Part shown: piece after piece, positions 1 to 64,000 of the stretch
Layout of the letters: each line of letters begins with the position of its first letter
Position numbering within the stretch: position 1 is the stretch's first letter
NCBI RefSeq assembly: GCF_008831285.2
Contig: NC_045139.1
Coordinates: forward strand, 17,898,354-17,962,353
Reading direction: 5' to 3'
Length of the DNA: 64,000 nt
From: Nymphaea colorata
Lineage: Eukaryota > Streptophyta > Magnoliopsida > Nymphaeales > Nymphaeaceae
Notes under the pieces: model-generated
Told to the model about the DNA's origin: nothing
Seen by the model: only the letters and a program-made list of their open reading frames with translations
The model's database searches: none
Program-made: the position numbers and the translations under genes

Positions 1-593
1 TGGAATCGGAGTTCTGGGAAGCAATCTTTTCCAATAAGCCTCTGGACTCATCTCCCCACTGCTGCTGCTTCCGCGCGTGCCTCCAAGCTGCAAAAACAGG
101 GCAAAAACAGTAAGAATCTCTTCATATCCCAACAAACATTCAAATTGGTCATCATGCCCTGCTAGTGAAGTCCATTCATTCAACTAATCACGGTCTGAGG
201 AAGTGAATCCTCATGTTGAAAAAATAAAAATAAGACCAATAAAATGATGTAGCATGGTTTTTCACCATGGAAGAATATTTTCAACTTCATGACCTCAAAG
301 CTACAACAACAAATTCGCAAAGTCCGATGGCAACTACACCGGAGTAGCACAATGAAGCCAGAGCCTGTGCGTGTGTAGCCTCCATGGCCAGAAACATGTA
401 GCACTGGAAATTAATTATCTGCCATAACTTTGAAGCGGGAAAGGAAGAACATGTCCAGAAAAATGACGGTTAAAGACGTTCAGCCCAACCCCAGTATCTA
501 AGTAGAGAAGATGATTGCTTCCCAAAATGAAAAGATGGCAGGAAATGTAGTTACCAGAACAATGGAGAGCAAGTAGAAAAGTGTCATGGCCAT
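1..593 (-). CDS. BURP-domain protein, 5' part (exons 1 and 2, runs off the left edge)
   Basis: Partial minus-strand gene. Exon 1 (593-555) starts at ATG 593 and encodes 13 residues, a hydrophobic signal-peptide start (MAMTLFYLLSIVL), then a GTAACT donor. Exon 2 starts at 87 after a TTTTTGCAG acceptor, is in phase 0, and stays open to base 1 (29 codons). Exon 2 contains SPEAYWKRLLPRTPIP, which matches the conserved motif just before the BURP domain in USP/RD22/BNM2/PG1-beta relatives (PE-x-YW-x3-LP-x-TP-x-P). The family is plant-specific and secreted to the apoplast or cell wall, with roles in stress and development; the exact role here is unknown. A TATAAAT lies about 90 bp upstream of the ATG. 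The BURP domain itself (CH-repeat region) would lie left of the window, so the subfamily cannot be named. The splice model is mine; the motif is seen directly. Confidence 0.75.
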
Positions 594-679
594 TGCGGCG
601 GATGGAGAATGGAGGGATTGATGATATTGGATGAGAGAGGAGTGTGATCTCTGATCTTTCTCCAAGGGGTGGTGACTCC

Positions 680-686
680 ATTTATA
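680..686 (-). promoter_or_regulatory. TATA box of the BURP gene
   Basis: The minus strand reads CCTATAAATGG about 90 bp upstream of the start codon at 593, a normal plant core-promoter spacing for a 5' UTR of roughly 60 nt. Confidence 0.6.
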
Positions 687-693
687 GGCCATG

Positions 694-3640
694 AATCTCC
701 ACTTGAGGCCACCCACTAAAGTTTCAGCAGTGTTTTTGCCCAAGTTGGATCAGCATTTGAGTGTTCATCTTGGACTCTCGAACCAGTGCTGATTGATGTG
801 CGACATTAAAAAAAATATGTTTTTTTCAATAATGATCAGTTGTTGGGAAACAAACAGATTAAGTTGTTCTTCATCTTTTTCTCATGCTGATTATTACATG
901 GATGACGCACTTCCCTTCCTCCACTACTCGATAGGCCTTGCCGACCTTCCAGTGTTCGACACCCACGTCCACCACTCCAAAAATTTCTTCCCCGTTGGTG
1001 TTGCAAGAAGCTGAACTACACCAGCCAATATGAAGGCCCTTTTTTTATTATTACTTCAAATATTTTACAAGTTTTTCATATTTTACTTGGTTCTTTTATG
1101 TATTTAGCTTCTGTTAATTAATGTCATATTCTTCTGTTTTAGCTGAATGGATGAAATAGCAGCGCGGTGTATTGGGTGCTGTTTCCAATTTTTGCATCAA
1201 TGTTCTCCATGCCAGGACTCGAGATTATTTTTTGTTATCTTCTTATATTTTACTTTTCCCCGATATGAAATTATATTGTATAGTGATAATTTTCGCTCAT
1301 TCATGACCAATTCAGCCGATTGAATAGTTGAGTCGGTTTCTGGCCGCCAAATAGATTCATCTTAATTCGGACCGTTTCATCACATTGCACATAGCGGACT
1401 ACTTCATTATGCCAGGAACAAGGTTCGGTCAACCTTTTTTTCGACCCGCGAATTAATCGGTCATGCTATAACTAAGTAAGCTTTTCCACTGCAAGGTTTT
1501 TTCAAATATCTTCCTCTAATTTTAGATGCATCCTTCCTCGATATAATGAAGTGGAAACCGACGAAAGAGATTGCGGCTTGCTGGCTCAGCAATTCAATAA
1601 TGCATGTAACTTTCGAAAAAAATAGTAATAATAATAAAATAAAATTCCGACCTACCAAAGTACTGGTGTCGGCTCTGTCGATTTCCAATTGAGTCTGCCG
1701 CTTTACGTCTCTGTGTGAAGTACACAATAATACAACTTCATCCCACCTTCAATGTTTTTACCAGTCATAAATATCACCCTTCCTCGCCAAACAGGAAAAG
1801 GAAAAGAGTTTTCATTGGCCTTGGAGAAAACCCGCCACCCAAATGAGAATCGACAATCGCAGCTCCCTTATCTCCTTGCCTCCTGGCCCTTAGCCGTGAT
1901 TAGGCTTGAGTGTGGGCTCTCTGATAAAAAATTTCAGCCCCATTCTTTTGGTGCATGAACATAGGGCCCATGGGGCTTGGAACTAGAAATTGACTACCAG
2001 TGTGCCCCGAACCCTCCGTTTCCGCTTCTGTCTTAGGTCGACGTTCGCTTTGCTTGATTTATTGTAGAATGCTTCACTTTTGAAACCACACCTATATGCA
2101 CTCGAGAGCGCCTTATTTATATGTGCAATGTAATACGGCACAGTAAGTGACTGGGCACTGCACTACGGGAGATTAAGCCACATACAAACCATGAGGCACT
2201 TAGAAAGCAAATGGCAATTGTTCCACCCGCATGGGATTTCTTAAGAAGCAGAATTGGGAACAAACACAAAATGACCATGAGAAAGGAAGTGGCGAGGGGC
2301 AGGTGGGTTCTCCATGTAGCCTAAGCACTATAGAGCCCACTCTTTGAAACCAGTTGAAACTTGGGTGAACTTGGATCCAGTTATATAGGGTAGCTTCACG
2401 AGATTCTAGGGTTACTGTTCTATAGTCACTGTCAACTGAAATTTGTTAATCATATATTTAGTGTTTCATGAAAAAAAAAAATTTTGGTTCCGTACATGGA
2501 AATGTCAAATAGGTGTCCCTGGCTTGGTTTTCGTAGTGCCAGCACAGTGACATGGTTTAGGTTCGTGTCCGTGTGCTAAACAGGCCCTGGCAACCAGTGG
2601 AACAATGTCTCGTTTGGTGTTGATAGCCTTGTGGCAGTAGAACACTGCATAAGGATTTGACTTAATGTGGCACACTACTGCATGTGCGGAGGCTAGGCAA
2701 GCTAATTCAACCACACCAGGCTGAACTGTGCACACTACTGCATGTGGGGAGGCTAGCTGATTCAACCACACCACGCTCTTCTTTCTTCCCTGTTTACAAA
2801 GGAGTAGGTGAGCAACCGCACATCATTTGTTTTGAGAACTGTCACAAAGAACGCATTTTATTCTAAAAAATGCGAGAAAAACATTGAAAATGAGTCGGCC
2901 GTTAAAAACTGGAAACAAACACGCTTTATTCGCTTTTTGGACGTGTTGAAAGAGGTTGTGCAGATTTGACAACAGAATGTGGTTCAATGCTTGAAGAGGT
3001 TGGACAGATGCTCCCTTCTTGAGCACCTGCTGAGTTTCTAGAGATTGAACGTTGAGTTTCTGGGCTGCTTTTTCTTTATGATCTTTATTAAAGAACAGAA
3101 GATTACTAGAAAATTTAAGATGCAGGAACAAGTCCTGGACTTTTTAAGTGGAAACCACATGCTTGGTTTAGATTCAAGGGGAATCCTCTTAGCCCGATGC
3201 GAAATGTGTATTAAGTCATATGAGTTGGCACAATGTTTATGATCAAACTCATGCACGAGACAGGATTGAGTCACTTTGGTCTTGTTCAGGACTAAGTTTA
3301 ACTCTGTCAAAATCAGTTCCAGGTCCTAACAAAATATGGTGCCTCGTAAAGTTGGAGTTGGTGGAATGTTACTTGCAAAATTATGTAAATTCGGAAGCTC
3401 ATTTCCGGTCTCGTCCAATGGCCGGAATGACACTAGAGTTACTTATAATAAGATTGAGGTAGCTATGGTATCCAAAGAGGAGCAAGCACATGCGTACAGA
3501 TCCTCAACTTTGAATTGTTCTGAAGTATACCCAGTCAAAATATTAATGTTAAAATTATCAAGTTTATTAACAATTAATTAATGTATTTCTACATAAAGTT
3601 TGATAAAAAAAAAATCAGAGCATTTGTTCATATTTTTTGT
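694..3640. other. Non-genic stretch, no supported gene
   Basis: Only short ORFs without family resemblance, codon bias or splice context. A two-copy 60-bp tandem repeat lies at 2671-2776. Scattered poly-A and AT-rich runs are present. I see no RNA gene and no convincing transposon ends. Confidence 0.5.
2671..2776. repeat. Tandem duplication, 60-bp period, about 1.8 copies
   Basis: The stretch starting CACACTACTGCATGTG and containing GGAGGCTAG and TTCAACCACACCA occurs at 2671 and again at 2731, with a few substitutions and small gaps. Confidence 0.8.
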
Positions 3641-3654
3641 GGCCATCCTTTGCA

Positions 3655-4227
3655 GGTACTTGCAAAATCCGATGTTATACATGATGTGCATGGCTTGGGG
3701 AAAGAAGCTGCAATACAGCTTAAAACCCTTATGGCTGACCGTGTTAAGGCCTTCAATTTGTTCTGATTTTCTGTTTTCTTCGTGGAGGTTTTTTTTGGGT
3801 CATAATTGCACATGTCGTCTGTTTCTGGTATGTGAGTTTCTTCTTACAGTTGTTCCTTATGAACTGGCTGCTCATGGAGCCTTTGTTATAGATACTATGA
3901 GTAGTGTTGTTCTAACAGAAATCCTTGAAATATTAATACAATCTGTTGCTTTTTGCAGGTAAACATGCTCCTTCTCCCGCTTGAGCCGATGCTAACTTCA
4001 GATGTAGCATTGGTGATTGATACTGTTTCAGATGAAACAGAGAATATGATTGAATATGCTTCAAACCGTGGTAAAAAATTATGTCAAAAATATCATTTAC
4101 GAATCCAGGAAGCTTGCCAATCTTTCCAACCTATTATTTCACCATTCCTATACTTTGTGAGGAACTTCATGCCATGTTGATGAGGCTGGCATAGTCTGGA
4201 AACCTTCACGCAGGGAATCTCCACAAG
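3655..4227 (+). pseudogene. Exon-like coding relic of an unrecognised gene
   Basis: Two segments look like former exons. The first follows a CCTTTGCAG acceptor and begins VLAKSDVIHDVHGLGKEAA (3657 to about 3745). The second follows TTTTTGCAG and contains LLPLEPMLTSDVALVIDT and later YASNRGKKLCQKYH (3961 to about 4145). Both have a soluble, helix-like amino-acid make-up. Near 4145-4170 the apparent protein continues first in another frame (CEELHAML) and then in a third (DEAGIVWKPSRRES) before a possible donor at 4228. Two uncompensated frame changes within 30 bases suggest decay. I do not recognise the family. It could also be chance open frame, and no start or end exon was found. Confidence 0.35.
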
Positions 4228-4229
4228 GT

Positions 4230-7200
4230 AATTGCATCCATCCTATAGTTCCGATTTCTTTTATACTGATATAGGCTTGCCTTGTTTAGATTATTAGTTG
4301 GTGGTCCATAACTTTTTGTCATCTTGTCCAAGTATGGCACTGGCTTTATTTTGTTACACGTTCTCTTAAGTTGTTTTTACTGCAACTCACTCTACCCCGT
4401 GGTCTTCAAGCCATTTACACAGTTGATCCACTTTGTATTTCTCTTTCTTTCTGTACACTCCAAGCCTGCATGTTTTTCGAAGGGACCGTATGTCTATTGA
4501 AAAACTTCTTCCTCACTTAATTTAACTGCTTATTCTAATGTTTATTTGAGTGGTCGGGGGAAGGAGGTGCATTGAAATGACCGACATTAGCAGTTTATGT
4601 ATCTTTTTAGGTGAATCCCTTGTTTCATGAAGGTACAGTTAATGGTCACATTTGTATATCAGTCCACCTATCTGTGAAAAGATGGAGACTCCTTGCTGTG
4701 CCCATAAAAAATTCTTCTACTTTAATAATCTTTGAATATTTGCTTTTTCTTTTGCAAAAATTACTGCTCTCAAAGTACATAACCAGTCAAATTGCTGTTA
4801 GCCAAACCTGTAACATCTATCCAACATGAAGTTCTGGACAAGGAAAAAAAATAAAAACTTCTAATCCTTCTATCCATATTTGCTTTCATCATAGTTTTGA
4901 ACGTTTGTGCTATTTTTTCCGTCGGGGTCCTATTTTCATGTTGATCTTTCTTTTCTTGGAAGCATCTTCACTTTCTTGAATAGCATAAAGAGGAACAAAA
5001 GTGCATTTAAAAATGCAGTTTTAATTTCTTGGGAGGGAGAAGCAGTTAATTAAACAGTTTCATGTTATATCAATTAATTAATTACGCACTTTTATTTTAA
5101 AACCTTTTTTGGAAAAGTTTCAGAAGTGCATTTAAAGAATCGATTCATAATAATAAAAAGCACACATAATCTTTTTGTATTCTTGAACAAAGACGCTCAG
5201 GTAATCATTAATAGAAAAGCAATCATTTTGCATAAAAAGGACCAAAATTTGTAAGCTCATTTATTTGTACTAGTTTTTCAATAATATTATGCGTGATTAA
5301 TTATATTTAAATAACTTTGTTTCTCAATATATCAAAATAATGACGTGATATTTTTTGTTCATGTTAAACAGATTTTCAAGGGACTGAATTTAACTGATTT
5401 AACAATTGATTCTTATGAACCTTTTTTTCTTAACAATAAAAAGATTTTGGTTTATATTCTTAACAATACAAGAGGGTTAGGTGTATTCTTTTTTGTGTGA
5501 ATTTTTAGATACATTTTTATAAATTACCCCTGCTATTTTAAGTGAGTAAGATGAAGTGAGGACGCATTATAAACATGGATTTGCCTTCTTTTTATGAGGT
5601 TTGAATTGCGGAATTGCAGAATTAAAATTCTTATTTCATTCCACAATTCTTTATTGAATTTGACGATACTTGAATTGCCTCATCAAAGTAATGAAAAAGG
5701 CTTCGGGTCCAAGCCGGATGCAAGTATTGTTAAATCCAGTTAATTCGGTGCTCGCTAATCAGATGCCAATTAAATTAGGTCATCTAAAAAGAAACGTATA
5801 CTAAAAGATCCAACTAATCATCCTACAATTAAGATTAATAGATATTCGTTAGATATCAGACGAGCAAGAATATCATAATCTAAACCCGGATATGACTACA
5901 ATTGTCCTTCCAAAATTAGAATAATAAATCGAAAATACGTAGCGGTGCCAATTGTTCATGCATGGACCCTGCTACTTGCAGTGTGATAAAAGCTGGACCA
6001 TCCAAGCATATGAATTGTGATTTCTGAACCACATAAACATGCCCATTGGTGCATGCATCTACATCAATTAATTAAGACTATTGGATGGCTTAGCATCTAC
6101 ACATGTAAGCAATTGGGTCAGTACCAGTAACAGACATGATCAAGCTTTGAGTGGTCGGTTTCGCATTTGATTAGGTAACCAAAAAAAGTAGAACATCAAC
6201 TTTATATTGTGAAGCATTTATGGTCCCAATAGGATATCAAAGCTGAGACTAGACGATGATGGCTGGACCACCTAGTGGCTGTTGCACATGCACGCTTGTG
6301 TAGGCGATTGCCCATACAGACCCACACAAATTATTTGTATACATATCAACTTTATATATATACATATGCCCCTTAGCTAGAAATTTCTAGCTTGGCTAGT
6401 GGTTGGATTTCAAACTATCTTTTCTGGAACATATTCTATCATAATGGGATTCTCCAACTAAGTCTATACTCTATCGTGCATGCATTTGCTCGCTTAGCTC
6501 CTGATTCCCCTACAGCAGACCATCTTCAACAGCATGATCAATAGCGATGTAAATGCTTCAGACTCATGAGGGAGGATCCAAGATTTGCCTAATTTGATTA
6601 AATTGGATTTTATGTAGTCTGAATCGGATTTAAACTCGAGTTTGGACTCTACCTTTTAGAAACATAATAAGGTTGGATCCTTATCAAAGCACAGTTATTT
6701 GCTATCCCTCTCCCAGTGGGGCTATGGAAGAAGCATATGCCGATCCCTGTTCCTTGTTTGAATTCCTTGTCAATTTCGCGTCCTCGAGTTATTTGCTTAA
6801 AACACGTTCATGCAGACCCCTTCATTTTTCCTTTTCCGCTTGAATTTGTCCTTCGTTGTAAGTTGCCAACGTGAGCTCCATTATTGGTTCCATCGACCCC
6901 ACTTGTTTCATCTTCAAAGGATGAGACAAACATGTCACCGAGACTTTTAATCGCAAGGACCCACTTAGGCACTAGCGCGCTTCTAGTGTTAAAAAGGACA
7001 TGTATACATGAAAATATAATCGAGAAATGATCATCTCAACATGCAGTGATGCATTCATGGCTGGGATTTGGATCTAAATCTGAAGGAGATCCAACGGCTG
7101 AGAGAAGCCCCACCCAACTAATTCCATACTCCTCAATCATTCGATTCACAAGTGAGAGGCGCCGATCCAAATCTGGTTTCGGTGGCACCACGTGGCCAAC

Positions 7201-9040
7201 CGTGTGACAGCAAGGCCAGCATGTTCGCAGGGATGGCGCCAACTGTCATAACAAAATAACTAAATGTCAGCTCCGGTTCATCAAGATCCAAATAATTACG
7301 AAACTGAATTTGGTTTTGAAGAAATGAAAACTATATCCGACCCGATTGCGCCAGTTTCTTTTATGTATTGAGCGCCAAGCAGACCAAGTACTTGGCCTCG
7401 ATCTGGATCTATAATCCAAGCACATCGGGTCATGTCAGTCTCTTCAGCTTGATCTAAAGCCAGACCCGCATCAAAACATCTTCTGGATCCGGCGAGGGGA
7501 CAAGCAGGTGGGGTCCGGGTCACGGGTCGCTTGGCATGGTTCGTTAGAAGTAATAATTGCCTTCACCAATCAGGCAATCACCTCGGCACAATGGAATGGA
7601 CTCTCGGTTGGTTGGCAAGCAAGTCCCCGTGCAATGCATCTCCGTTCCACATGTACTGGACACAAGAACACATGGAGCACCGCGTTCCTACTGTTCCCGA
7701 CGGTCCCGAAAAGCATGTTCTCAGCGATCTAGGGTTTTTCCTTTTTACCTTCTGTCAGTAATGTGAAAAAAAAAAAAGCCAACGAGGAAGCCACTTGCAA
7801 TATGGCATTCTCTAGAAGAGCTCTTTAAAATCAGCCGAGACCCAAGTGGCACATCTTGGACTTATTCCCCATTAATAAGATTTTCTCCTCTAGTCTAGAA
7901 ACAATTCTTTTATAATTAATTGGTATATTTTTTTTCAGAGAAATAGATATGATTCCACTTGCGTATATTTTTGATAATGAAGAAAAAACCAAGATAATTG
8001 ATGTTTTCAGCAATTATTTTGCATAGAACATTTCAACTTTGAAAAGGAGTCTTATGTTTTACCTTTTAATGAGCAGGGGAATGGAGGTCCCTTTGGTCCA
8101 TGAAAGAGCCTGTCCTTTCTAAGGTAATCTCACATGGTGTAGGTCCTACCTAATTATATAAATTTTTTCTTTTCTTTGTTAATGAAGATTATTATCTATA
8201 CGGGATCTGATGAGAAATGCATAACAAACTGCTAGAACGTACTGTTTGAAAGGTTCATGCATTCAGCATGATCGTCGGTTTCTAAGTTTATTTTTCTCTT
8301 CTAACGTTACTGAGATAGTGAACATCAGGGAGAAGAATCTACCACAATAACAGTTTTTCAAGTAAAACTTGGAAAATAAACATTATGTTTCAGACATAAA
8401 TATTTAACATGGATGCTCGTGTAGACGCGTGTGTGCGCGTTTCTCTCCACATGCGTGCCATGGTAATGAATATCTTGTATTTTTTTTTTAATGGATGATT
8501 TTGATGTGATGTTTTTCATAACTTTGCCCTTTTCCTGTTTGGTAGATCCTGTATAATTTGTTTTCTTGTGCTTTTCGTTTTCTTTGTACGGATTATGTAC
8601 ATTGTAAATATATTAATTTACCTTGGAAAGCGAATGCAAATTGTTGTGCTAAAGGAGTTATTAAACCATCGCATCTGAAATATGATGTCTCAACACATTA
8701 AAATAAAAATCACATTTCAAGGAACAAATGCAGCATCGAAAATCACAGTTTAGACGTTATATATATATATATATAAAGTGTACCGAGTTATGCACTTTTA
8801 AAGTTGTTACTATTGATGCATTCAAGAGGAGGGAGACTTATTTGAGGCCATTATGATCCACAGATGTAACTTTTCGAAGCAAAAAAGTTTGTTAACATTA
8901 TCCTAGATAACAACAAAAGAGAGAGAAATCAAAGAGGGATAGAGAGAGAGAGAGGTTCTGTTCTTAGGGGGTGCTTCTTTTTTGGTCGGTGGGGGCTGAT
9001 TGGACACGTCAGCATCTCCCGATGGTTTTGCGTCGTTCGC
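4230..9040. other. Long AT-rich intergenic stretch
   Basis: No exon chain, RNA gene or complete mobile element could be supported. It contains low-complexity runs (TA repeat at 8760-8775, GA repeat at 8941-8954). A short stretch at 6580-6650 has the 'GGATTTAAACTCGAG/GAATCGGATTT' wording also seen at 17.65-18.0 and 34.2-34.8 kb, a dispersed degenerate repeat of this genome. Confidence 0.45.
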
Positions 9041-9043
9041 TCC

Positions 9044-9050
9044 TATAAAT
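9044..9050 (+). promoter_or_regulatory. TATA box of the polyamine oxidase gene
   Basis: CCTATAAATG, followed by a pyrimidine-rich stretch (TTC/CTT repeats, 9058-9130) typical of plant transcription starts and leaders. An ATTGG (reverse CCAAT) and an ACGTCA bZIP-type core lie about 35-45 bp upstream. The transcription start is probably near 9075-9085, giving a leader of about 325 nt. Confidence 0.65.
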
Positions 9051-9154
9051 GTCGACTTTCCCTCCTCCCCATCCCGCGTTCTTTCTTCTCTCCGCCTCGT
9101 CCTTCTTTCTTCTTCTTCTTCTTCTTTTTATTTGGATCGCTGATCCCAACAATC

Positions 9155-9163
9155 ATGCTCTGA
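9155..9163 (+). promoter_or_regulatory. Minimal two-codon upstream ORF in the polyamine oxidase leader
   Basis: ATG-CTC-TGA lies in the predicted 5' UTR, 33 nt before the longer uORF. Whether ribosomes use it is unknown. A tiny uORF placed close to a longer uORF resembles the leader layout of another polyamine gene, S-adenosylmethionine decarboxylase, but that parallel is inference. Confidence 0.4.
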
Positions 9164-9195
9164 AAGTTTTCCCGTTCCTCCTTGCCTTCATCTGA

Positions 9196-9381
9196 ATGGT
9201 TGGTCGGGCTTCTTACGTTGGTTCCATTGGCTTTTCACGTATGAGCTGGTTTGTCAAGCTAGGCCAGTTATCGAAATCGAACCACTTCGTTACGTGCCTC
9301 TTGATTTTTATACTTCATTATTCCCCTCAATCCAGTCGTAGTCTGTTCGATTCCGAGATACCCAACAAGCCTAAATCGTAG
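9196..9381 (+). promoter_or_regulatory. 61-codon upstream ORF (uORF) in the polyamine oxidase leader
   Basis: An ATG at 9196 opens a 61-codon frame ending at TAG 9379-9381, 24 nt before the main start codon at 9406. It lies entirely between the TATA box and the coding start with no intron, so any full-length mRNA would carry it. The peptide starts MVGRASYVGSIGFSRMSWF. From general knowledge, Arabidopsis PAO genes of this clade have uORFs that repress translation in a polyamine-dependent way. Whether this peptide is conserved cannot be judged from one sequence. Confidence 0.55.
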
Positions 9382-9405
9382 GCTGTGGGCTTCTCTCTTG
9401 CGGCA

Positions 9406-12400
9406 ATGGAGATGAAGAATCAGCATCGCTCTGATTTCGGGATGGGTATGTTGATTCTGCCCCTCTTGGACCTTTTCTTTCATTTAGACAGACATGTTGA
9501 TCTTACCGGTGGTTCTAAAAGATCCTGATTTCAATGAGGCTATATTGATGTTTCACAAGGGGTCAATTGTGAGTTAAGCGAGCGACGGGAAATCTGTAAA
9601 TTCTGATTTCTGTTTGAGGGGTAACCATATGTTTCCTTCATGACCCTCTTAAAGATTGAACGAGAGGGGAAAGGAAAAGATTCTTTTGTAAGATCTCGGT
9701 ATGTTTCCCTTGTTATTATACACGCCTTCAGTTTGAAGCAATTCTTCTTTTCGCTTTTTTTTTTTCCTCCCGATAAAGAAGTTGTTCAAGGATCTTCAGA
9801 TTTCTCCGTAAATTTTTATGAGACGGACTGGTGTTGAATTGGCTAAGTTTGCATATTGTTGGTCGATAGAAAGGCGTTTTGCTCAGTCTGAGTTATATCT
9901 TGAATATGGGACAGAGTAACCATGTCAGTTTTCTGTTTTTCCCCCGAACACCAGTATACTTATGCGAACGGAATTTCTCCTCATGATCAAAACTACATTC
10001 AGGTCAAAGCTCGTTATGCATTGAGAGGCAGCATATTTTCCCACCATCAGTGATTGTGATTGGGGGTGGGATCTCTGGCGTTGCAGCAGCTCGCGCCCTT
10101 CATAACGCATCATTTAAGGTATATCGAAAGATCTAGATTGTTTCTGGTCTTCCTTTGAATGAATTGATAAGGTTGTACATGTGACTGACACCCTGTGATC
10201 TCACAATATTCAGGTTGTGCTGTTAGAATCACGAGACAGACTCGGCGGACGCATATTTACGGACTACTCTTTTGGATTCCCCGTGGACATGGGAGCATCT
10301 TGGTAAAATTTATGTTTTTCATCATATGGGTTCTTGTTAGTGGTTCTCCTTTTCTGATGGTATGGGCTTTTTGGGTTATCTTTCTTACAGAATCCATCCC
10401 TTTTATCTGCTGCTCTTACAGGTTACATGGCGTCTGCAACGAAAATCCGTTGGCTCCACTAATTAGAAGGCTTGGTCTCACTCTTTACCGGACTAGTGGT
10501 GACAACTCGGTGATTTACGACCATGACCTACAGAGGTTTTCTTCTTTGTTTTTTTTTCTTCTTTTTTTTTTCAGGATTGTTAGTTGCTATCCGATTTCTA
10601 GCATTACTAGTGTCGCTCTGTATTTTTATTTTCCACGGAATATATTTGCATGATAATCTTGTATTGGTTTGATGACAGCATCAACTGGTTTATAATCTTA
10701 GATCTTCTTTTGACTGCAAGAAAAGTTACATATATGTCATGGACACTCACAAAGCTACATATAACTACTTATATTTAACGGTTCTGATGGATATGAGAAA
10801 GTGAAACCTCTTGGAGTTCATCCTTCATCATTTCAAAACTTGTAGAGTTTCAGTTAATTGCAAAAAACACTAGAGCACTTTTGGCGTTTGTACATAGGGG
10901 CTAGAAGTGTAGGGAAATTTTCAGCTTCAGAAAGGTTCATAATTTTTCAAATGCATTATTCAAATTTTGACTAATTGACAGAGATTTTTGTCTAGATGAA
11001 CATGCACAAAAAGGTCGAGAAAAAAGTCTGAAGCCATCCATCCATGTAACATTTCTAGGCGGTTCCACATTCACCAGCATCTGGTGCAGGTGCGACACGG
11101 ATGTTTGAGACCTCCTAAAAGAGTCCATGTTGCATGAACGGCTGGCTTTAGCTTACTTGCTAGTTTTAGCAGAAAGTTCCTGCTTCGACGAGTTGAGGTT
11201 TGAAGCAGGTATAGGAAAGCTATTTGACTGCATAACCTGGAACGACATGTCTTCTTTCCTCCTTTCTTCAGTTGCTTGGAAACCATTCCTGTCTTTTTTC
11301 CTTTTTTATAACAAAAAAAAATATTTTCTTACATTTAAGTTAGTTGCATTTTGTCAATGTCTCAATGTAAGGCTTGGATTAAAGGGGCTATGGTTGATTT
11401 CTTCGGAATGTTTGATTGAGACATCTATGAATTTGCGTTTTCATGCTTGTTTGAGTTGAAGGAATCACAAGACAATATAATGATTCATCAAAGGCATCTA
11501 TGACATTTTGTTGGTTGTTTATTTTCTCTGCAGTTCCATATCTGCCTGCCCTACAGCCTTTGTTGTTTTTTGTCAATATATTTGATCAAGAGATTTATGA
11601 ATTTTCTTTCCATGTGTTTTTTGGTGAACGTAGAAAAAGATAATATAAATTCATGAGAGGCATCTGTGGAACTTTGTCAAATTTTCCCATTGAACGTGAC
11701 AAAGTTATAGGTTGTAGTTTTTCCATGTTTTAAGGTCCTTCAGGCTTATGATGTAAAGTAGTAACCAGACAACACTTTCCACTAGCAACTAAATAACTTC
11801 TCCTTTTACATATGGATCCTAATAATGTATTTCATGCAATTAGCGTTGTTGTATCACGTTATAGTTCTTTGTTGTGTCTGCATTCTTATGAACAAAGAAC
11901 ACTTTTAGCAAGATGATCTGTTTGTCTTTGAATAATATGATGTTCAAATCTTCAGTAACTTCTAGTATAAATGGCATCATTTGTTTTTGTGCTCAAGCCT
12001 CCAGTTCTTTTGTCCTTGTCTTCATAGCTGTGCGCTCTTTGATGTGGATGGTTGTCAAGTCCCTGAGGAAATAGTTGTAGGAGTTGGGGAACTACTTGAG
12101 AGAATTCTTAAAGAGGTGACATCATCACCTTTGTACCTCATACTGCTCTACTATTTTGAAATTTCTCCTCTTACTGATTTTTATTTGATAACCTATGTTG
12201 GTACCCCAGACAGAGAAAGTCAGAAGTGAAAACATAGAAGACATGTCTGTCCTCCAGGCTGTCTCAATTGTGCTGGACAGGAATCCAGAATTGAGGTAAA
12301 TACAACCAAAATTTCTGTTAGTACTTTTCTCGGTTATAAGTTTCAGAAGAGTAATAGATCTTGTACCCCTAACTGATATTATGGATTCCAGACCAAAAGG

Positions 12401-15400
12401 GCTTGCACACAAAGTACTTCAATGGTATCTTTGCAGAATGGAAGCATGGTTTGCTGCTGACATGGACACCATATCACTGAAATGTTGGGATCAGGTATCT
12501 TTGCTTCACTTTTTGATATAATATTGCAAATGTTGAAGTGAAAATGATGTGCATGATTCATATAAATGATGCAAGTTTACTGGAGTCTGTGAAGAAATAT
12601 TTTAAGTTTTCACATTTTAAAATTGAAGTTCCAAGTTCTGAAGTTAATGCTTCTACAAAGATAAAATCTTCACTTATTTGTTTGTATCCTTCAATAAAAA
12701 AACGATTCAGTCAATTATATGAATATTTTATACATTCATCTATTCAAGTCTGAGCAAATTAGTAGGTATTTCATATATTCAGTTATATGTATATATGATC
12801 TATCTATTAGTTGTACCTTTTGTTGTCTGCAAAATAACCATCAGTCTTTCGTCTTATGGTTATTTTTGAATATGTAGGAACATGTTCTCTCCGGTGGCCA
12901 TGGGCTTATGGTGCAAGGATATGATCCAGTCATAAAAGCTCTTGCTGATGGACTTGATGTACGCCTGAATCACAGGTATTACCCAAATGCATCACTAGGT
13001 TGCTTCTGCTTTTGTGAAACTTCTAGTTGCATTAGTTTTAGAGGCACAAACATCCTTCATTTCTTCACAGCATGTTTCTTAATCAGCATGACTGCTTACT
13101 GCTAAAAATTTAATATTAGGGGTGTGTGCTTTTGGACACAGCTTCTTATGAGAATTTGCTGTAACTTGTAATGAAAAATCACATATTTTCATGTACTGTG
13201 GTGCTAGTCCATGAGAGGGGAATCTGAAAAATTCTATGTAGGTACTGCATCTAATACTCGTCTATATCTCAAAGATGAAAAGTTGCATGTTATACATGAT
13301 CATGGCAGAAATGCCTAGAGATGATATCTTTTATTGCCAAACAGTATTTAATGTCAAATAGACAATTACACCCGGAAGCAAAAAGAGAACCTGGTAATGT
13401 GGAACTTAGTTTCTTATACTCTCTTTTTCTGTGTTAAGTTTTTATCCTTATTTTGAGTGTTTAAACAAAAAGTGCAAACAGCTAACCTTGCATCATGTTT
13501 GATTTTTTTATTTTTTTTTATTTTTTATTTTTTTTAAATGGAGAAACTAAGGTCTTAAGTCTTTTTAGGTGTACAAATAAGTGAACATAGATTCAAATGT
13601 GGTTTGGTCCTTTAGGGAAATAAGTGCAAAAGGAGTAAAAGGTTTGGAGTGAAGCATGCTAGGTCTGAAAAGTAGGCTAGCTATTATACGATGGTTAGAT
13701 TTGCCTTCCATGTCGGCTCTAAACTTTACATTCAGGACCAAGTGAGATGTACCTAAATTTTGACCATCATCTACCACACTATCCTAGTCCATTCAGGACC
13801 AAGTGAGATGTACTTAAAGTTTCACCATCATCTACCAAAGTACCCATCAGGAGCTAGGATTACATGAAACCTCACATGCATCAAACATTGAAGATCTGAA
13901 AACAAATGTTACAGTAATTTTTTTCTAAAAAAATATGAAACAAGTTTGTGAATGTTTTGTATTCCTGATCTTTAGAAATATTATGATTTAGAACTGTGTT
14001 TAGAATTTTAGGTGTATCTATAACCTGGTTTGGAAAATTAAAATATTTTCTTTCCAGGAGATGCTTGAAGCTTGGTATAAACTCTATTGCGTGTACTGTG
14101 ATATTGGTTTTGAACGTGATATTCTTGATGTTCAGGGTCACAAAAATTGTCCACGAACCTGACAGAGTTGTGGTCACAGTGGATGGCTGTAAAAAATTCT
14201 CAGCAGATGCGGCTGTAATTACTGTACCTATAGGGGTGTTGAAAGCAAACCTAATAGAGTTTGAGCCCCCATTACCTGAATGGAAAGGGACTGCGATCCG
14301 TGATATAGGCGTGGGTGATGAGAACAAAATTGCATTGCTCTTTGACAATGTTTTCTGGCCAAATGTGGAATTTCTAGGCCTGGTTGCGGGCACTTCATAT
14401 GATTGCAGCTATTTCCTCAATCTCCACAAAGCAACGGGCCATCCAGTTCTTGTTTGCATGATGGCTGGGAGATGTGCCATCGATCTAGAGAAGTTGTCAG
14501 ATGAGGAAGCAGTCAACTTTGCGATGGAGCAGCTCAAGAAAATGATGCCAGCAGCAGCAAGTCCGGTAAGATCTGTATCCTGTCATGCCTAATCATCTTT
14601 TGACAACCATGAGAGTAGTTGCCATTCGAATTGGAGGACTGGGAAACTTTTTAATGTTTCAACCTGGGTTTCTGGGGCATGTTTTCATAGCGTGTGCGGT
14701 CAATTTGCATTTATTCCCACTACTGCTAAACGAAGAAGCCAATGCCTGGTAGAATAGCTATATTCAAAATTTTCAAACTCAAGTCTCCGCGCGGAAGCGT
14801 TGAATTTCAAATGCAATTTCATCAGTACCCTCTCGTACAGTATTTTCCGAACGTCCTGTTTTCTGGGGTATTATGAAATGGAGTTCTTGACTCTGAGACA
14901 ACATTTGGTTGCCTACTGCTAGTGGAATCTTAGCAACTATATCTTTAACACCGTAAATTTGCAATTCCATATTCTGGAGCTCTGAAAGACATGCTTTAGA
15001 CGCAAAAATAATGACCAACAAGAGGATATCTTTTGATATCTCGGTTCTCCTTTTCGCAAAACCGAAAGTGCGGCACCACCACCATTTTGGAGAAAGTGCA
15101 TTTTCATACCTGTGCGAGCAAAACCTGCTCTCATAGAAAGGTCTCCTAAACAGTCATGCTGCAGTGAGGAAACCTTGTATTATGCTGATTTTTAGACTGG
15201 CTGGTTCACTTTCCATTTTTCTCTATCAAGCAGACCCGCTAATGCTTGTGGTTTAACAGGTGAAGTACTTGGTCTCACGCTGGGGAAGTGACATCAATTC
15301 GCTTGGTTGTTACTGCTTCGATCTGATTGGGAAGCCTGTTGACCTGAGCGAGAAGATCCAGAGGCCTGTCGACAACCTCTTCTTTGCGGGGGAAGCAGCA

Positions 15401-15571
15401 AGCGTCGACCACTCAGGTTCAGTTCATGGGGCATTCACCACAGGGATATTGGCTGCGCAAGCTTGTCGACGGAGAATCTTTGAGCGCTATAGTATGTTCA
15501 ACCTTCTGCATCCGACGGTCGGTGGGGCAGCTGATGAAGTATCAATTCCGCTTCAAATATCAAGGATGTGA
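9406..15571 (+). CDS. PAO: Polyamine oxidase, peroxisomal PAO2/3/4 type, complete, 10 exons
   Basis: FAD-dependent amine oxidase that back-converts spermine and spermidine, releasing aminopropanal and H2O2, probably in peroxisomes. Exons: 9406-9445, 10003-10118, 10214-10302, 10422-10535, 12028-12115, 12210-12295, 12392-12494, 12878-12975, 14136-14565, 15260-15571. All introns are GT-AG and all phases join, giving 491 aa. Visible motifs: dinucleotide-binding [10 protein letters not shown] (residues 30-39), [20 protein letters not shown], the flavin-contacting lysine in GVGDENK (Lys309), SRWGSD (394-399), FFAGEA (429-434), and C-terminal SRM, a PTS1-like signal as in Arabidopsis PAO3/4. The start was chosen because ATG 9406 splices in frame into exon 2 and precedes the domain by the usual 25-30 residues. 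Length matches the family (about 490 aa). Introns 4 (1.5 kb) and 8 (1.2 kb) are the largest. No defect seen. Confidence 0.95.
13730..13840. repeat. 61-bp tandem duplication inside polyamine oxidase intron 8
   Basis: ATTCAGGACCAAGTGAGATG begins copies at 13730 and 13791. Both continue through ACC-ATCATCTACCA with a few substitutions. It is intronic and not part of any exon. Confidence 0.8.
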
Positions 15572-15987
15572 AGTTTGTTCCATATGATGAAAACTCCATC
15601 ATATGGGGAACGCTATTATCTGCGGTGGATGGACAGGCATTGTCATTCGCCCAAACATCGTTCATTGTTCAACTATACTGTAGTTTTGATTCTTTACTTT
15701 TGAGAAAGTTAAACTCTTTACTGACACTGCTTCAATCACCTTAAAGGGCCTAAAATGCTGCTGAATTACTTCTGCATTTTGAATGTTTTCATGGCAAGCT
15801 CGGTGGTGGATTCCGGCCAAGTTGCTCTCCTTTGGCCCTTGGGTCCAAGATCCTCCGCTGCCCTTCTTTTTGTTCACAAAGAAATCCTAATCTCCTTCAG
15901 ATGTGATTTTTTGACCTCGTATTTTTTTATCCTAACAACCATTATTCTTAAAAATTTCGACTTTTGCACGAGTCATAATGTTTTCTT

Positions 15988-16135
15988 AGGGTGTGTTTGG
16001 ATGCACCCAAAATTGTGGTTTGTTTGGATGGCAGAAAAATGGGTTTTCTGACACACCGTTTTCATTGGGAGTGAAAAAACTACCCCCACTCAGGTTATCT
16101 AAAACCAGCTTTGCCTGCTTACCCAAACATGAAAA
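15988..16135. mobile_element. Possible degenerate MITE (GGGTGTGTTTGGATG end)
   Basis: GGGTGTGTTTGGATGCACCC is a typical terminus of plant hAT/PIF-type MITEs, and TTACCCAAACATG about 120 bp later could be the worn opposite end. There is no clear target duplication, so this is only a suggestion. It lies between the convergent polyamine oxidase gene and the small minus-strand gene. Confidence 0.3.
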
Positions 16136-16589
16136 AGATGTTTTTCAACAAAATTCATTTTTACAAAACCAAGTTTTCTAAATAATAATTTTTTTCAATC
16201 TGTCCTTCAAAGACTACCTTAAATCTTTTTTCTTGTTGAATGCGAGTGAAACGTAATGCCAAGAAAAGAATCTTGTGTGAACTGATTCCAAGTAAACATC
16301 ACAGTTCTTTTGGTATCTCTTTCTACGATGGATACCATATTTATCTGCCATTCAGGTTGATACAACTCGATATTACTAACAAGTGATAGAAGTGGTTAAA
16401 AGCAGAAGTTTCAGGGTCTTTTTTTTTTCCCTCATCTTCACAGTTCACTTTACATTGTGTGCAGAAAGACAATGCCTCTTGGTCACATTATATATCACGA
16501 AACAAAAGCTACAAAGCAAAATAACAGAAAGGAAGGGATGGATAACTGCGCTTCCTAAAAAGAGAGAAACGGCTGGCTATACAACTCCT

Positions 16590-16826
16590 TTAAGCTTGGT
16601 CATCGTCGTCCTCCGGGTCCTCATAGTTGGGGTCCTTGGGGTCGACGGGCAGCTGCTCCCCTTCCTCCTGCAGGCGGCGTAAGGCCGCCTCGTCTCCCCA
16701 CCACGTGAACTTGCCGCCGTGCCCTCCCTTCTTCGGCTCCCCGCTCAGTCCCGTCCCCGACTTCCGGTCTTTCCTAACTCCTTCCTCTGCTGCCTTGGTG
16801 TGTGCCTGCTTCATTCGCTTCTCCAT
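16590..16826 (-). CDS. 78-aa protein with an HABP4/SERBP1(Stm1)-like motif, single exon
   Basis: Start ATG at 16826, stop ending at 16590. The first in-frame codon that could also initiate (GTG 16850) was passed over because an in-frame stop lies just upstream and ATG is the plant rule. The protein is very hydrophilic: a basic N-terminal half with DRKSGTG (20-26) and KKGGHGGKFTWWGD (32-45), then an acidic tail (PNYEDPEDDDD). The DRxSGTG...KKGGxG...W wording matches the core of the hyaluronan/mRNA-binding (HABP4, PAI-RBP1/SERBP1, yeast Stm1) domain, whose members bind RNA or idle ribosomes in nucleus and cytoplasm. Those proteins are usually 270-400 aa, so this would be a much shortened relative; the assignment is inference. 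TATAAAC lies about 95 bp upstream. It converges on the polyamine oxidase gene. Confidence 0.75.
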   Translation of the reverse strand: MEKRMKQAHTKAAEEGVRKDRKSGTGLSGEPKKGGHGGKFTWWGDEAALRRLQEEGEQLPVDPKDPNYEDPEDDDDQA

Positions 16827-16920
16827 GAAAATCAGATCAAACGCCTTCACACTACTCTGAGTCGTTTACTATTGATGAGTGGCGATGGAGATATTTGTCT
16901 GCGGATGCTTCCCTTTAATA

Positions 16921-16927
16921 GTTTATA
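16921..16927 (-). promoter_or_regulatory. TATA box of the small HABP4-like gene
   Basis: The minus strand reads TGTATAAACTA, 95 bp upstream of the chosen ATG at 16826. This spacing supports a short leader and that ATG. Confidence 0.55.
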
Positions 16928-16939
16928 CAGCGAAGGGAG

Positions 16940-18675
16940 GGAGAAGAAAAGAACGGATAAGGATGACAGCTTAGCAGTCGGCCGGGCATCACGGGACGTG
17001 GCTCAAACCTCTGTTCTTCCTTTTAACCTTGTCTTGTAGCCATTCTAACCCGAACCGTCAAGAAACAGCGAGCTTGTAGGCGGTAAGCATGGCGGACCCC
17101 CGGGTTCCGGAAACAAAACCGTAGGCGGTTTATTGTTTCTTCCAGAAAACAGGCAAACGGATATTTCCTGCGTTTAAAGCTATGGCCAGGGCAGCTTCAG
17201 GGTTGTGATACGGATATCATTTGTCAGGAAGAAACTGAGGTCATGGATCATCGAAGTCCAACTGCACATGATTGTATATATATTTTGGTATCATTCTGTA
17301 TCCACCCATGAATCAAATGGGTTTTGGCCCCCAGGCCACTCGAATCGGCTGATTCAAACAACACTTGTGTATTGTGTTTGTTCTTATCTAACATAATCTT
17401 AGATTGTATTGATAGAAAATTCTCGATCCAAGTATACGTCCAAAATTTTAAAGAAGAGTCGAAATATAATTTTGCAAAATTTTTATATAGATTCAACTAA
17501 ACATTTTAAAATTCATGTGTAACTCAAAAAAAAAAAAATGTGAATAGGGGCCACGGCCCTGCTGCCACCCCCCTCCTCCCCCATTGCAGAATGCTCAAGT
17601 TTTAAAACACAAAAAGTGTCCCTGAAAGAGCTCTCAAATCCTATAAAATGTCAGTTTAAGGTAGGGATGTTAATAAATTGGATCTTTGAGGTGTTCATAA
17701 ATTCAAATTCTAATATGAATAAAGAAAATCTTATACTATATCCAAACCTGAATCCAAACTCACTGTTTGACTCCGATCTGAATCCAAATTTTTAGATTAA
17801 GATCAAAATGTGAATCCGACTGATTAAACCAAATCCAAACCACGCTGCATTAAGATGTCACTGTTAAAATGTATGAACTATATCCCATCCAAATTTGAAT
17901 GGAATCTGATTGGATATATAATGAAATCTGAATTCAATTAGACGCCATTTCTTAAATCCTGGGCCTAATCTAATTTTTTAATCAGACATCAAATTTATTT
18001 TCATACTTAACTTCTTCTCCAAAACGATATCAGATTTACATCTGTAACTTTGAACAATAGATTCAATTTGTGTGAAACGTCCGTTCCTGACGAATCAATT
18101 GCGGCCTCCCTTGGGGCCGATCTTCCAGTTCTTGTGCTGCCAAGACCTGAACGCTCAGTCACGCTTTAACACGTTCATGCAAATATATTTGTTGTTGAAA
18201 CTATTTTGTATGATAATCTTGTTTTGCTCAAAAGTGCATCAGAAAGCGAGACGCTTGAGTACCAAACATGTGGCGATCCACGGCGGTTACTTCACGGCAT
18301 CATTTTATATGCGATATCCCGAGTATATTCCCTTTTGATATTCAATGCCAGCATTATTATATTTCTGTTTTTACTAAATTTTGCGAACGAAGACGACATA
18401 TAACCAGCATGTATCTTTTTGAAAGGTTAACTTAACCTTACCAGACTACATGACAGAACATGAATCGATAATGGATTTAATTTTCAATTAAAGTCTTTAA
18501 TTTTTCAAATATATCCTAGGCAAATTTGTCTGTCGCCTTTAGCCTTTTATATTTAAAAAAAAAAAAATACAGCCGTCAATTTGAACCCTTCGTTGACTTC
18601 ACATTTCTGCATTTCTTGCCCGAAATGTTCTGAACAAATTAAACAAGAAAAATAAGTTTTAAATACCATCCCTGC

Positions 18676-18712
<37 letters not shown>

Positions 18713-19440
18713 CATCCAAACTTTTGTTCTTACTGTATTTCCTTGGTTGGTGGAACAGAACTCTTGTTAACATTTAAGACATTATTTTCTAAACGACTAG
18801 ATGGGGCTAAGGGCAACCCTTTACTTCGTAACAGTGAAGAACAGTGCGATTTGTTCAACTTCAATTTTCATGTCCAACCACCTGCATTAGATAGACCTCC
18901 CATAGGCTTCAAAATAAGAAATGCATCCGGCTTATTTATTAAAAATTTTAAATCGTTGGGGATTTTCGCGGTGTTATCCACCTAAGGTGCACAAGTTGAG
19001 GATTCTGCGAAGGTTTGTTTCTTCATGATTTCATCTGTTGATATTCTGTATTTACTCTTACAAGGCCAAGAGGATGAAGCACCAACACATGTCCCAGACA
19101 CCCAAAAAAAAGAAAAGAAAAAAGCTTCACATTTGAAGATGTTGCATTGACTGTATGATGCAAGCAAGATGATGTAAGTACTTCATCTGCACTTTTCTTC
19201 ATACTTGCTTACTGAATGTATAAACGCTGCAGTAACAGGGAACAAAGGTTCGTTTCTTGTGACATTTTGTCAGGGCTATGTTTTGTTCACAGTAAGCTTA
19301 TGACGCCGGCTTTCTAATCTAATGAAAAGGGATTAAATCTTAAAACTTAATCAGCACTTAAGTATTGCATTGCCATCAGTTATGAAACCAATATGTAAAG
19401 AAATTTTGTTGACCGTCGTCAACTGTAAGCTCAATGAGAG
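16940..19440. other. Intergenic stretch with a degenerate repeat and an AT microsatellite
   Basis: No gene supported. 17,640-18,010 is a degenerate repeat rich in the words AATCCAAA, GAATCTGA and GGATCTGA, seen again near 6.6 and 34.2-34.8 kb. 18,680-18,711 is an uninterrupted (TA)n tract. A (GA)n run sits at 19,436-19,452, just before the adenylate kinase leader. Confidence 0.5.
18680..18711. repeat. (TA)n microsatellite, about 16 units
   Basis: Uninterrupted alternating TA of about 32 bases. Confidence 0.95.
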
Positions 19441-19796
19441 AGAGAGAGAGATTGATTTTTCTGTGTGCTAACGAGGTACAGCCTTGCACGTTGAGAAAAA
19501 CGTGCACTTCGAGAGTTCGGGCCATCTTTCTCTCTCGGTGGTGCTTCCGTGGCATCGGAGAGTAAGCAAGAAGAAATCTTCTTCTGGTTCACTTTCTGTC
19601 TCTCTCCTTTTTCTCCTGCATTCTAAAGTTTTTATCGTTAAACAATTATTTCTCAAATTGACCTACTTGATTTCTCACGCCCTCGCACTACAGAGCGATT
19701 GCTTCTGTTCATCTTTCCCCTTCTAGTGTTCTTGCAATCAGTTTTCGACGTTCAGCCAAGACAACCCTCCCTTCTGTGTTCTTTTCTGCAACTGCG

Positions 19797-22700
19797 ATGG
19801 CGGCCCTCCACCGCGTGCTGAGGCCGCTTGCCGCCGGCGCCACCGTCTCACGGCGCGCATTCTGCGCCTTGGTCTCGGACGCCGGTGGCCGGGGGCCCGT
19901 CATTCCCCTGAAACACCACCTGGAGCCATCGAAGCAGCACCAGCAGCCTCAGGACCGAAACGTCCAGTGGGTATTCCTCGGTTGCCCGGGAGTCGGCAAG
20001 GGCACCTATGCCAGCCGCCTCTCCCACCTCCTCGGCGTCCCCCACATCGCCACCGGCGATCTCGTCAGAGACGAACTCGCGCAGGCCGGTTCCCTCGCCG
20101 AACAGGTACCTGCTCTCTTGCACCCATCGTCCTTGTTCGAGTGTCTCCCGGCATCGTTGTGTAGGATTTCGAGGATTCAGTCCATACCCAAGTCGTATTA
20201 TGGTTTAGTTCCTTGTCAATTTCTTATGGATGAAATGTGGTGGATTCGTTTGAATATGATGAAAAGCCACAAATTTGTTCTCTTAGATTTATCGTGGATG
20301 GGGATTTACTGGGGTCAAACTGGAAGTTGACATGGATCCTTTTCAAAAACTCTGTCTTCTGTCTCCTGGCCCTGAGGCTTGTGTATACCAAAGAAGTTAT
20401 TATTGGCGCTAATTTGCTGATTATCATGGTCGTTTTGTGTTCTCAACGCTTTGCTGGGTTCCAATTTAACTTCACAACCTGATCCTGCATCCGGAAAGTT
20501 CTGAGACGAGTGATGGGATGCATTTGTTAAATCACTGATCCTGCAACTGGTTGAGTACTAAATTTTTTAGGTCGAAACTTCCTTCTTTAGGGTTGGGTAT
20601 ATCAAAGAAGTTATTATCGGCGCTAGTTTGCTGATTATCATGGTCGTTTTGTGTTCTCAACGCTTTGCTGGGTTCCAATTTACTTCACAACCTGATCCTG
20701 CATCTGGAAAATTCTGACACGGGTGATGGGATGCATTTGTTAAATCACTGATCCTGCAACTGTTTGAGTACTAAAATGTTAGGTCGAGACTTCTTCCTTT
20801 AGGGTTGTGTATATTAAAGAAGTTATTATTGGCGCTAATTTGCTGATTATCATGGTCGTTTTGTGTTCTCAACGCTTTGCTGGGTTCCAATTTAACTTCA
20901 CAACCTGATACTGCATCCGGAAAGTTCTGACACGGGTGATGGGATGCACTTTTTAAATCACTGATCCTGCAATATTAGTTTGAGGGGTGAAATTAGAAGC
21001 TTTAGGATGTAAAATTATTGTATTTTTTGAGGGAAATGGACGTCAGTGGTGCAGATTTGGAACAGGAGTATGGGAATTATATTGTGTCCTGAAATAGGGA
21101 CAATTGCAGGAACTTTTCATTACATGCCCGTAATTGTTTTACATGCTCATGTTCCAATGAATTGCTTCATCATGGAACCATTAGTGGCAGTTCGTCACTG
21201 TGAAGGCATTGCTGAACAGAGCCAGCGTGTTTGAAAAGTCGTTGAAGATTGGATTGGTTGGAACATTTTATTTATGCAGTTGACGATTTTTTAAGAAGGT
21301 TTTTTGGAGAATTTTGACGATTAGTTATGTGCAGTTGACGAGTTTCAGTTTGTTCACATGTAATGCTGAATAATAGATGGTCAACCTTTGGTTTGTATAA
21401 AGGATCTTGAAGTTTTTGCTTCCTTTTTTGTTAATGACATTCGTGGCCTTTAATGAATCCTCGCATCATCATGGTCTTTTACTGGTCAACCCTGATCAGT
21501 ACCATATTTGGGATGACATTTTTGTAGATGTCCTCTTCCTGCTATGGAATTATTACATCATGATCTTTCTGCGGGCAACCCTGATTATCACTGTATTTGG
21601 GATGACATTTTATATATACGATATTTCTAAGTTATAGGGTCGAGATTGATACTTATCAACTATTGTTTTGCTATTTCCCAATGGCTGACATCATTTTTCT
21701 TTTTCTGGTTGAGAGTGTCTACTTGTTTATTTACTTGTTTTTTCTTCCATTTGAGATAACATCATTTGGCATTTTGTAGATAAGATTGTCTAAATATTAC
21801 AGCATTGTTTACCAATTTGCAGCTAAAGGCAATGGTAAACCAAGGGAAGCTGGTTCCTGATGAAATTATCATAAGCCTCTTATCTAAACGTCTTGAAAAT
21901 GGGCAATTGAAGGGCGAATCAGGTTTCATCCTTGATGGATTTCCACGAACAATAAAACAGGCGGTAAGCATCTTTCTCGTAATACCTTTTAATTAAAAGT
22001 CCATGAAAATATACTTAGGTCCTATGCTTAAAATTTCAATTGTCACTAAAGATATGTTGTATAAGTGCTTCCTGACACTGTTCCCATGGTGCTTAAAATT
22101 TCAATTATCACAAAGGAGTGTTTCATAGGTTAAGCTTAACACTTTCCATCCAAAACTTCTCATTTTGACCAAATCTATGACCATCAGCAGCTCCATTATC
22201 AATATTGATTTCCTAAATTAAAATTCCATTCAGAAAAACAATAGCGAAAGCTAAATCTTCCTTTTTCTTGATTGTCAAAATGGTTTTATCTTTATGTAAC
22301 TTACACAACCAGCAGCTGCTGGTGCTCTATAGTTTTCTCGATTACTTTTGTGCCCTTTATTCGGCAAGGAAAATGGAAACAGGAAAAGGATTTATGCTGT
22401 GATGGAAAAGGCTTGGTTTTACTCAACCCCGGCTTGCAACCTAAGAATAGAATATACCTGAAGATGCCTAATGAGCTTTTGTATAGGTACTGCATCAGTT
22501 TTTTTAATAATTGTAAGAATATCAAATTCATTTGCTGGGGGTGTAACCACTACAAGTTGTTAATTCATGTTGCTACTCTTAGTCTTACTGGTATATCCAG
22601 AGATTTTCTTTCCTGCATTTGGTTGTCATATCTTTCTAGGGCACTTTCCTGTACAACTTGTACACAAATTCTTATTGAATGATGTGAAATGCATTGAACA

Positions 22701-25700
22701 TGTAGAATTGATACCCTTTCTGTCGATGGCAGCCCAATCATTATCAGTTGTACAGCATTTGAGGGTCTTTTCTTGTAGTTCTGTTTAGTTGTGGTTCCTG
22801 CTAGGAGTCACTTCAGCATGTGGGGCAACATTAACATGCTTCAATGTTTAATGTATTTTCCAGTCTGAGGGAAATGATAATACACTATAAAAGACAATGA
22901 TTCCTTCCTGTGGCAACAAATTGGATTGGTCACTTTTATACAACAGGATGACAAACCATGCTTAGAGGTGTGTTAGAACAGTGATATGCTTCTGAAAAAA
23001 TAGATGGAGGAGTAAAGTTGAATTAGAATTAATATTAAATGACAGATTAAGCAATCTTAGAATGTTAGCAGGATTGGGCAAAAGACCATAAAAGATAAAC
23101 TCAAATGGCCAGTGGAATCATAGGTTGTTTATGACAAACAGTGTGATGTGGATGCCATTATCACATAGGACATTATTCCCTTTGTGACAACATTGCACCA
23201 TCACAAGTATATGACTTCTTGTGACAATTACAGCCTACAGGAGGTTTGCTGATTTCAACAGCACAATGGACTGATGTCAACAATGCTGCTGCAACAGATC
23301 TTACAAAACCCATTGTAACATTATAAAATGGATCCATGACTCCACTAACTGTTGCAAACAACGTTATAAAGTTATCTTCATTTTTTTATACAAATCTGCC
23401 AGTTCTTAGCCAACTAAGTGAAACATGACATGAGGCCTATATAAGGTGGCACTGACAATGTCATTTGACTAAGCTAACATTTGGTGTTAGCTACATCATT
23501 GACCGTGGTTATTTTTCGAATAATAAAAATGGATTCATGTTGGACATTGTATGCATTATGAGTAAGAGCTTCTACCTTGACAACTACCTTCTTCAAAACT
23601 TGCATTTTATATACTCTATGTAGCACAGTTACTTCTATTAGATTTGCCTACTGTCAGGACTTGTTGGAGGCCAAGTGGATCACTTTTTAACCAGTAGAAT
23701 AATCTAAATTGTCTAGTTCAACTAGCACTGTAGTTGGGAAAACAGTTGTAGTTTTTGACTAGTAAATCAGGAAACTGATAAAGTAAGAATCTATTGTGAA
23801 AATGATTTTCTCTCTAGATTGAAAGTATCGCACATTTGAATGGATATGCACTTGAATAGTTGCACTAATAACTGAGTTACCATTCTAACTTTGGACAACA
23901 AGACATAAACTTATTTGGGAAGATGTGTCTAAGACATAAACTTAGTTACAGTTTCATCATGTTGGACTTTTCAAGCAAACTGAAACTTTATTATGATTAG
24001 CCTTTCCGAGGTTTGGGAAGATGGGTCTTGGACACTGTAATTTTTCTTGCTGAAATGGCAGAACGAGTTGCAGGAAAATGCTCTTGTCAAGATTATTGTG
24101 TTTTTGATTTCATAAAATTGTATATCTTGTGTTGGCTGGTTCACCAAAAAGGAGCTAACGTTTAATAGTTCATCAGTTTAGTGTCAGTTATTTGGCATCT
24201 GGTTTGATGGTGTCTTATTGTTTGGCTGTTGAGATTCTTCAGTTTCCTTCATTGCAGGAAATTTTGGAGGATGTGACAGACATTGATCTGGTAATAAACC
24301 TCAGGCTCAGAGAAGATGTATTGGTTACCAAATGCCTTGGGAGAAGAATTTGCAGTCAGTGTGGAGGCAACTTTAATGTGGCCTCCATCAACATCGACGG
24401 TGAGAATGGCGGACCAGGAATGTACATGGCTCCTCTTCTGCCTCCTCCACACTGTGCATCAAAGCTTATTACTCGTGCAGATGACAGAGAAGAAGTAGTA
24501 AAGGAAAGGCTTCGCATTTACAATGATATGGTAATTTACCTGGAGTATCTAGTTTTGCTGATGGTTTATGAAAAAAAATGCTGATTGTGTCATTCAAAGT
24601 CTTGAAAACTGTCTTCAGAAGCACAAGAAAAATTTAAAAAGCTCAAACAGGCTAGAGTGATATCGGCATTGTGCTGCTTTCTAAGATAATGCTCGATATT
24701 TGCAGAGAGGTTGCGTATGATAGCTCACTTGAGTTGCATGGCATATAGATGTATTTATGTTTAGCTGCCTCTAGTTCAGTATTAGGGAAAAGTGCTCTCA
24801 CTAAGATGCACATGCCATTTTGGTCATTGCACTTGAGTTAATGCAGGTACAGGTGCCTTTTGAGTGCAATGAGAAAAATTGCAGCTACGTTTCATATGTG
24901 CATTTCTCTCTCTCTTTCTCTCTCGATATTATCCATGGGTGACTGACTACCTTCATCATTTTCATCATTTGGGTTACAGATCAATCTCTCTTTCTCCATC
25001 TGGATTTGTATGCATATGCATATGCATCTGGCATTTTTGGTTTCATTTAGGAGGGAGTAATGGATACCAGAGGTCTGCAACTTGTTTGGTGCTGAGATGT
25101 CTGATCAATGATGTGGAGACAGAGTTGATTTCATGTGATGAATTCTTGATGTCTCCTTATGGAGATTCTGGGTCGTTAATCACTTTAATGAATTGACCAA
25201 ATGGATTTTTTTAGAAATCTAAGCAGTAACTCGAGTGATTGGTTTAGCTGTGAGAGAGAGGGAAACGACCTTCTTATGAGGAGGTTTAATTTTTTCTAAT
25301 GGTTAAAGTTGTGGCAAAAAGGTAACTGATAGCTACTTGACTATTTATATAAAAAGTGATTCATTCATCCTATATTTGAATGGTAAGTTAGCTGAGAGTG
25401 ATTTAACCACAGGTGAAGCACCCATTTGCAAACCACCCTCTCAGTTATATTTGATGTCTTGGGTTAGACTCGTGTCGTGGTCTGGTTAACTTAGTTTCAC
25501 TATTGACATTATACTTAATTCAATAATTTTTGCTTTTTGCTTATTAGGTTTAACCATTTAAGCTCCCTTATGATTTCTGAAATTTTCTCAATATTGTAAA
25601 TTGTCATTGTCCTGTGTTGCAGTTGTTGGTTATGCTGATCTTTTTGAGTGGTTTCAACCGTATGACTGACATTTGTGATATGTAAAAAACATTGCATCCT

Positions 25701-26300
25701 TATTTGCCAAAATAGATCTAATTGATTGACATTGTAATATATTCAAATCGTTGTAAAAAAATAAATGTTGTGACATTCTCCGGATAATGTGACACAGTGA
25801 CAGCATTTTCTTGTAAAAAATTATGTCCTTTCTATATATGTTTTGTGTATATTTTCTTTTCTTTTTCCCCCTTTTTATAATCCAACTAGCTTCGTGAGTG
25901 ATTATTCATTTTCATCCATGAAACCTAATCGGGATGTCACAATTTCGCGAAATTTTGATTTACTTTTTGTAGCTGTGCAAGTTTTAAATTTTGAAATTTC
26001 TCGATGAGACCAGAATTTGAAGAAATATTTTCCTGAGAGTTTGCATATAGTGATGTCGCAACATTTGTTTCCATTGATATTTTTGCTCTCTACTGGAACA
26101 GAAACTACTTGCATGTTCACAAGCCAACATCCTGTTTCTATGATCTTTATGTGCAGAGTCAGCCTGTGGAGGGCTTTTATCGTGCTAGAGGAAAGCTGCT
26201 TGAGTTCAATTTACCAGGTGGCATTCCTGAGAGTTGGCCAAAGTTACTTGAAGCACTCAACCTTGAAGACCATTGTCACAAACAGAGCGCTGCAGCATGA
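19797..26300 (+). CDS. Adenylate kinase, organellar (plastid/mitochondrial) type, complete, 4 exons
   Basis: Catalyses ATP + AMP = 2 ADP. Exons 19797-20105, 21823-21963, 24258-24530 and 26157-26300, all GT-AG and phase 0, give 288 aa. Residues 1-52 have Arg, Ala and Ser but few acidic residues, as in a mitochondrial or plastid targeting peptide. Then come the P-loop GCPGVGKGT (62-70), the AMP-site ATGDLVR (85-91), DGFPRT (141-146), a LID region starting [10 protein letters not shown] (178-187), RADD (223-226) and C-terminal GGIPESWP. The order and spacing match Arabidopsis ADK1/AMK-type organellar kinases (284-295 aa). ATG 19797 was chosen because no other in-frame ATG lies upstream near the leader and it gives the targeting region. 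Exon 1 is far richer in G+C than the later exons. Introns 1 and 2 are 1.7 and 2.3 kb; intron 1 holds a 213-bp tandem repeat. Mitochondrion versus plastid cannot be decided here. Confidence 0.95.
20381..20972. repeat. Three tandem copies of a 212-214 bp unit in adenylate kinase intron 1
   Basis: Units start at 20381, 20595 and 20807, each with AAAGAAGTTATTAT(T/C)GGCGCTA, GATTATCATGGTCG and CTTTGCTGGGTTCCAATTTA, then CACTGATCCTGCAA. The third unit fades out near 20972. The copies look at least 90% alike, so the expansion is fairly recent. Confidence 0.9.
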
Positions 26301-26367
26301 GGACTATGCAGGAGAGGTAAATTGTGAACTCCACAAGGAGTCCGGACACATGGTTAAACATTTTTTG

Positions 26368-26373
26368 AATAAA
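26368..26373 (+). terminator. Probable polyadenylation signal of the adenylate kinase gene
   Basis: AATAAA 68 nt downstream of the stop codon. Confidence 0.5.
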
Positions 26374-26379
26374 GCTTAT

Positions 26380-27740
26380 AAGTGAAGCTACTTTTCCAAG
26401 AGATGGCACTGGTATAATTATTACCTGAGAATTGGGTACGGAGGCTGCTTATTTGAGTTTGCTGCGTGTCACCTTATGGTGTACCATGCGTTAGGGCAGA
26501 GTCTTACCATATATGATTCTATATTTTCTGAGATTTAAGCTGGAATTGTGTACCTTTGTGTTGTGCACGTCATTTCTTTCACATGTTGTATTCATCCAAA
26601 TTTTGGCCTTATTCAGATTCTGTTTATCTGCTGGTTGCAGCAGTAACCTTCTGACTACTATGCTGTTGTCTTTTTTGAAAACTGAACAGTTGATGTTTTT
26701 CATGAAACTGGTTTCAAGGGGAAAAGTTTTAATTGGCATGAGTCTTTCCGAAAACGGAAAACTCTGTTCTATAAATTTATGATGATGGAAAGTGTAACAT
26801 CCAGAAGTTTAGTCTCATATTGAAGATTGTGAATGATCTTCAAAGGCTTATAAAGGGAGACCATTAGAGGGCGGGTTGGGATCCGCCGAACTAGGGACTT
26901 GACCCCAGGAGTGGGTCGGGTTGTTATAGAAAGAGTCCATTGGATGCTTAGTTTCTTGAGAGGGTGAACTAGTAATTTGGAGATCCCTGATGTTGGTCCT
27001 GCTACATTTTGTATTGAAATACATGTAAAAGGTAGTCTAATTCATGTACTCGCTGGGAACATACGACAGGTTGGTGAAGGTGGGAGGGCCAAGGGGCTGA
27101 TTTCCTTTCATTGGGGTGTCTTATCCGATGCATATTTGTGCAGATATTTCTTTCCCTTTTTCCTTTCCTGGTCTTGCACCAGGATAATGCCAATGTGCAT
27201 ATGTAAAATGTAAAAGCCTAACCATCTGCAATGAAAACAAAGTCACATATTTGCCAATTGGTTTTAGAGATTGCCATATTTGCAAGTTGTTTTCTTCTAT
27301 GGAGCAAGAAACCTCGTTAGGTTATTCTTTTATGCCTTATCATCCACAACCGTGGCCATGAAAGACAGGAAAATAGGGAAATGACATTTTTAATAACAAA
27401 CGTATGCCATTCCTATTATGGGTCTACAGTACTAGGCCGAAGGATGCTGATTTGTTTCAAATGGTTGCACAGCTTGATGATTAGGCTGAAAATGGTGGAG
27501 GGCGAGCTGCTTCTGATCCGCAAAAGGAGAAAAGTAACCACATGGAAATAAAAGGGGACACAACACTCGAATATCATATCATCAGTGCTTAGATTGAAAG
27601 ACTAGATCAAAGAGAAAGCATACATCATCACAAGATTTACCTTTTTTTATTTGGTTGAATCACACGAGAGACTAAAAAACGGAACCCAGAACACAGAAGA
27701 GTGGTTAGCCAGGTGAGGGTACATCAGAACTGGGTGATTC
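26380..27740. other. Intergenic stretch with a possible LTR-type fragment
   Basis: 26,790-26,960 reads TGTAACATCC ... TTAGTCTCATATTGAAGATT ... GGCTTATAAAGGGA, the wording of promoter parts of many plant LTR or TRIM elements ('TTAGTCCCACATCG...'). I found no second LTR or target duplication. No gene is supported in the rest. Confidence 0.35.
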
Positions 27741-27808
27741 TAGTTTTTATTCTCATCTTGGCCGAGTTGGGTGAAAGACCAGGGACTGCTATGTGCCAAG
27801 TTTAGCAA

Positions 27809-29132
27809 TTAGCAAGGCTTTGTGCACATGCACCTCCTTCGCAATGGACTGCACCCTCCATTCCTGAAGCCTTCAGTGCGGCATATGGTTTGACAGTTTG
27901 AGCTGCTGAGACACACGTAATTGAATTTCTGGCTTGGCGATGAACAGGTCGCTGCTGATGCTTCAAACTTTTGTGCCAGACCTGTTTGTGAAAGGATGGG
28001 AACCAAATAAGTTCAGATATCATACATACAAAAGTGCCACTTGGTTTCACTACATTGTTCAAGAAAATAAAGAACATTTTGAGAATTGTCGAAATCCTAT
28101 AGGGGTAAAGTTGTTTGTGAGACTTGAAAGTTCGATGACTGCGAGGCTACAAGCTAGAACAGCGACCAACTAGCAGCAGAATTAAATCAACTAAATGAAA
28201 CAAAATGTTACCAAAATATATATTACCGAAGTTACCAACAGAAAATCTAATTGTAATAATAGCAATCATTTTTGTCCTTCAGCATTTTTTTCCCTAGATT
28301 GCCATCTAATTCTATATTCAACCGGAGTCACCCAAGATAATCTACTATCTGAGTATGGGCCTGACTCCAAACTGATAAAAAACGTTTACAAGAAAAAGTG
28401 GATCTAGATGTCGGTCCGTCAAAATTTTTTGTCCCAACATTTGGGGTGTGACAAGCAAGAGATGAGCAAGAAAGGTCTCGAGATATTCACTCTAGATCTT
28501 TCTCACCGCTACCAAAACACACTCTAGGCTTATAAAATTGAAGTGCGATGCTCCTCGCATGTGTCTTTACATGTGCCTTACTTAACAATTTATGTGGTGT
28601 TTTGAATTCGTTGATAGTAAGTTGTACTGAGATGCTAGTTTTGCTGCTTTTCCACATTGAAAGAAGTTACCACAGCAGGTCTCAATAGCAATGCACCACC
28701 AAATTAATTTACGAAGGAGTTTCTGATCTCTGCCAATGCCTCCTAATTATCTTGGATTCTGTTAAGGATACAGCTCTGCTCCTCCGTTCGCGAACTCTAG
28801 ATCAGGGCTAATTTACCGAAAGTACTGTCTGATTGTCACTGAACTCCGAAAGCACGCGGACATCTTACATAGACATGCTTACCTCTTGAAGGAAAACCAA
28901 AAACGCACTCATGTTTAGAATATTTACTTTCAGCCAACGGAGTAAGATATAAAAGGGCAGTTAACTGAAGAAAATTCAACCTTGTTCTATTTTTATTATA
29001 CCAATATAAGCTGTATGTATAGCTAGATATATGCATCTATGTTTCTCTCATAAAATTTTCAAAGTATAAAAATACCTTTTTGCTACATAAGCATAGAAAA
29101 TGAGAAAAGATCACGGCCAAAATAATTAAGTG

Positions 29133-29167
<35 letters not shown>

Positions 29168-29245
29168 TCATATAGCAAAGCCCAGCAGCAGGGCGTAGAG
29201 CAAGAGGGCAGCAAGGAGGAGGCTTTTGCTCTCAAAAGCTGCCAT
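27809..29245 (-). pseudogene. Plant defensin gene with a mutated intron donor site (defensin copy 1)
   Basis: Exon 2 (27981-27809, after an AAACAG acceptor) encodes the mature class I defensin domain: eight cysteines spaced 10-5-3-9-6-1-3, QKF before C2, E-G-F after C4, gamma-core GGC...RRRC, ending in KPC and stop. Exon 1 (from ATG 29245) encodes a clear hydrophobic secretion signal. A TATAAAT lies upstream and AATAAA lies downstream (27751-27746). In its paralogue at 32.7 kb the donor after the matching residue is GTATCT; here that position (29175-29174) reads CT, and the frame stops at TGA (29170-29168) without any GT donor in between. A weak GC donor at 29181-29180 would keep the frame, so expression is not excluded. 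Defensins are secreted antimicrobial peptides. I call it probably splice-defective. Confidence 0.7.
29132..29160. repeat. (GA)n microsatellite just after the defensin copy 1 signal exon
   Basis: About 14 GA units on the plus strand, a CT tract on the gene's strand. In copy 2 a CT tract also starts directly at the intron donor (32,611-32,634), so the tract is an ancestral intron feature. Confidence 0.9.
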
Positions 29246-29285
29246 TGAATTGATTAGTGTGAAGGGAAACCCATTTCTTAAACCA

Positions 29286-29292
29286 ATTTATA
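29286..29292 (-). promoter_or_regulatory. TATA box of defensin copy 1
   Basis: The minus strand reads CCTATAAATTG, 41 bp upstream of ATG 29245. The spacing leaves a very short leader, as in the other defensin genes here. Confidence 0.6.
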
Positions 29293-29299
29293 GGAAAAA

Positions 29300-32050
29300 G
29301 GGAATCTTCGGCAGCTAACATCAAAAGCAATCGCTCATGAAGCTAGCCATACAGAGCTAACCTCAAAAATTAAATCAGCAACTTGCATTTAAAGAAAACC
29401 TGTGGAAATGTGGTTTCAGGACAGGAAGCTCTGCAGCCCACGTTGAGGGAGGTCACTTGGTGGGTACTGATAAAACATCGACCAATTAAACTAATTTTGG
29501 CTGTAATTTCGATCCTTTGGTGCGTTTTTTTTGTTTTGAGTGACCATACATCAATGAACAAGATCAGATCTTACCATCCCAAGAGAGTTGGCGCAACAAC
29601 AATTTGGGTGGGGGCTGGCAGTGTTAGTCTGAATATCAATTATTAAAAGTGTCAACGTTTTGTGATGATCACTAAAAGGTACAAGTTAAAGAGCAGCGGA
29701 AATAGCGGAAACCACATCCATGGACATGTAAAGCAGTTCATGTATTTAGATGAACAAAAGGTTGGATAAGAGATTCGGCTCTCTCGGTTAGGTCGATATG
29801 ACTTGGATTTGGGTCGTTTAAAGTAAGATCCAAATTCTTCAAACCACATCCAAGTGGAACTGATTAAAATATCTGGTATTTGAAGTAAAAAGCTTGCTTA
29901 CCACATCAACTATACACACAAAGGATTGACCCAACCTTTCACAAAAAAAACAAAAGACAAACATATCCTACAATCAAAGCATTTACATAATCAAGTCAGC
30001 AAAATAATCATGAGGATCACTAGCATGTTCTATAATCAAACGACCTATGTCCACAGTCGCAGCTTCCTGCTCTACAAAAATGCGCATGTGAAAACGATGA
30101 AAACACCCAGTCCAACTAGAATGAAGTCTTCTTCCTTCCAATTGCTGTCTAGTTTTCTTTACCCAATCTTTGATGGGAGAGACAATAACATAGTCACCAC
30201 TTATGAAACCTGATAATGCGATCCAAGGCAGCCATTTCTCCTTCTTGCATCTTATCATGTGCGCTAATAATGACCACACAACTCATTTGGCCATGATCCA
30301 ACCAGCGATTTTAGGACCATGCCTAATAGAGGCATTAACAATGTTGATTAGCCCCCTTTTAATTTGATCGAATGGTGTGTACAGTATTAAGATCAGTATA
30401 CAGGTTAGGTGGCCTCAAAACTGTCTTGAAAAATATGTCTGGTATTTCCTATGTACGATTGCAAACCACGAGGCCACCTAACCTGCAAGAAAGCTGGCGC
30501 TGTCAGAGTGATAGACTTCACTCAATCAAACCACCACTTAAAGACTCACTAGACCAGCAGCACAACGTGAAAGCCCTAATCTCTAGCGCGTCTGGACGTC
30601 GGACAAGAGCGTCGTCTCACCTTTCTCAGTACCAGCGGCTGCGGCGAGGCCACCGGCTGCCCACACAGTTTTACTTTATTGGTTGTTTCCATGGTTGGCT
30701 GATCATACTTTGGAGTCCTTATTCGCTTACTTCATGTTCCCACAGATTTAGTTCATATTATATTTTTTCAAAGGTTTAGGACATTTTGAATCAGTAATTT
30801 CGAAGGGTTTACGATCTATATCTTTTGAATTATTTATCATTAAAAAAAAAAAATCTAGCTCCACACAATCAGAATTAAAAGACAACTCTACAAATCCAAC
30901 TTTGCAAATTTGTACCTCAGCTATCTAAACTATTATTTAATACCAACTGATGCCATATAATTTGCTTTATCTATTGTTGATAGTCTTTCCAAGGGATGTG
31001 TTTTTGAAGGTCATAATGTCTATCCGTAAGGAAATGGGAAAAGAGTCGGCAAAAACTTTAAAAATTTATGTCTAAAATTTTAGAAAGTTTACTTGTTAAC
31101 ATTTAAAATATATATTTCAACTTGTGAAACAAAAAATTAATGAATCTGCTAAGTTACAGCCCTTTAATACTCTACTCACGTGAAAGCATGTACTATTGGA
31201 TGGGACCGCTTCTATAAATAACTCCATGGTCCGTAGGTGTAAGATGCAATTGGACAAGGAAGGCCCAATCAAACTCCGTCGTAATTATTTTATTTTCATT
31301 ATATGCTGCGCGTGTAGAATCCAATTACAAAAGGGAGGCCCAATCCAATTCTCCTTTATTTTTTTATATTTTTTCTTTAACTCAGACCTCATCCGAAAAT
31401 CTTTTTAAAATCCTCTAACAAAGAAAAGAGCTACTAAAAAGTGAAAACACCTTCTCCTTTGGCAGTGTGTATTAAAATTTAAAATGTCATACGCGCCCTC
31501 CCCTTTTGCTGTCTCACCTTCTTTCCTACTCTCCAATAGTAGCTTCAGTTGAAAAGGGAGAGCAATAAGCCTGACGGCTGCCTGTTAATTTTTTCTCATT
31601 CCATTACAACGATGGAGATGTTCCAAGTTCTTATTTTCAAGTTGCTATCGCCATTAATTAATGCTTAGCCTCAAGTATATATTGCCTCTCTCTTTCTCTC
31701 TGCAACTCCCAAGTTCACAATGCATGTTAAAATATCAAAATCTTCTCCTCGACCTGTCCATAAGCATAGACTTATATCGCTAGAGCCGTCGGTGGAAGCT
31801 GCCAATATTACTAGCAATAGTTAGATGTGATCTTGTTCAATGAATATTCTGATATTTTATACTGAAAAGATAAATGAAATGCGATCTTATTACACTAAAT
31901 TTTGATTCATTGCACTCTTGATGCTCATCGAGTTAAATTTCTGACTCGGCCACAGCACAGGTCGTGTAATCTGTTAAATTATATTTCAAGGAAATGCGGA
32001 TCTAATTCACCAAACATACGGGAACGCGCAGTCATCATGATCATGAGCAC
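29300..32050. other. Spacer between the two minus-strand defensin genes
   Basis: Contains a perfect 16-bp inverted repeat (30401-30416 and 30470-30485) and AT-rich stretches. No gene family recognised on either strand. Confidence 0.45.
30401..30485. repeat. Perfect 16-bp inverted repeat with a 53-bp loop
   Basis: CAGGTTAGGTGGCCTC at 30401-30416 pairs exactly with GAGGCCACCTAACCTG at 30470-30485. No flanking target duplication is visible. Confidence 0.85.
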
Positions 32051-32291
32051 TAATGGTCGATATCCTTTCTGAGGTGAGTTGGTACAACTCAAGAATGTTA
32101 TTAATTAGACAGAGGATACAGAGAACAGCAACTTTAGTTACCCATACAAAAGATGCAAAGAGAGCTTCAGAAGACAGCTCCCATTTTCTTATTCATCGAC
32201 AAAGACGAAAGGCGGAAGGGAAACTAAGCAGCAACAAGGCAGCTAGCAGGACTCCAAGAGAGCACATACGGGTAATGCATGATCATCACGG

Positions 32292-32710
32292 CTAGTTTTC
32301 AGCAGGGCAGGGCTTGAGGCACATGCATCGCCTCAGCACGCCGTGGCAATCGCCAGAAGGGAAACCTTCAGAGGAGCAGACGGAAGCGCAGTTCCTGTCG
32401 CTCAAGCACGCGCCACGGAATTTCTGGCTCGGCGATGCACACATCCTCGCCTCCACTTCTGCTACCCTCCCTGTCCACCATTATAAATCATTAAGCAGAG
32501 AAGCATCGGAGAACGAAGTATAGCGATAAGGACGCATTACATGATTTGGTTAAAGCATTTTGAACATTGCGCTAGAGTTAGTGAATATCGCAGTTTAACA
32601 GATTATCACAGAGAGAGAGAGAGAGAGAGAGAGATACCGAAGGCGAGTAGCAGCAAGCAGAGCAGGAGAAGGGTGGAGAGAAGGTTGGCACTTCTCTTAG
32701 AGGATGCCAT
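32292..32710 (-). CDS. Plant defensin (copy 2), complete, 2 exons
   Basis: Exon 1 32710-32638 encodes a signal peptide with a long leucine-rich core and ends in phase 1 before GTATCT. Exon 2 32470-32292 follows a GGACAG acceptor and stops at TAG. Total 83 aa. The mature part has eight cysteines spaced 10-5-3-9-6-1-3, with SPSQKF before C2, E-G-F after C4 and RRC-M-C before the last C: the cysteine-stabilised alpha-beta fold of class I plant defensins, without the C-terminal acidic propeptide of class II. It should be secreted to the apoplast; antimicrobial or other activity is not shown by sequence. A TATA box lies 37 bp upstream of the ATG. The short intron (167 bp) carries a (CT)n tract at its donor. 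It is the closest relative here of copy 1. Confidence 0.93.
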
Positions 32711-32746
32711 TGTTTCTGGATGGGAACGAAAGGACCAGCACCCGCT

Positions 32747-32753
32747 ACTTATA
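32747..32753 (-). promoter_or_regulatory. TATA box of defensin copy 2
   Basis: The minus strand reads CCTATAAGTAG, 37 bp upstream of the start codon. Confidence 0.6.
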
Positions 32754-32959
32754 GGAAATGGACAACCTCTTAGGGTTAGAAAAGAGATTTTGGTGGCAAA
32801 GTCGAAGGGCACAGCTCAAAAAAAAAAAAAAAAAAAAAGCCATTCCATTATCACTTTCCTTGTGTCTGAAGATCAGCCAATGCATTACTTTCAGTAATCT
32901 AAGCTCTTCTTGTTAAGAGGTTTATGTGAAAGAGGATTGGAAGATCCAGCTGCATCACT

Positions 32960-33180
32960 TTCGAGGAGCATAGCTCAAACAGGATACTGGGTGCGTTATT
33001 TGACGCATCTGGCTCTCAAAGAGCATCGCACAAACAGGAGGCTGGCTGGGAGTCTAGGTGCGTTATGTGGTGTATCACCCTTCCAGGGGGGGCATAGCTT
33101 AAATAAGGGGCTGAGTGCATTATGTTGCGCATCACCTTTTGTTAAACAGGAGGCTGGGTGACTTATGTGGTGCATCCATG
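32960..33180. repeat. Four degenerate repeats upstream of defensin copy 2
   Basis: The block GGGTGCGTTATTTGACGCATC and relatives (GTGCGTTATGTGGTGTATC, GTGCATTATGTTGCGCATC, GTGACTTATGTGGTGCATC) starts near 32988, 33057, 33113 and 33155. Each is linked to a CAAACAGGAGGCTGG-like stretch. The spacing is irregular (42-69 bp). Confidence 0.65.
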
Positions 33181-33203
33181 CTTTTGTACTTAAAAAAAAA
33201 AAA

Positions 33204-33482
33204 GATGGGTTTTAATCGACAAGTTGAAGTTTGTTGGCATTGACAGTACTCTGAATCTTGAAGATGGCTTTTTATCTACAAGTTAAAGTTTGTGAACATC
33301 TTATTTCCTGGTATTGACAGTACTCTGAATCTTGAAGATGGGTTTTTATCTACAAGTGAAAGTTTGTGAACATCTTATTTCTTGGTATTGACACTACTCG
33401 GCATCATGAAAGATGGTTATTATCTACAAGTTAAAGTTTGTGAACATCTTATTTCTTGGTATCGACACTACTCTGAATCTTA
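33204..33482. repeat. 74-bp minisatellite, almost four copies, upstream of defensin copy 2
   Basis: TTGACAGTACTCTGAATCTT begins copies at 33240 and 33314, and slightly changed copies begin at 33388 and 33462. Each contains TATCTACAAGT(T/G)(A/G)AAGTTTGTG and CATCTTATTTC. The period is constant at 74 bp. Confidence 0.88.
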
Positions 33483-33489
33483 AGGACAA

Positions 33490-35315
33490 GAGAAAAGGGG
33501 GAAGCTTCCGCTCTCATTTAATAACCTCCCCTCATCTAAGAATCAGCTGCATCCTTCCAAGGCATATTCCGAATTGTTATTAATTACATATTGCTCACAA
33601 CACTCGTGTGCAAATATAAAGCAATTATGATCTTCAAGAATAAAGCAATTTGGTAGAATAAGTAAATTTTCAATTGCTTAATGTATCTTCTTATGAAATC
33701 GGCGTCCGAAAGTTTGTAAAGTTTTACCATGGTGGGAAGAAACTGATCCTGATTTTTCCTTTTTCGCCGTGAGGCACGAGACGGTAAACTCCGTCCCCCT
33801 GTCTTTCCCTCGTGAAGCTGCTGGAGCTCAATTATGGGCGCAGTTCCCCAGTTTTATCAGCAAACATAACGCTGCATCTACTTTTCCACCGACGTTTTTT
33901 TTTTAGTTTTTCCGTAATGCGGACTGAATATATATTGATTTAGAGAATCGTCGTTTTCTTGACACCGCAAAGTTGGATAGTGAGGCCCTCTGCTTTTGCA
34001 GGCGCAAGCAGCCAATCGGCCCGTACTTGGCGGGACATACCCATATGGTCTGGTTCCTTTTCCTGAAAAAATAATAAAAATTGATTTATATTAATTTCTA
34101 AAAACAGCAAAAGTTAAAAATTTTTAAAATTCAAAAGCATGTTGAATCCTTGGTAAGACATATACAATCCATTTTTTAGCTTACCCATGTGGATGGCTTT
34201 GTAGATAGAGATATAAACAGTTTAGATTCAAGTCAGATCTGGTCCTTATCTAGTTAGACTTTTTGCTTTTTTTTTTTTGAACGCCTGCAAACTGAATTCA
34301 GACTCCGTTTCTCAAAATCAAATTTGGATCAAACTAGCTTGATGAAAAATTTAGATTTATACATTTAATAGAGTTGGACCAGATTTTTATCGGACATCCG
34401 TCAAATATCAGACTCGGATGTGCTTTTAGTTGTGAAACTGCATCCTAAATTTGATGCGATTAGTTACAAAATAAGTTCGGCTACCAGTTTTGAATTTGAA
34501 TTGATAATCGGATGTAACCCATCCATTGGTAGCACTACTAGCAAGACGTGCATTGGCAGATCCGGTTTCATATTCCAGATCAGTTGGCAAAACGGAGTCG
34601 ATATTAAGTACGTACCAAATATTCCATTTAGAACGGTTGTACTTCATCAAGCCTAATTCATTTTTTATTTTCATCAATTCTTAACAAATTTGTTTAATTG
34701 TCTCGATTTTTAATTATTTTAGATAACGGGACTTTAAAATAAATTCAAATTTGTGATTTTTTGAATCAGAAAAAAAATACTCGGTCTGAATCGATTTAGA
34801 CAATCTAATTTAATTTGAAAGAATATCCTTCTAGAACTAATTGTTTCGTCTTTTTCCAAATTTTCATGAGATAAAAAACGAAAAATGAGCAGTGATTTGT
34901 TGTCCAACGAGTCATATTTGCTTCATGAATCAGAAGTGCTTAATTTAGGTAAAGAGATATATATATATATATATACGTCTCAAGAGCCTCCTATATATAT
35001 TAAGCACCTTCCTAATATTGCTTCCTTCCAAGACCTTTCCCCTCTTGGCTTCTTTCTTACTTTGTCTGACAGTGGCGCCAAATACCTTTAGTATCTGCTT
35101 CATGACTCGAAAGCAAAGGAGAAATTGCTTTTAGCATTAGCTTTTTGACTCAGCGGCTATCAAATTAACATTTCACAAATCATAACTTTTGTCGCAATTA
35201 CAAGATAGATGACTTTTAGTGCTGATTGAAATCTGCCGCTAAATGTCTTTTGTGGGCCATACTGTGCGCCACCAAGAACGTCAATGAATGTCGGGATGGT
35301 CATTTCAATGGCGTA
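33490..35315. other. Intergenic stretch, transposon-like debris
   Basis: 34,200-34,820 carries the same GATCTGGT/GGATCAAA/CAATCGG wording as the degenerate repeats at 6.6 and 17.7 kb. A short (AT)n run lies at 34,957-34,974. No gene supported. Confidence 0.4.
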
Positions 35316-35324
35316 GTTCTCAAA

Positions 35325-35835
35325 TGCCACGAGCCGAGTTGAGCCCGAGTTCAGTCATATCGAACTCGGCTCGACCAATAAAACCTCTAGCTCGACTCGG
35401 CTCGAGCTCGAAAATAGCTCGATGGAAGTAGCTTGAGCTCGACTCGGCAATTATGTGTTGAGCTCGAGCTCGATTCGATTAAAGCTCGACAAACTCATTT
35501 GAATAGAATTGATATTAATCATACTTGTTGAGCTCGAGCTCGACTCGATTAAGGCTCAAAAAGCTCGAATTGATATTCGTCCTTACGTGTTGAGTTTGAG
35601 CTTGACTCGATTAAGGCTCGACAAACTCATAAACCCTTGAATATATCCACTTGATTAAAGCTCGACAAGCTCGATTAAGGCTCGAGCTCGACTCGATAAT
35701 TACGTGTTGAGCTTGAACTCAACTCGATTATTTGAACGAGTCGACTCATAAACTCAAGCTCGATTCGTTAAGCAAATGACTCAGCTCGAACCCGTTCATG
35801 AACATAGCTTTAACGAGTCAAGCTCGAGTCGTTGT
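35325..35835. repeat. Low-complexity AGCTCG/ACTCGATTAA repeat block
   Basis: More than a dozen irregular repeats built from AGCTCGAGCTCGACTCG, ATTAA(A/G)GCTCGACAA and CTCATAAAC. Such blocks occur widely in plant genomes as parts of non-autonomous transposons. The ends carry similar words in opposite orientation (GAGCCGAGTTGAGCC and GAGTCAAGCTCGAGTCG), but no exact terminal repeats are visible. Confidence 0.75.
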
Positions 35836-36000
35836 TCACTCCTATGTGCCATAACATACCTTTTTATAAGTGATCGAGCTAGCCGCTTGTATTAGGTTAC
35901 TATGATGAAAAAACAACGCCACTTGAAGTTCTTTCAGTGACATTTGTAAAACGTGCTTATGGACATTTTTATGGTGAGCTTCAAGTGCCACTGATGGTCC

Positions 36001-36214
36001 TTTAGGGGTGTTTGATGGTTTGAAATTTTGATTTAAGAATGAAAGTTGTATAATCGTAATTCCTCTTGAAACTGGAATGGAATAAAAATTCCAGGTTTCA
36101 ATTTCCTAACTCTGGAAACAAAATGCCTTATTTGTTTGATAATTCTAATTTATAAAAAAATGAGCATTTTGATTCTAAAATTCTAGGATTCTGGGTATAT
36201 CAAACGCCCCTTTA
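36001..36214. mobile_element. 206-bp MITE with terminal inverted repeats
   Basis: GGGGTGTTTGAT at 36005 pairs with ATCAAACGCCCC ending at 36210 (one mismatch). The element is flanked on both sides by TTTA (36001-36004 and 36211-36214). TTA or TTTA duplication fits PIF/Harbinger-like MITEs. The interior is AT-rich and partly self-complementary with no coding capacity. The flanks on both sides (CAGTGACATT / AGTGACATTC) look like another, older repeat. Confidence 0.75.
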
Positions 36215-36219
36215 GTGAC

Positions 36220-37302
36220 ATTCAGAAATAGGTGGGAACTGCCACTAGACATGTTTACATTTGATGATAATTGGGGAATGCCAGTGAAGGCCTATTAATT
36301 GAAAACGACACCTAAGATCTTAAGTACTATTGCATAGAAATTTAAATACACTCAAAGAGAGTTCTTTCCCGTCATATAGAGAGATCAATGCCATTAAAAT
36401 AAATTTTTTAGCACATCGGAATGTATAAATACAAGACAAAAAAATCAAAGGATTTACAACTCATAGATCCAACATTTTTGTGTATCCACCTTAAATCCCA
36501 AATCCAACATTTAAAAATCACTAGCAATCTGTTTCAGTTCTTGTTATGTAGATCACTGTCAAATGTCAATGACCTCAAGAGGCTTTAACAACCCTCCTCT
36601 GAAAAGATCTGGCCTTCAAAATGCAAGCAGGACTAGCTTTTGAATGAATTCCTCTATCTCTTCAATGCCACCTATATCTGCAAACCACTCCAATCCATTT
36701 GCATATTTGAAACTCGAACACCAACCTGTACCAACATCCACCAACTCGTGAGTGGGCATTCATGCAAATTTGATCAAACTGAAAATGATATGCCTAAAGT
36801 CTCATCATTGAAGTGATGAAGACCACATTTGTGGAATCAGGGAGGATGCTAGCAGATTGGAGTGCAAGTTTCTAAAGGCCACTGTTGCGGTAGCTTTTGT
36901 GTCATAGTTGGCGAGAAAAGCAGCACAAACTCCAGTTTTTAACGTGAAAACATGATACTAAATAGTAAAAAATTACTTAGATTCAATTTCAAGCAGAATT
37001 AGAATAAGTTTCTATCTCAGAAGCAGAATAAGAGATGTAAGCATGCACTTAGCAAAATACAGTCAGCAGGGGATCCACATATTTGTTTTCCTAGCTGCAT
37101 GTTCCAGGAGGTAAGATACTCCAAATATAAAGGATGACTTCATTGGCTAGGAAGCTAATTGTTTGTCCTTATCAAAAGGTTTTAGCTGCTAAATGGCTCT
37201 CCAAGCAACCATCAGCAAATGATGTACCACTGGAGCCTTTATTCTTCCTGTTACAAGTATAGTTCAACTAGATCAACAGATCTCAGACTTTACACAGAGT
37301 TT
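36220..37302. other. Spacer left of the copia element, perhaps an older LTR fragment
   Basis: No gene. The sequence flanking the copia insertion (about 37,080-37,302 and 42,328-42,425) reads like one older LTR end when the insertion is removed (ending CTTCTCGTATGAATAAGAG), but no partner copy is in the window. Confidence 0.3.
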
Positions 37303-37307
37303 GCTGC

Positions 37308-37678
37308 TGTTAGCAATTATGGAAAGGAGATCATCACAGATAGAGAAGATCAGTTACATAACAGCCAACGTCCTAATCTTTTGGTTAGCAATAAAGATGG
37401 CAACGATGTTGTTGCAACTATCACAGCGATAAGGGAAGATTCTGAAAACAAGGAAACCAAATCTTGGCAGGACAAGGAAGAAATCTTTTGTAACAAAGGC
37501 AGTAGAAAACTGCCTTATAGCGTAGATCCTTAACGCTATATATACCCTTCACGCCATCTGTACTAATTAATAAAAAAAGGAACTCTCTTGGCGTGTTTTC
37601 TCACCGTGGACGTAGGCTTTCTTAAGCTGAACCACGTTATATTTTGTGTTTGCTCTGCTCCTACTTTGTTTTTCTATA
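37308..37678 (+). repeat. 5' LTR of the copia element
   Basis: 371 bp, contains CTATATATACCC as a probable TATA box near 37,533. It differs from the 3' LTR only at 37666 (T versus C at 42310). Confidence 0.97.
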
Positions 37679-37690
37679 TGGTATCAGAGC
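37679..37690 (+). other. Primer-binding site (initiator tRNA-Met)
   Basis: TGGTATCAGAGC directly after the 5' LTR, the standard copia primer site complementary to the 3' end of tRNA-iMet. Confidence 0.95.
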
Positions 37691-37695
37691 CAACG

Positions 37696-39444
37696 ATGGC
37701 ATCTATTTCATCTTCCTCCACGCTGGTACAGATTTCTTATCCTTATCCTTATTCTATCAACGTCTCCAACTTTGTTTCTCTTAAGCTGCGACCAGAGAAC
37801 TTTCTTTTATGGAAGACACAGATTCTCGCTCTTATTGAAAGCCAAGATCTTCAAGGCTTTCTCATTGGAGACGTTGTTGCTCCTGCTGAATTCGTCATTG
37901 ATGCAGCTGATCCTTTAGGCCAGAAAAGGACTGTTAATCCCCAGTTCACAGCTTGGAAGAAATCAGATCGCCTCGTCAAGGGATGGATAATCAGTACCTT
38001 GACTGAAAGTGCTCTTGGTCGAGTTGTTGGTCAAGAGACATCAAGGGACATTTGGAGCTCTCTTATGGATGCCTACTCTCGCAAGTCGAGAGAGAGAGAG
38101 TTTCACCTAACTCATTTGCTTACGTCTCTCAAAAAGGGTGATGATTCTGTTGATGAATACATCAACAAATCCAAAGCAATCTGTGATGATCTTGCTGCCA
38201 TTGGGAAACCTGTTGATGATGGGGCGCGAGTTTATTGGCTGCTCCAAGGACTTGGTGATGGATATGAAGCCTTTGTCGCTGCCATGATTCGACCTCCTGC
38301 TCCATCCTATGAAGAAGTTGTTCCACTCCTTCAAAGTTTTGACACTCGCCTCAAAAGTCCCACGCCTCCTCTTATGGCTATGGTGAATCAACGTCAACCT
38401 AACCATAGTCATGGTCGCGGGCGCGGTCGCGGTCGCAACTACAATCATAATAGAGGACACAATTACAATCAGTTTCAAATCAACGATTCCCACTTTCCCA
38501 AATCTGATGATAAGAAAAACAAAAGTGCTGTTGTTTGTCAAATATGCGGAAAAAAATATCATTCCGCTATTAAGTGCTTTGAACGTTTCAATCATGGTTA
38601 TCAAGCAGAAGATGCTCAACAAGCCATGACTGCTCTATCTCTTGATGATGGAAACAACGCTGAATGGTTAGCTGACTCGGGAGCCTCCAGCCACATGACT
38701 GGCGATGCGGGTAAGATTTCTAACAAATCTATTTATCATGGTTCTGATCGTGTGATTATTGGAAATGGTAAATCTCTGCCCATAACTCATACTGGTCAAG
38801 GAAATTTGGTCGTTCATGGTTCTTATATTCCTCTCTCTAAAGTGTTATACGTTCCTCAATTGAAGAAAAATTTGTTGTCCGTAAGTCAAATAACTACAGA
38901 TTTACCTTATACCTTTGAGTTTTCCTCTTCATCTTGCTGCTTAAAGGACAGGAGAACGGGCAAGACAGTGGCGCAAGGCAGTAAGAAAGATGGAGTTTAC
39001 GTCATTGGAGATTCTAATGGCACCGTTAAAGATTCTAGTCATTTCCATGAAGCTTTCTTTTCATCCAGATTTAGGCGTGTTTCTGCTGATTTTTGGCACT
39101 CCAGGCTTGGTCATCCGCATTTTGGCGTCATCAAGTACCTTCATCAAAATAATTTAATTGACGTCAGTTCTTCAGTTCCTCAATCTACCATCTGTCACAG
39201 TTGTCAGTTAGGAAAAGCATGTAAACTTCCGTTTCTTGAAAGAGATAATAGTGCTATGGAAGTTTTTGGAAAAATTCATTCTGACTTATGGGGACCGGCA
39301 CCTATTGCGTCGCATCTTGGGTATCGCTATTATGTTATTTTCATTGACGAGTGGTCACGATTTACATGGTATGCAAGTCTGAATTTTTTGATTGTTTTGA
39401 TCACTTTCGTACATTTGTCGAAACTCAGTTCAATACAAGAATAA
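37696..39444 (+). CDS. Copia gag, protease and N-terminal integrase frame (ends at a frame break)
   Basis: ATG 37696 lies just after the primer site. In order: the gag region (LRPENFLLWKTQ, UBN2-type capsid); a CCHC zinc knuckle (C-x2-C-x4-H-x4-C, about 38,537-38,580); aspartic protease DSGASSHM (about 38,673); the GAG-pre-integrase HSRLGHPHF with CHSCQLGK (zinc-binding part of integrase); then the start of the integrase core (IHSDLWGP). Near 39,370 the similarity leaves this frame and continues in the third frame; the frame then runs on about 25 meaningless codons to a stop at 39,444. Confidence 0.93.
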   Translation: MASISSSSTLVQISYPYPYSINVSNFVSLKLRPENFLLWKTQILALIESQDLQGFLIGDVVAPAEFVIDAADPLGQKRTVNPQFTAWKKSDRLVKGWIISTLTESALGRVVGQETSRDIWSSLMDAYSRKSREREFHLTHLLTSLKKGDDSVDEYINKSKAICDDLAAIGKPVDDGARVYWLLQGLGDGYEAFVAAMIRPPAPSYEEVVPLLQSFDTRLKSPTPPLMAMVNQRQPNHSHGRGRGRGRNYNHNRGHNYNQFQINDSHFPKSDDKKNKSAVVCQICGKKYHSAIKCFERFNHGYQAEDAQQAMTALSLDDGNNAEWLADSGASSHMTGDAGKISNKSIYHGSDRVIIGNGKSLPITHTGQGNLVVHGSYIPLSKVLYVPQLKKNLLSVSQITTDLPYTFEFSSSSCCLKDRRTGKTVAQGSKKDGVYVIGDSNGTVKDSSHFHEAFFSSRFRRVSADFWHSRLGHPHFGVIKYLHQNNLIDVSSSVPQSTICHSCQLGKACKLPFLERDNSAMEVFGKIHSDLWGPAPIASHLGYRYYVIFIDEWSRFTWYASLNFLIVLITFVHLSKLSSIQE

Positions 39445-41939
39445 AAATTTTTCAATCAGACATGGGAGGAGAATACACTAGTTCAAAATTTACTCAACTT
39501 TTGGGCAGTCTTGGCATCAAACAACAATTTTCCTGTGCTCATACGAAACAGCAAAACGGCATGGCCGAAAGAAAACATCGAAATATTACTGAGTTAGGCT
39601 TGACTATGCTTTTTCATTCTGGAGTTCCTAAACGTTTTTGGTTCGAAGCATTCAGCAGTGCAGTTTTTCTCATAAATCGTCTGCCTTCATCCTCCTTGAA
39701 TATGGATTCGCCATACCTGAAATTTTTTGGTCGGCAACCTAAATATGATTTCCTGCGCATTTTTGGTTGTCGTTGCTTTCCATACTTAAGGGATTATGCA
39801 AAGGATAAACTTGAGCCCAGATCCCTTCCGTGTATCTTTCTTGGCTATAGTATACATCATAAAGGATACCGCTGCATGTATCCAGGGACAGGGAAGATTT
39901 TTGTTTCTCGTCATGTTTGCTTTGATGAACAGTATTTTCCATATAAGAATCCTGCAAAATTATATGATGGACATGGACTAACTCCGGATTTAATTTCTTT
40001 TGATGAATGGACTGAGTTGCATGATTCACACAGTCAAAAATCAGTGGCACATTCCCCATCCACCGTAGTTGATGATCAGCCTACTATTTATGAACAAAAT
40101 GCTGGCCACTCTCAAGACATTCTCATACAGTCTTGTGCTGGAACGCCTCTTGACACTGTCCAAGAACAGCCAGCAGTCAATCATATAAGTTCAGATAGGT
40201 CTACTCATATGGATCAACATGAGGACGTCAATAATGTGCCACTGGAGACAGACCACCTTGCATGCCCTGAAGCAAATGTTCCAACTCAGACTTCTATGGA
40301 TTCTATCGCTAGTCCTGTGAGAACCATGACCACCAGATCTATGGTGGGGACATATAAACCTAATCCAAGGTATGCTAATCTTCATATCTTATATGAGAAC
40401 ATTCCCAAAGAACCCACTAATGTCAATCAAGCTTTGCATCACGCTGGATGGAAGAAAGCTATGGACGATGAGATGAAGGCTCTCATTGAAAATAGAACTT
40501 GGGTTTTAGTTCCTTATGACCACACGATGAACTTGGTTGGATCCAAATGGGTGTTTAAAACCAAGTTAAAATCCGACGGGACCCTAGACAAACTGAAGGC
40601 CAGACTTGTTGCTCGGGGATTCTCTCAAAAAGAGGGTATAGATTTTCATGAGACTTTTTCTCCGGTTGTGCGACAAACCACGGTTCGAATGGTTATCACT
40701 GTTGCTCTTGTTAAAGGATGGGCTCTTAGACAGCTGGATATTAAAAATGCTTTCTTGCATGGGATGATTCGTGAAGACGTGTACATGCGGCAACCCCCTG
40801 GATACATAGATGAATCCAAACCTGATCATGTCTGCAAATTACAGCGAGCCTTATATGGTTTGAAGCAGGCGTCACGAGCATGGTATGCCAGGTTAAGTAC
40901 TTTTCTCCTTGATTATGGGTTTTCTATCAGTTTTGCCGATCCCTCCATGTTCACCTTGCATCAAGGACCTGTTACTCTCATACTTTTAATATATGTTGAT
41001 GATATGATTCTAACGGGAAGCTGCTCTTTAGCCTTGCAAAAATTCGTTGATACTTTCTGCAGTGAGTTTCCTGTTAAGGATCTTGGTCGCCTAACTTATT
41101 TTTTAGGCGTTGAAGTTGCTTGGACAAATCAGGGCCTCATACTTTGTCAAACAAAGTATGCAAAGGATATTTTGGAAAAGGCTAAGATGGAAGACTCTAA
41201 GCCTTGTAATACTCCTATGAGTACAAAAATACATAAACTACAAGCAGAAGATAAGACTTTTGATGATGTTACCTTCTACAGGCAAGTTGTTGGTTCACTT
41301 CAGTATCTTTGTCTTACTCGTCCGGACATCTCGTTTGCCGTCAATTACATCAGCCAATTTATGCATGCCCCGTTACACTCTCACTTTCAAATGGTTAAAC
41401 GTATTTTGCGTTATGTGAAAGGAACTCTACATTTTGGGCTTCAAATTTTGAAGCAAAGTACCTTGGATATATATGCCTTTTCAGATTCAGATTGGGCAGG
41501 TTGCTCCCATACCAGACGCTCAACCACCGGTTTCTGTATATACCTTGGTGCTAATTGCATTACTTGGAGTGCCAAGAAACAAAATACTGTTTCTCGATCC
41601 AGTGCTGAGGCTGAGTACCGAGCCATGGCGTCGACAGCAGCAGAGCTTACATGGGTTCAGTTCCTAATGAAAGACATAGGGATTCGAATAGATAAGGTTC
41701 CCTTGCTATATTGTGATAATAAAAGTTCCCTCTTTATGGCAGCAAACCCTGTAGCTCATGGAAGAAGCAAGCACATTCAAATTGATTTTCACTATGTTCG
41801 AGAACGTGTTGCTCAAAAACAGCTTGCAACAAAATTTATCTGTTCCAAAAAATCAGATTGCGGACGTCTTTACCAAAAGTCTAGCCAAGCAAGTCTTCAA
41901 CAACTTACGAAACAAACTCGGCCTTGTTCCACGGCCTAG
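39370..41939 (+). CDS. Copia integrase core, reverse transcriptase and RNase H frame (broken at both ends)
   Basis: Continues the integrase from about 39,375 (SDMGGEYTS, NGMAERKHR), then the reverse transcriptase (KARLVARGFSQKEG, QLDIKNAFLHG, catalytic YVDD at 40992-41003) and RNase H (SDSDWAGC, SRSSAEAEY). There is no real start codon: it is the downstream part of a split polyprotein. At an A6 run (41847-41852) the frame changes again, and the usual copia C-terminal wording (QIADVFTKSL) continues in the first frame to the 3' LTR. Both breaks look like small indels. They are described, not repaired. Confidence 0.93.
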
Positions 41940-41951
41940 TTTGAAGGGGAG

Positions 41952-42322
41952 TGTTAGCAATTATGGAAAGGAGATCATCACAGATAGAGAAGATCAGTTA
42001 CATAACAGCCAACGTCCTAATCTTTTGGTTAGCAATAAAGATGGCAACGATGTTGTTGCAACTATCACAGCGATAAGGGAAGATTCTGAAAACAAGGAAA
42101 CCAAATCTTGGCAGGACAAGGAAGAAATCTTTTGTAACAAAGGCAGTAGAAAACTGCCTTATAGCGTAGATCCTTAACGCTATATATACCCTTCACGCCA
42201 TCTGTACTAATTAATAAAAAAAGGAACTCTCTTGGCGTGTTTTCTCACCGTGGACGTAGGCTTTCTTAAGCTGAACCACGTTATATTTTGTGTTTGCTCT
42301 GCTCCTACTCTGTTTTTCTATA
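41952..42322 (+). repeat. 3' LTR of the copia element
   Basis: 371 bp, identical to the 5' LTR except for one base (42310). The purine tract GAAGGGGAG ends immediately before it. Confidence 0.97.
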
Positions 42323-45300
42323 GCTGCCTCACTTTTCAGTCCACTTGTTTGCTGCTTCAATATTCCTTAAATCAGTATTGTAAAATCTACTTGGCGTCTT
42401 CTCGTATGAATAAGAGAAAGTATATATGAATAATCCACCATCAAGTTATCATATTGGGCTTAATTACTAGAGGGCTGTGGCATATAAAATGGCCATTTCA
42501 GTGTTGAATTACTTTAGATTGTAAGTTTGCTTGAATATTCTTTGCCCTTAATGTTGTGTTGAATTAAACCAGTATTTTGGGCCTAGGAATCCCGTGCCTG
42601 TTTAGTTAGTTAACAATGGTTAACTAAGTGTTTACGACTTCTTTTCTAACTTCACTTTTTTTTCAAACTAATAGACATGCACTGTGGCCTTGTGAATAAA
42701 AGTTCCATCGTTATGAACTGAGTTTATTTTTTACAAGTAAATGTTTCAGTTTTGGTTTTATGTCCTTTCATTGACGTCTGAACACACACACACACACACC
42801 AGATTAAACTATCAACAAGAAAAACCAGTTGATCAACTCAGAAAATTCAAACCAGATTATTAAAAAAAATTATCGATGCCAATTCAGAGGGCAGGGAATC
42901 AATCGGTTTTGACTTGAGCTGTTGGCAATTTTTCTCCAAGGTAAACTTATGATGGATGTCGACTGATTAATTAAACTTTTGAAGAATAAACCTCGGATTT
43001 ACGCTATTGGGTTATTTGATGTAACTAGATGCTTGTGGTACCATTTCAAATTGTATATTTATATTTACTTAACATCGATAAGCAGTGATAATTTTATAAA
43101 CAGTTTCCCGTTTACATTTTACTCCCCGAGAAATGTTCAATCGTGCCACCTATTGGCTGCAGATATAGATTGATTTGTTTGGAGAATTGTACATTTGTTC
43201 TTTGATGGTGACTTCAATATTGCAAGGATGAATATTAATTGGTGCTCAAGTGGATCAATCAACTTATCAACTACTTATATCCAAAGCAAAAAGCATCACG
43301 ATTACCTTATAGGAGTTGGACAGGTTGATTGCTACATATTGATTAGTTTGGTTTACCTCTGAATAGACACTCACATTCACACATCCTTACAAATCCGGTC
43401 GCCACCTCTACTGGGAGGCAGCCATTCGGCTGACGGGAATTACAGGAGTACAAGTTGATAAAGAGTATTATTTATACTAGAGTGCCTGATGCACCCTAAG
43501 TAAAATATCAAATTCCTTGGGGTTTTTGGAAAGCCTATTGGAATATGTATGGTCTTGAGCCACAACTGTGTAACCTTAGTAAGTAGAATGGTCTTCAACC
43601 AGCAGAATGATCTACTAAATTAGAAATTTTTTGAGGGCCATTTGGCGTAAAGAACACTGTGTGAATGTTCCATGAACCTGTAGCAAATATCTGAACCAAT
43701 TCTATCGATGTGTGAGATAATGGAGTTCTTTACCATGATAACACAATTACACTCTTCATGCTTCCACCCAAGCTGAAGATTCTTGGTTACAAGTTCCATG
43801 TCTACTGATAAATAATTAGGTCCATGTAGTTTTTGTCGGGGTTGGTATACAAAAACGCTCACAGCGATACTTGCAGTTGAATAACTAATAACTAAGCTCG
43901 TAAGGATTAATCAGGTGTGCTGGTTGTCAGTTTGTTTATGTTTGTAGGTATGCATGGCCACCCAAGAAATTGTCTAGACCTATTTAGAATAGTACATCAT
44001 GGTTTACCGGTATGACACTTTCTGAAATTCAAAGAAGCAAAGATCTCTATTAATATATCAAGCACATGACATCAAAGTTCAAGATCACAAGTAGCCATAT
44101 TTCTTGTAACATTTGGTTATGATATATGAGACGGTGATTGGAATATAATTTTGAGCAGTTGGAGAAACCATTAGCCAGTACTTCAACCTTGTTTTGAATT
44201 CAATGCTTTGCATTTCACATGAATACATGAGACGCCGTAATGACGATACTGAAACCTTTTCCTTTATTCCATGATAATTGTGTCGTATAGTTTCTGTTTG
44301 TAACAAGTTATATACTTTATGAGACCACGACTTTCTCTTTCTCTCTCTCTCTCTCTTTCTCTATGTGACTGATGGACTATAAGCGGCTCATTTATTGACA
44401 TTCAAGTTCTTGAATTTGTCTATGTCCACAAGTTTAGGCCTTCCATGTATTGGGGTGAACTTGGTCAAGGCTTGAAAGAACATCGGGCAAATTTAGGCCA
44501 CAAATCTCCCCCTCCTTCTAGTTAGAAGTTGGCGGCCTGGCTTTTATGGCCCAAACCTTAGACAGCGACACCACATGAGTCCTATCTTGTTAAATGCCAT
44601 AGAAATTGGAAGCTAGTCAGTTTGGCAGGGACTTGGTTAGAAGGTTTGAAGGACAACTGTGGCTGCTTTTGAGTCCAACAAATTTAATTTGGACGAAAAC
44701 TCATATCTATCTTCTTATGATTGTGACCACAACATGTGGATCCAGAAAGCCGTATATATCGATTAGGTCTGCAAATAGGTCCGGTTGAATCAAATATAGC
44801 TTAGAACTACTTTCAAAGCTTCCCCTCTTGTCAGATCCAATATATATTTTAGCACTTTTTAGATCCAATGGTTTAACGAACCTTTAGATTAAAAACTACA
44901 GTTAATTGGATACCTTTAGATTCACATTGATCAGTATTTGTAACTAATTATAAAATTTTACAGTAGGTAACCAAAGGGGTTGCGGAACAGTTTGGAGACG
45001 AGGCTAGTAAACAGCCAGCATCTATTTTATGGCAACAACTTCTTGTGATACAAAATGGGGTATCGATGTGCAAGTTGAAGCACAGTGAAGGTGGCACCCT
45101 GAAACACCGGAAGCAGACCTTATGCACTAAGAAGACAAAGAGTTGAGTGTGTTATCTGGCAAGTGGTGGGTCTCTCCCGCTCATCAGAAATAAAAATTAA
45201 TTTGCAGTTAAATCCAAAGCCACTAGACTTCTAATCAAAGATGAATTTAAAGCAAGGAATACATTGACAAGGATCTACCCACCCATGGGAGGAACAACCA

Positions 45301-45612
45301 TAGTCCTGCCTGTGGCCTTGCTACGTGGCCATATGCGGCCATAATTCGAGTGATTTCTAATATTGCCGGTGCCATGATTTAATTAATTTTCTCCTTATTT
45401 TACTGAAAATGTCAAAAAAGAGCCTGATCAAGTTAATCGTGTGGCCAAAATTTGTAGAAAAGGAATGAAAATGTGATCTGCACATTCTTCCAAATTATTT
45501 CCACCCATATCAGTCTTGGAACGTATGCTGCGGATTCAAAATTTCAAAACTTCATCATCCAATGAAACTCAGTTACTTGTGTGAATAGTCCTCCTTAAGG
45601 CCATGCCCGCTC

Positions 45613-45619
45613 TATAAAT
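45613..45619 (+). promoter_or_regulatory. TATA box of defensin copy 3
   Basis: GCTCTATAAATGTG, 44 bp before ATG 45657, inside a block conserved in all four plus-strand defensin genes. Confidence 0.65.
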
Positions 45620-45656
45620 GTGACCAATTCGGCATGCCTAATTGGTATCCAGAGCA

Positions 45657-46088
45657 ATGGCATCTCCTAAGTACAACATTCTTCTTTCAGCCCTCCTGCT
45701 CTCCTTTTGGCTACTAACCCTTGGTAAAACCCTCTTTCTCCCTCCGCAAACATGCAGGATTCCCTCTCTTCATCAAATTAGTTTAGAACATCGATATGCT
45801 TCCTTGCAATGTTCACTAGAAACATTATGGGGTTGTTTGGTAAGAGGAACACTTTATTAGTGTAAAAGTTAAAGTAGATTCATTAAGTACTTTCACAAGT
45901 GTTCAATGAATCTATTCCCGCTTTTGTGGTGCATACATGAATACTAAAAAAGTATTCCTCTTACCAAATAGCTTTTATATGCTTACAAAGATTATATCTA
46001 GTTAGGAGTTTAATATAAGCCAAGTGTTTTGTTCACAAGTTGGGGATATAGAATTGTGTGTTAGTGCTTTTAGCGATGCTGATTGGAA

Positions 46089-46119
<31 letters not shown>

Positions 46120-46301
46120 CTGGATCAGGGGGAATCGCAGGAGCTGAAGATGCAGTCTGCTATGCAGCAAGCGGGCAGTTCCATGGGCTGTGTTTTAGTA
46201 GCAGAAACTGTGCAAATGTCTGCCAAGGTGAAGGCTTCACTGGCGGAGATTGCCACCTCTTAGCATGCCGGTGCTCGCGTCCATGCCCTACTAAAAACTA
46301 G
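45657..46301 (+). CDS. Plant defensin (copy 3), complete, 2 exons
   Basis: Exon 1 45657-45723 (signal peptide beginning MASPKYNILLSALLL, phase 1, GTAAAA donor). Exon 2 46129-46301, after a long (CT)n tract and GGATCAG acceptor. Total 79 aa. The mature domain has eight cysteines spaced 10-5-3-9-4-1-3, with G-x-C5 (GGDC) and the CRC pair of the CS-alpha-beta motif. There is no C-terminal propeptide beyond PTKN. The C5-C6 spacing of 4 separates it from copies 1 and 2 (spacing 6). It should be a secreted defence peptide; targets cannot be read from sequence. It is part of duplication unit 1, and its nearest relative is copy 4. A MITE sits in the intron. AATAAA lies at 46457-46462. Confidence 0.93.
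45831..45972. mobile_element. MITE in the intron of defensin copy 3
   Basis: GGTTGTTTGGTAAGAGGAA pairs with TTCCTCTTACCAAATAGC at the other end. The interior also folds back (GATTCATT...AATGAATC). The same element sits at the same place in copy 4 (51334-51473) and is absent from copies 5 and 6, so it inserted before the copy 3/4 duplication. Confidence 0.8.
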
Positions 46302-46456
46302 CGGAGGCTCCCCAATGGCCCTACCTATTACACCATCAAATTAATTAAATAAATCATGTAATAGGGTGCTCAAGTGTTTTCTGCCGCTTCATTTCTTGTG
46401 CTGTTACTACTCCATCCTTGTTCTCCTTTGCATCTGTGTGTCTGCCATTAAGCATA

Positions 46457-46462
46457 AATAAA
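46457..46462 (+). terminator. Polyadenylation signal of defensin copy 3
   Basis: AATAAA inside TAAATAAAGCAGCC, a 3'-UTR word present after every plus-strand defensin gene here (with GGCAGTCC in copies 5, 6 and the relic). Confidence 0.6.
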
Positions 46463-46894
46463 GCAGCCGTGTTTATGTACGTACGTTCATCCCCTCTTAA
46501 AATGGAGTTGTATATATATATATATATATATATATCAGGAAATAACCTACTACCTTAACGGCCGAATGGTTATTTTTTCAAATTTTTTGTGTCGTCCAAA
46601 ACCATCACAAAAGGTAATTTATGGCGACTTGCTTAGCGATAGAATAATCATTTATAATCGTTTTTAGCAATACAAAATAAAAAAAAAAAACATCTAACCA
46701 CAAAGTTAACTAGCTGATTTGAATTTTTCTATACATAGTGGGTGGTAACTCTAGTTTTTCAAAGTCACACAGCCATATAATCAGGATTATTTTTTGAAAC
46801 AAACGATTGATTGAGAGAAAAATAAAGATAGAATGCCTATCACCTCTTCTCCATTGGCTTTCTCTTACATGATCAAACAACCTTGGTTAGATTT

Positions 46895-46950
<56 letters not shown>

Positions 46951-48919
46951 CTAAATTTGTGTGACCATGGTTTTAGCCATTCCCTGTATTACAAGTCCAT
47001 TATTGTTTATAGCAGAATACACCAATATTCATTTTATTCTACTTGCTTAAAGCATCGAAACTGACTGTATGCAGCGTCCGGTTACGGAAATAAAGTTATA
47101 AAAATTGTGAATAGAGCGGAATGAGAAAGAGAATAGTCCTGATCAGTAACAATGTGAATTTTTATAAAAGCTAAAAAAGGTAACAAAAAAGTAAAAAGTA
47201 AAAGTTAAAAAAACATGGTTTTTAATTTTCAAAATACCCCACTTTCACATTTTTTTTCGGGTGCATAACTGTTGCAGATTTGACCTTGACCTAATAATGG
47301 CCCGAGTATTTAATGGTGCCATTTTTTTCGAGCTGGACATGGCCAACCCAGCATGATTCCCTCGCCGAAATATTTCGGGTGTCTTTCAAAAAAAGTATAT
47401 ATTAAATAAGCCACGGGTGGCCACACAGTTTAACTTCCGATTTGGGTAGGAACAAATTGAAGTCGAATTTAAAAAATACATTGCACAATTAAAATTTTTT
47501 AATTTTTTTAATGTATTTTTTTTTTCAAATAGTTAGGATGAGGCGATGGCCGAACTGGCCCACCCCCTCCCTCCGCCCCTGCCCCTGTGAATAAGAAGGA
47601 TGAGAAAAAAAAGGTCAAAACTAATATCCACCATAAAGATATTATATCGGGCTTAATTACTAGAGGGCGTGTCATATAAAATGGCCATTTCAGTGTTGAA
47701 TTACTTTAGATTGTAAGTTTGCATGAACATTCTTTGCCCTTAATATTTTGTTGAACTAAACCAGTATCCAGTATTTTTCGGCCTAGGAATCCCGAGCCTG
47801 TTTAGTTAGTTAACAATGGTTAATTAAGTGTTTACGACTTCTTTTCTAACGTCACTTTATTCAAATTAATAGCCATGCACTGTGGCCCTGTGAATAAAAG
47901 TTTCATCGTTATGAACTAAGTTTATTTGTTACAAGTAAATGTTTCAGTTTTGGTTTTATGTCCATTCATTGACGTCTGAACACACACACACACAGACACA
48001 CCAGATGAAAACAAAACCAATTGATCAACTCAGAAAATTCAAACCAGATTATTAAAAAAAATTATCGATGCCAATTTAGGGGGCGAGGGAATCAATCGGT
48101 TTCGTCTTGAACTGTTGGCAATTCTACTCCAAGGTAAACTTTTGATGGATCTCGACTGATTAGTTAAAATTTTGAAGAATAAACCTCGGATTTACGTTAT
48201 TGGGTTATTTGATGTAACTAGATGCTTGTGGTACCATTTCAAATTGCATATTTATATTTACTTAAGATCTATAAGCAGTGATCATTTTATAAACAGTTCC
48301 CGTTTACATTTTACTACCGGAGAAATGTTCAATCGTGCCACCTATTGGCTGCAGATATAGATTGATTTGTTGGGAGCATTGCACATTTATTCTTCGATGG
48401 TGATATTCATTAATTGGTTTTCAAGTGGATCAATCAACTTATCCCCTTATTGTATCCAAAGCAAAAAACATCACCAATACCTAATAGGAATTGGACAAGT
48501 TGATTGCTACATATTGATTAATTTGGTTTACCTCTGAATAGACCCTCACACTCACACATCTTACAAATCCGGCCGTCACCTCTACTGGGAGGCAGCCATT
48601 CGGCTGACGGGAATTGCTGGAGTATAAGTTAATAAAGAGTATTATTTATACAAGAGAAGTCTTGGGTTTTTTGGAAAGCCTATTGGAATAAGTATGGTCT
48701 TGAGCCACAACTGTATAACCTTAGTAAGAGAATGATCTTCTAAATTAGAAATTTTTGAGGGCCATTTGGCAAGAAGAGCACTGTGTGAGTGTTTCATGAA
48801 TCTGTAGCAAATATCTGAACCAATTCTATCGATGTGTGAGATAATGAAGTTTTTTACCATGATAACACAATTACACTCCTCATGCTTCCACCCAAGTTGA
48901 AGATTCTTGGTTGCAAGGC

Positions 48920-49300
48920 ATACTCAGGAGCCGACGAGCCGTGGCATAGACGTTTCTCATACTGATTATTTTGTTTAGTTGCGTGCATGAATTTTCAATA
49001 TGTTTTGTTTAATTATGATGTTATTGTTGATTATTAATGATGTAGTCATCTGCAGAACGTTGAAATGTAATGATGAGCATGTAAATTCCAACTATTTATA
49101 AAGGTACATGTGAGCAGATGTCGGGGTGCTATACCCTAATGTTTCAAACAGTGGCGGAGTTGAAAAAATTTTATGAAGGGAAATTCTTTTACAGATTTTT
49201 ATTTCTAAATGTGCACTATGTATAAAACCGAACAAGTATTTGAAAATATTAATATAAAAATAATGAAGGGCACATCAGCCCATATGTAGCTCCACCTCTG
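48920..49300. mobile_element. Insertion specific to unit 2, with a hAT-like MITE end
   Basis: Unit 1 runs continuously from AAGATTCTTGGTTACAAG to GTTCCATGT..., while unit 2 is interrupted here. GTTGCAAG before and GTTACAAG after could be an 8-bp target duplication. The right part (49149-49300) begins CAGTGGCGGAG and ends GCTCCACCTCTG, the termini of a hAT-type MITE also found at 57,335-57,512. How the left part (48,920-49,148) belongs is unclear. Confidence 0.6.
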
Positions 49301-51113
49301 GTTACAAGTTGCATGTTTGCTGATGATAAATGATTATGTCCATGTAGTTCTTGTGGTGGTTGGCATACAAAAACGCTCATAGCGATACTTGCAGTTGAAT
49401 AACTAACAACTATGCTCGTAAGGATTAAGTGAAGTGTGCTGGTTGTCAATTTGTTTATGTTTGTCCGTATGCATGGCCACCCAAGAAATTGTCTAGACTA
49501 ATTTAGAAGTATGACATTTTATGATATTCAAAGAAGCAAAGATCTCTATTAATATATCACGCACATGAAATCAAAGTTCAAGATCACAAGTAGCCATATT
49601 TCTTGTGACATTTGGTTATGATCTATGAGACGGTGATTGCAATATAATTTTCAGCAGTTTGGAGAAACCACTAGCAAGTACTTCAACCTTGTTTTGAATT
49701 CAATGCTTTGCATTTCACATGAATACATGAGACGCGGTAATGACGATACCGAAACCTTTTCCTATTTTCCATGATAATTGAGACATATAGTTTCTGTTTG
49801 TAACAAGATATACACTTTATATGAGACCACGACTTGATCTCTCTCTCTATCTCTCTCTCTCTATCATTGTGACTGACGGACTCTAGGCGGCTCTGTTATA
49901 GACAGTCGAGTTCAAGAATTTGTCTATGTCCACAAGATTAGGCCTTCCATGTATTGGGGTGAACTTGGTCAAGACTTGAAAGAACATCGGGCAAATTTAG
50001 GCCACAAGTCTCCCCCTTTCTTTCTAGTTAGAAGTTGGCGGCCTGGATTGTATGGCCCAGACCTTAGACAGCGACACCACATGAGTCCTATCTTGTTAAT
50101 TCCATAGAAATTGGAAGCTAGTCAGTTTGGCAGGGACTTGGTTAGAAGGTTTGAAGGACAACTGTGGCTGCTTTTGAGTCCAACAAATTTTATTTGGACG
50201 AAAACTCATATCTGTCTTCTTATGATTGTGACCACAACATGTGGATCCAGAAAGCCGCATATATCGATTAGGTCTGCTAATAGGTCTGGTTGAATCAAAT
50301 ATAGCTTAGAGCTACTTTCAAAGCTTCCTCTCTTGTCAGATCCAACATATATTATAGCTCCTTTTAGATCCAATGGCTTGACGAACCTTTAGATTCAAAA
50401 CTACAGTTAATTGGATATCTTTAGATTCACATTGATCGGTATTTGTAACTAATAATAAAATTTTGCAGTTGGTCATCAAAGGGGTTGCGGAACAGTTTGG
50501 AAGGAGCCAGCATCTATTTTATAGCAACAACTTCTTGAGCTACAAAATGGGGTCACTGATGTGCAAATTGAAGCGCAGTGGAGGCGACATCCTAAAACAT
50601 CGAAAGTAGATTCTATACTCTAAAAGGACAAAGAGTTGAGTGTTTGTTTCGATTCTCTGCATAGTGGTGGGTCTCTCCCGCTCATCAGAAATAAAAATTA
50701 AGTTGCAGTTGAATCCAATGCTACTAAAATTATAATCAAAGACCAATTTAAAGCAAGGTATACGTTGATGGGGATCTACCCACCCAAGGGTGGAGCAACC
50801 ATAGTCCTGCTTGTGGCCTTGTTACATGGCCATACACGGCCATAATTAGAGTAATTCCGATTATTGCCGGTGCTGTGATATAATTAATTTTCTCCATATT
50901 TTACTGAAAATGTCAAAAAATAGCCTGACCAAGTTAACCATGCGGCTTAAATTTGTAAAAAAGCGATGAAAATGTGATCTGCACATTCTTCCAAATGATT
51001 TCCACCGATATTAGTCCTGGAACTTAAGCTGCGGATTCAAAATTTCAAAACTTGATCATCCAATGAAACTCGGTTACTTGTGTGAATAGTCCTCCTTAAG
51101 GCCATGCTCGCTC

Positions 51114-51120
51114 TATAAGT
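51114..51120 (+). promoter_or_regulatory. TATA box of defensin copy 4
   Basis: GCTCTATAAGTAGG, 44 bp before the ATG, same block as copy 3 with one changed base in the TATA itself. Confidence 0.6.
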
Positions 51121-51157
51121 AGGGCCAATTCGGTGTGCCTAATTGGTATCCAGAACA

Positions 51158-51798
51158 ATGGCTTCTCCTAAGTACAGCATTCTTCTTCCGGCCCTCCTGC
51201 TCTCCTTTTGGCTACTGGCCTTTGGTAAAACCCTCTTTCTCCCTTTGCGAAAGCACCGGATTCTCTCTCTCTCTGTCAAGATGGTTTAGACCATCAACAT
51301 GATTCTTTGAAATGTTCACTACAAACATTACAAGGTTGTTTGGTAAGAGGAACACTTTATTAGTGTAAAAATTGGAGAAGATTCATTAAATACTTTCACA
51401 AGTGTTCAATGAATCTATTCGACTTTTGTGGTGCATACATGAACACTAACCAAGTATTCCTCTTACCAGACAGCCTCTATATGCTTACAAATATTATATC
51501 AAGTTAGGAGTTTCATATATAGGCCCAAATGTTTTGTTCACAAGTTGGTATTATAGAATTCTTTGTTAGTGCTTTTAGCGATTTTGATTGTAATCTCTGT
51601 CTCTGTATCTGTGTCTTTGGATCAGGGGGAGTAGCACGAGCTGAAGATGCAGTCTGCTATTCAGCAAGCGGGCGGTTCCATGGGTTGTGTTTTAGTAGCA
51701 GCAACTGCGCAAATGTCTGTCAAGGTGAAGGCTTCACTGGCGGAGATTGCCACCTCTTAGCATGCCGGTGCTCGCGTCCATGCCCTGCTAAAAACTAG
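51158..51798 (+). CDS. Plant defensin (copy 4), complete, 2 exons
   Basis: Exon 1 51158-51224 (signal peptide beginning MASPKYSILLPALLL) and exon 2 51626-51798 give 79 aa. Cysteine spacing is 10-5-3-9-4-1-3 as in copy 3. Visible differences in the mature part are few (for example YSASGRF for YAASGQF, SSN for SRN, PAKN for PTKN), so the pair may act alike or be only slightly diverged. Intron and acceptor are as in copy 3, but the (CT)n tract before the acceptor has decayed to CTCTGTCTCTGTATCTGTG. The intron holds the shared MITE (51334-51473). AATAAA lies at 51954-51959. Both splice sites, signal peptide and stop look intact. Confidence 0.93.
51334..51473. mobile_element. MITE in the intron of defensin copy 4
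   Basis: Same element and position as at 45831-45972, with the same inverted ends (GGTTGTTTGGTAAGAGG / CCTCTTACCAGACAGCC). Confidence 0.78.
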
Positions 51799-52495
51799 CG
51801 GAGGCTGCCCAATGGCCCTACCTATCACACCGTCGAATTAATTAAATAAATCATGTAGTAGGGTCCTCACGTGTTTTCTGCCGCTTGATTTCATCTGCTG
51901 CTACTACTCCATCCTTCTTCTCCTTTGCCTCTTTGTGTATCTGCCAAAGAATAAATAAAGCAGCCGTGTTTATGTACGGATGTTCATCCCCTCACAAATT
52001 GGAATCGATATATATATATGTAACGTGTTTATGTATGTACGTTCATCCCCTCTTCATCTAATGGAGTCGAATATATATAGAATATCAAGAAATAAGTCAA
52101 TAACCCACTACCTTAATGACCGAATGGTTATTTTTCAAAATTTTTGTATCCTCAAAAACCATCACAAAAGGTAAATTTATGACGACCTGCTTGGCGACAG
52201 AATAATCTTTTATAACAGTTTGTAGCAGTACAGAATAAAAAAAAAGTAATAATCTAACTACAAAGTTAACCAGCTTATTTTAATTTTTCTATAAATAATG
52301 AATGGTAAATCTAGTTTTTCCATGTCACTCAACCATCTGACTAGGATTATCCTTTTGAAACAGATGATTGATTGAGAGAAAAATAAAGATAAAAAAGAAT
52401 GTCCATCACCTCTTTTTTCTGGGCTTTCTCTTATTATGTAGACCAAACAACAATAGCTGACTGGCTTTGAAAAATTAGAGTTACCATTTATTATT

Positions 52496-52502
<7 letters not shown>

Positions 52503-52570
<68 letters not shown>
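52503..52570. repeat. Compound (CT)n(AT)n microsatellite
   Basis: About 17 CT units followed directly by about 17 AT units. The matching place in unit 1 (46,896-46,945) has a shorter version. Confidence 0.93.
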
Positions 52571-52572
<2 letters not shown>

Positions 52573-52929
52573 CCTAAATTTGTGTCACCATGGTTTTAGC
52601 CAATTCCTGTTTCGCAAGTCCTTTATTGTTTATAGCAGAAATACAGCAATATTCATTTCATTCTACTTGCTTAAAGCATCAAAACTGATTATATGCACCG
52701 TATGATTAGCAAAATAAGGTAATAAAAATTGTGCATAGGGCGTAGTGAGAAAGAGAATAGTCCTGATCAGTAAAAAGGTGAGGTTTTATAAAAACGAAAA
52801 AACTTAACAAAAAAGTAAAAGTAAAAAAAAGCATTTTTTAAAATTTTCAAAATACCCCACTTTCTCATTTTTTTTGGGGTGCATAACTGTTGAACATGGA
52901 CCCAATAATGGCCAACCCAGCCCGAAGCC

Positions 52930-53629
52930 AAGGCCAAGCATAGTCCCAAATAAATGTCAAGTGGGTTAGGATTTCTGTTTTTAGGGTCGAAGTTATTTTT
53001 GTTTTGTATAAGGGCTTCTTTGTCGTCTTCTATGAAGTAGTGATTCTTCCGATGTTGCCCTCAGAAGCAGTCGCTTTTTCTTGTTCTCAATTGTTCCACC
53101 TAAGGGGCACATCCGTCTTTTCGTGCTAAATCCGCCTCTTAGTTCGTTGTCTATCGATTAATTTGCCGATTGTCAAATGGGACAGTCTGTCCTTCGATCG
53201 AACACAAAAAGCGCCCTTCATTCTCCTCATCTTGTAAAGTGGATTTCGTAATTATACAGAATGGTCCACTAATTTCTCACACCTTGTCCTTATATGTTAA
53301 CGACGTGTCAGTGCCTTTTCTTCAAGGAACAACAAATATTATACACAGTGAACGTTTCTTGGTCATGCAGGAAACAAAAAGTGCCTGATTTTTTAAGAAC
53401 AAAACAGAAAAGCATAAATGTTGAGACCCATATTATTAAAAAAAATACATATGCTGATCGCTGATCCTTAAAAATTGTAAGTTTCGAAATTCTCATGGTA
53501 TGTGTTATATATATATATATCCCTCTACCTCCTTTTACAAGTATTTTGGACTTTTGAGAAAATAGTTTAGCTTTTATATTTGAAACTTAATTCCTACTAT
53601 TTGATACCCTTGAAATCGATGCCCATGAG

Positions 53630-53693
<64 letters not shown>

Positions 53694-55290
53694 AGGTCGG
53701 AGGTCCCTATTTATGGCAACCATCTCCTTCTCGAAAAATGGGCATTAGACAAAGCAGATATATTCATCCAGAAAACCACATCAGCCCCAATAGAAATAAT
53801 AAAATGTTCAAATGCATTTTGTTTAATTAGATATGTGTGTAAATAGCTTCTAGACTCTCATATACCATATTAGCTTAAAGTCGACAAGGGTATGGAAATC
53901 AGATTGTGAAGACAGAAGCTAAACTGTTTCTTTAAGAGTCTTTGAAATACCCTTAAAGGAATGGGGAAAAGAAAAAAAAAATACAAATGAATTTCCTTAA
54001 ACAAAACCCCTCGTCTTTTTTGAAGGTTATTTCAAACTCTCGAAATAATAATTTAATTTCTACATTTGCAACATAATCTCTATTACCTTTGAAGTCAATG
54101 ACCTTGATAATTCAGATTATATTGTGGTATACCAGGGTCTGTGGCTGCCTGTAAATTTCCTAGGTCGCATGCATGGATGTGCATGTCAGTGTTGAGTAGG
54201 ATAACATTTTTTCTTAATATATACCTATTGCGCTTGATGTACTCGGCTCTTGTGTCCTGCTTTCGGCAAAAAAAATATCATTATGAATTTGCTCACAAAA
54301 ATGTTCTTCTTCTAGTAAAAATGTTGATCAGATCCAAGTGGGGTTAGAACTTAGATCTCCATCACTAGAATGAAAGGTAATAGATAGCATGTCAATGAGG
54401 TGCAATGTTGCCATCAGGTTTGCTTACATTAAAGTACAATTCAATTGTCCAGTGCTGATCAAAATTAAACAACGAAAACGACAATATGCGTTGAAAATTG
54501 AAAGTTCTTAAAAGTGATGCGGCTGTTGTTAATCACTTTGCATCCACAGTATAATTCAAAACTGTGGATGTTGTAACATCTCTCAATTGTGGATTAGCCT
54601 AACTTGGCCACCAAGTTTTACCATGAAAACATAATTTAAAAAAAAAATGCAATAGCATGACGAAATTGGAACTTGTTTTAGGGTCTTCAACCTGATTCCT
54701 TTCACATTTCCCTGTTGCTGAACATGACTTGGACTCATGCTGTCTCACATAGTAAAAAGCTTCAGCTTTTAATTATTCTTGATTAAGTACTTGTACTTTT
54801 TCAAGTACGTAGTTTGTCCGGAGAATTTAGATTGGTTGGATGCTTAAAAATTAAAAATCTAACACTGAAAATGGCATATCAAAAAGTACCATGAATCTTT
54901 ATTTCACCATAAACCATCAGAAATGTTCCTTTTCCGTCTCTGTAGGAAGACAAAAACAAATAATGTTTAATGGAAACTAGATAAAACGTTTTAGAATGAG
55001 TGGCTGTAAATAAAGCAGAATGGTTAACCAGGATTAATTGACCAACAGCTATCTTTTTTCCCCTTCCATTTTTTTTAAGCTACCTCCTCATCTTGTTCTT
55101 ATTAAGGGAATATGCGATGTTTAAGCAAGAGCGGCCTTAATTGATATGTCCATATCTGGACATCGGCTCGCTCCTATTATATAATATTAGTCACGAATCA
55201 AGTGAAGGCTCAGTCGAAACCCAACAAATTTTTATATGTTTTGACTGAATTTTCACAAGTACTAGCAATTTGCCTGGGACAACCGTGTTT
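52930..55290. other. Spacer between defensin copies 4 and 5
   Basis: No gene supported. It contains a long (AT)n tract (53,632-53,690) and two copies of a dispersed repeat (about 53,520-53,630 and 53,930-54,120) that recurs at 63.0-63.5 kb. Confidence 0.45.
53632..53690. repeat. (AT)n microsatellite, about 29 units
   Basis: Uninterrupted alternating AT, the longest simple repeat in the window. Confidence 0.95.
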
Positions 55291-55348
55291 CAATTTGTTT
55301 CTTCATCCAAGAAAACCCGGTAATTCTCATACATGATCATGCTCGCTC

Positions 55349-55355
55349 TATAAAT
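55349..55355 (+). promoter_or_regulatory. TATA box of defensin copy 5
   Basis: GCTCTATAAATGGG, 44 bp before ATG 55393. The block down to TATCAGAGCAATGG is shared with copies 3, 4 and 6. Confidence 0.65.
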
Positions 55356-55392
55356 GGGTCAGTTTCGTGTCACTTGGATTACTATCAGAGCA

Positions 55393-56131
55393 ATGGCATC
55401 TCCTGTGCGTAGCATTCTTCTCCCTGTCCTCTTGCTCTTCTGGCTACTAGCCTTTGGTAAACCCCTCCGCCTCCCTCCATTTCATCTCTTGCTCGAGGCC
55501 TTTATATCAAAATGGTTTAGAATATGTACTTTTTTGCATGTTCACTAACTTTCCATAAGAAGATTGTACGCTTACAAATATTCAATGGTGTCGAGGAACT
55601 GACAACTTGCGGACACAGAATTCTGGTCTCTAATTATGCTTTGCTTAAAAGGATCGTTGGGCAACAATAACAAATGTTTTGGTTAAAAGTTAAGGGGCCA
55701 GTCAGCGTTACTGCAGTAACATACTGTGTCCAGATTTCATATGTGCAGTAGCATGAAGTCTCGTGAAAGAGAGCCCCCAAGCGAACTGGATGATAAACTT
55801 AATCACCTTGTGCACCAGCAAATTTCTTGTGCGTTTATGTGCGTGTTTTGGTTTGGATATTCTCATTGACTTCTTCGTTGGAGCTTTCTTGATGGCTTTA
55901 GTTGATCGCTTTCTCTCCTTCTGTCTCCGTGAACCAGGGGTAATAGCACAAGCTCAAGATTCTGTCTGCAAAGTTGCAAGCAAGGATTACAATGGACTGT
56001 GTTTGACTCCTAACGACGACACCAACTGCGGGAATGTCTGCCAAAATGAGAAGCCTACTACTTATACAGGCGGACATTGCTCCCTCGGGTCATGCTACTG
56101 CACATATGATTGCACGCCTGTTAAAAACTAG
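55393..56131 (+). CDS. Defensin-like peptide (copy 5), divergent spacing, complete, 2 exons
   Basis: Exon 1 55393-55456 (signal peptide beginning MASPVRSILLPVLLL, phase 1) and exon 2 55938-56131 give 85 aa. Eight cysteines with spacing 10-8-3-12-4-1-3: the loop between C2 and C3 is three residues longer and the loop between C4 and C5 is also three longer than in copies 3 and 4. The mature part has several acidic residues and few basic ones (DDTNC, YCTYDC), unlike the basic gamma-core of copies 1 and 2, so a classic membrane-active antifungal role is less sure. Other jobs of defensin-like peptides (signalling, inhibitor) are possible; this is inference. The intron lacks the MITE of copies 3 and 4. 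AATAAA lies at 56273-56278. Confidence 0.9.
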
Positions 56132-56289
56132 CGGAAGCTCCCCATTATCCCTACCCATTACCCCGTGGGATATATTAAATAAATGACGCAGGGGTTCTAC
56201 TTGCTTTCTGTTGGCTTGATGTGCTGCTACTCTAATGCCTTTGGCTTTGTGTATCTGCCTTTAAGCATCCTAAATAAAGGCAGTCCCGT

Positions 56290-58400
56290 GTTGATGTACC
56301 TGGATGTGTTCACAGTTTAATGAAGTAAAATTTCACCTAGTTAGTCGGCGTGATCGAGCATGGTTTCTTTGCTAATCGTATATATATATATATATATATA
56401 TAGTTCTCTGCTTTTCATTTTTCACTTTTTTAAATAGCGTGTAGTAACAATAATAATAATAATCATCATCATCATATAAACTTAGCTACCTCGGTTGCCA
56501 ACGACTCACAGACGCACGGGCCGCATCTTGACTTCAGATTATTCGTCTTCTTATGATACCCAAAAGTAAGGGGGATTTAGTAATTAAATAGAATATTTAA
56601 CAATTTGTCGCCCCTTGTTTCGTTCTAGTGCCAAGTCCTAATTACTGTGCAGGAGGGGTAGATCACCTGTTCTTCAAATCAACGTTTGAAAACTCGCTAA
56701 CTCAACCCAGTGACTCGGTCTGACTAGTTTTACCCCATGCTTCAATATTTTATTGCTGTTTATAGTCGACACATACATGCTAAGATACAAGTTTCTGTTG
56801 GTTACTTTATTACAGATACAAGTTCTATTTGTTAAAGTCGAGCAATATTGACGAAAATTTATTGAGTTTTCTTAATATCTTTCCATTCGACATGCTAAAT
56901 TATGGAGGGTGAACTCAGTTGTGATCACTTCACTTTATGTTAGTTTGATGTTTTTTTGTTTAAAAAACTTTTTATGTTTAAAAGACAATTTAAATATTGT
57001 TCTTTTCTTAAGGAAAAGTTAACATAATCGACGAGTCCGAGTTGACCCACCCACAGAGTCACGAGTCGAGAACAGCCTAGTCGAGTCGTGAGTCATTGAG
57101 TTTTAAAACATTGCTTTAAATAATAACACGTTGGTCGCCAAAACAAACACCGAAGTAGATAAATGATTTCTTGTCTTAAGATCGCCACACCTAGAACATC
57201 GTGTCTTCTGAAAAAAACAACATACATAGCCTCCAAATTCGGCTAAAATGAATTCCAAAATGACATGCGTTTTGCAAGTGAGAAATGGAGAAGGTGGGAG
57301 AATTTTTAAAATTAATGCAACGGTAGTTCATGGGCCGTGGCGGAGCTAGGAATTGTTGGCTAAGGGGTACTAGTGTTTTAAATTTTAATATTGAAGGGCA
57401 TTTGAATGTAAATAAATATAAATTAATAAAAATACCAATGTATAAGCAAGGCAATTTCTGTGAGCTGGTGTGAGCGGTGGCCCACATCAGCCCACATGTA
57501 ATTCCGCTACTGTTCATGAGATCAGAGAATGCGCCGATGGATGAGGGTATAACAAAAGCATCCCTTCTCTAGAAAAAAATAATTCCTAATCTCCCACCAA
57601 AATTAAGGTGATTATCATCAGCACTTCCACATGAACGACCAATGTCTGTTGGATTTGGGATATGGTTGAAACACGGAAAGCTGAGTAAGGTGCAGTATAC
57701 TTGTGGGTTGGTGTGGGCTCCTGCCCACACCAGCCAATCAAAAGTCACATTGTGATAGAAGCTGGACCAAGGTCCAGCCATATGCGGTGCTAACATAAGC
57801 TAGAGCCAAGCCAATGCGGAAGAGATCCTGTTATCATATTTTGAGGATTTTTCTTTCCTTGAATTTGGATCCAGTCTAGGGGATCCATTTTTAGGCTTTA
57901 TAAAGGTGTTTAAGCTCATTTGTAATCCGAGATTAGTTGATGAAATACTAATTGTTCTTTACGATCTCCATTCTCTTTACCTTTACTTTCTATTTGGTTG
58001 TTTTCTCTTTTCATTTTTTGAGCTTTATCAATCAAGTTTAGGCGTTAATTGACGGTAAGATTAGAAGTCCTCTTCCGACGACATGTGCATATGCCCCAGA
58101 CCATGGTCGATGAGTTAAGAGTACCCTTCAGCTAAAAAATTCTGGCTCCATTTTTAGCACGATGCCATCCAGAATGCATGACAGTAAGGCGTGTTTGGAC
58201 AATGCCCCACAAGGCAATGGAACCCGACCAATGTAACTAAGCTATAGAACTCGCCCATTAACGTAAACTAGACTCCAGCTCTGCCTGCCCAATTAACCTC
58301 TGCATGTGCACAGCCCAGCAAATGAGTTAAGAGTGTGAACTAAGGGATTTGGAGCCTCGAGATGACTTGCAGGGTTTTTAGAACTCCTCGATGATCTGGA
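56290..58400. other. Spacer with transposon remnants
   Basis: Contains a hAT-like MITE (57,335-57,512). A stretch around 57,830-58,030 (TTTTAGGCTTTATAAAGG... GATTAGTTGATGAAATAC) reads like an LTR end, but no partner was seen. No gene supported. Confidence 0.4.
57327..57520. mobile_element. hAT-like MITE, 178 bp, with 8-bp target duplication
   Basis: TTCATGGG (57327-57334) and TTCATGAG (57513-57520) flank an element starting CCGTGGCGGAGCTA and ending TAATTCCGCTACTG, imperfect inverted ends of the CAGTGGCGGAGC type known from plant hAT families. No coding capacity. Related ends occur at 49,149-49,300. Confidence 0.7.
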
Positions 58401-58419
58401 TACGCCTATCAAAAGGCAA

Positions 58420-58787
58420 AACCTGTTAAACTCAGTCAAATTCAAAAGGAATCATTGAAAAAATTATTGATTGCGATTCAGTGGGCGAGAGATTCAAACG
58501 GTTTTGGCTCGACTTATAGGCCAATTTTACTCCTGTCTGGACTTATTTTTTGAGTTTACAATATTTGCATGTGATTCATACAAAACCAGATTTTAATTAC
58601 CAGGCACTGACATACATAATTTCAAGGTACATAATTATTTGGTGGATCTCGATTAGTAAAATTTTGTAGACGAAAACCCTATTCTGATTTTTAGGATAAT
58701 TGATGTAAATAGATGCAGGCGGGGCGATTTCATGAAATTGGCCCAAGTGATGATACTATTGAAGAGGATAAGGCATTTCATGTTGTC

Positions 58788-58830
<43 letters not shown>

Positions 58831-59240
58831 AAAACAAGTGAGTGTTGAACTTTAGGTTAGCTCTACTCATTACACCGTGAGTTGTTGTTTTGCAATAGTA
58901 GCACTCTGTTACTATTCTATGAATCTGCCCTAAAAAATAAGACTGATTTAGAACAATGTAACAAGTGTTTCATAAATGTGCTCTATTTTTTTTATAAATT
59001 TTTGAAATAATAACAATATGTTACTATTGTCAAACAGCATTTAAGGGTTACACTTGCAATTCGCTAGCTTAATGTGCTGCAGAAGTTCTATATATCTCTT
59101 GTTTTCTCCTTTACTGTTGTGTATCTGCCAGAATAAACAAAAAAAAGGCAGTCCTTTGTTGATGTACATGGAAGTGCTTGTAGGTTAGTGGAGTAACATA
59201 TCAAGTAAGTTTGTGTGACTATGGTTCTACTAATAACAAC
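58420..59240 (+). pseudogene. Decayed defensin unit: flank and 3' UTR without coding exons
   Basis: 58,430-58,740 follows the distal flank of units 1 and 2 (CTCAGTCAAATTCAAA, AATCATTGAAAAAATTATTG, GGTGGATCTCGATTAGT, ATTGATGTAAATAGATGCA). 59,045-59,220 follows the defensin 3' UTR (CTAGCTTAATGTGCTGC, GTATCTGCCAGAATAAAC, GGCAGTCCTTTGTTGATGTA, TTTGTGTGACTATGGTT). Everything between, including promoter, signal exon and mature exon, is missing or replaced by (TA)n(TG)n and unrelated sequence. This is best explained as a former defensin gene removed by deletion. Confidence 0.65.
58791..58830. repeat. Compound (AT)n(TG)n microsatellite
   Basis: About 11 AT/TA units followed by about 9 TG units, inside the decayed defensin unit. 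Confidence 0.92.
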
Positions 59241-59249
59241 AATAATAAT

Positions 59250-60940
59250 TAAGCGGCACGTTTTACTCAAGGCATTAATCACATAATCTTAAGACCTTCA
59301 AATACATTGTAAAATGGATTGTAAAATGATTGGGAGACAACATATATAAATGAGTAAATGGTTGAGGGAAATAATAAGCAAGCAGATGTAAATAATGTTG
59401 GCAAAAACGGACACAAACCGCATGATTGTACTTTATAATTGAAGACAATGGCTCACAACAACATGTAAATAAGCACTTCCATCAAGTGCACAAGCAAAGC
59501 AAAATACTTATTCTACCTGAGCTCTAAAACTAAAACCCTTATCATCCAAGGGATCCCACAAATATATATTTTGTTGCACAATAATAAAACAAACAATGAA
59601 AAAATAATCTCAAGTAAAGAAGGATAAGAGAGAGACACTAATTTTAACGTGGAAAAGCCTCTAAAAAGCGGAAAAATGTCACCTAATTGAGAGTGATGAC
59701 CTTTCCACAACAAAAGAACTTCTTACTCTTGCCCTAATCTTCAATAATCAAAGACAAAAAAGTTTTTTTTTTTTTAAAAAAAAAAAAAAAACCCAAACAG
59801 TAATAGAATCTTTTTCTCCTTGGCAATCTCTCTTTCTCTTTTGTTAAAATCTGCCTAATGGCTTCAAACTTCAAAGGGCGAACATTAACTCTCCGTTTCT
59901 TTCTTTCTCTCTCCTCAATAGCAATTCAGACTTAAAAGCCCAAACCGCATAAAAAATATAGGATGCCAGCCCTCTTTTTAAAAAAATTAGTTTTAGTGCA
60001 CCATATTTATCAAAATCGCCCCTTTTTTATTTTTGTCGAATAGGAAGTGCTTTGCTTTTTCTTTTTTGCTTGGATGTAGATCCTCTACAAGAACGATCCA
60101 ATAGATGAATTTTACGGACAGGCACACACTCCGACATGCGGCGACGGAGGCGTTGGCCCACCGCTATAATTTTCTTTGCCAGTTGCTCGTTTGGCGGATT
60201 TGATTGTGCCAAACAAGTGCATTCATTCATGTTTGCTATATATCAACTGGCCAGCAAATGGGTCCAATTGGATCACGACTAAACATTAATGCATTTGGAT
60301 CATAAGGCAATATATATTGAAACACAGTTCAGACCAGATCGGGGTTTGATATATTCAGATTAATAGCAGATCCCAAGCGCCACATAAAAATGTAACAAAA
60401 CGATTGGTAGGACATCTGATCAGAGATGCTTTACCGTTAGAGGCCACGTTCTTTCTTGCTACAAAGTTTGATCCACTGGTTTTTCATAACTTTTATATTT
60501 GAAATGAATTGATTTTACTTATATGATTTGCAACCAAATGTAGAATTTCAATTCCAATCCAAAAGTGGTGCGAAGTTTATGATCTTAGTCGAGATTGAGT
60601 GGCATGCACTGGTGCACGCTGGGTAGCAAAGAGAAGGGGGGGTTTTCGTATTTTGAAATTTTTTTATAAAGAATTATATTTTTTAGACTTTTAACATTTT
60701 AATAATTCTTTTTTATGCTTATAATAAGCTAATTACCTTTCTATTTTAATCAAAGGGCATTTTAGCCATTATAATTTTTTAATGCACAAGGCTTGGTAAT
60801 CGCAGTCCATTCACAACGCCATTGTTTGATTCGCTGCCCCAAACTTCACGCCGGGCCCCACTCACCTGTGGGAGTCTCATGGGCGTGGTCCCCGCCATGT
60901 GCCCACATAATTTGGACTTTGGAGTAATCCCAAAGGACGC
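59250..60940. other. Spacer upstream of defensin copy 6
   Basis: 59,500-59,720 contains TTTAACGTGGAAAAGCCTC, a phrase frequent in plant retrotransposon-derived repeats. A poly-T/poly-A run lies at 59,763-59,790. No gene supported. Confidence 0.4.
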
Positions 60941-60951
60941 TGCTCTCCTTC

Positions 60952-60958
60952 TATAAAT
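60952..60958 (+). promoter_or_regulatory. TATA box of defensin copy 6
   Basis: TTCTATAAATAGCG, 43 bp before ATG 60995. Confidence 0.65.
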
Positions 60959-60994
60959 AGCGTCAGTTGGGTGTCACTAATTGCTATCAGAGCA

Positions 60995-61659
60995 ATGGCA
61001 TCTCCTCAGGGTCGCATTCTTCTCTTCCTCTCCTTTTGCCTGCTAGCCGTTGGTAAATCTCTCTCTCTCTCTCTCTTCCCGCTTTACTTAAAAGCATCTA
61101 CTGCTGTGCGTGTTCACTAATTTTCATGAGGACATGTAATATGCATAATTATCAATATTGCATTCATTGGCGCTACGGAATGTCATACGCCAACAAATAT
61201 ATATTATGTTCACATCTTGAGGAAAAGAATTCTCATATCAAATTCTGTGCCGCTGAAATTTTAAAGGCAGTAGATAAGATAGGAAACTACTACATCACCT
61301 CTGCAATTGCAGTACATGTTGAACAAGGCATATGATATAAGAACAACCTCAATGAGAAGCAAATGATGATCCTTTTGTGTATGCGTGTTTTTGGTCTAAT
61401 TCTATCTGGACTCCGTTGGTCGTTTGGTAATTGATGTGAAATATCATCGCTCTCTGTATCTGTATCTGTCTCTGTCTCTGAACCAGGGGGAATGGCGCAA
61501 GCTGGTGTAGATGGGATATGCTATTCTCAAAGCAAGCGGTTCAGTGGTGTATGCTTTAGCAGCAGCAACTGTGCACATGTCTGCCAAAGTGAAAGTAACT
61601 ACTACTACACGGGCGGTGATTGCCACCTCTTCCAATGCAGATGCTCACATCCCTGTTAA
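60995..61659 (+). CDS. Defensin-like peptide (copy 6), complete, 2 exons
   Basis: Exon 1 60995-61052 (short signal peptide beginning MASPQGRILLFLSFCLL, phase 1) and exon 2 61487-61659 give 76 aa. Eight cysteines spaced 10-5-3-12-4-1-3: it shares the short C2-C3 loop with copies 3 and 4 and the long, tyrosine-rich C4-C5 loop (NYYYTGGD) with copy 5. The stop follows directly after C8, so the usual xxKN tail is lost. The KN-TAG of the other copies survives just behind as AACTAG, in a way that suggests a point change created the earlier TAA. The intron has no MITE. AATAAA lies at 61815-61820. Predicted secreted peptide; specific activity unknown. Confidence 0.92.
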
Positions 61660-61669
61660 CTAGCGCTTC

Positions 61670-61880
61670 TTCCCTGTAACCGCTACTCGTTACACCGCAC
61701 CATTGAATAAATCCCGCGGGACGTAAACCTGCTTTCAAATAGTTTCTTGTGCTCCCACTCTATCCTTGTTCTGCTTCTTTTCTTTTGTGTTCGTATCTGC
61801 CTTCATAAAGCATAAATAAAGGCAGTCCTAGCTGCGCTAATGTACGTGTTGATATGCTCTTTGTCTAAGGGAGTAACATA
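61670..61880 (+). terminator. Conserved defensin 3' UTR with polyadenylation signal (copy 6)
   Basis: GTATCTGCCTTCATAAAGC and AATAAAGGCAGTCC match the 3' UTRs of copies 3, 4, 5 and the relic. AATAAA is at 61815-61820. Confidence 0.55.
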
Positions 61881-62816
61881 TAAACTAAAGCTTGTGTGAC
61901 CATGGTTTTGGTAATAATAATAACAATAAATAATAATAATAAATGTAATGACAACAAACACCATCTTCATCGTGATCCTCATCGTCGTCGTTATCATCAT
62001 CAACTTGGTTGCCTTTGACTCATCGTCAGGCAACCCTCATCCACATATTGAGGATTGGAGTCCATTCCGGCGTGCAAGCGCATGGCTAGTAAGCAAAATA
62101 TCTAGTAATATTTGCTTACCCCTAGTTGCACGATACTTTCTTGGCTTACATGCGGGAGAGGTTAATAATTAAGTAGCTTCCATATCTTCCAATAACAACA
62201 GCACATGGGTGTCCAAACAAATATTATAATTGACGTCCAGTTCAGAACTTCCCGATATTTTAAGAGCAAACAAATCTTACTAAAAGAAAATGTTAGATAT
62301 GGACTTGCATCCTGTTCAAATCCAAATTTCAGTGCTGCTCGTTTTAAATTGCAAGAACAAAATTTTTGTAGGTGTTCTGTCATGCACTCTGTATATAAAA
62401 TTTAAAATCATCAGCCGGCTATCTCTGCGGATAGATGGTTATTTTTTGTTTTTTGTCTTCATAAAACCATCACAAAAGTAGATTCTATCACACAAATTTG
62501 AGGCCAAGCAACTGGCCACCATAAATGTACGTTTTGCTATAGTTTTTAGCAATGCTAAATAAAAAGTAACCATGCAACCATAGAAATAGCCGATTGATTT
62601 TAATTCATGCACCCAATTTGTGTCCAGTGATTTACTTCTTGTTCAGTTAAATTTCAAGATACTGAAGGGTCCACTAGTGATGCAAGTTGGAGCTTCGAGT
62701 TTGGCCGTCACTCGATATATAAAAGCATATCACATGGAGTCATGTCGGGTGGGGCAGTCATAGCTTGATTTCCATTATAAGGATATCTCTCATTGTGCAA
62801 GAAGCCATAGAGAAAG

Positions 62817-62824
62817 TGTGTGTG

Positions 62825-62871
<47 letters not shown>
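62817..62871. repeat. Compound (TG)n(TA)n microsatellite
   Basis: About 8 TG units, then TCTA and about 18 TA units. Confidence 0.93.
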
Positions 62872-62872
<1 letters not shown>

Positions 62873-63237
62873 ATATTAAACAGATAACTACCAGACATTT
62901 GCGCACCAAACTTGATGAAAATTATTCGGGCTGTCCATCTCAATAAGATCTGATGATGGTGGAAAATAAGCTACAAAATATATATGCCCAACCATTTTTC
63001 CAAGAGTCCAAAGTATCCCTCCAAGGAGACAAGGGATTTTGTTTAAGGAAATTCATCTCTCTCACTCATCTCTCTCTCCCTCTCTTCCCTCTCCTTTGGA
63101 ATATAGTTTAGACTTTTTTAAAAAATAACTAGAATTTTATAGTTGCAACTTAAGTGTTGCCATCTAATCACTTGGAAATAGACGACCTAGATGATGTTAA
63201 TTAAAGTTTAGTATGTGAGGGTTTGGTAGCTACCTGC

Positions 63238-63286
63238 TATATGAGGGTCTGGTATATATACAAACAGGCTACCAGACCCTCATATA
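63238..63286. repeat. Perfect 17-bp inverted repeat with a 15-bp loop
   Basis: TATATGAGGGTCTGGTA (63238-63254) pairs exactly with TACCAGACCCTCATATA (63270-63286). A worn third copy (GTATGTGAGGGTTTGGTAG) lies at 63,211. It could be the meeting point of two inverted repeat copies. Confidence 0.85.
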
Positions 63287-63939
63287 CCGACTTAGAAGTT
63301 ACATGGTTGATCAGATGCTGGAGTTTAAGTTCCAAATCTAAAAACTATATTATTTTTCAGTAGTCCAAGGTACCTTAAAAGATGAGAGAGAAAAAAAGAG
63401 ATAAATGAGTTTCCTTAAATGAAACCCCTTTTGTATTTTGGGTTGTCTTTTGAACTCTATAAAAAACAACTTCACTCTTATATTTATAACTTAATTTTCA
63501 TCGTTAGATCTATTTAGAAATTAAGGGGGTATATGTTTCTCATCAAGTTTGGGATATGGGGGTCCAGTATCATTAAAAGGAATGAATTCAACTAATCTCG
63601 CTCTGTAACTGGTATTTTTTCTTTTCTTTTTTTCTCTCACTCAACTCCTTATTCACTTTTCCTTTTTCAAACCGTCTTCTCTACCTTAACTCCTACTTAT
63701 ATAAGACATTTAGAACATCAAGAAGAAAAGAGACTTTTGACATTTTCATTTCAAAATGAGCTATGTATTTGTTTGTGTGAATATGTTCCATATTGACAGT
63801 TGGACGTTAAAAAAGGGGGAAAAAGAAAAGGTTGTGAATGACTAAAATTTCTTGTGTTCTTTTTATCCCTTTTCTTCCAACTATGTTTGCGTATGGGATG
63901 GTTCTCTAGCTAGATCAGGATCACGTGGCTGGTCTGGAA

Positions 63940-64000
63940 TGAGGTTTTCTGCCTCAACTATCCAAAAGCAATATCTATTCAACTTAGTCAAATTCAAATC
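63940..64000 (+). repeat. Start of a further defensin-type repeat unit, cut by the window end
   Basis: CAACTTAGTCAAATTCAAA at the right edge resembles AACTCAGTCAAATTCAAA at 58,431 and AACTCAGAAAATTCAAACC at 42,836 and 48,026, all of which lie at the same place upstream of a defensin unit. Confidence 0.4.

Follow-up and report, generated by a model that had tools for sequence, protein, structure and literature searches.

Our results point, with moderate confidence, to a defensin cluster made up of two kinds of genes: a basic type, with six residues between the fifth and sixth cysteines (spacing 6), and a spacing-4 subfamily that arose once, now sits at three loci and continues to turn over at this one. 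The peptides of both would be secreted antimicrobials, the latter working through another surface. The window, i.e., the whole stretch of DNA analysed, has 64,000 nucleotides of Nymphaea colorata (C2:17898354-17962353), and coordinates are counted from its first letter unless a contig or locus is named. The forward primer of Ny-2.2, a chromosome-2 marker of N. colorata (PMC9601493, Table 1), has a single exact match in the genome, located on C2; the reverse primer matches the opposite strand, giving a product of 202 bp that encloses a CT repeat. Six eight-cysteine frames were found where a first-pass annotation had placed six defensin genes, and all of them passed the curated cut-off of PF00304 (Gamma-thionin), with E-values from 1e-18 to 1.9e-8, as did all three of the other genes sent to the same test. 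The cysteine pattern was matched six times in the window and never in 100 randomised sequences (first-order Markov, window length). A genome-wide PF00304 search (407.8 Mb), in which 31 candidates were scored, revealed at least 20 exon-2 frames, all 20 above the cut-off; this count is a lower bound. Judged by their sequence, the genes form a cluster of plant defensins (gamma-thionins), a well-known kind of family.

On the minus strand, exon 2 of D1 lies at 27809-27981 (first to last Cys 27812-27946; loop SPLRRR) and exon 2 of D2 at 32292-32470 (first to last Cys 32307-32441; loop HGVLRR), both with spacing 6. D2 exon 1, which is signal-peptide-like, was located at 32638-32710, upstream of a phase-1 intron of 167 bp. 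The four plus-strand genes have spacing 4: D3 (exon 1, 45657-45723; exon 2, 46129-46301, Cys 46158-46286; loop HLLA), D4 (51158-51224; 51626-51798, Cys 51655-51783; HLLA), the divergent D5, with a net charge of -1 (55393-55456; 55938-56131, Cys 55967-56113; SLGS), and D6 (60995-61052; 61487-61659, Cys 61519-61656; HLFQ). Within the window, the two spacings are thus distributed over the strands as first proposed. A common two-exon, phase-1 design had been attributed to all six genes, and this held for five of them: D2 to D6 have a hydrophobic, signal-like exon 1 and the mature domain in exon 2, separated by a phase-1 intron with GT-AG borders (167-481 bp), the secretion signal being judged by the splice sites and the hydrophobic stretch. 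It failed for D1, which lacks an exon 1 of this kind joined through a phase-1 intron. The signal-peptide-like exon-1 homologue of D1 (29178-29245, minus strand; nhmmer E 2.5e-6) contains no GT within its reading frame, and a TGA is found two codons past the codon where its relatives are spliced. Exon 2 of D1 is intact, with a dN/dS relative to D2 of ∼0.39 (0.42/1.09). Because exon 1 has no GT donor while exon 2 is intact and constrained, D1 looks either recently broken or dependent on another first exon.

The cluster had been thought to consist of six genes and to end at 61659, which proved too short. Two further genes, both on the minus strand, lie beyond the end of the window: D7 (C2:17964299-17965035; spacing 6, loop HGFRRR) and D8 (C2:17969720-17970361; spacing 4). 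The cluster thus comprises eight genes over ∼44 kb of C2. Strand was considered as the divider of the spacing types and rejected, since D8 has spacing 4 yet is on the minus strand.

All 20 genes of the genome-wide set follow the classical order of eight cysteines, CX(4,25)CX(2,12)CX(3,4)CX(3,17)CX(4,32)CXCX(1,6)C, as quoted in PMC7407236, and a gamma-core (GXCX3-9C) was present in each of them. Among these genes, at least 20 in number, seven have a C5-C6 spacing of 4, nine a spacing of 6 and four a spacing of 8. The loop carried no Lys or Arg in any spacing-4 gene (HLLA, HLFQ, SLGS, SLFQ or SLLV), and two or three in all nine spacing-6 genes (three, two and three in D1, D2 and D7, respectively); among the spacing-8 genes, one had three such residues, one had one and two had none. 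The net charge of the spacing-4 genes was -1 to +2. When scored from two residues before C5 through C8, the net cationic charge that is named with the gamma-core criterion in PMC7432377 was absent from D5 (-1) and from four genes with a charge of 0, namely D6, C5a, the C6 gene and the gene at C2 8.54 Mb. The classical motif allows no fewer than four residues between C5 and C6 (CX(4,32)C; PMC7407236), and spacing 4 still lies inside it, which would fit a neutral difference, both groups being ordinary antifungal defensins that were randomly expanded and lost. We regard this as conceivable but doubtful: the short loop is fully associated with the absence of Lys/Arg (7/7, versus 0/9 of the spacing-6 genes), and it was kept short and uncharged over old divergences within the spacing-4 clade (dS ∼0.56-1.35 where defined).

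In a tree of mature domains, with 18 genome rows and eight PDB defensins as the sole outside rows, the spacing-4 genes formed one clade (97/99). This tree omits D8, which is identical to D4, and the C3 copy, which is identical to a C9 gene. The clade was kept at 90/82, below the usual 95/80 mark, once all C5-C6 residues were cut out, and was recovered at 92/93 on a precursor tree (19 rows, without D1) that carried a long-branch warning including the C13 gene. The domains are short (45-51 columns), and the main tree leaves 12 of its 23 inner branches open, the placements of D1 and D7 among them. The clade spans three loci, namely this cluster, C2 8.54 Mb and C13 7.31 Mb, and the genes of the last two group with D5 in the mature-domain trees (91/89 and 88/80). 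A clade restricted to the four plus-strand window genes was neither shown nor rejected (p-AU 0.281). When the genome was searched with the D5 protein (E up to 1), the seven matches were exactly the seven spacing-4 genes, and no further divergent spacing-4 gene was present among the best candidates; only these were scored, and the family counts are lower bounds. The spacing-4 subfamily most likely arose once among the defensins of this genome, as the trees suggest. The proposal of two subfamilies, one on each strand, stands in part. There are two sequence groups, and spacing 4 marks a clade; D8 and the members at C2 8.54 Mb and C13 take it beyond the plus strand of the window. On the spacing-6 side, D1 and D2 were not shown as sisters, D2 pairing with a C11 gene (92/98) and D1 being placed in an open fork.

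The predicted model of D4 has a beta-alpha-beta-beta arrangement, with the CS-alpha-beta fold (mean pLDDT 82.2); that of D5 is weaker (mean pLDDT 73.7), and the fold is predicted at lower confidence. The solved folds nearest to the D4 model were plant defensins, TPP3 being the first (Foldseek E 8.6e-5, TM 0.88/0.91). Pea Psd1 (1jkz) was a fold match to the same model (E 4.4e-3; 26% identity), and its sequence match to D4 was weak (E 0.011). Psd1 has spacing 4 and is antifungal, and as a fold neighbour of D4 it speaks for a spacing difference without consequence; its short C5-C6 loop is likely an independent shortening. Pine PsDef1/PsDef2 (5nce, 7lns) were the top PDB sequence matches of D4 and D2 and also have a Pro after C8; their C5-C6 loop is of eight residues, unlike that of D4 and D2. 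With the spacing-4 alignment as a profile, the best PDB match was gamma-1-P thionin (E 6.3e-12), and in published docking models (PMC7432377) it is the loop linking strands 2 and 3 that docks into an insect alpha-amylase. The spacing-4 peptides might then inhibit herbivore digestive enzymes of the alpha-amylase type by inserting the short loop. We hold this to be quite improbable: the E-values of the five best PDB matches differ by no more than a factor of two, and first place among them carries little weight.

The cluster is of the same family as MtDef4 and the Class I RGFRRR defensins (PDB 2lr3; 7c2p, 6dmz), and the best PDB matches of D7 (HGFRRR) were 7c2p, 6dmz, 7c31 and 2lr3. When RGFRRR of MtDef4 was changed to AAAARR or RGFRAA, fungal entry was lost and phosphatidic-acid binding was impaired (PMC3853197). 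The gamma-core, which holds the C5-C6 loop, is named in a review as the site of major antifungal determinants (PMC7432377). The spacing-4 genes have their short loops in place of the arginine loop of MtDef4, and a cationic RGFRRR-like loop is present in none of the seven. Because MtDef4 depends on the cationic loop both to bind phosphatidic acid and to enter fungi, the spacing-4 clade, by analogy, probably works through another surface. In the mechanism that we propose, the peptides of the cluster would be secreted, would fold as four-disulfide CS-alpha-beta domains, and would act outside the cell against microbes. The spacing-4 loop, two residues shorter and free of Lys/Arg, would not support phosphatidic-acid binding or fungal entry in the MtDef4 manner, and these peptides would use another surface, either by binding membrane or wall through other loops or by acting on another target. 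With the basic loop lost, it is plausible that the target surface has changed in this group. The loss of loop charge need not mean a loss of antifungal action, because two of the four spacing-8 genes also have no basic loop residue and another has a single one.

The spacing-4 subfamily appears to be turning over at this locus by tandem duplication, inverted duplication and gene conversion. D3 and D4 are contained in two plus-strand tandem units (unit 1, 42433-47302; unit 2, 47626-52913) that are 84-87% identical to each other, and D8 lies within an inverted copy of ∼1.9 kb with 87-89% identity. Exon 2 of D8 (C2:17969720-17969892, minus strand) is identical to that of D4 at 173 of 173 bases; elsewhere the identity of the two is 88% upstream and ∼92% in each of exon 1, intron and downstream region. 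The tract common to both covers 51579-51825 on the plus strand, i.e., 247 bases (255 alignment columns) with no difference. This run comprises 20 agreeing informative sites, a length that was reached in none of 20000 permutations, and in the same permutation test the longest runs of other pairs gave p 0.30 (D3-D4) and p 0.036 (D3-D8). The tract is best read as the outcome of gene conversion between inverted copies ∼20 kb apart; alternatively, it is possibly an assembly artefact. The first-pass view that the spacing-4 group is still being duplicated was borne out by the 5-kb tandem copy, the inverted copy and the conversion tract taken together. In Arabidopsis defensin-like genes, few recombination events have been described, with tracts also in the mature-peptide part (PMC5731061), whereas here one clear tract joins the two inverted copies. 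An imperfect inverted repeat, which may be MITE-like, is present in the D4 intron (51333-51476) and, at the corresponding place, in the introns of D3 and D8, the other two young spacing-4 copies.

The dN/dS ratios, calculated by the Nei-Gojobori method with our own script, were 0.36-0.43 for D3/D4, ∼0.13 for D4/D6, with dS near saturation, and ∼0.8 (0.443/0.558) for D5 versus D4. This last value and the net charge of D5 (-1) count against the reading that we favour. The ratio is below 1 wherever dS is defined, which says only that the peptides appear to be constrained. The spacing-4 branch could have left defence and now provide secreted signals, e.g., in pollen-pistil communication or development: no basic loop residue is found in 7/7 genes, their net charge is low, D5 is divergent and duplication is recent, and the clustered defensin-like AtLURE1 genes encode pollen-tube attractants (PMC3525529). 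We consider such a shift unlikely, given how strongly the genes match PF00304, the family of classical defensins, and given the D3/D4 and D4/D6 comparisons, which show constraint and not clear diversifying selection. It would be a long shot that the spacing-4 group is an offshoot of the water-lily lineage in which a two-residue deletion plus substitutions removed the arginines, the short uncharged loop then being kept and spread for its binding to a new partner, possibly a plant receptor in reproduction; were this true, an early-diverging flowering plant would have evolved signalling defensins independently. The spacing-4 clade offers a natural analogue of the loop mutants published for MtDef4: related genes with and without the arginine loop are open to direct comparison in one genome.

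One relic had also been announced, with no place given. A block at 59093-59252 (plus strand), between D5 and D6, is 72% identical to the D6 downstream region, and part of it is 71% identical to that of D5. It resembles the 3′ flank of a lost spacing-4 gene of which no coding exon is left. Three DNA profiles, one for exon 1 and one for the exon 2 of each type, gave no coding relic in the window plus 30 kb; the only relic found is this non-coding block. Over the same span, the other DNA-profile matches, at ≤3.3 bits, gave no additional exon-2 remnant, and the best exon-1 match outside the eight genes (19550-19608, E 0.84) was at chance level.

Among the titles listed by literature searches, none dealt with the defensins of water lilies, although this does not prove that nothing has been published on them, and the paper on the water-lily genome (PMC7015852) does not use the word defensin in its main text. 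The defensins of early-branching flowering plants seem to be little described.

A young copia LTR retrotransposon is located between D2 and D3 (37308-42322), with 371-bp ends that differ at 1 base, flanking GCTGC repeats, a gag-type frame (37567-39441) and an integrase/reverse-transcriptase frame (39348-41936). A gap of 110 bp separates it from the start of tandem unit 1. The element is unlikely to have caused the tandem copy, as a single difference in 371 bases separates its two ends, versus 13-16% between the units. Downstream of D1, pieces of 26176-27032 are 75-89% identical to a region downstream of D8 (C2, 69618-70658 from the window start). At two other defensin loci, C9:25.15 Mb and C3:16.50 Mb (L014 and L017), 3.6 kb are in common at 94% identity and the mature peptide is the same; the C9 locus is ∼27 kb from the end of its contig. 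To the left of the cluster there are two adenylate kinase-like exon frames, at 19671-20327 (above the Pfam cut-off) and 24159-24581 (below it), and an exon-like frame that matches flavin amine oxidase (13987-14589). Just past the first adenylate kinase-like frame, a direct repeat covers 20375-20972 with a step of ∼213 bp and 93-95% identity. A minus-strand frame with a Myb/SANT-like DNA-binding domain (L011:1454-2227) lies to the right of the cluster, ∼21 kb beyond the end of the window.
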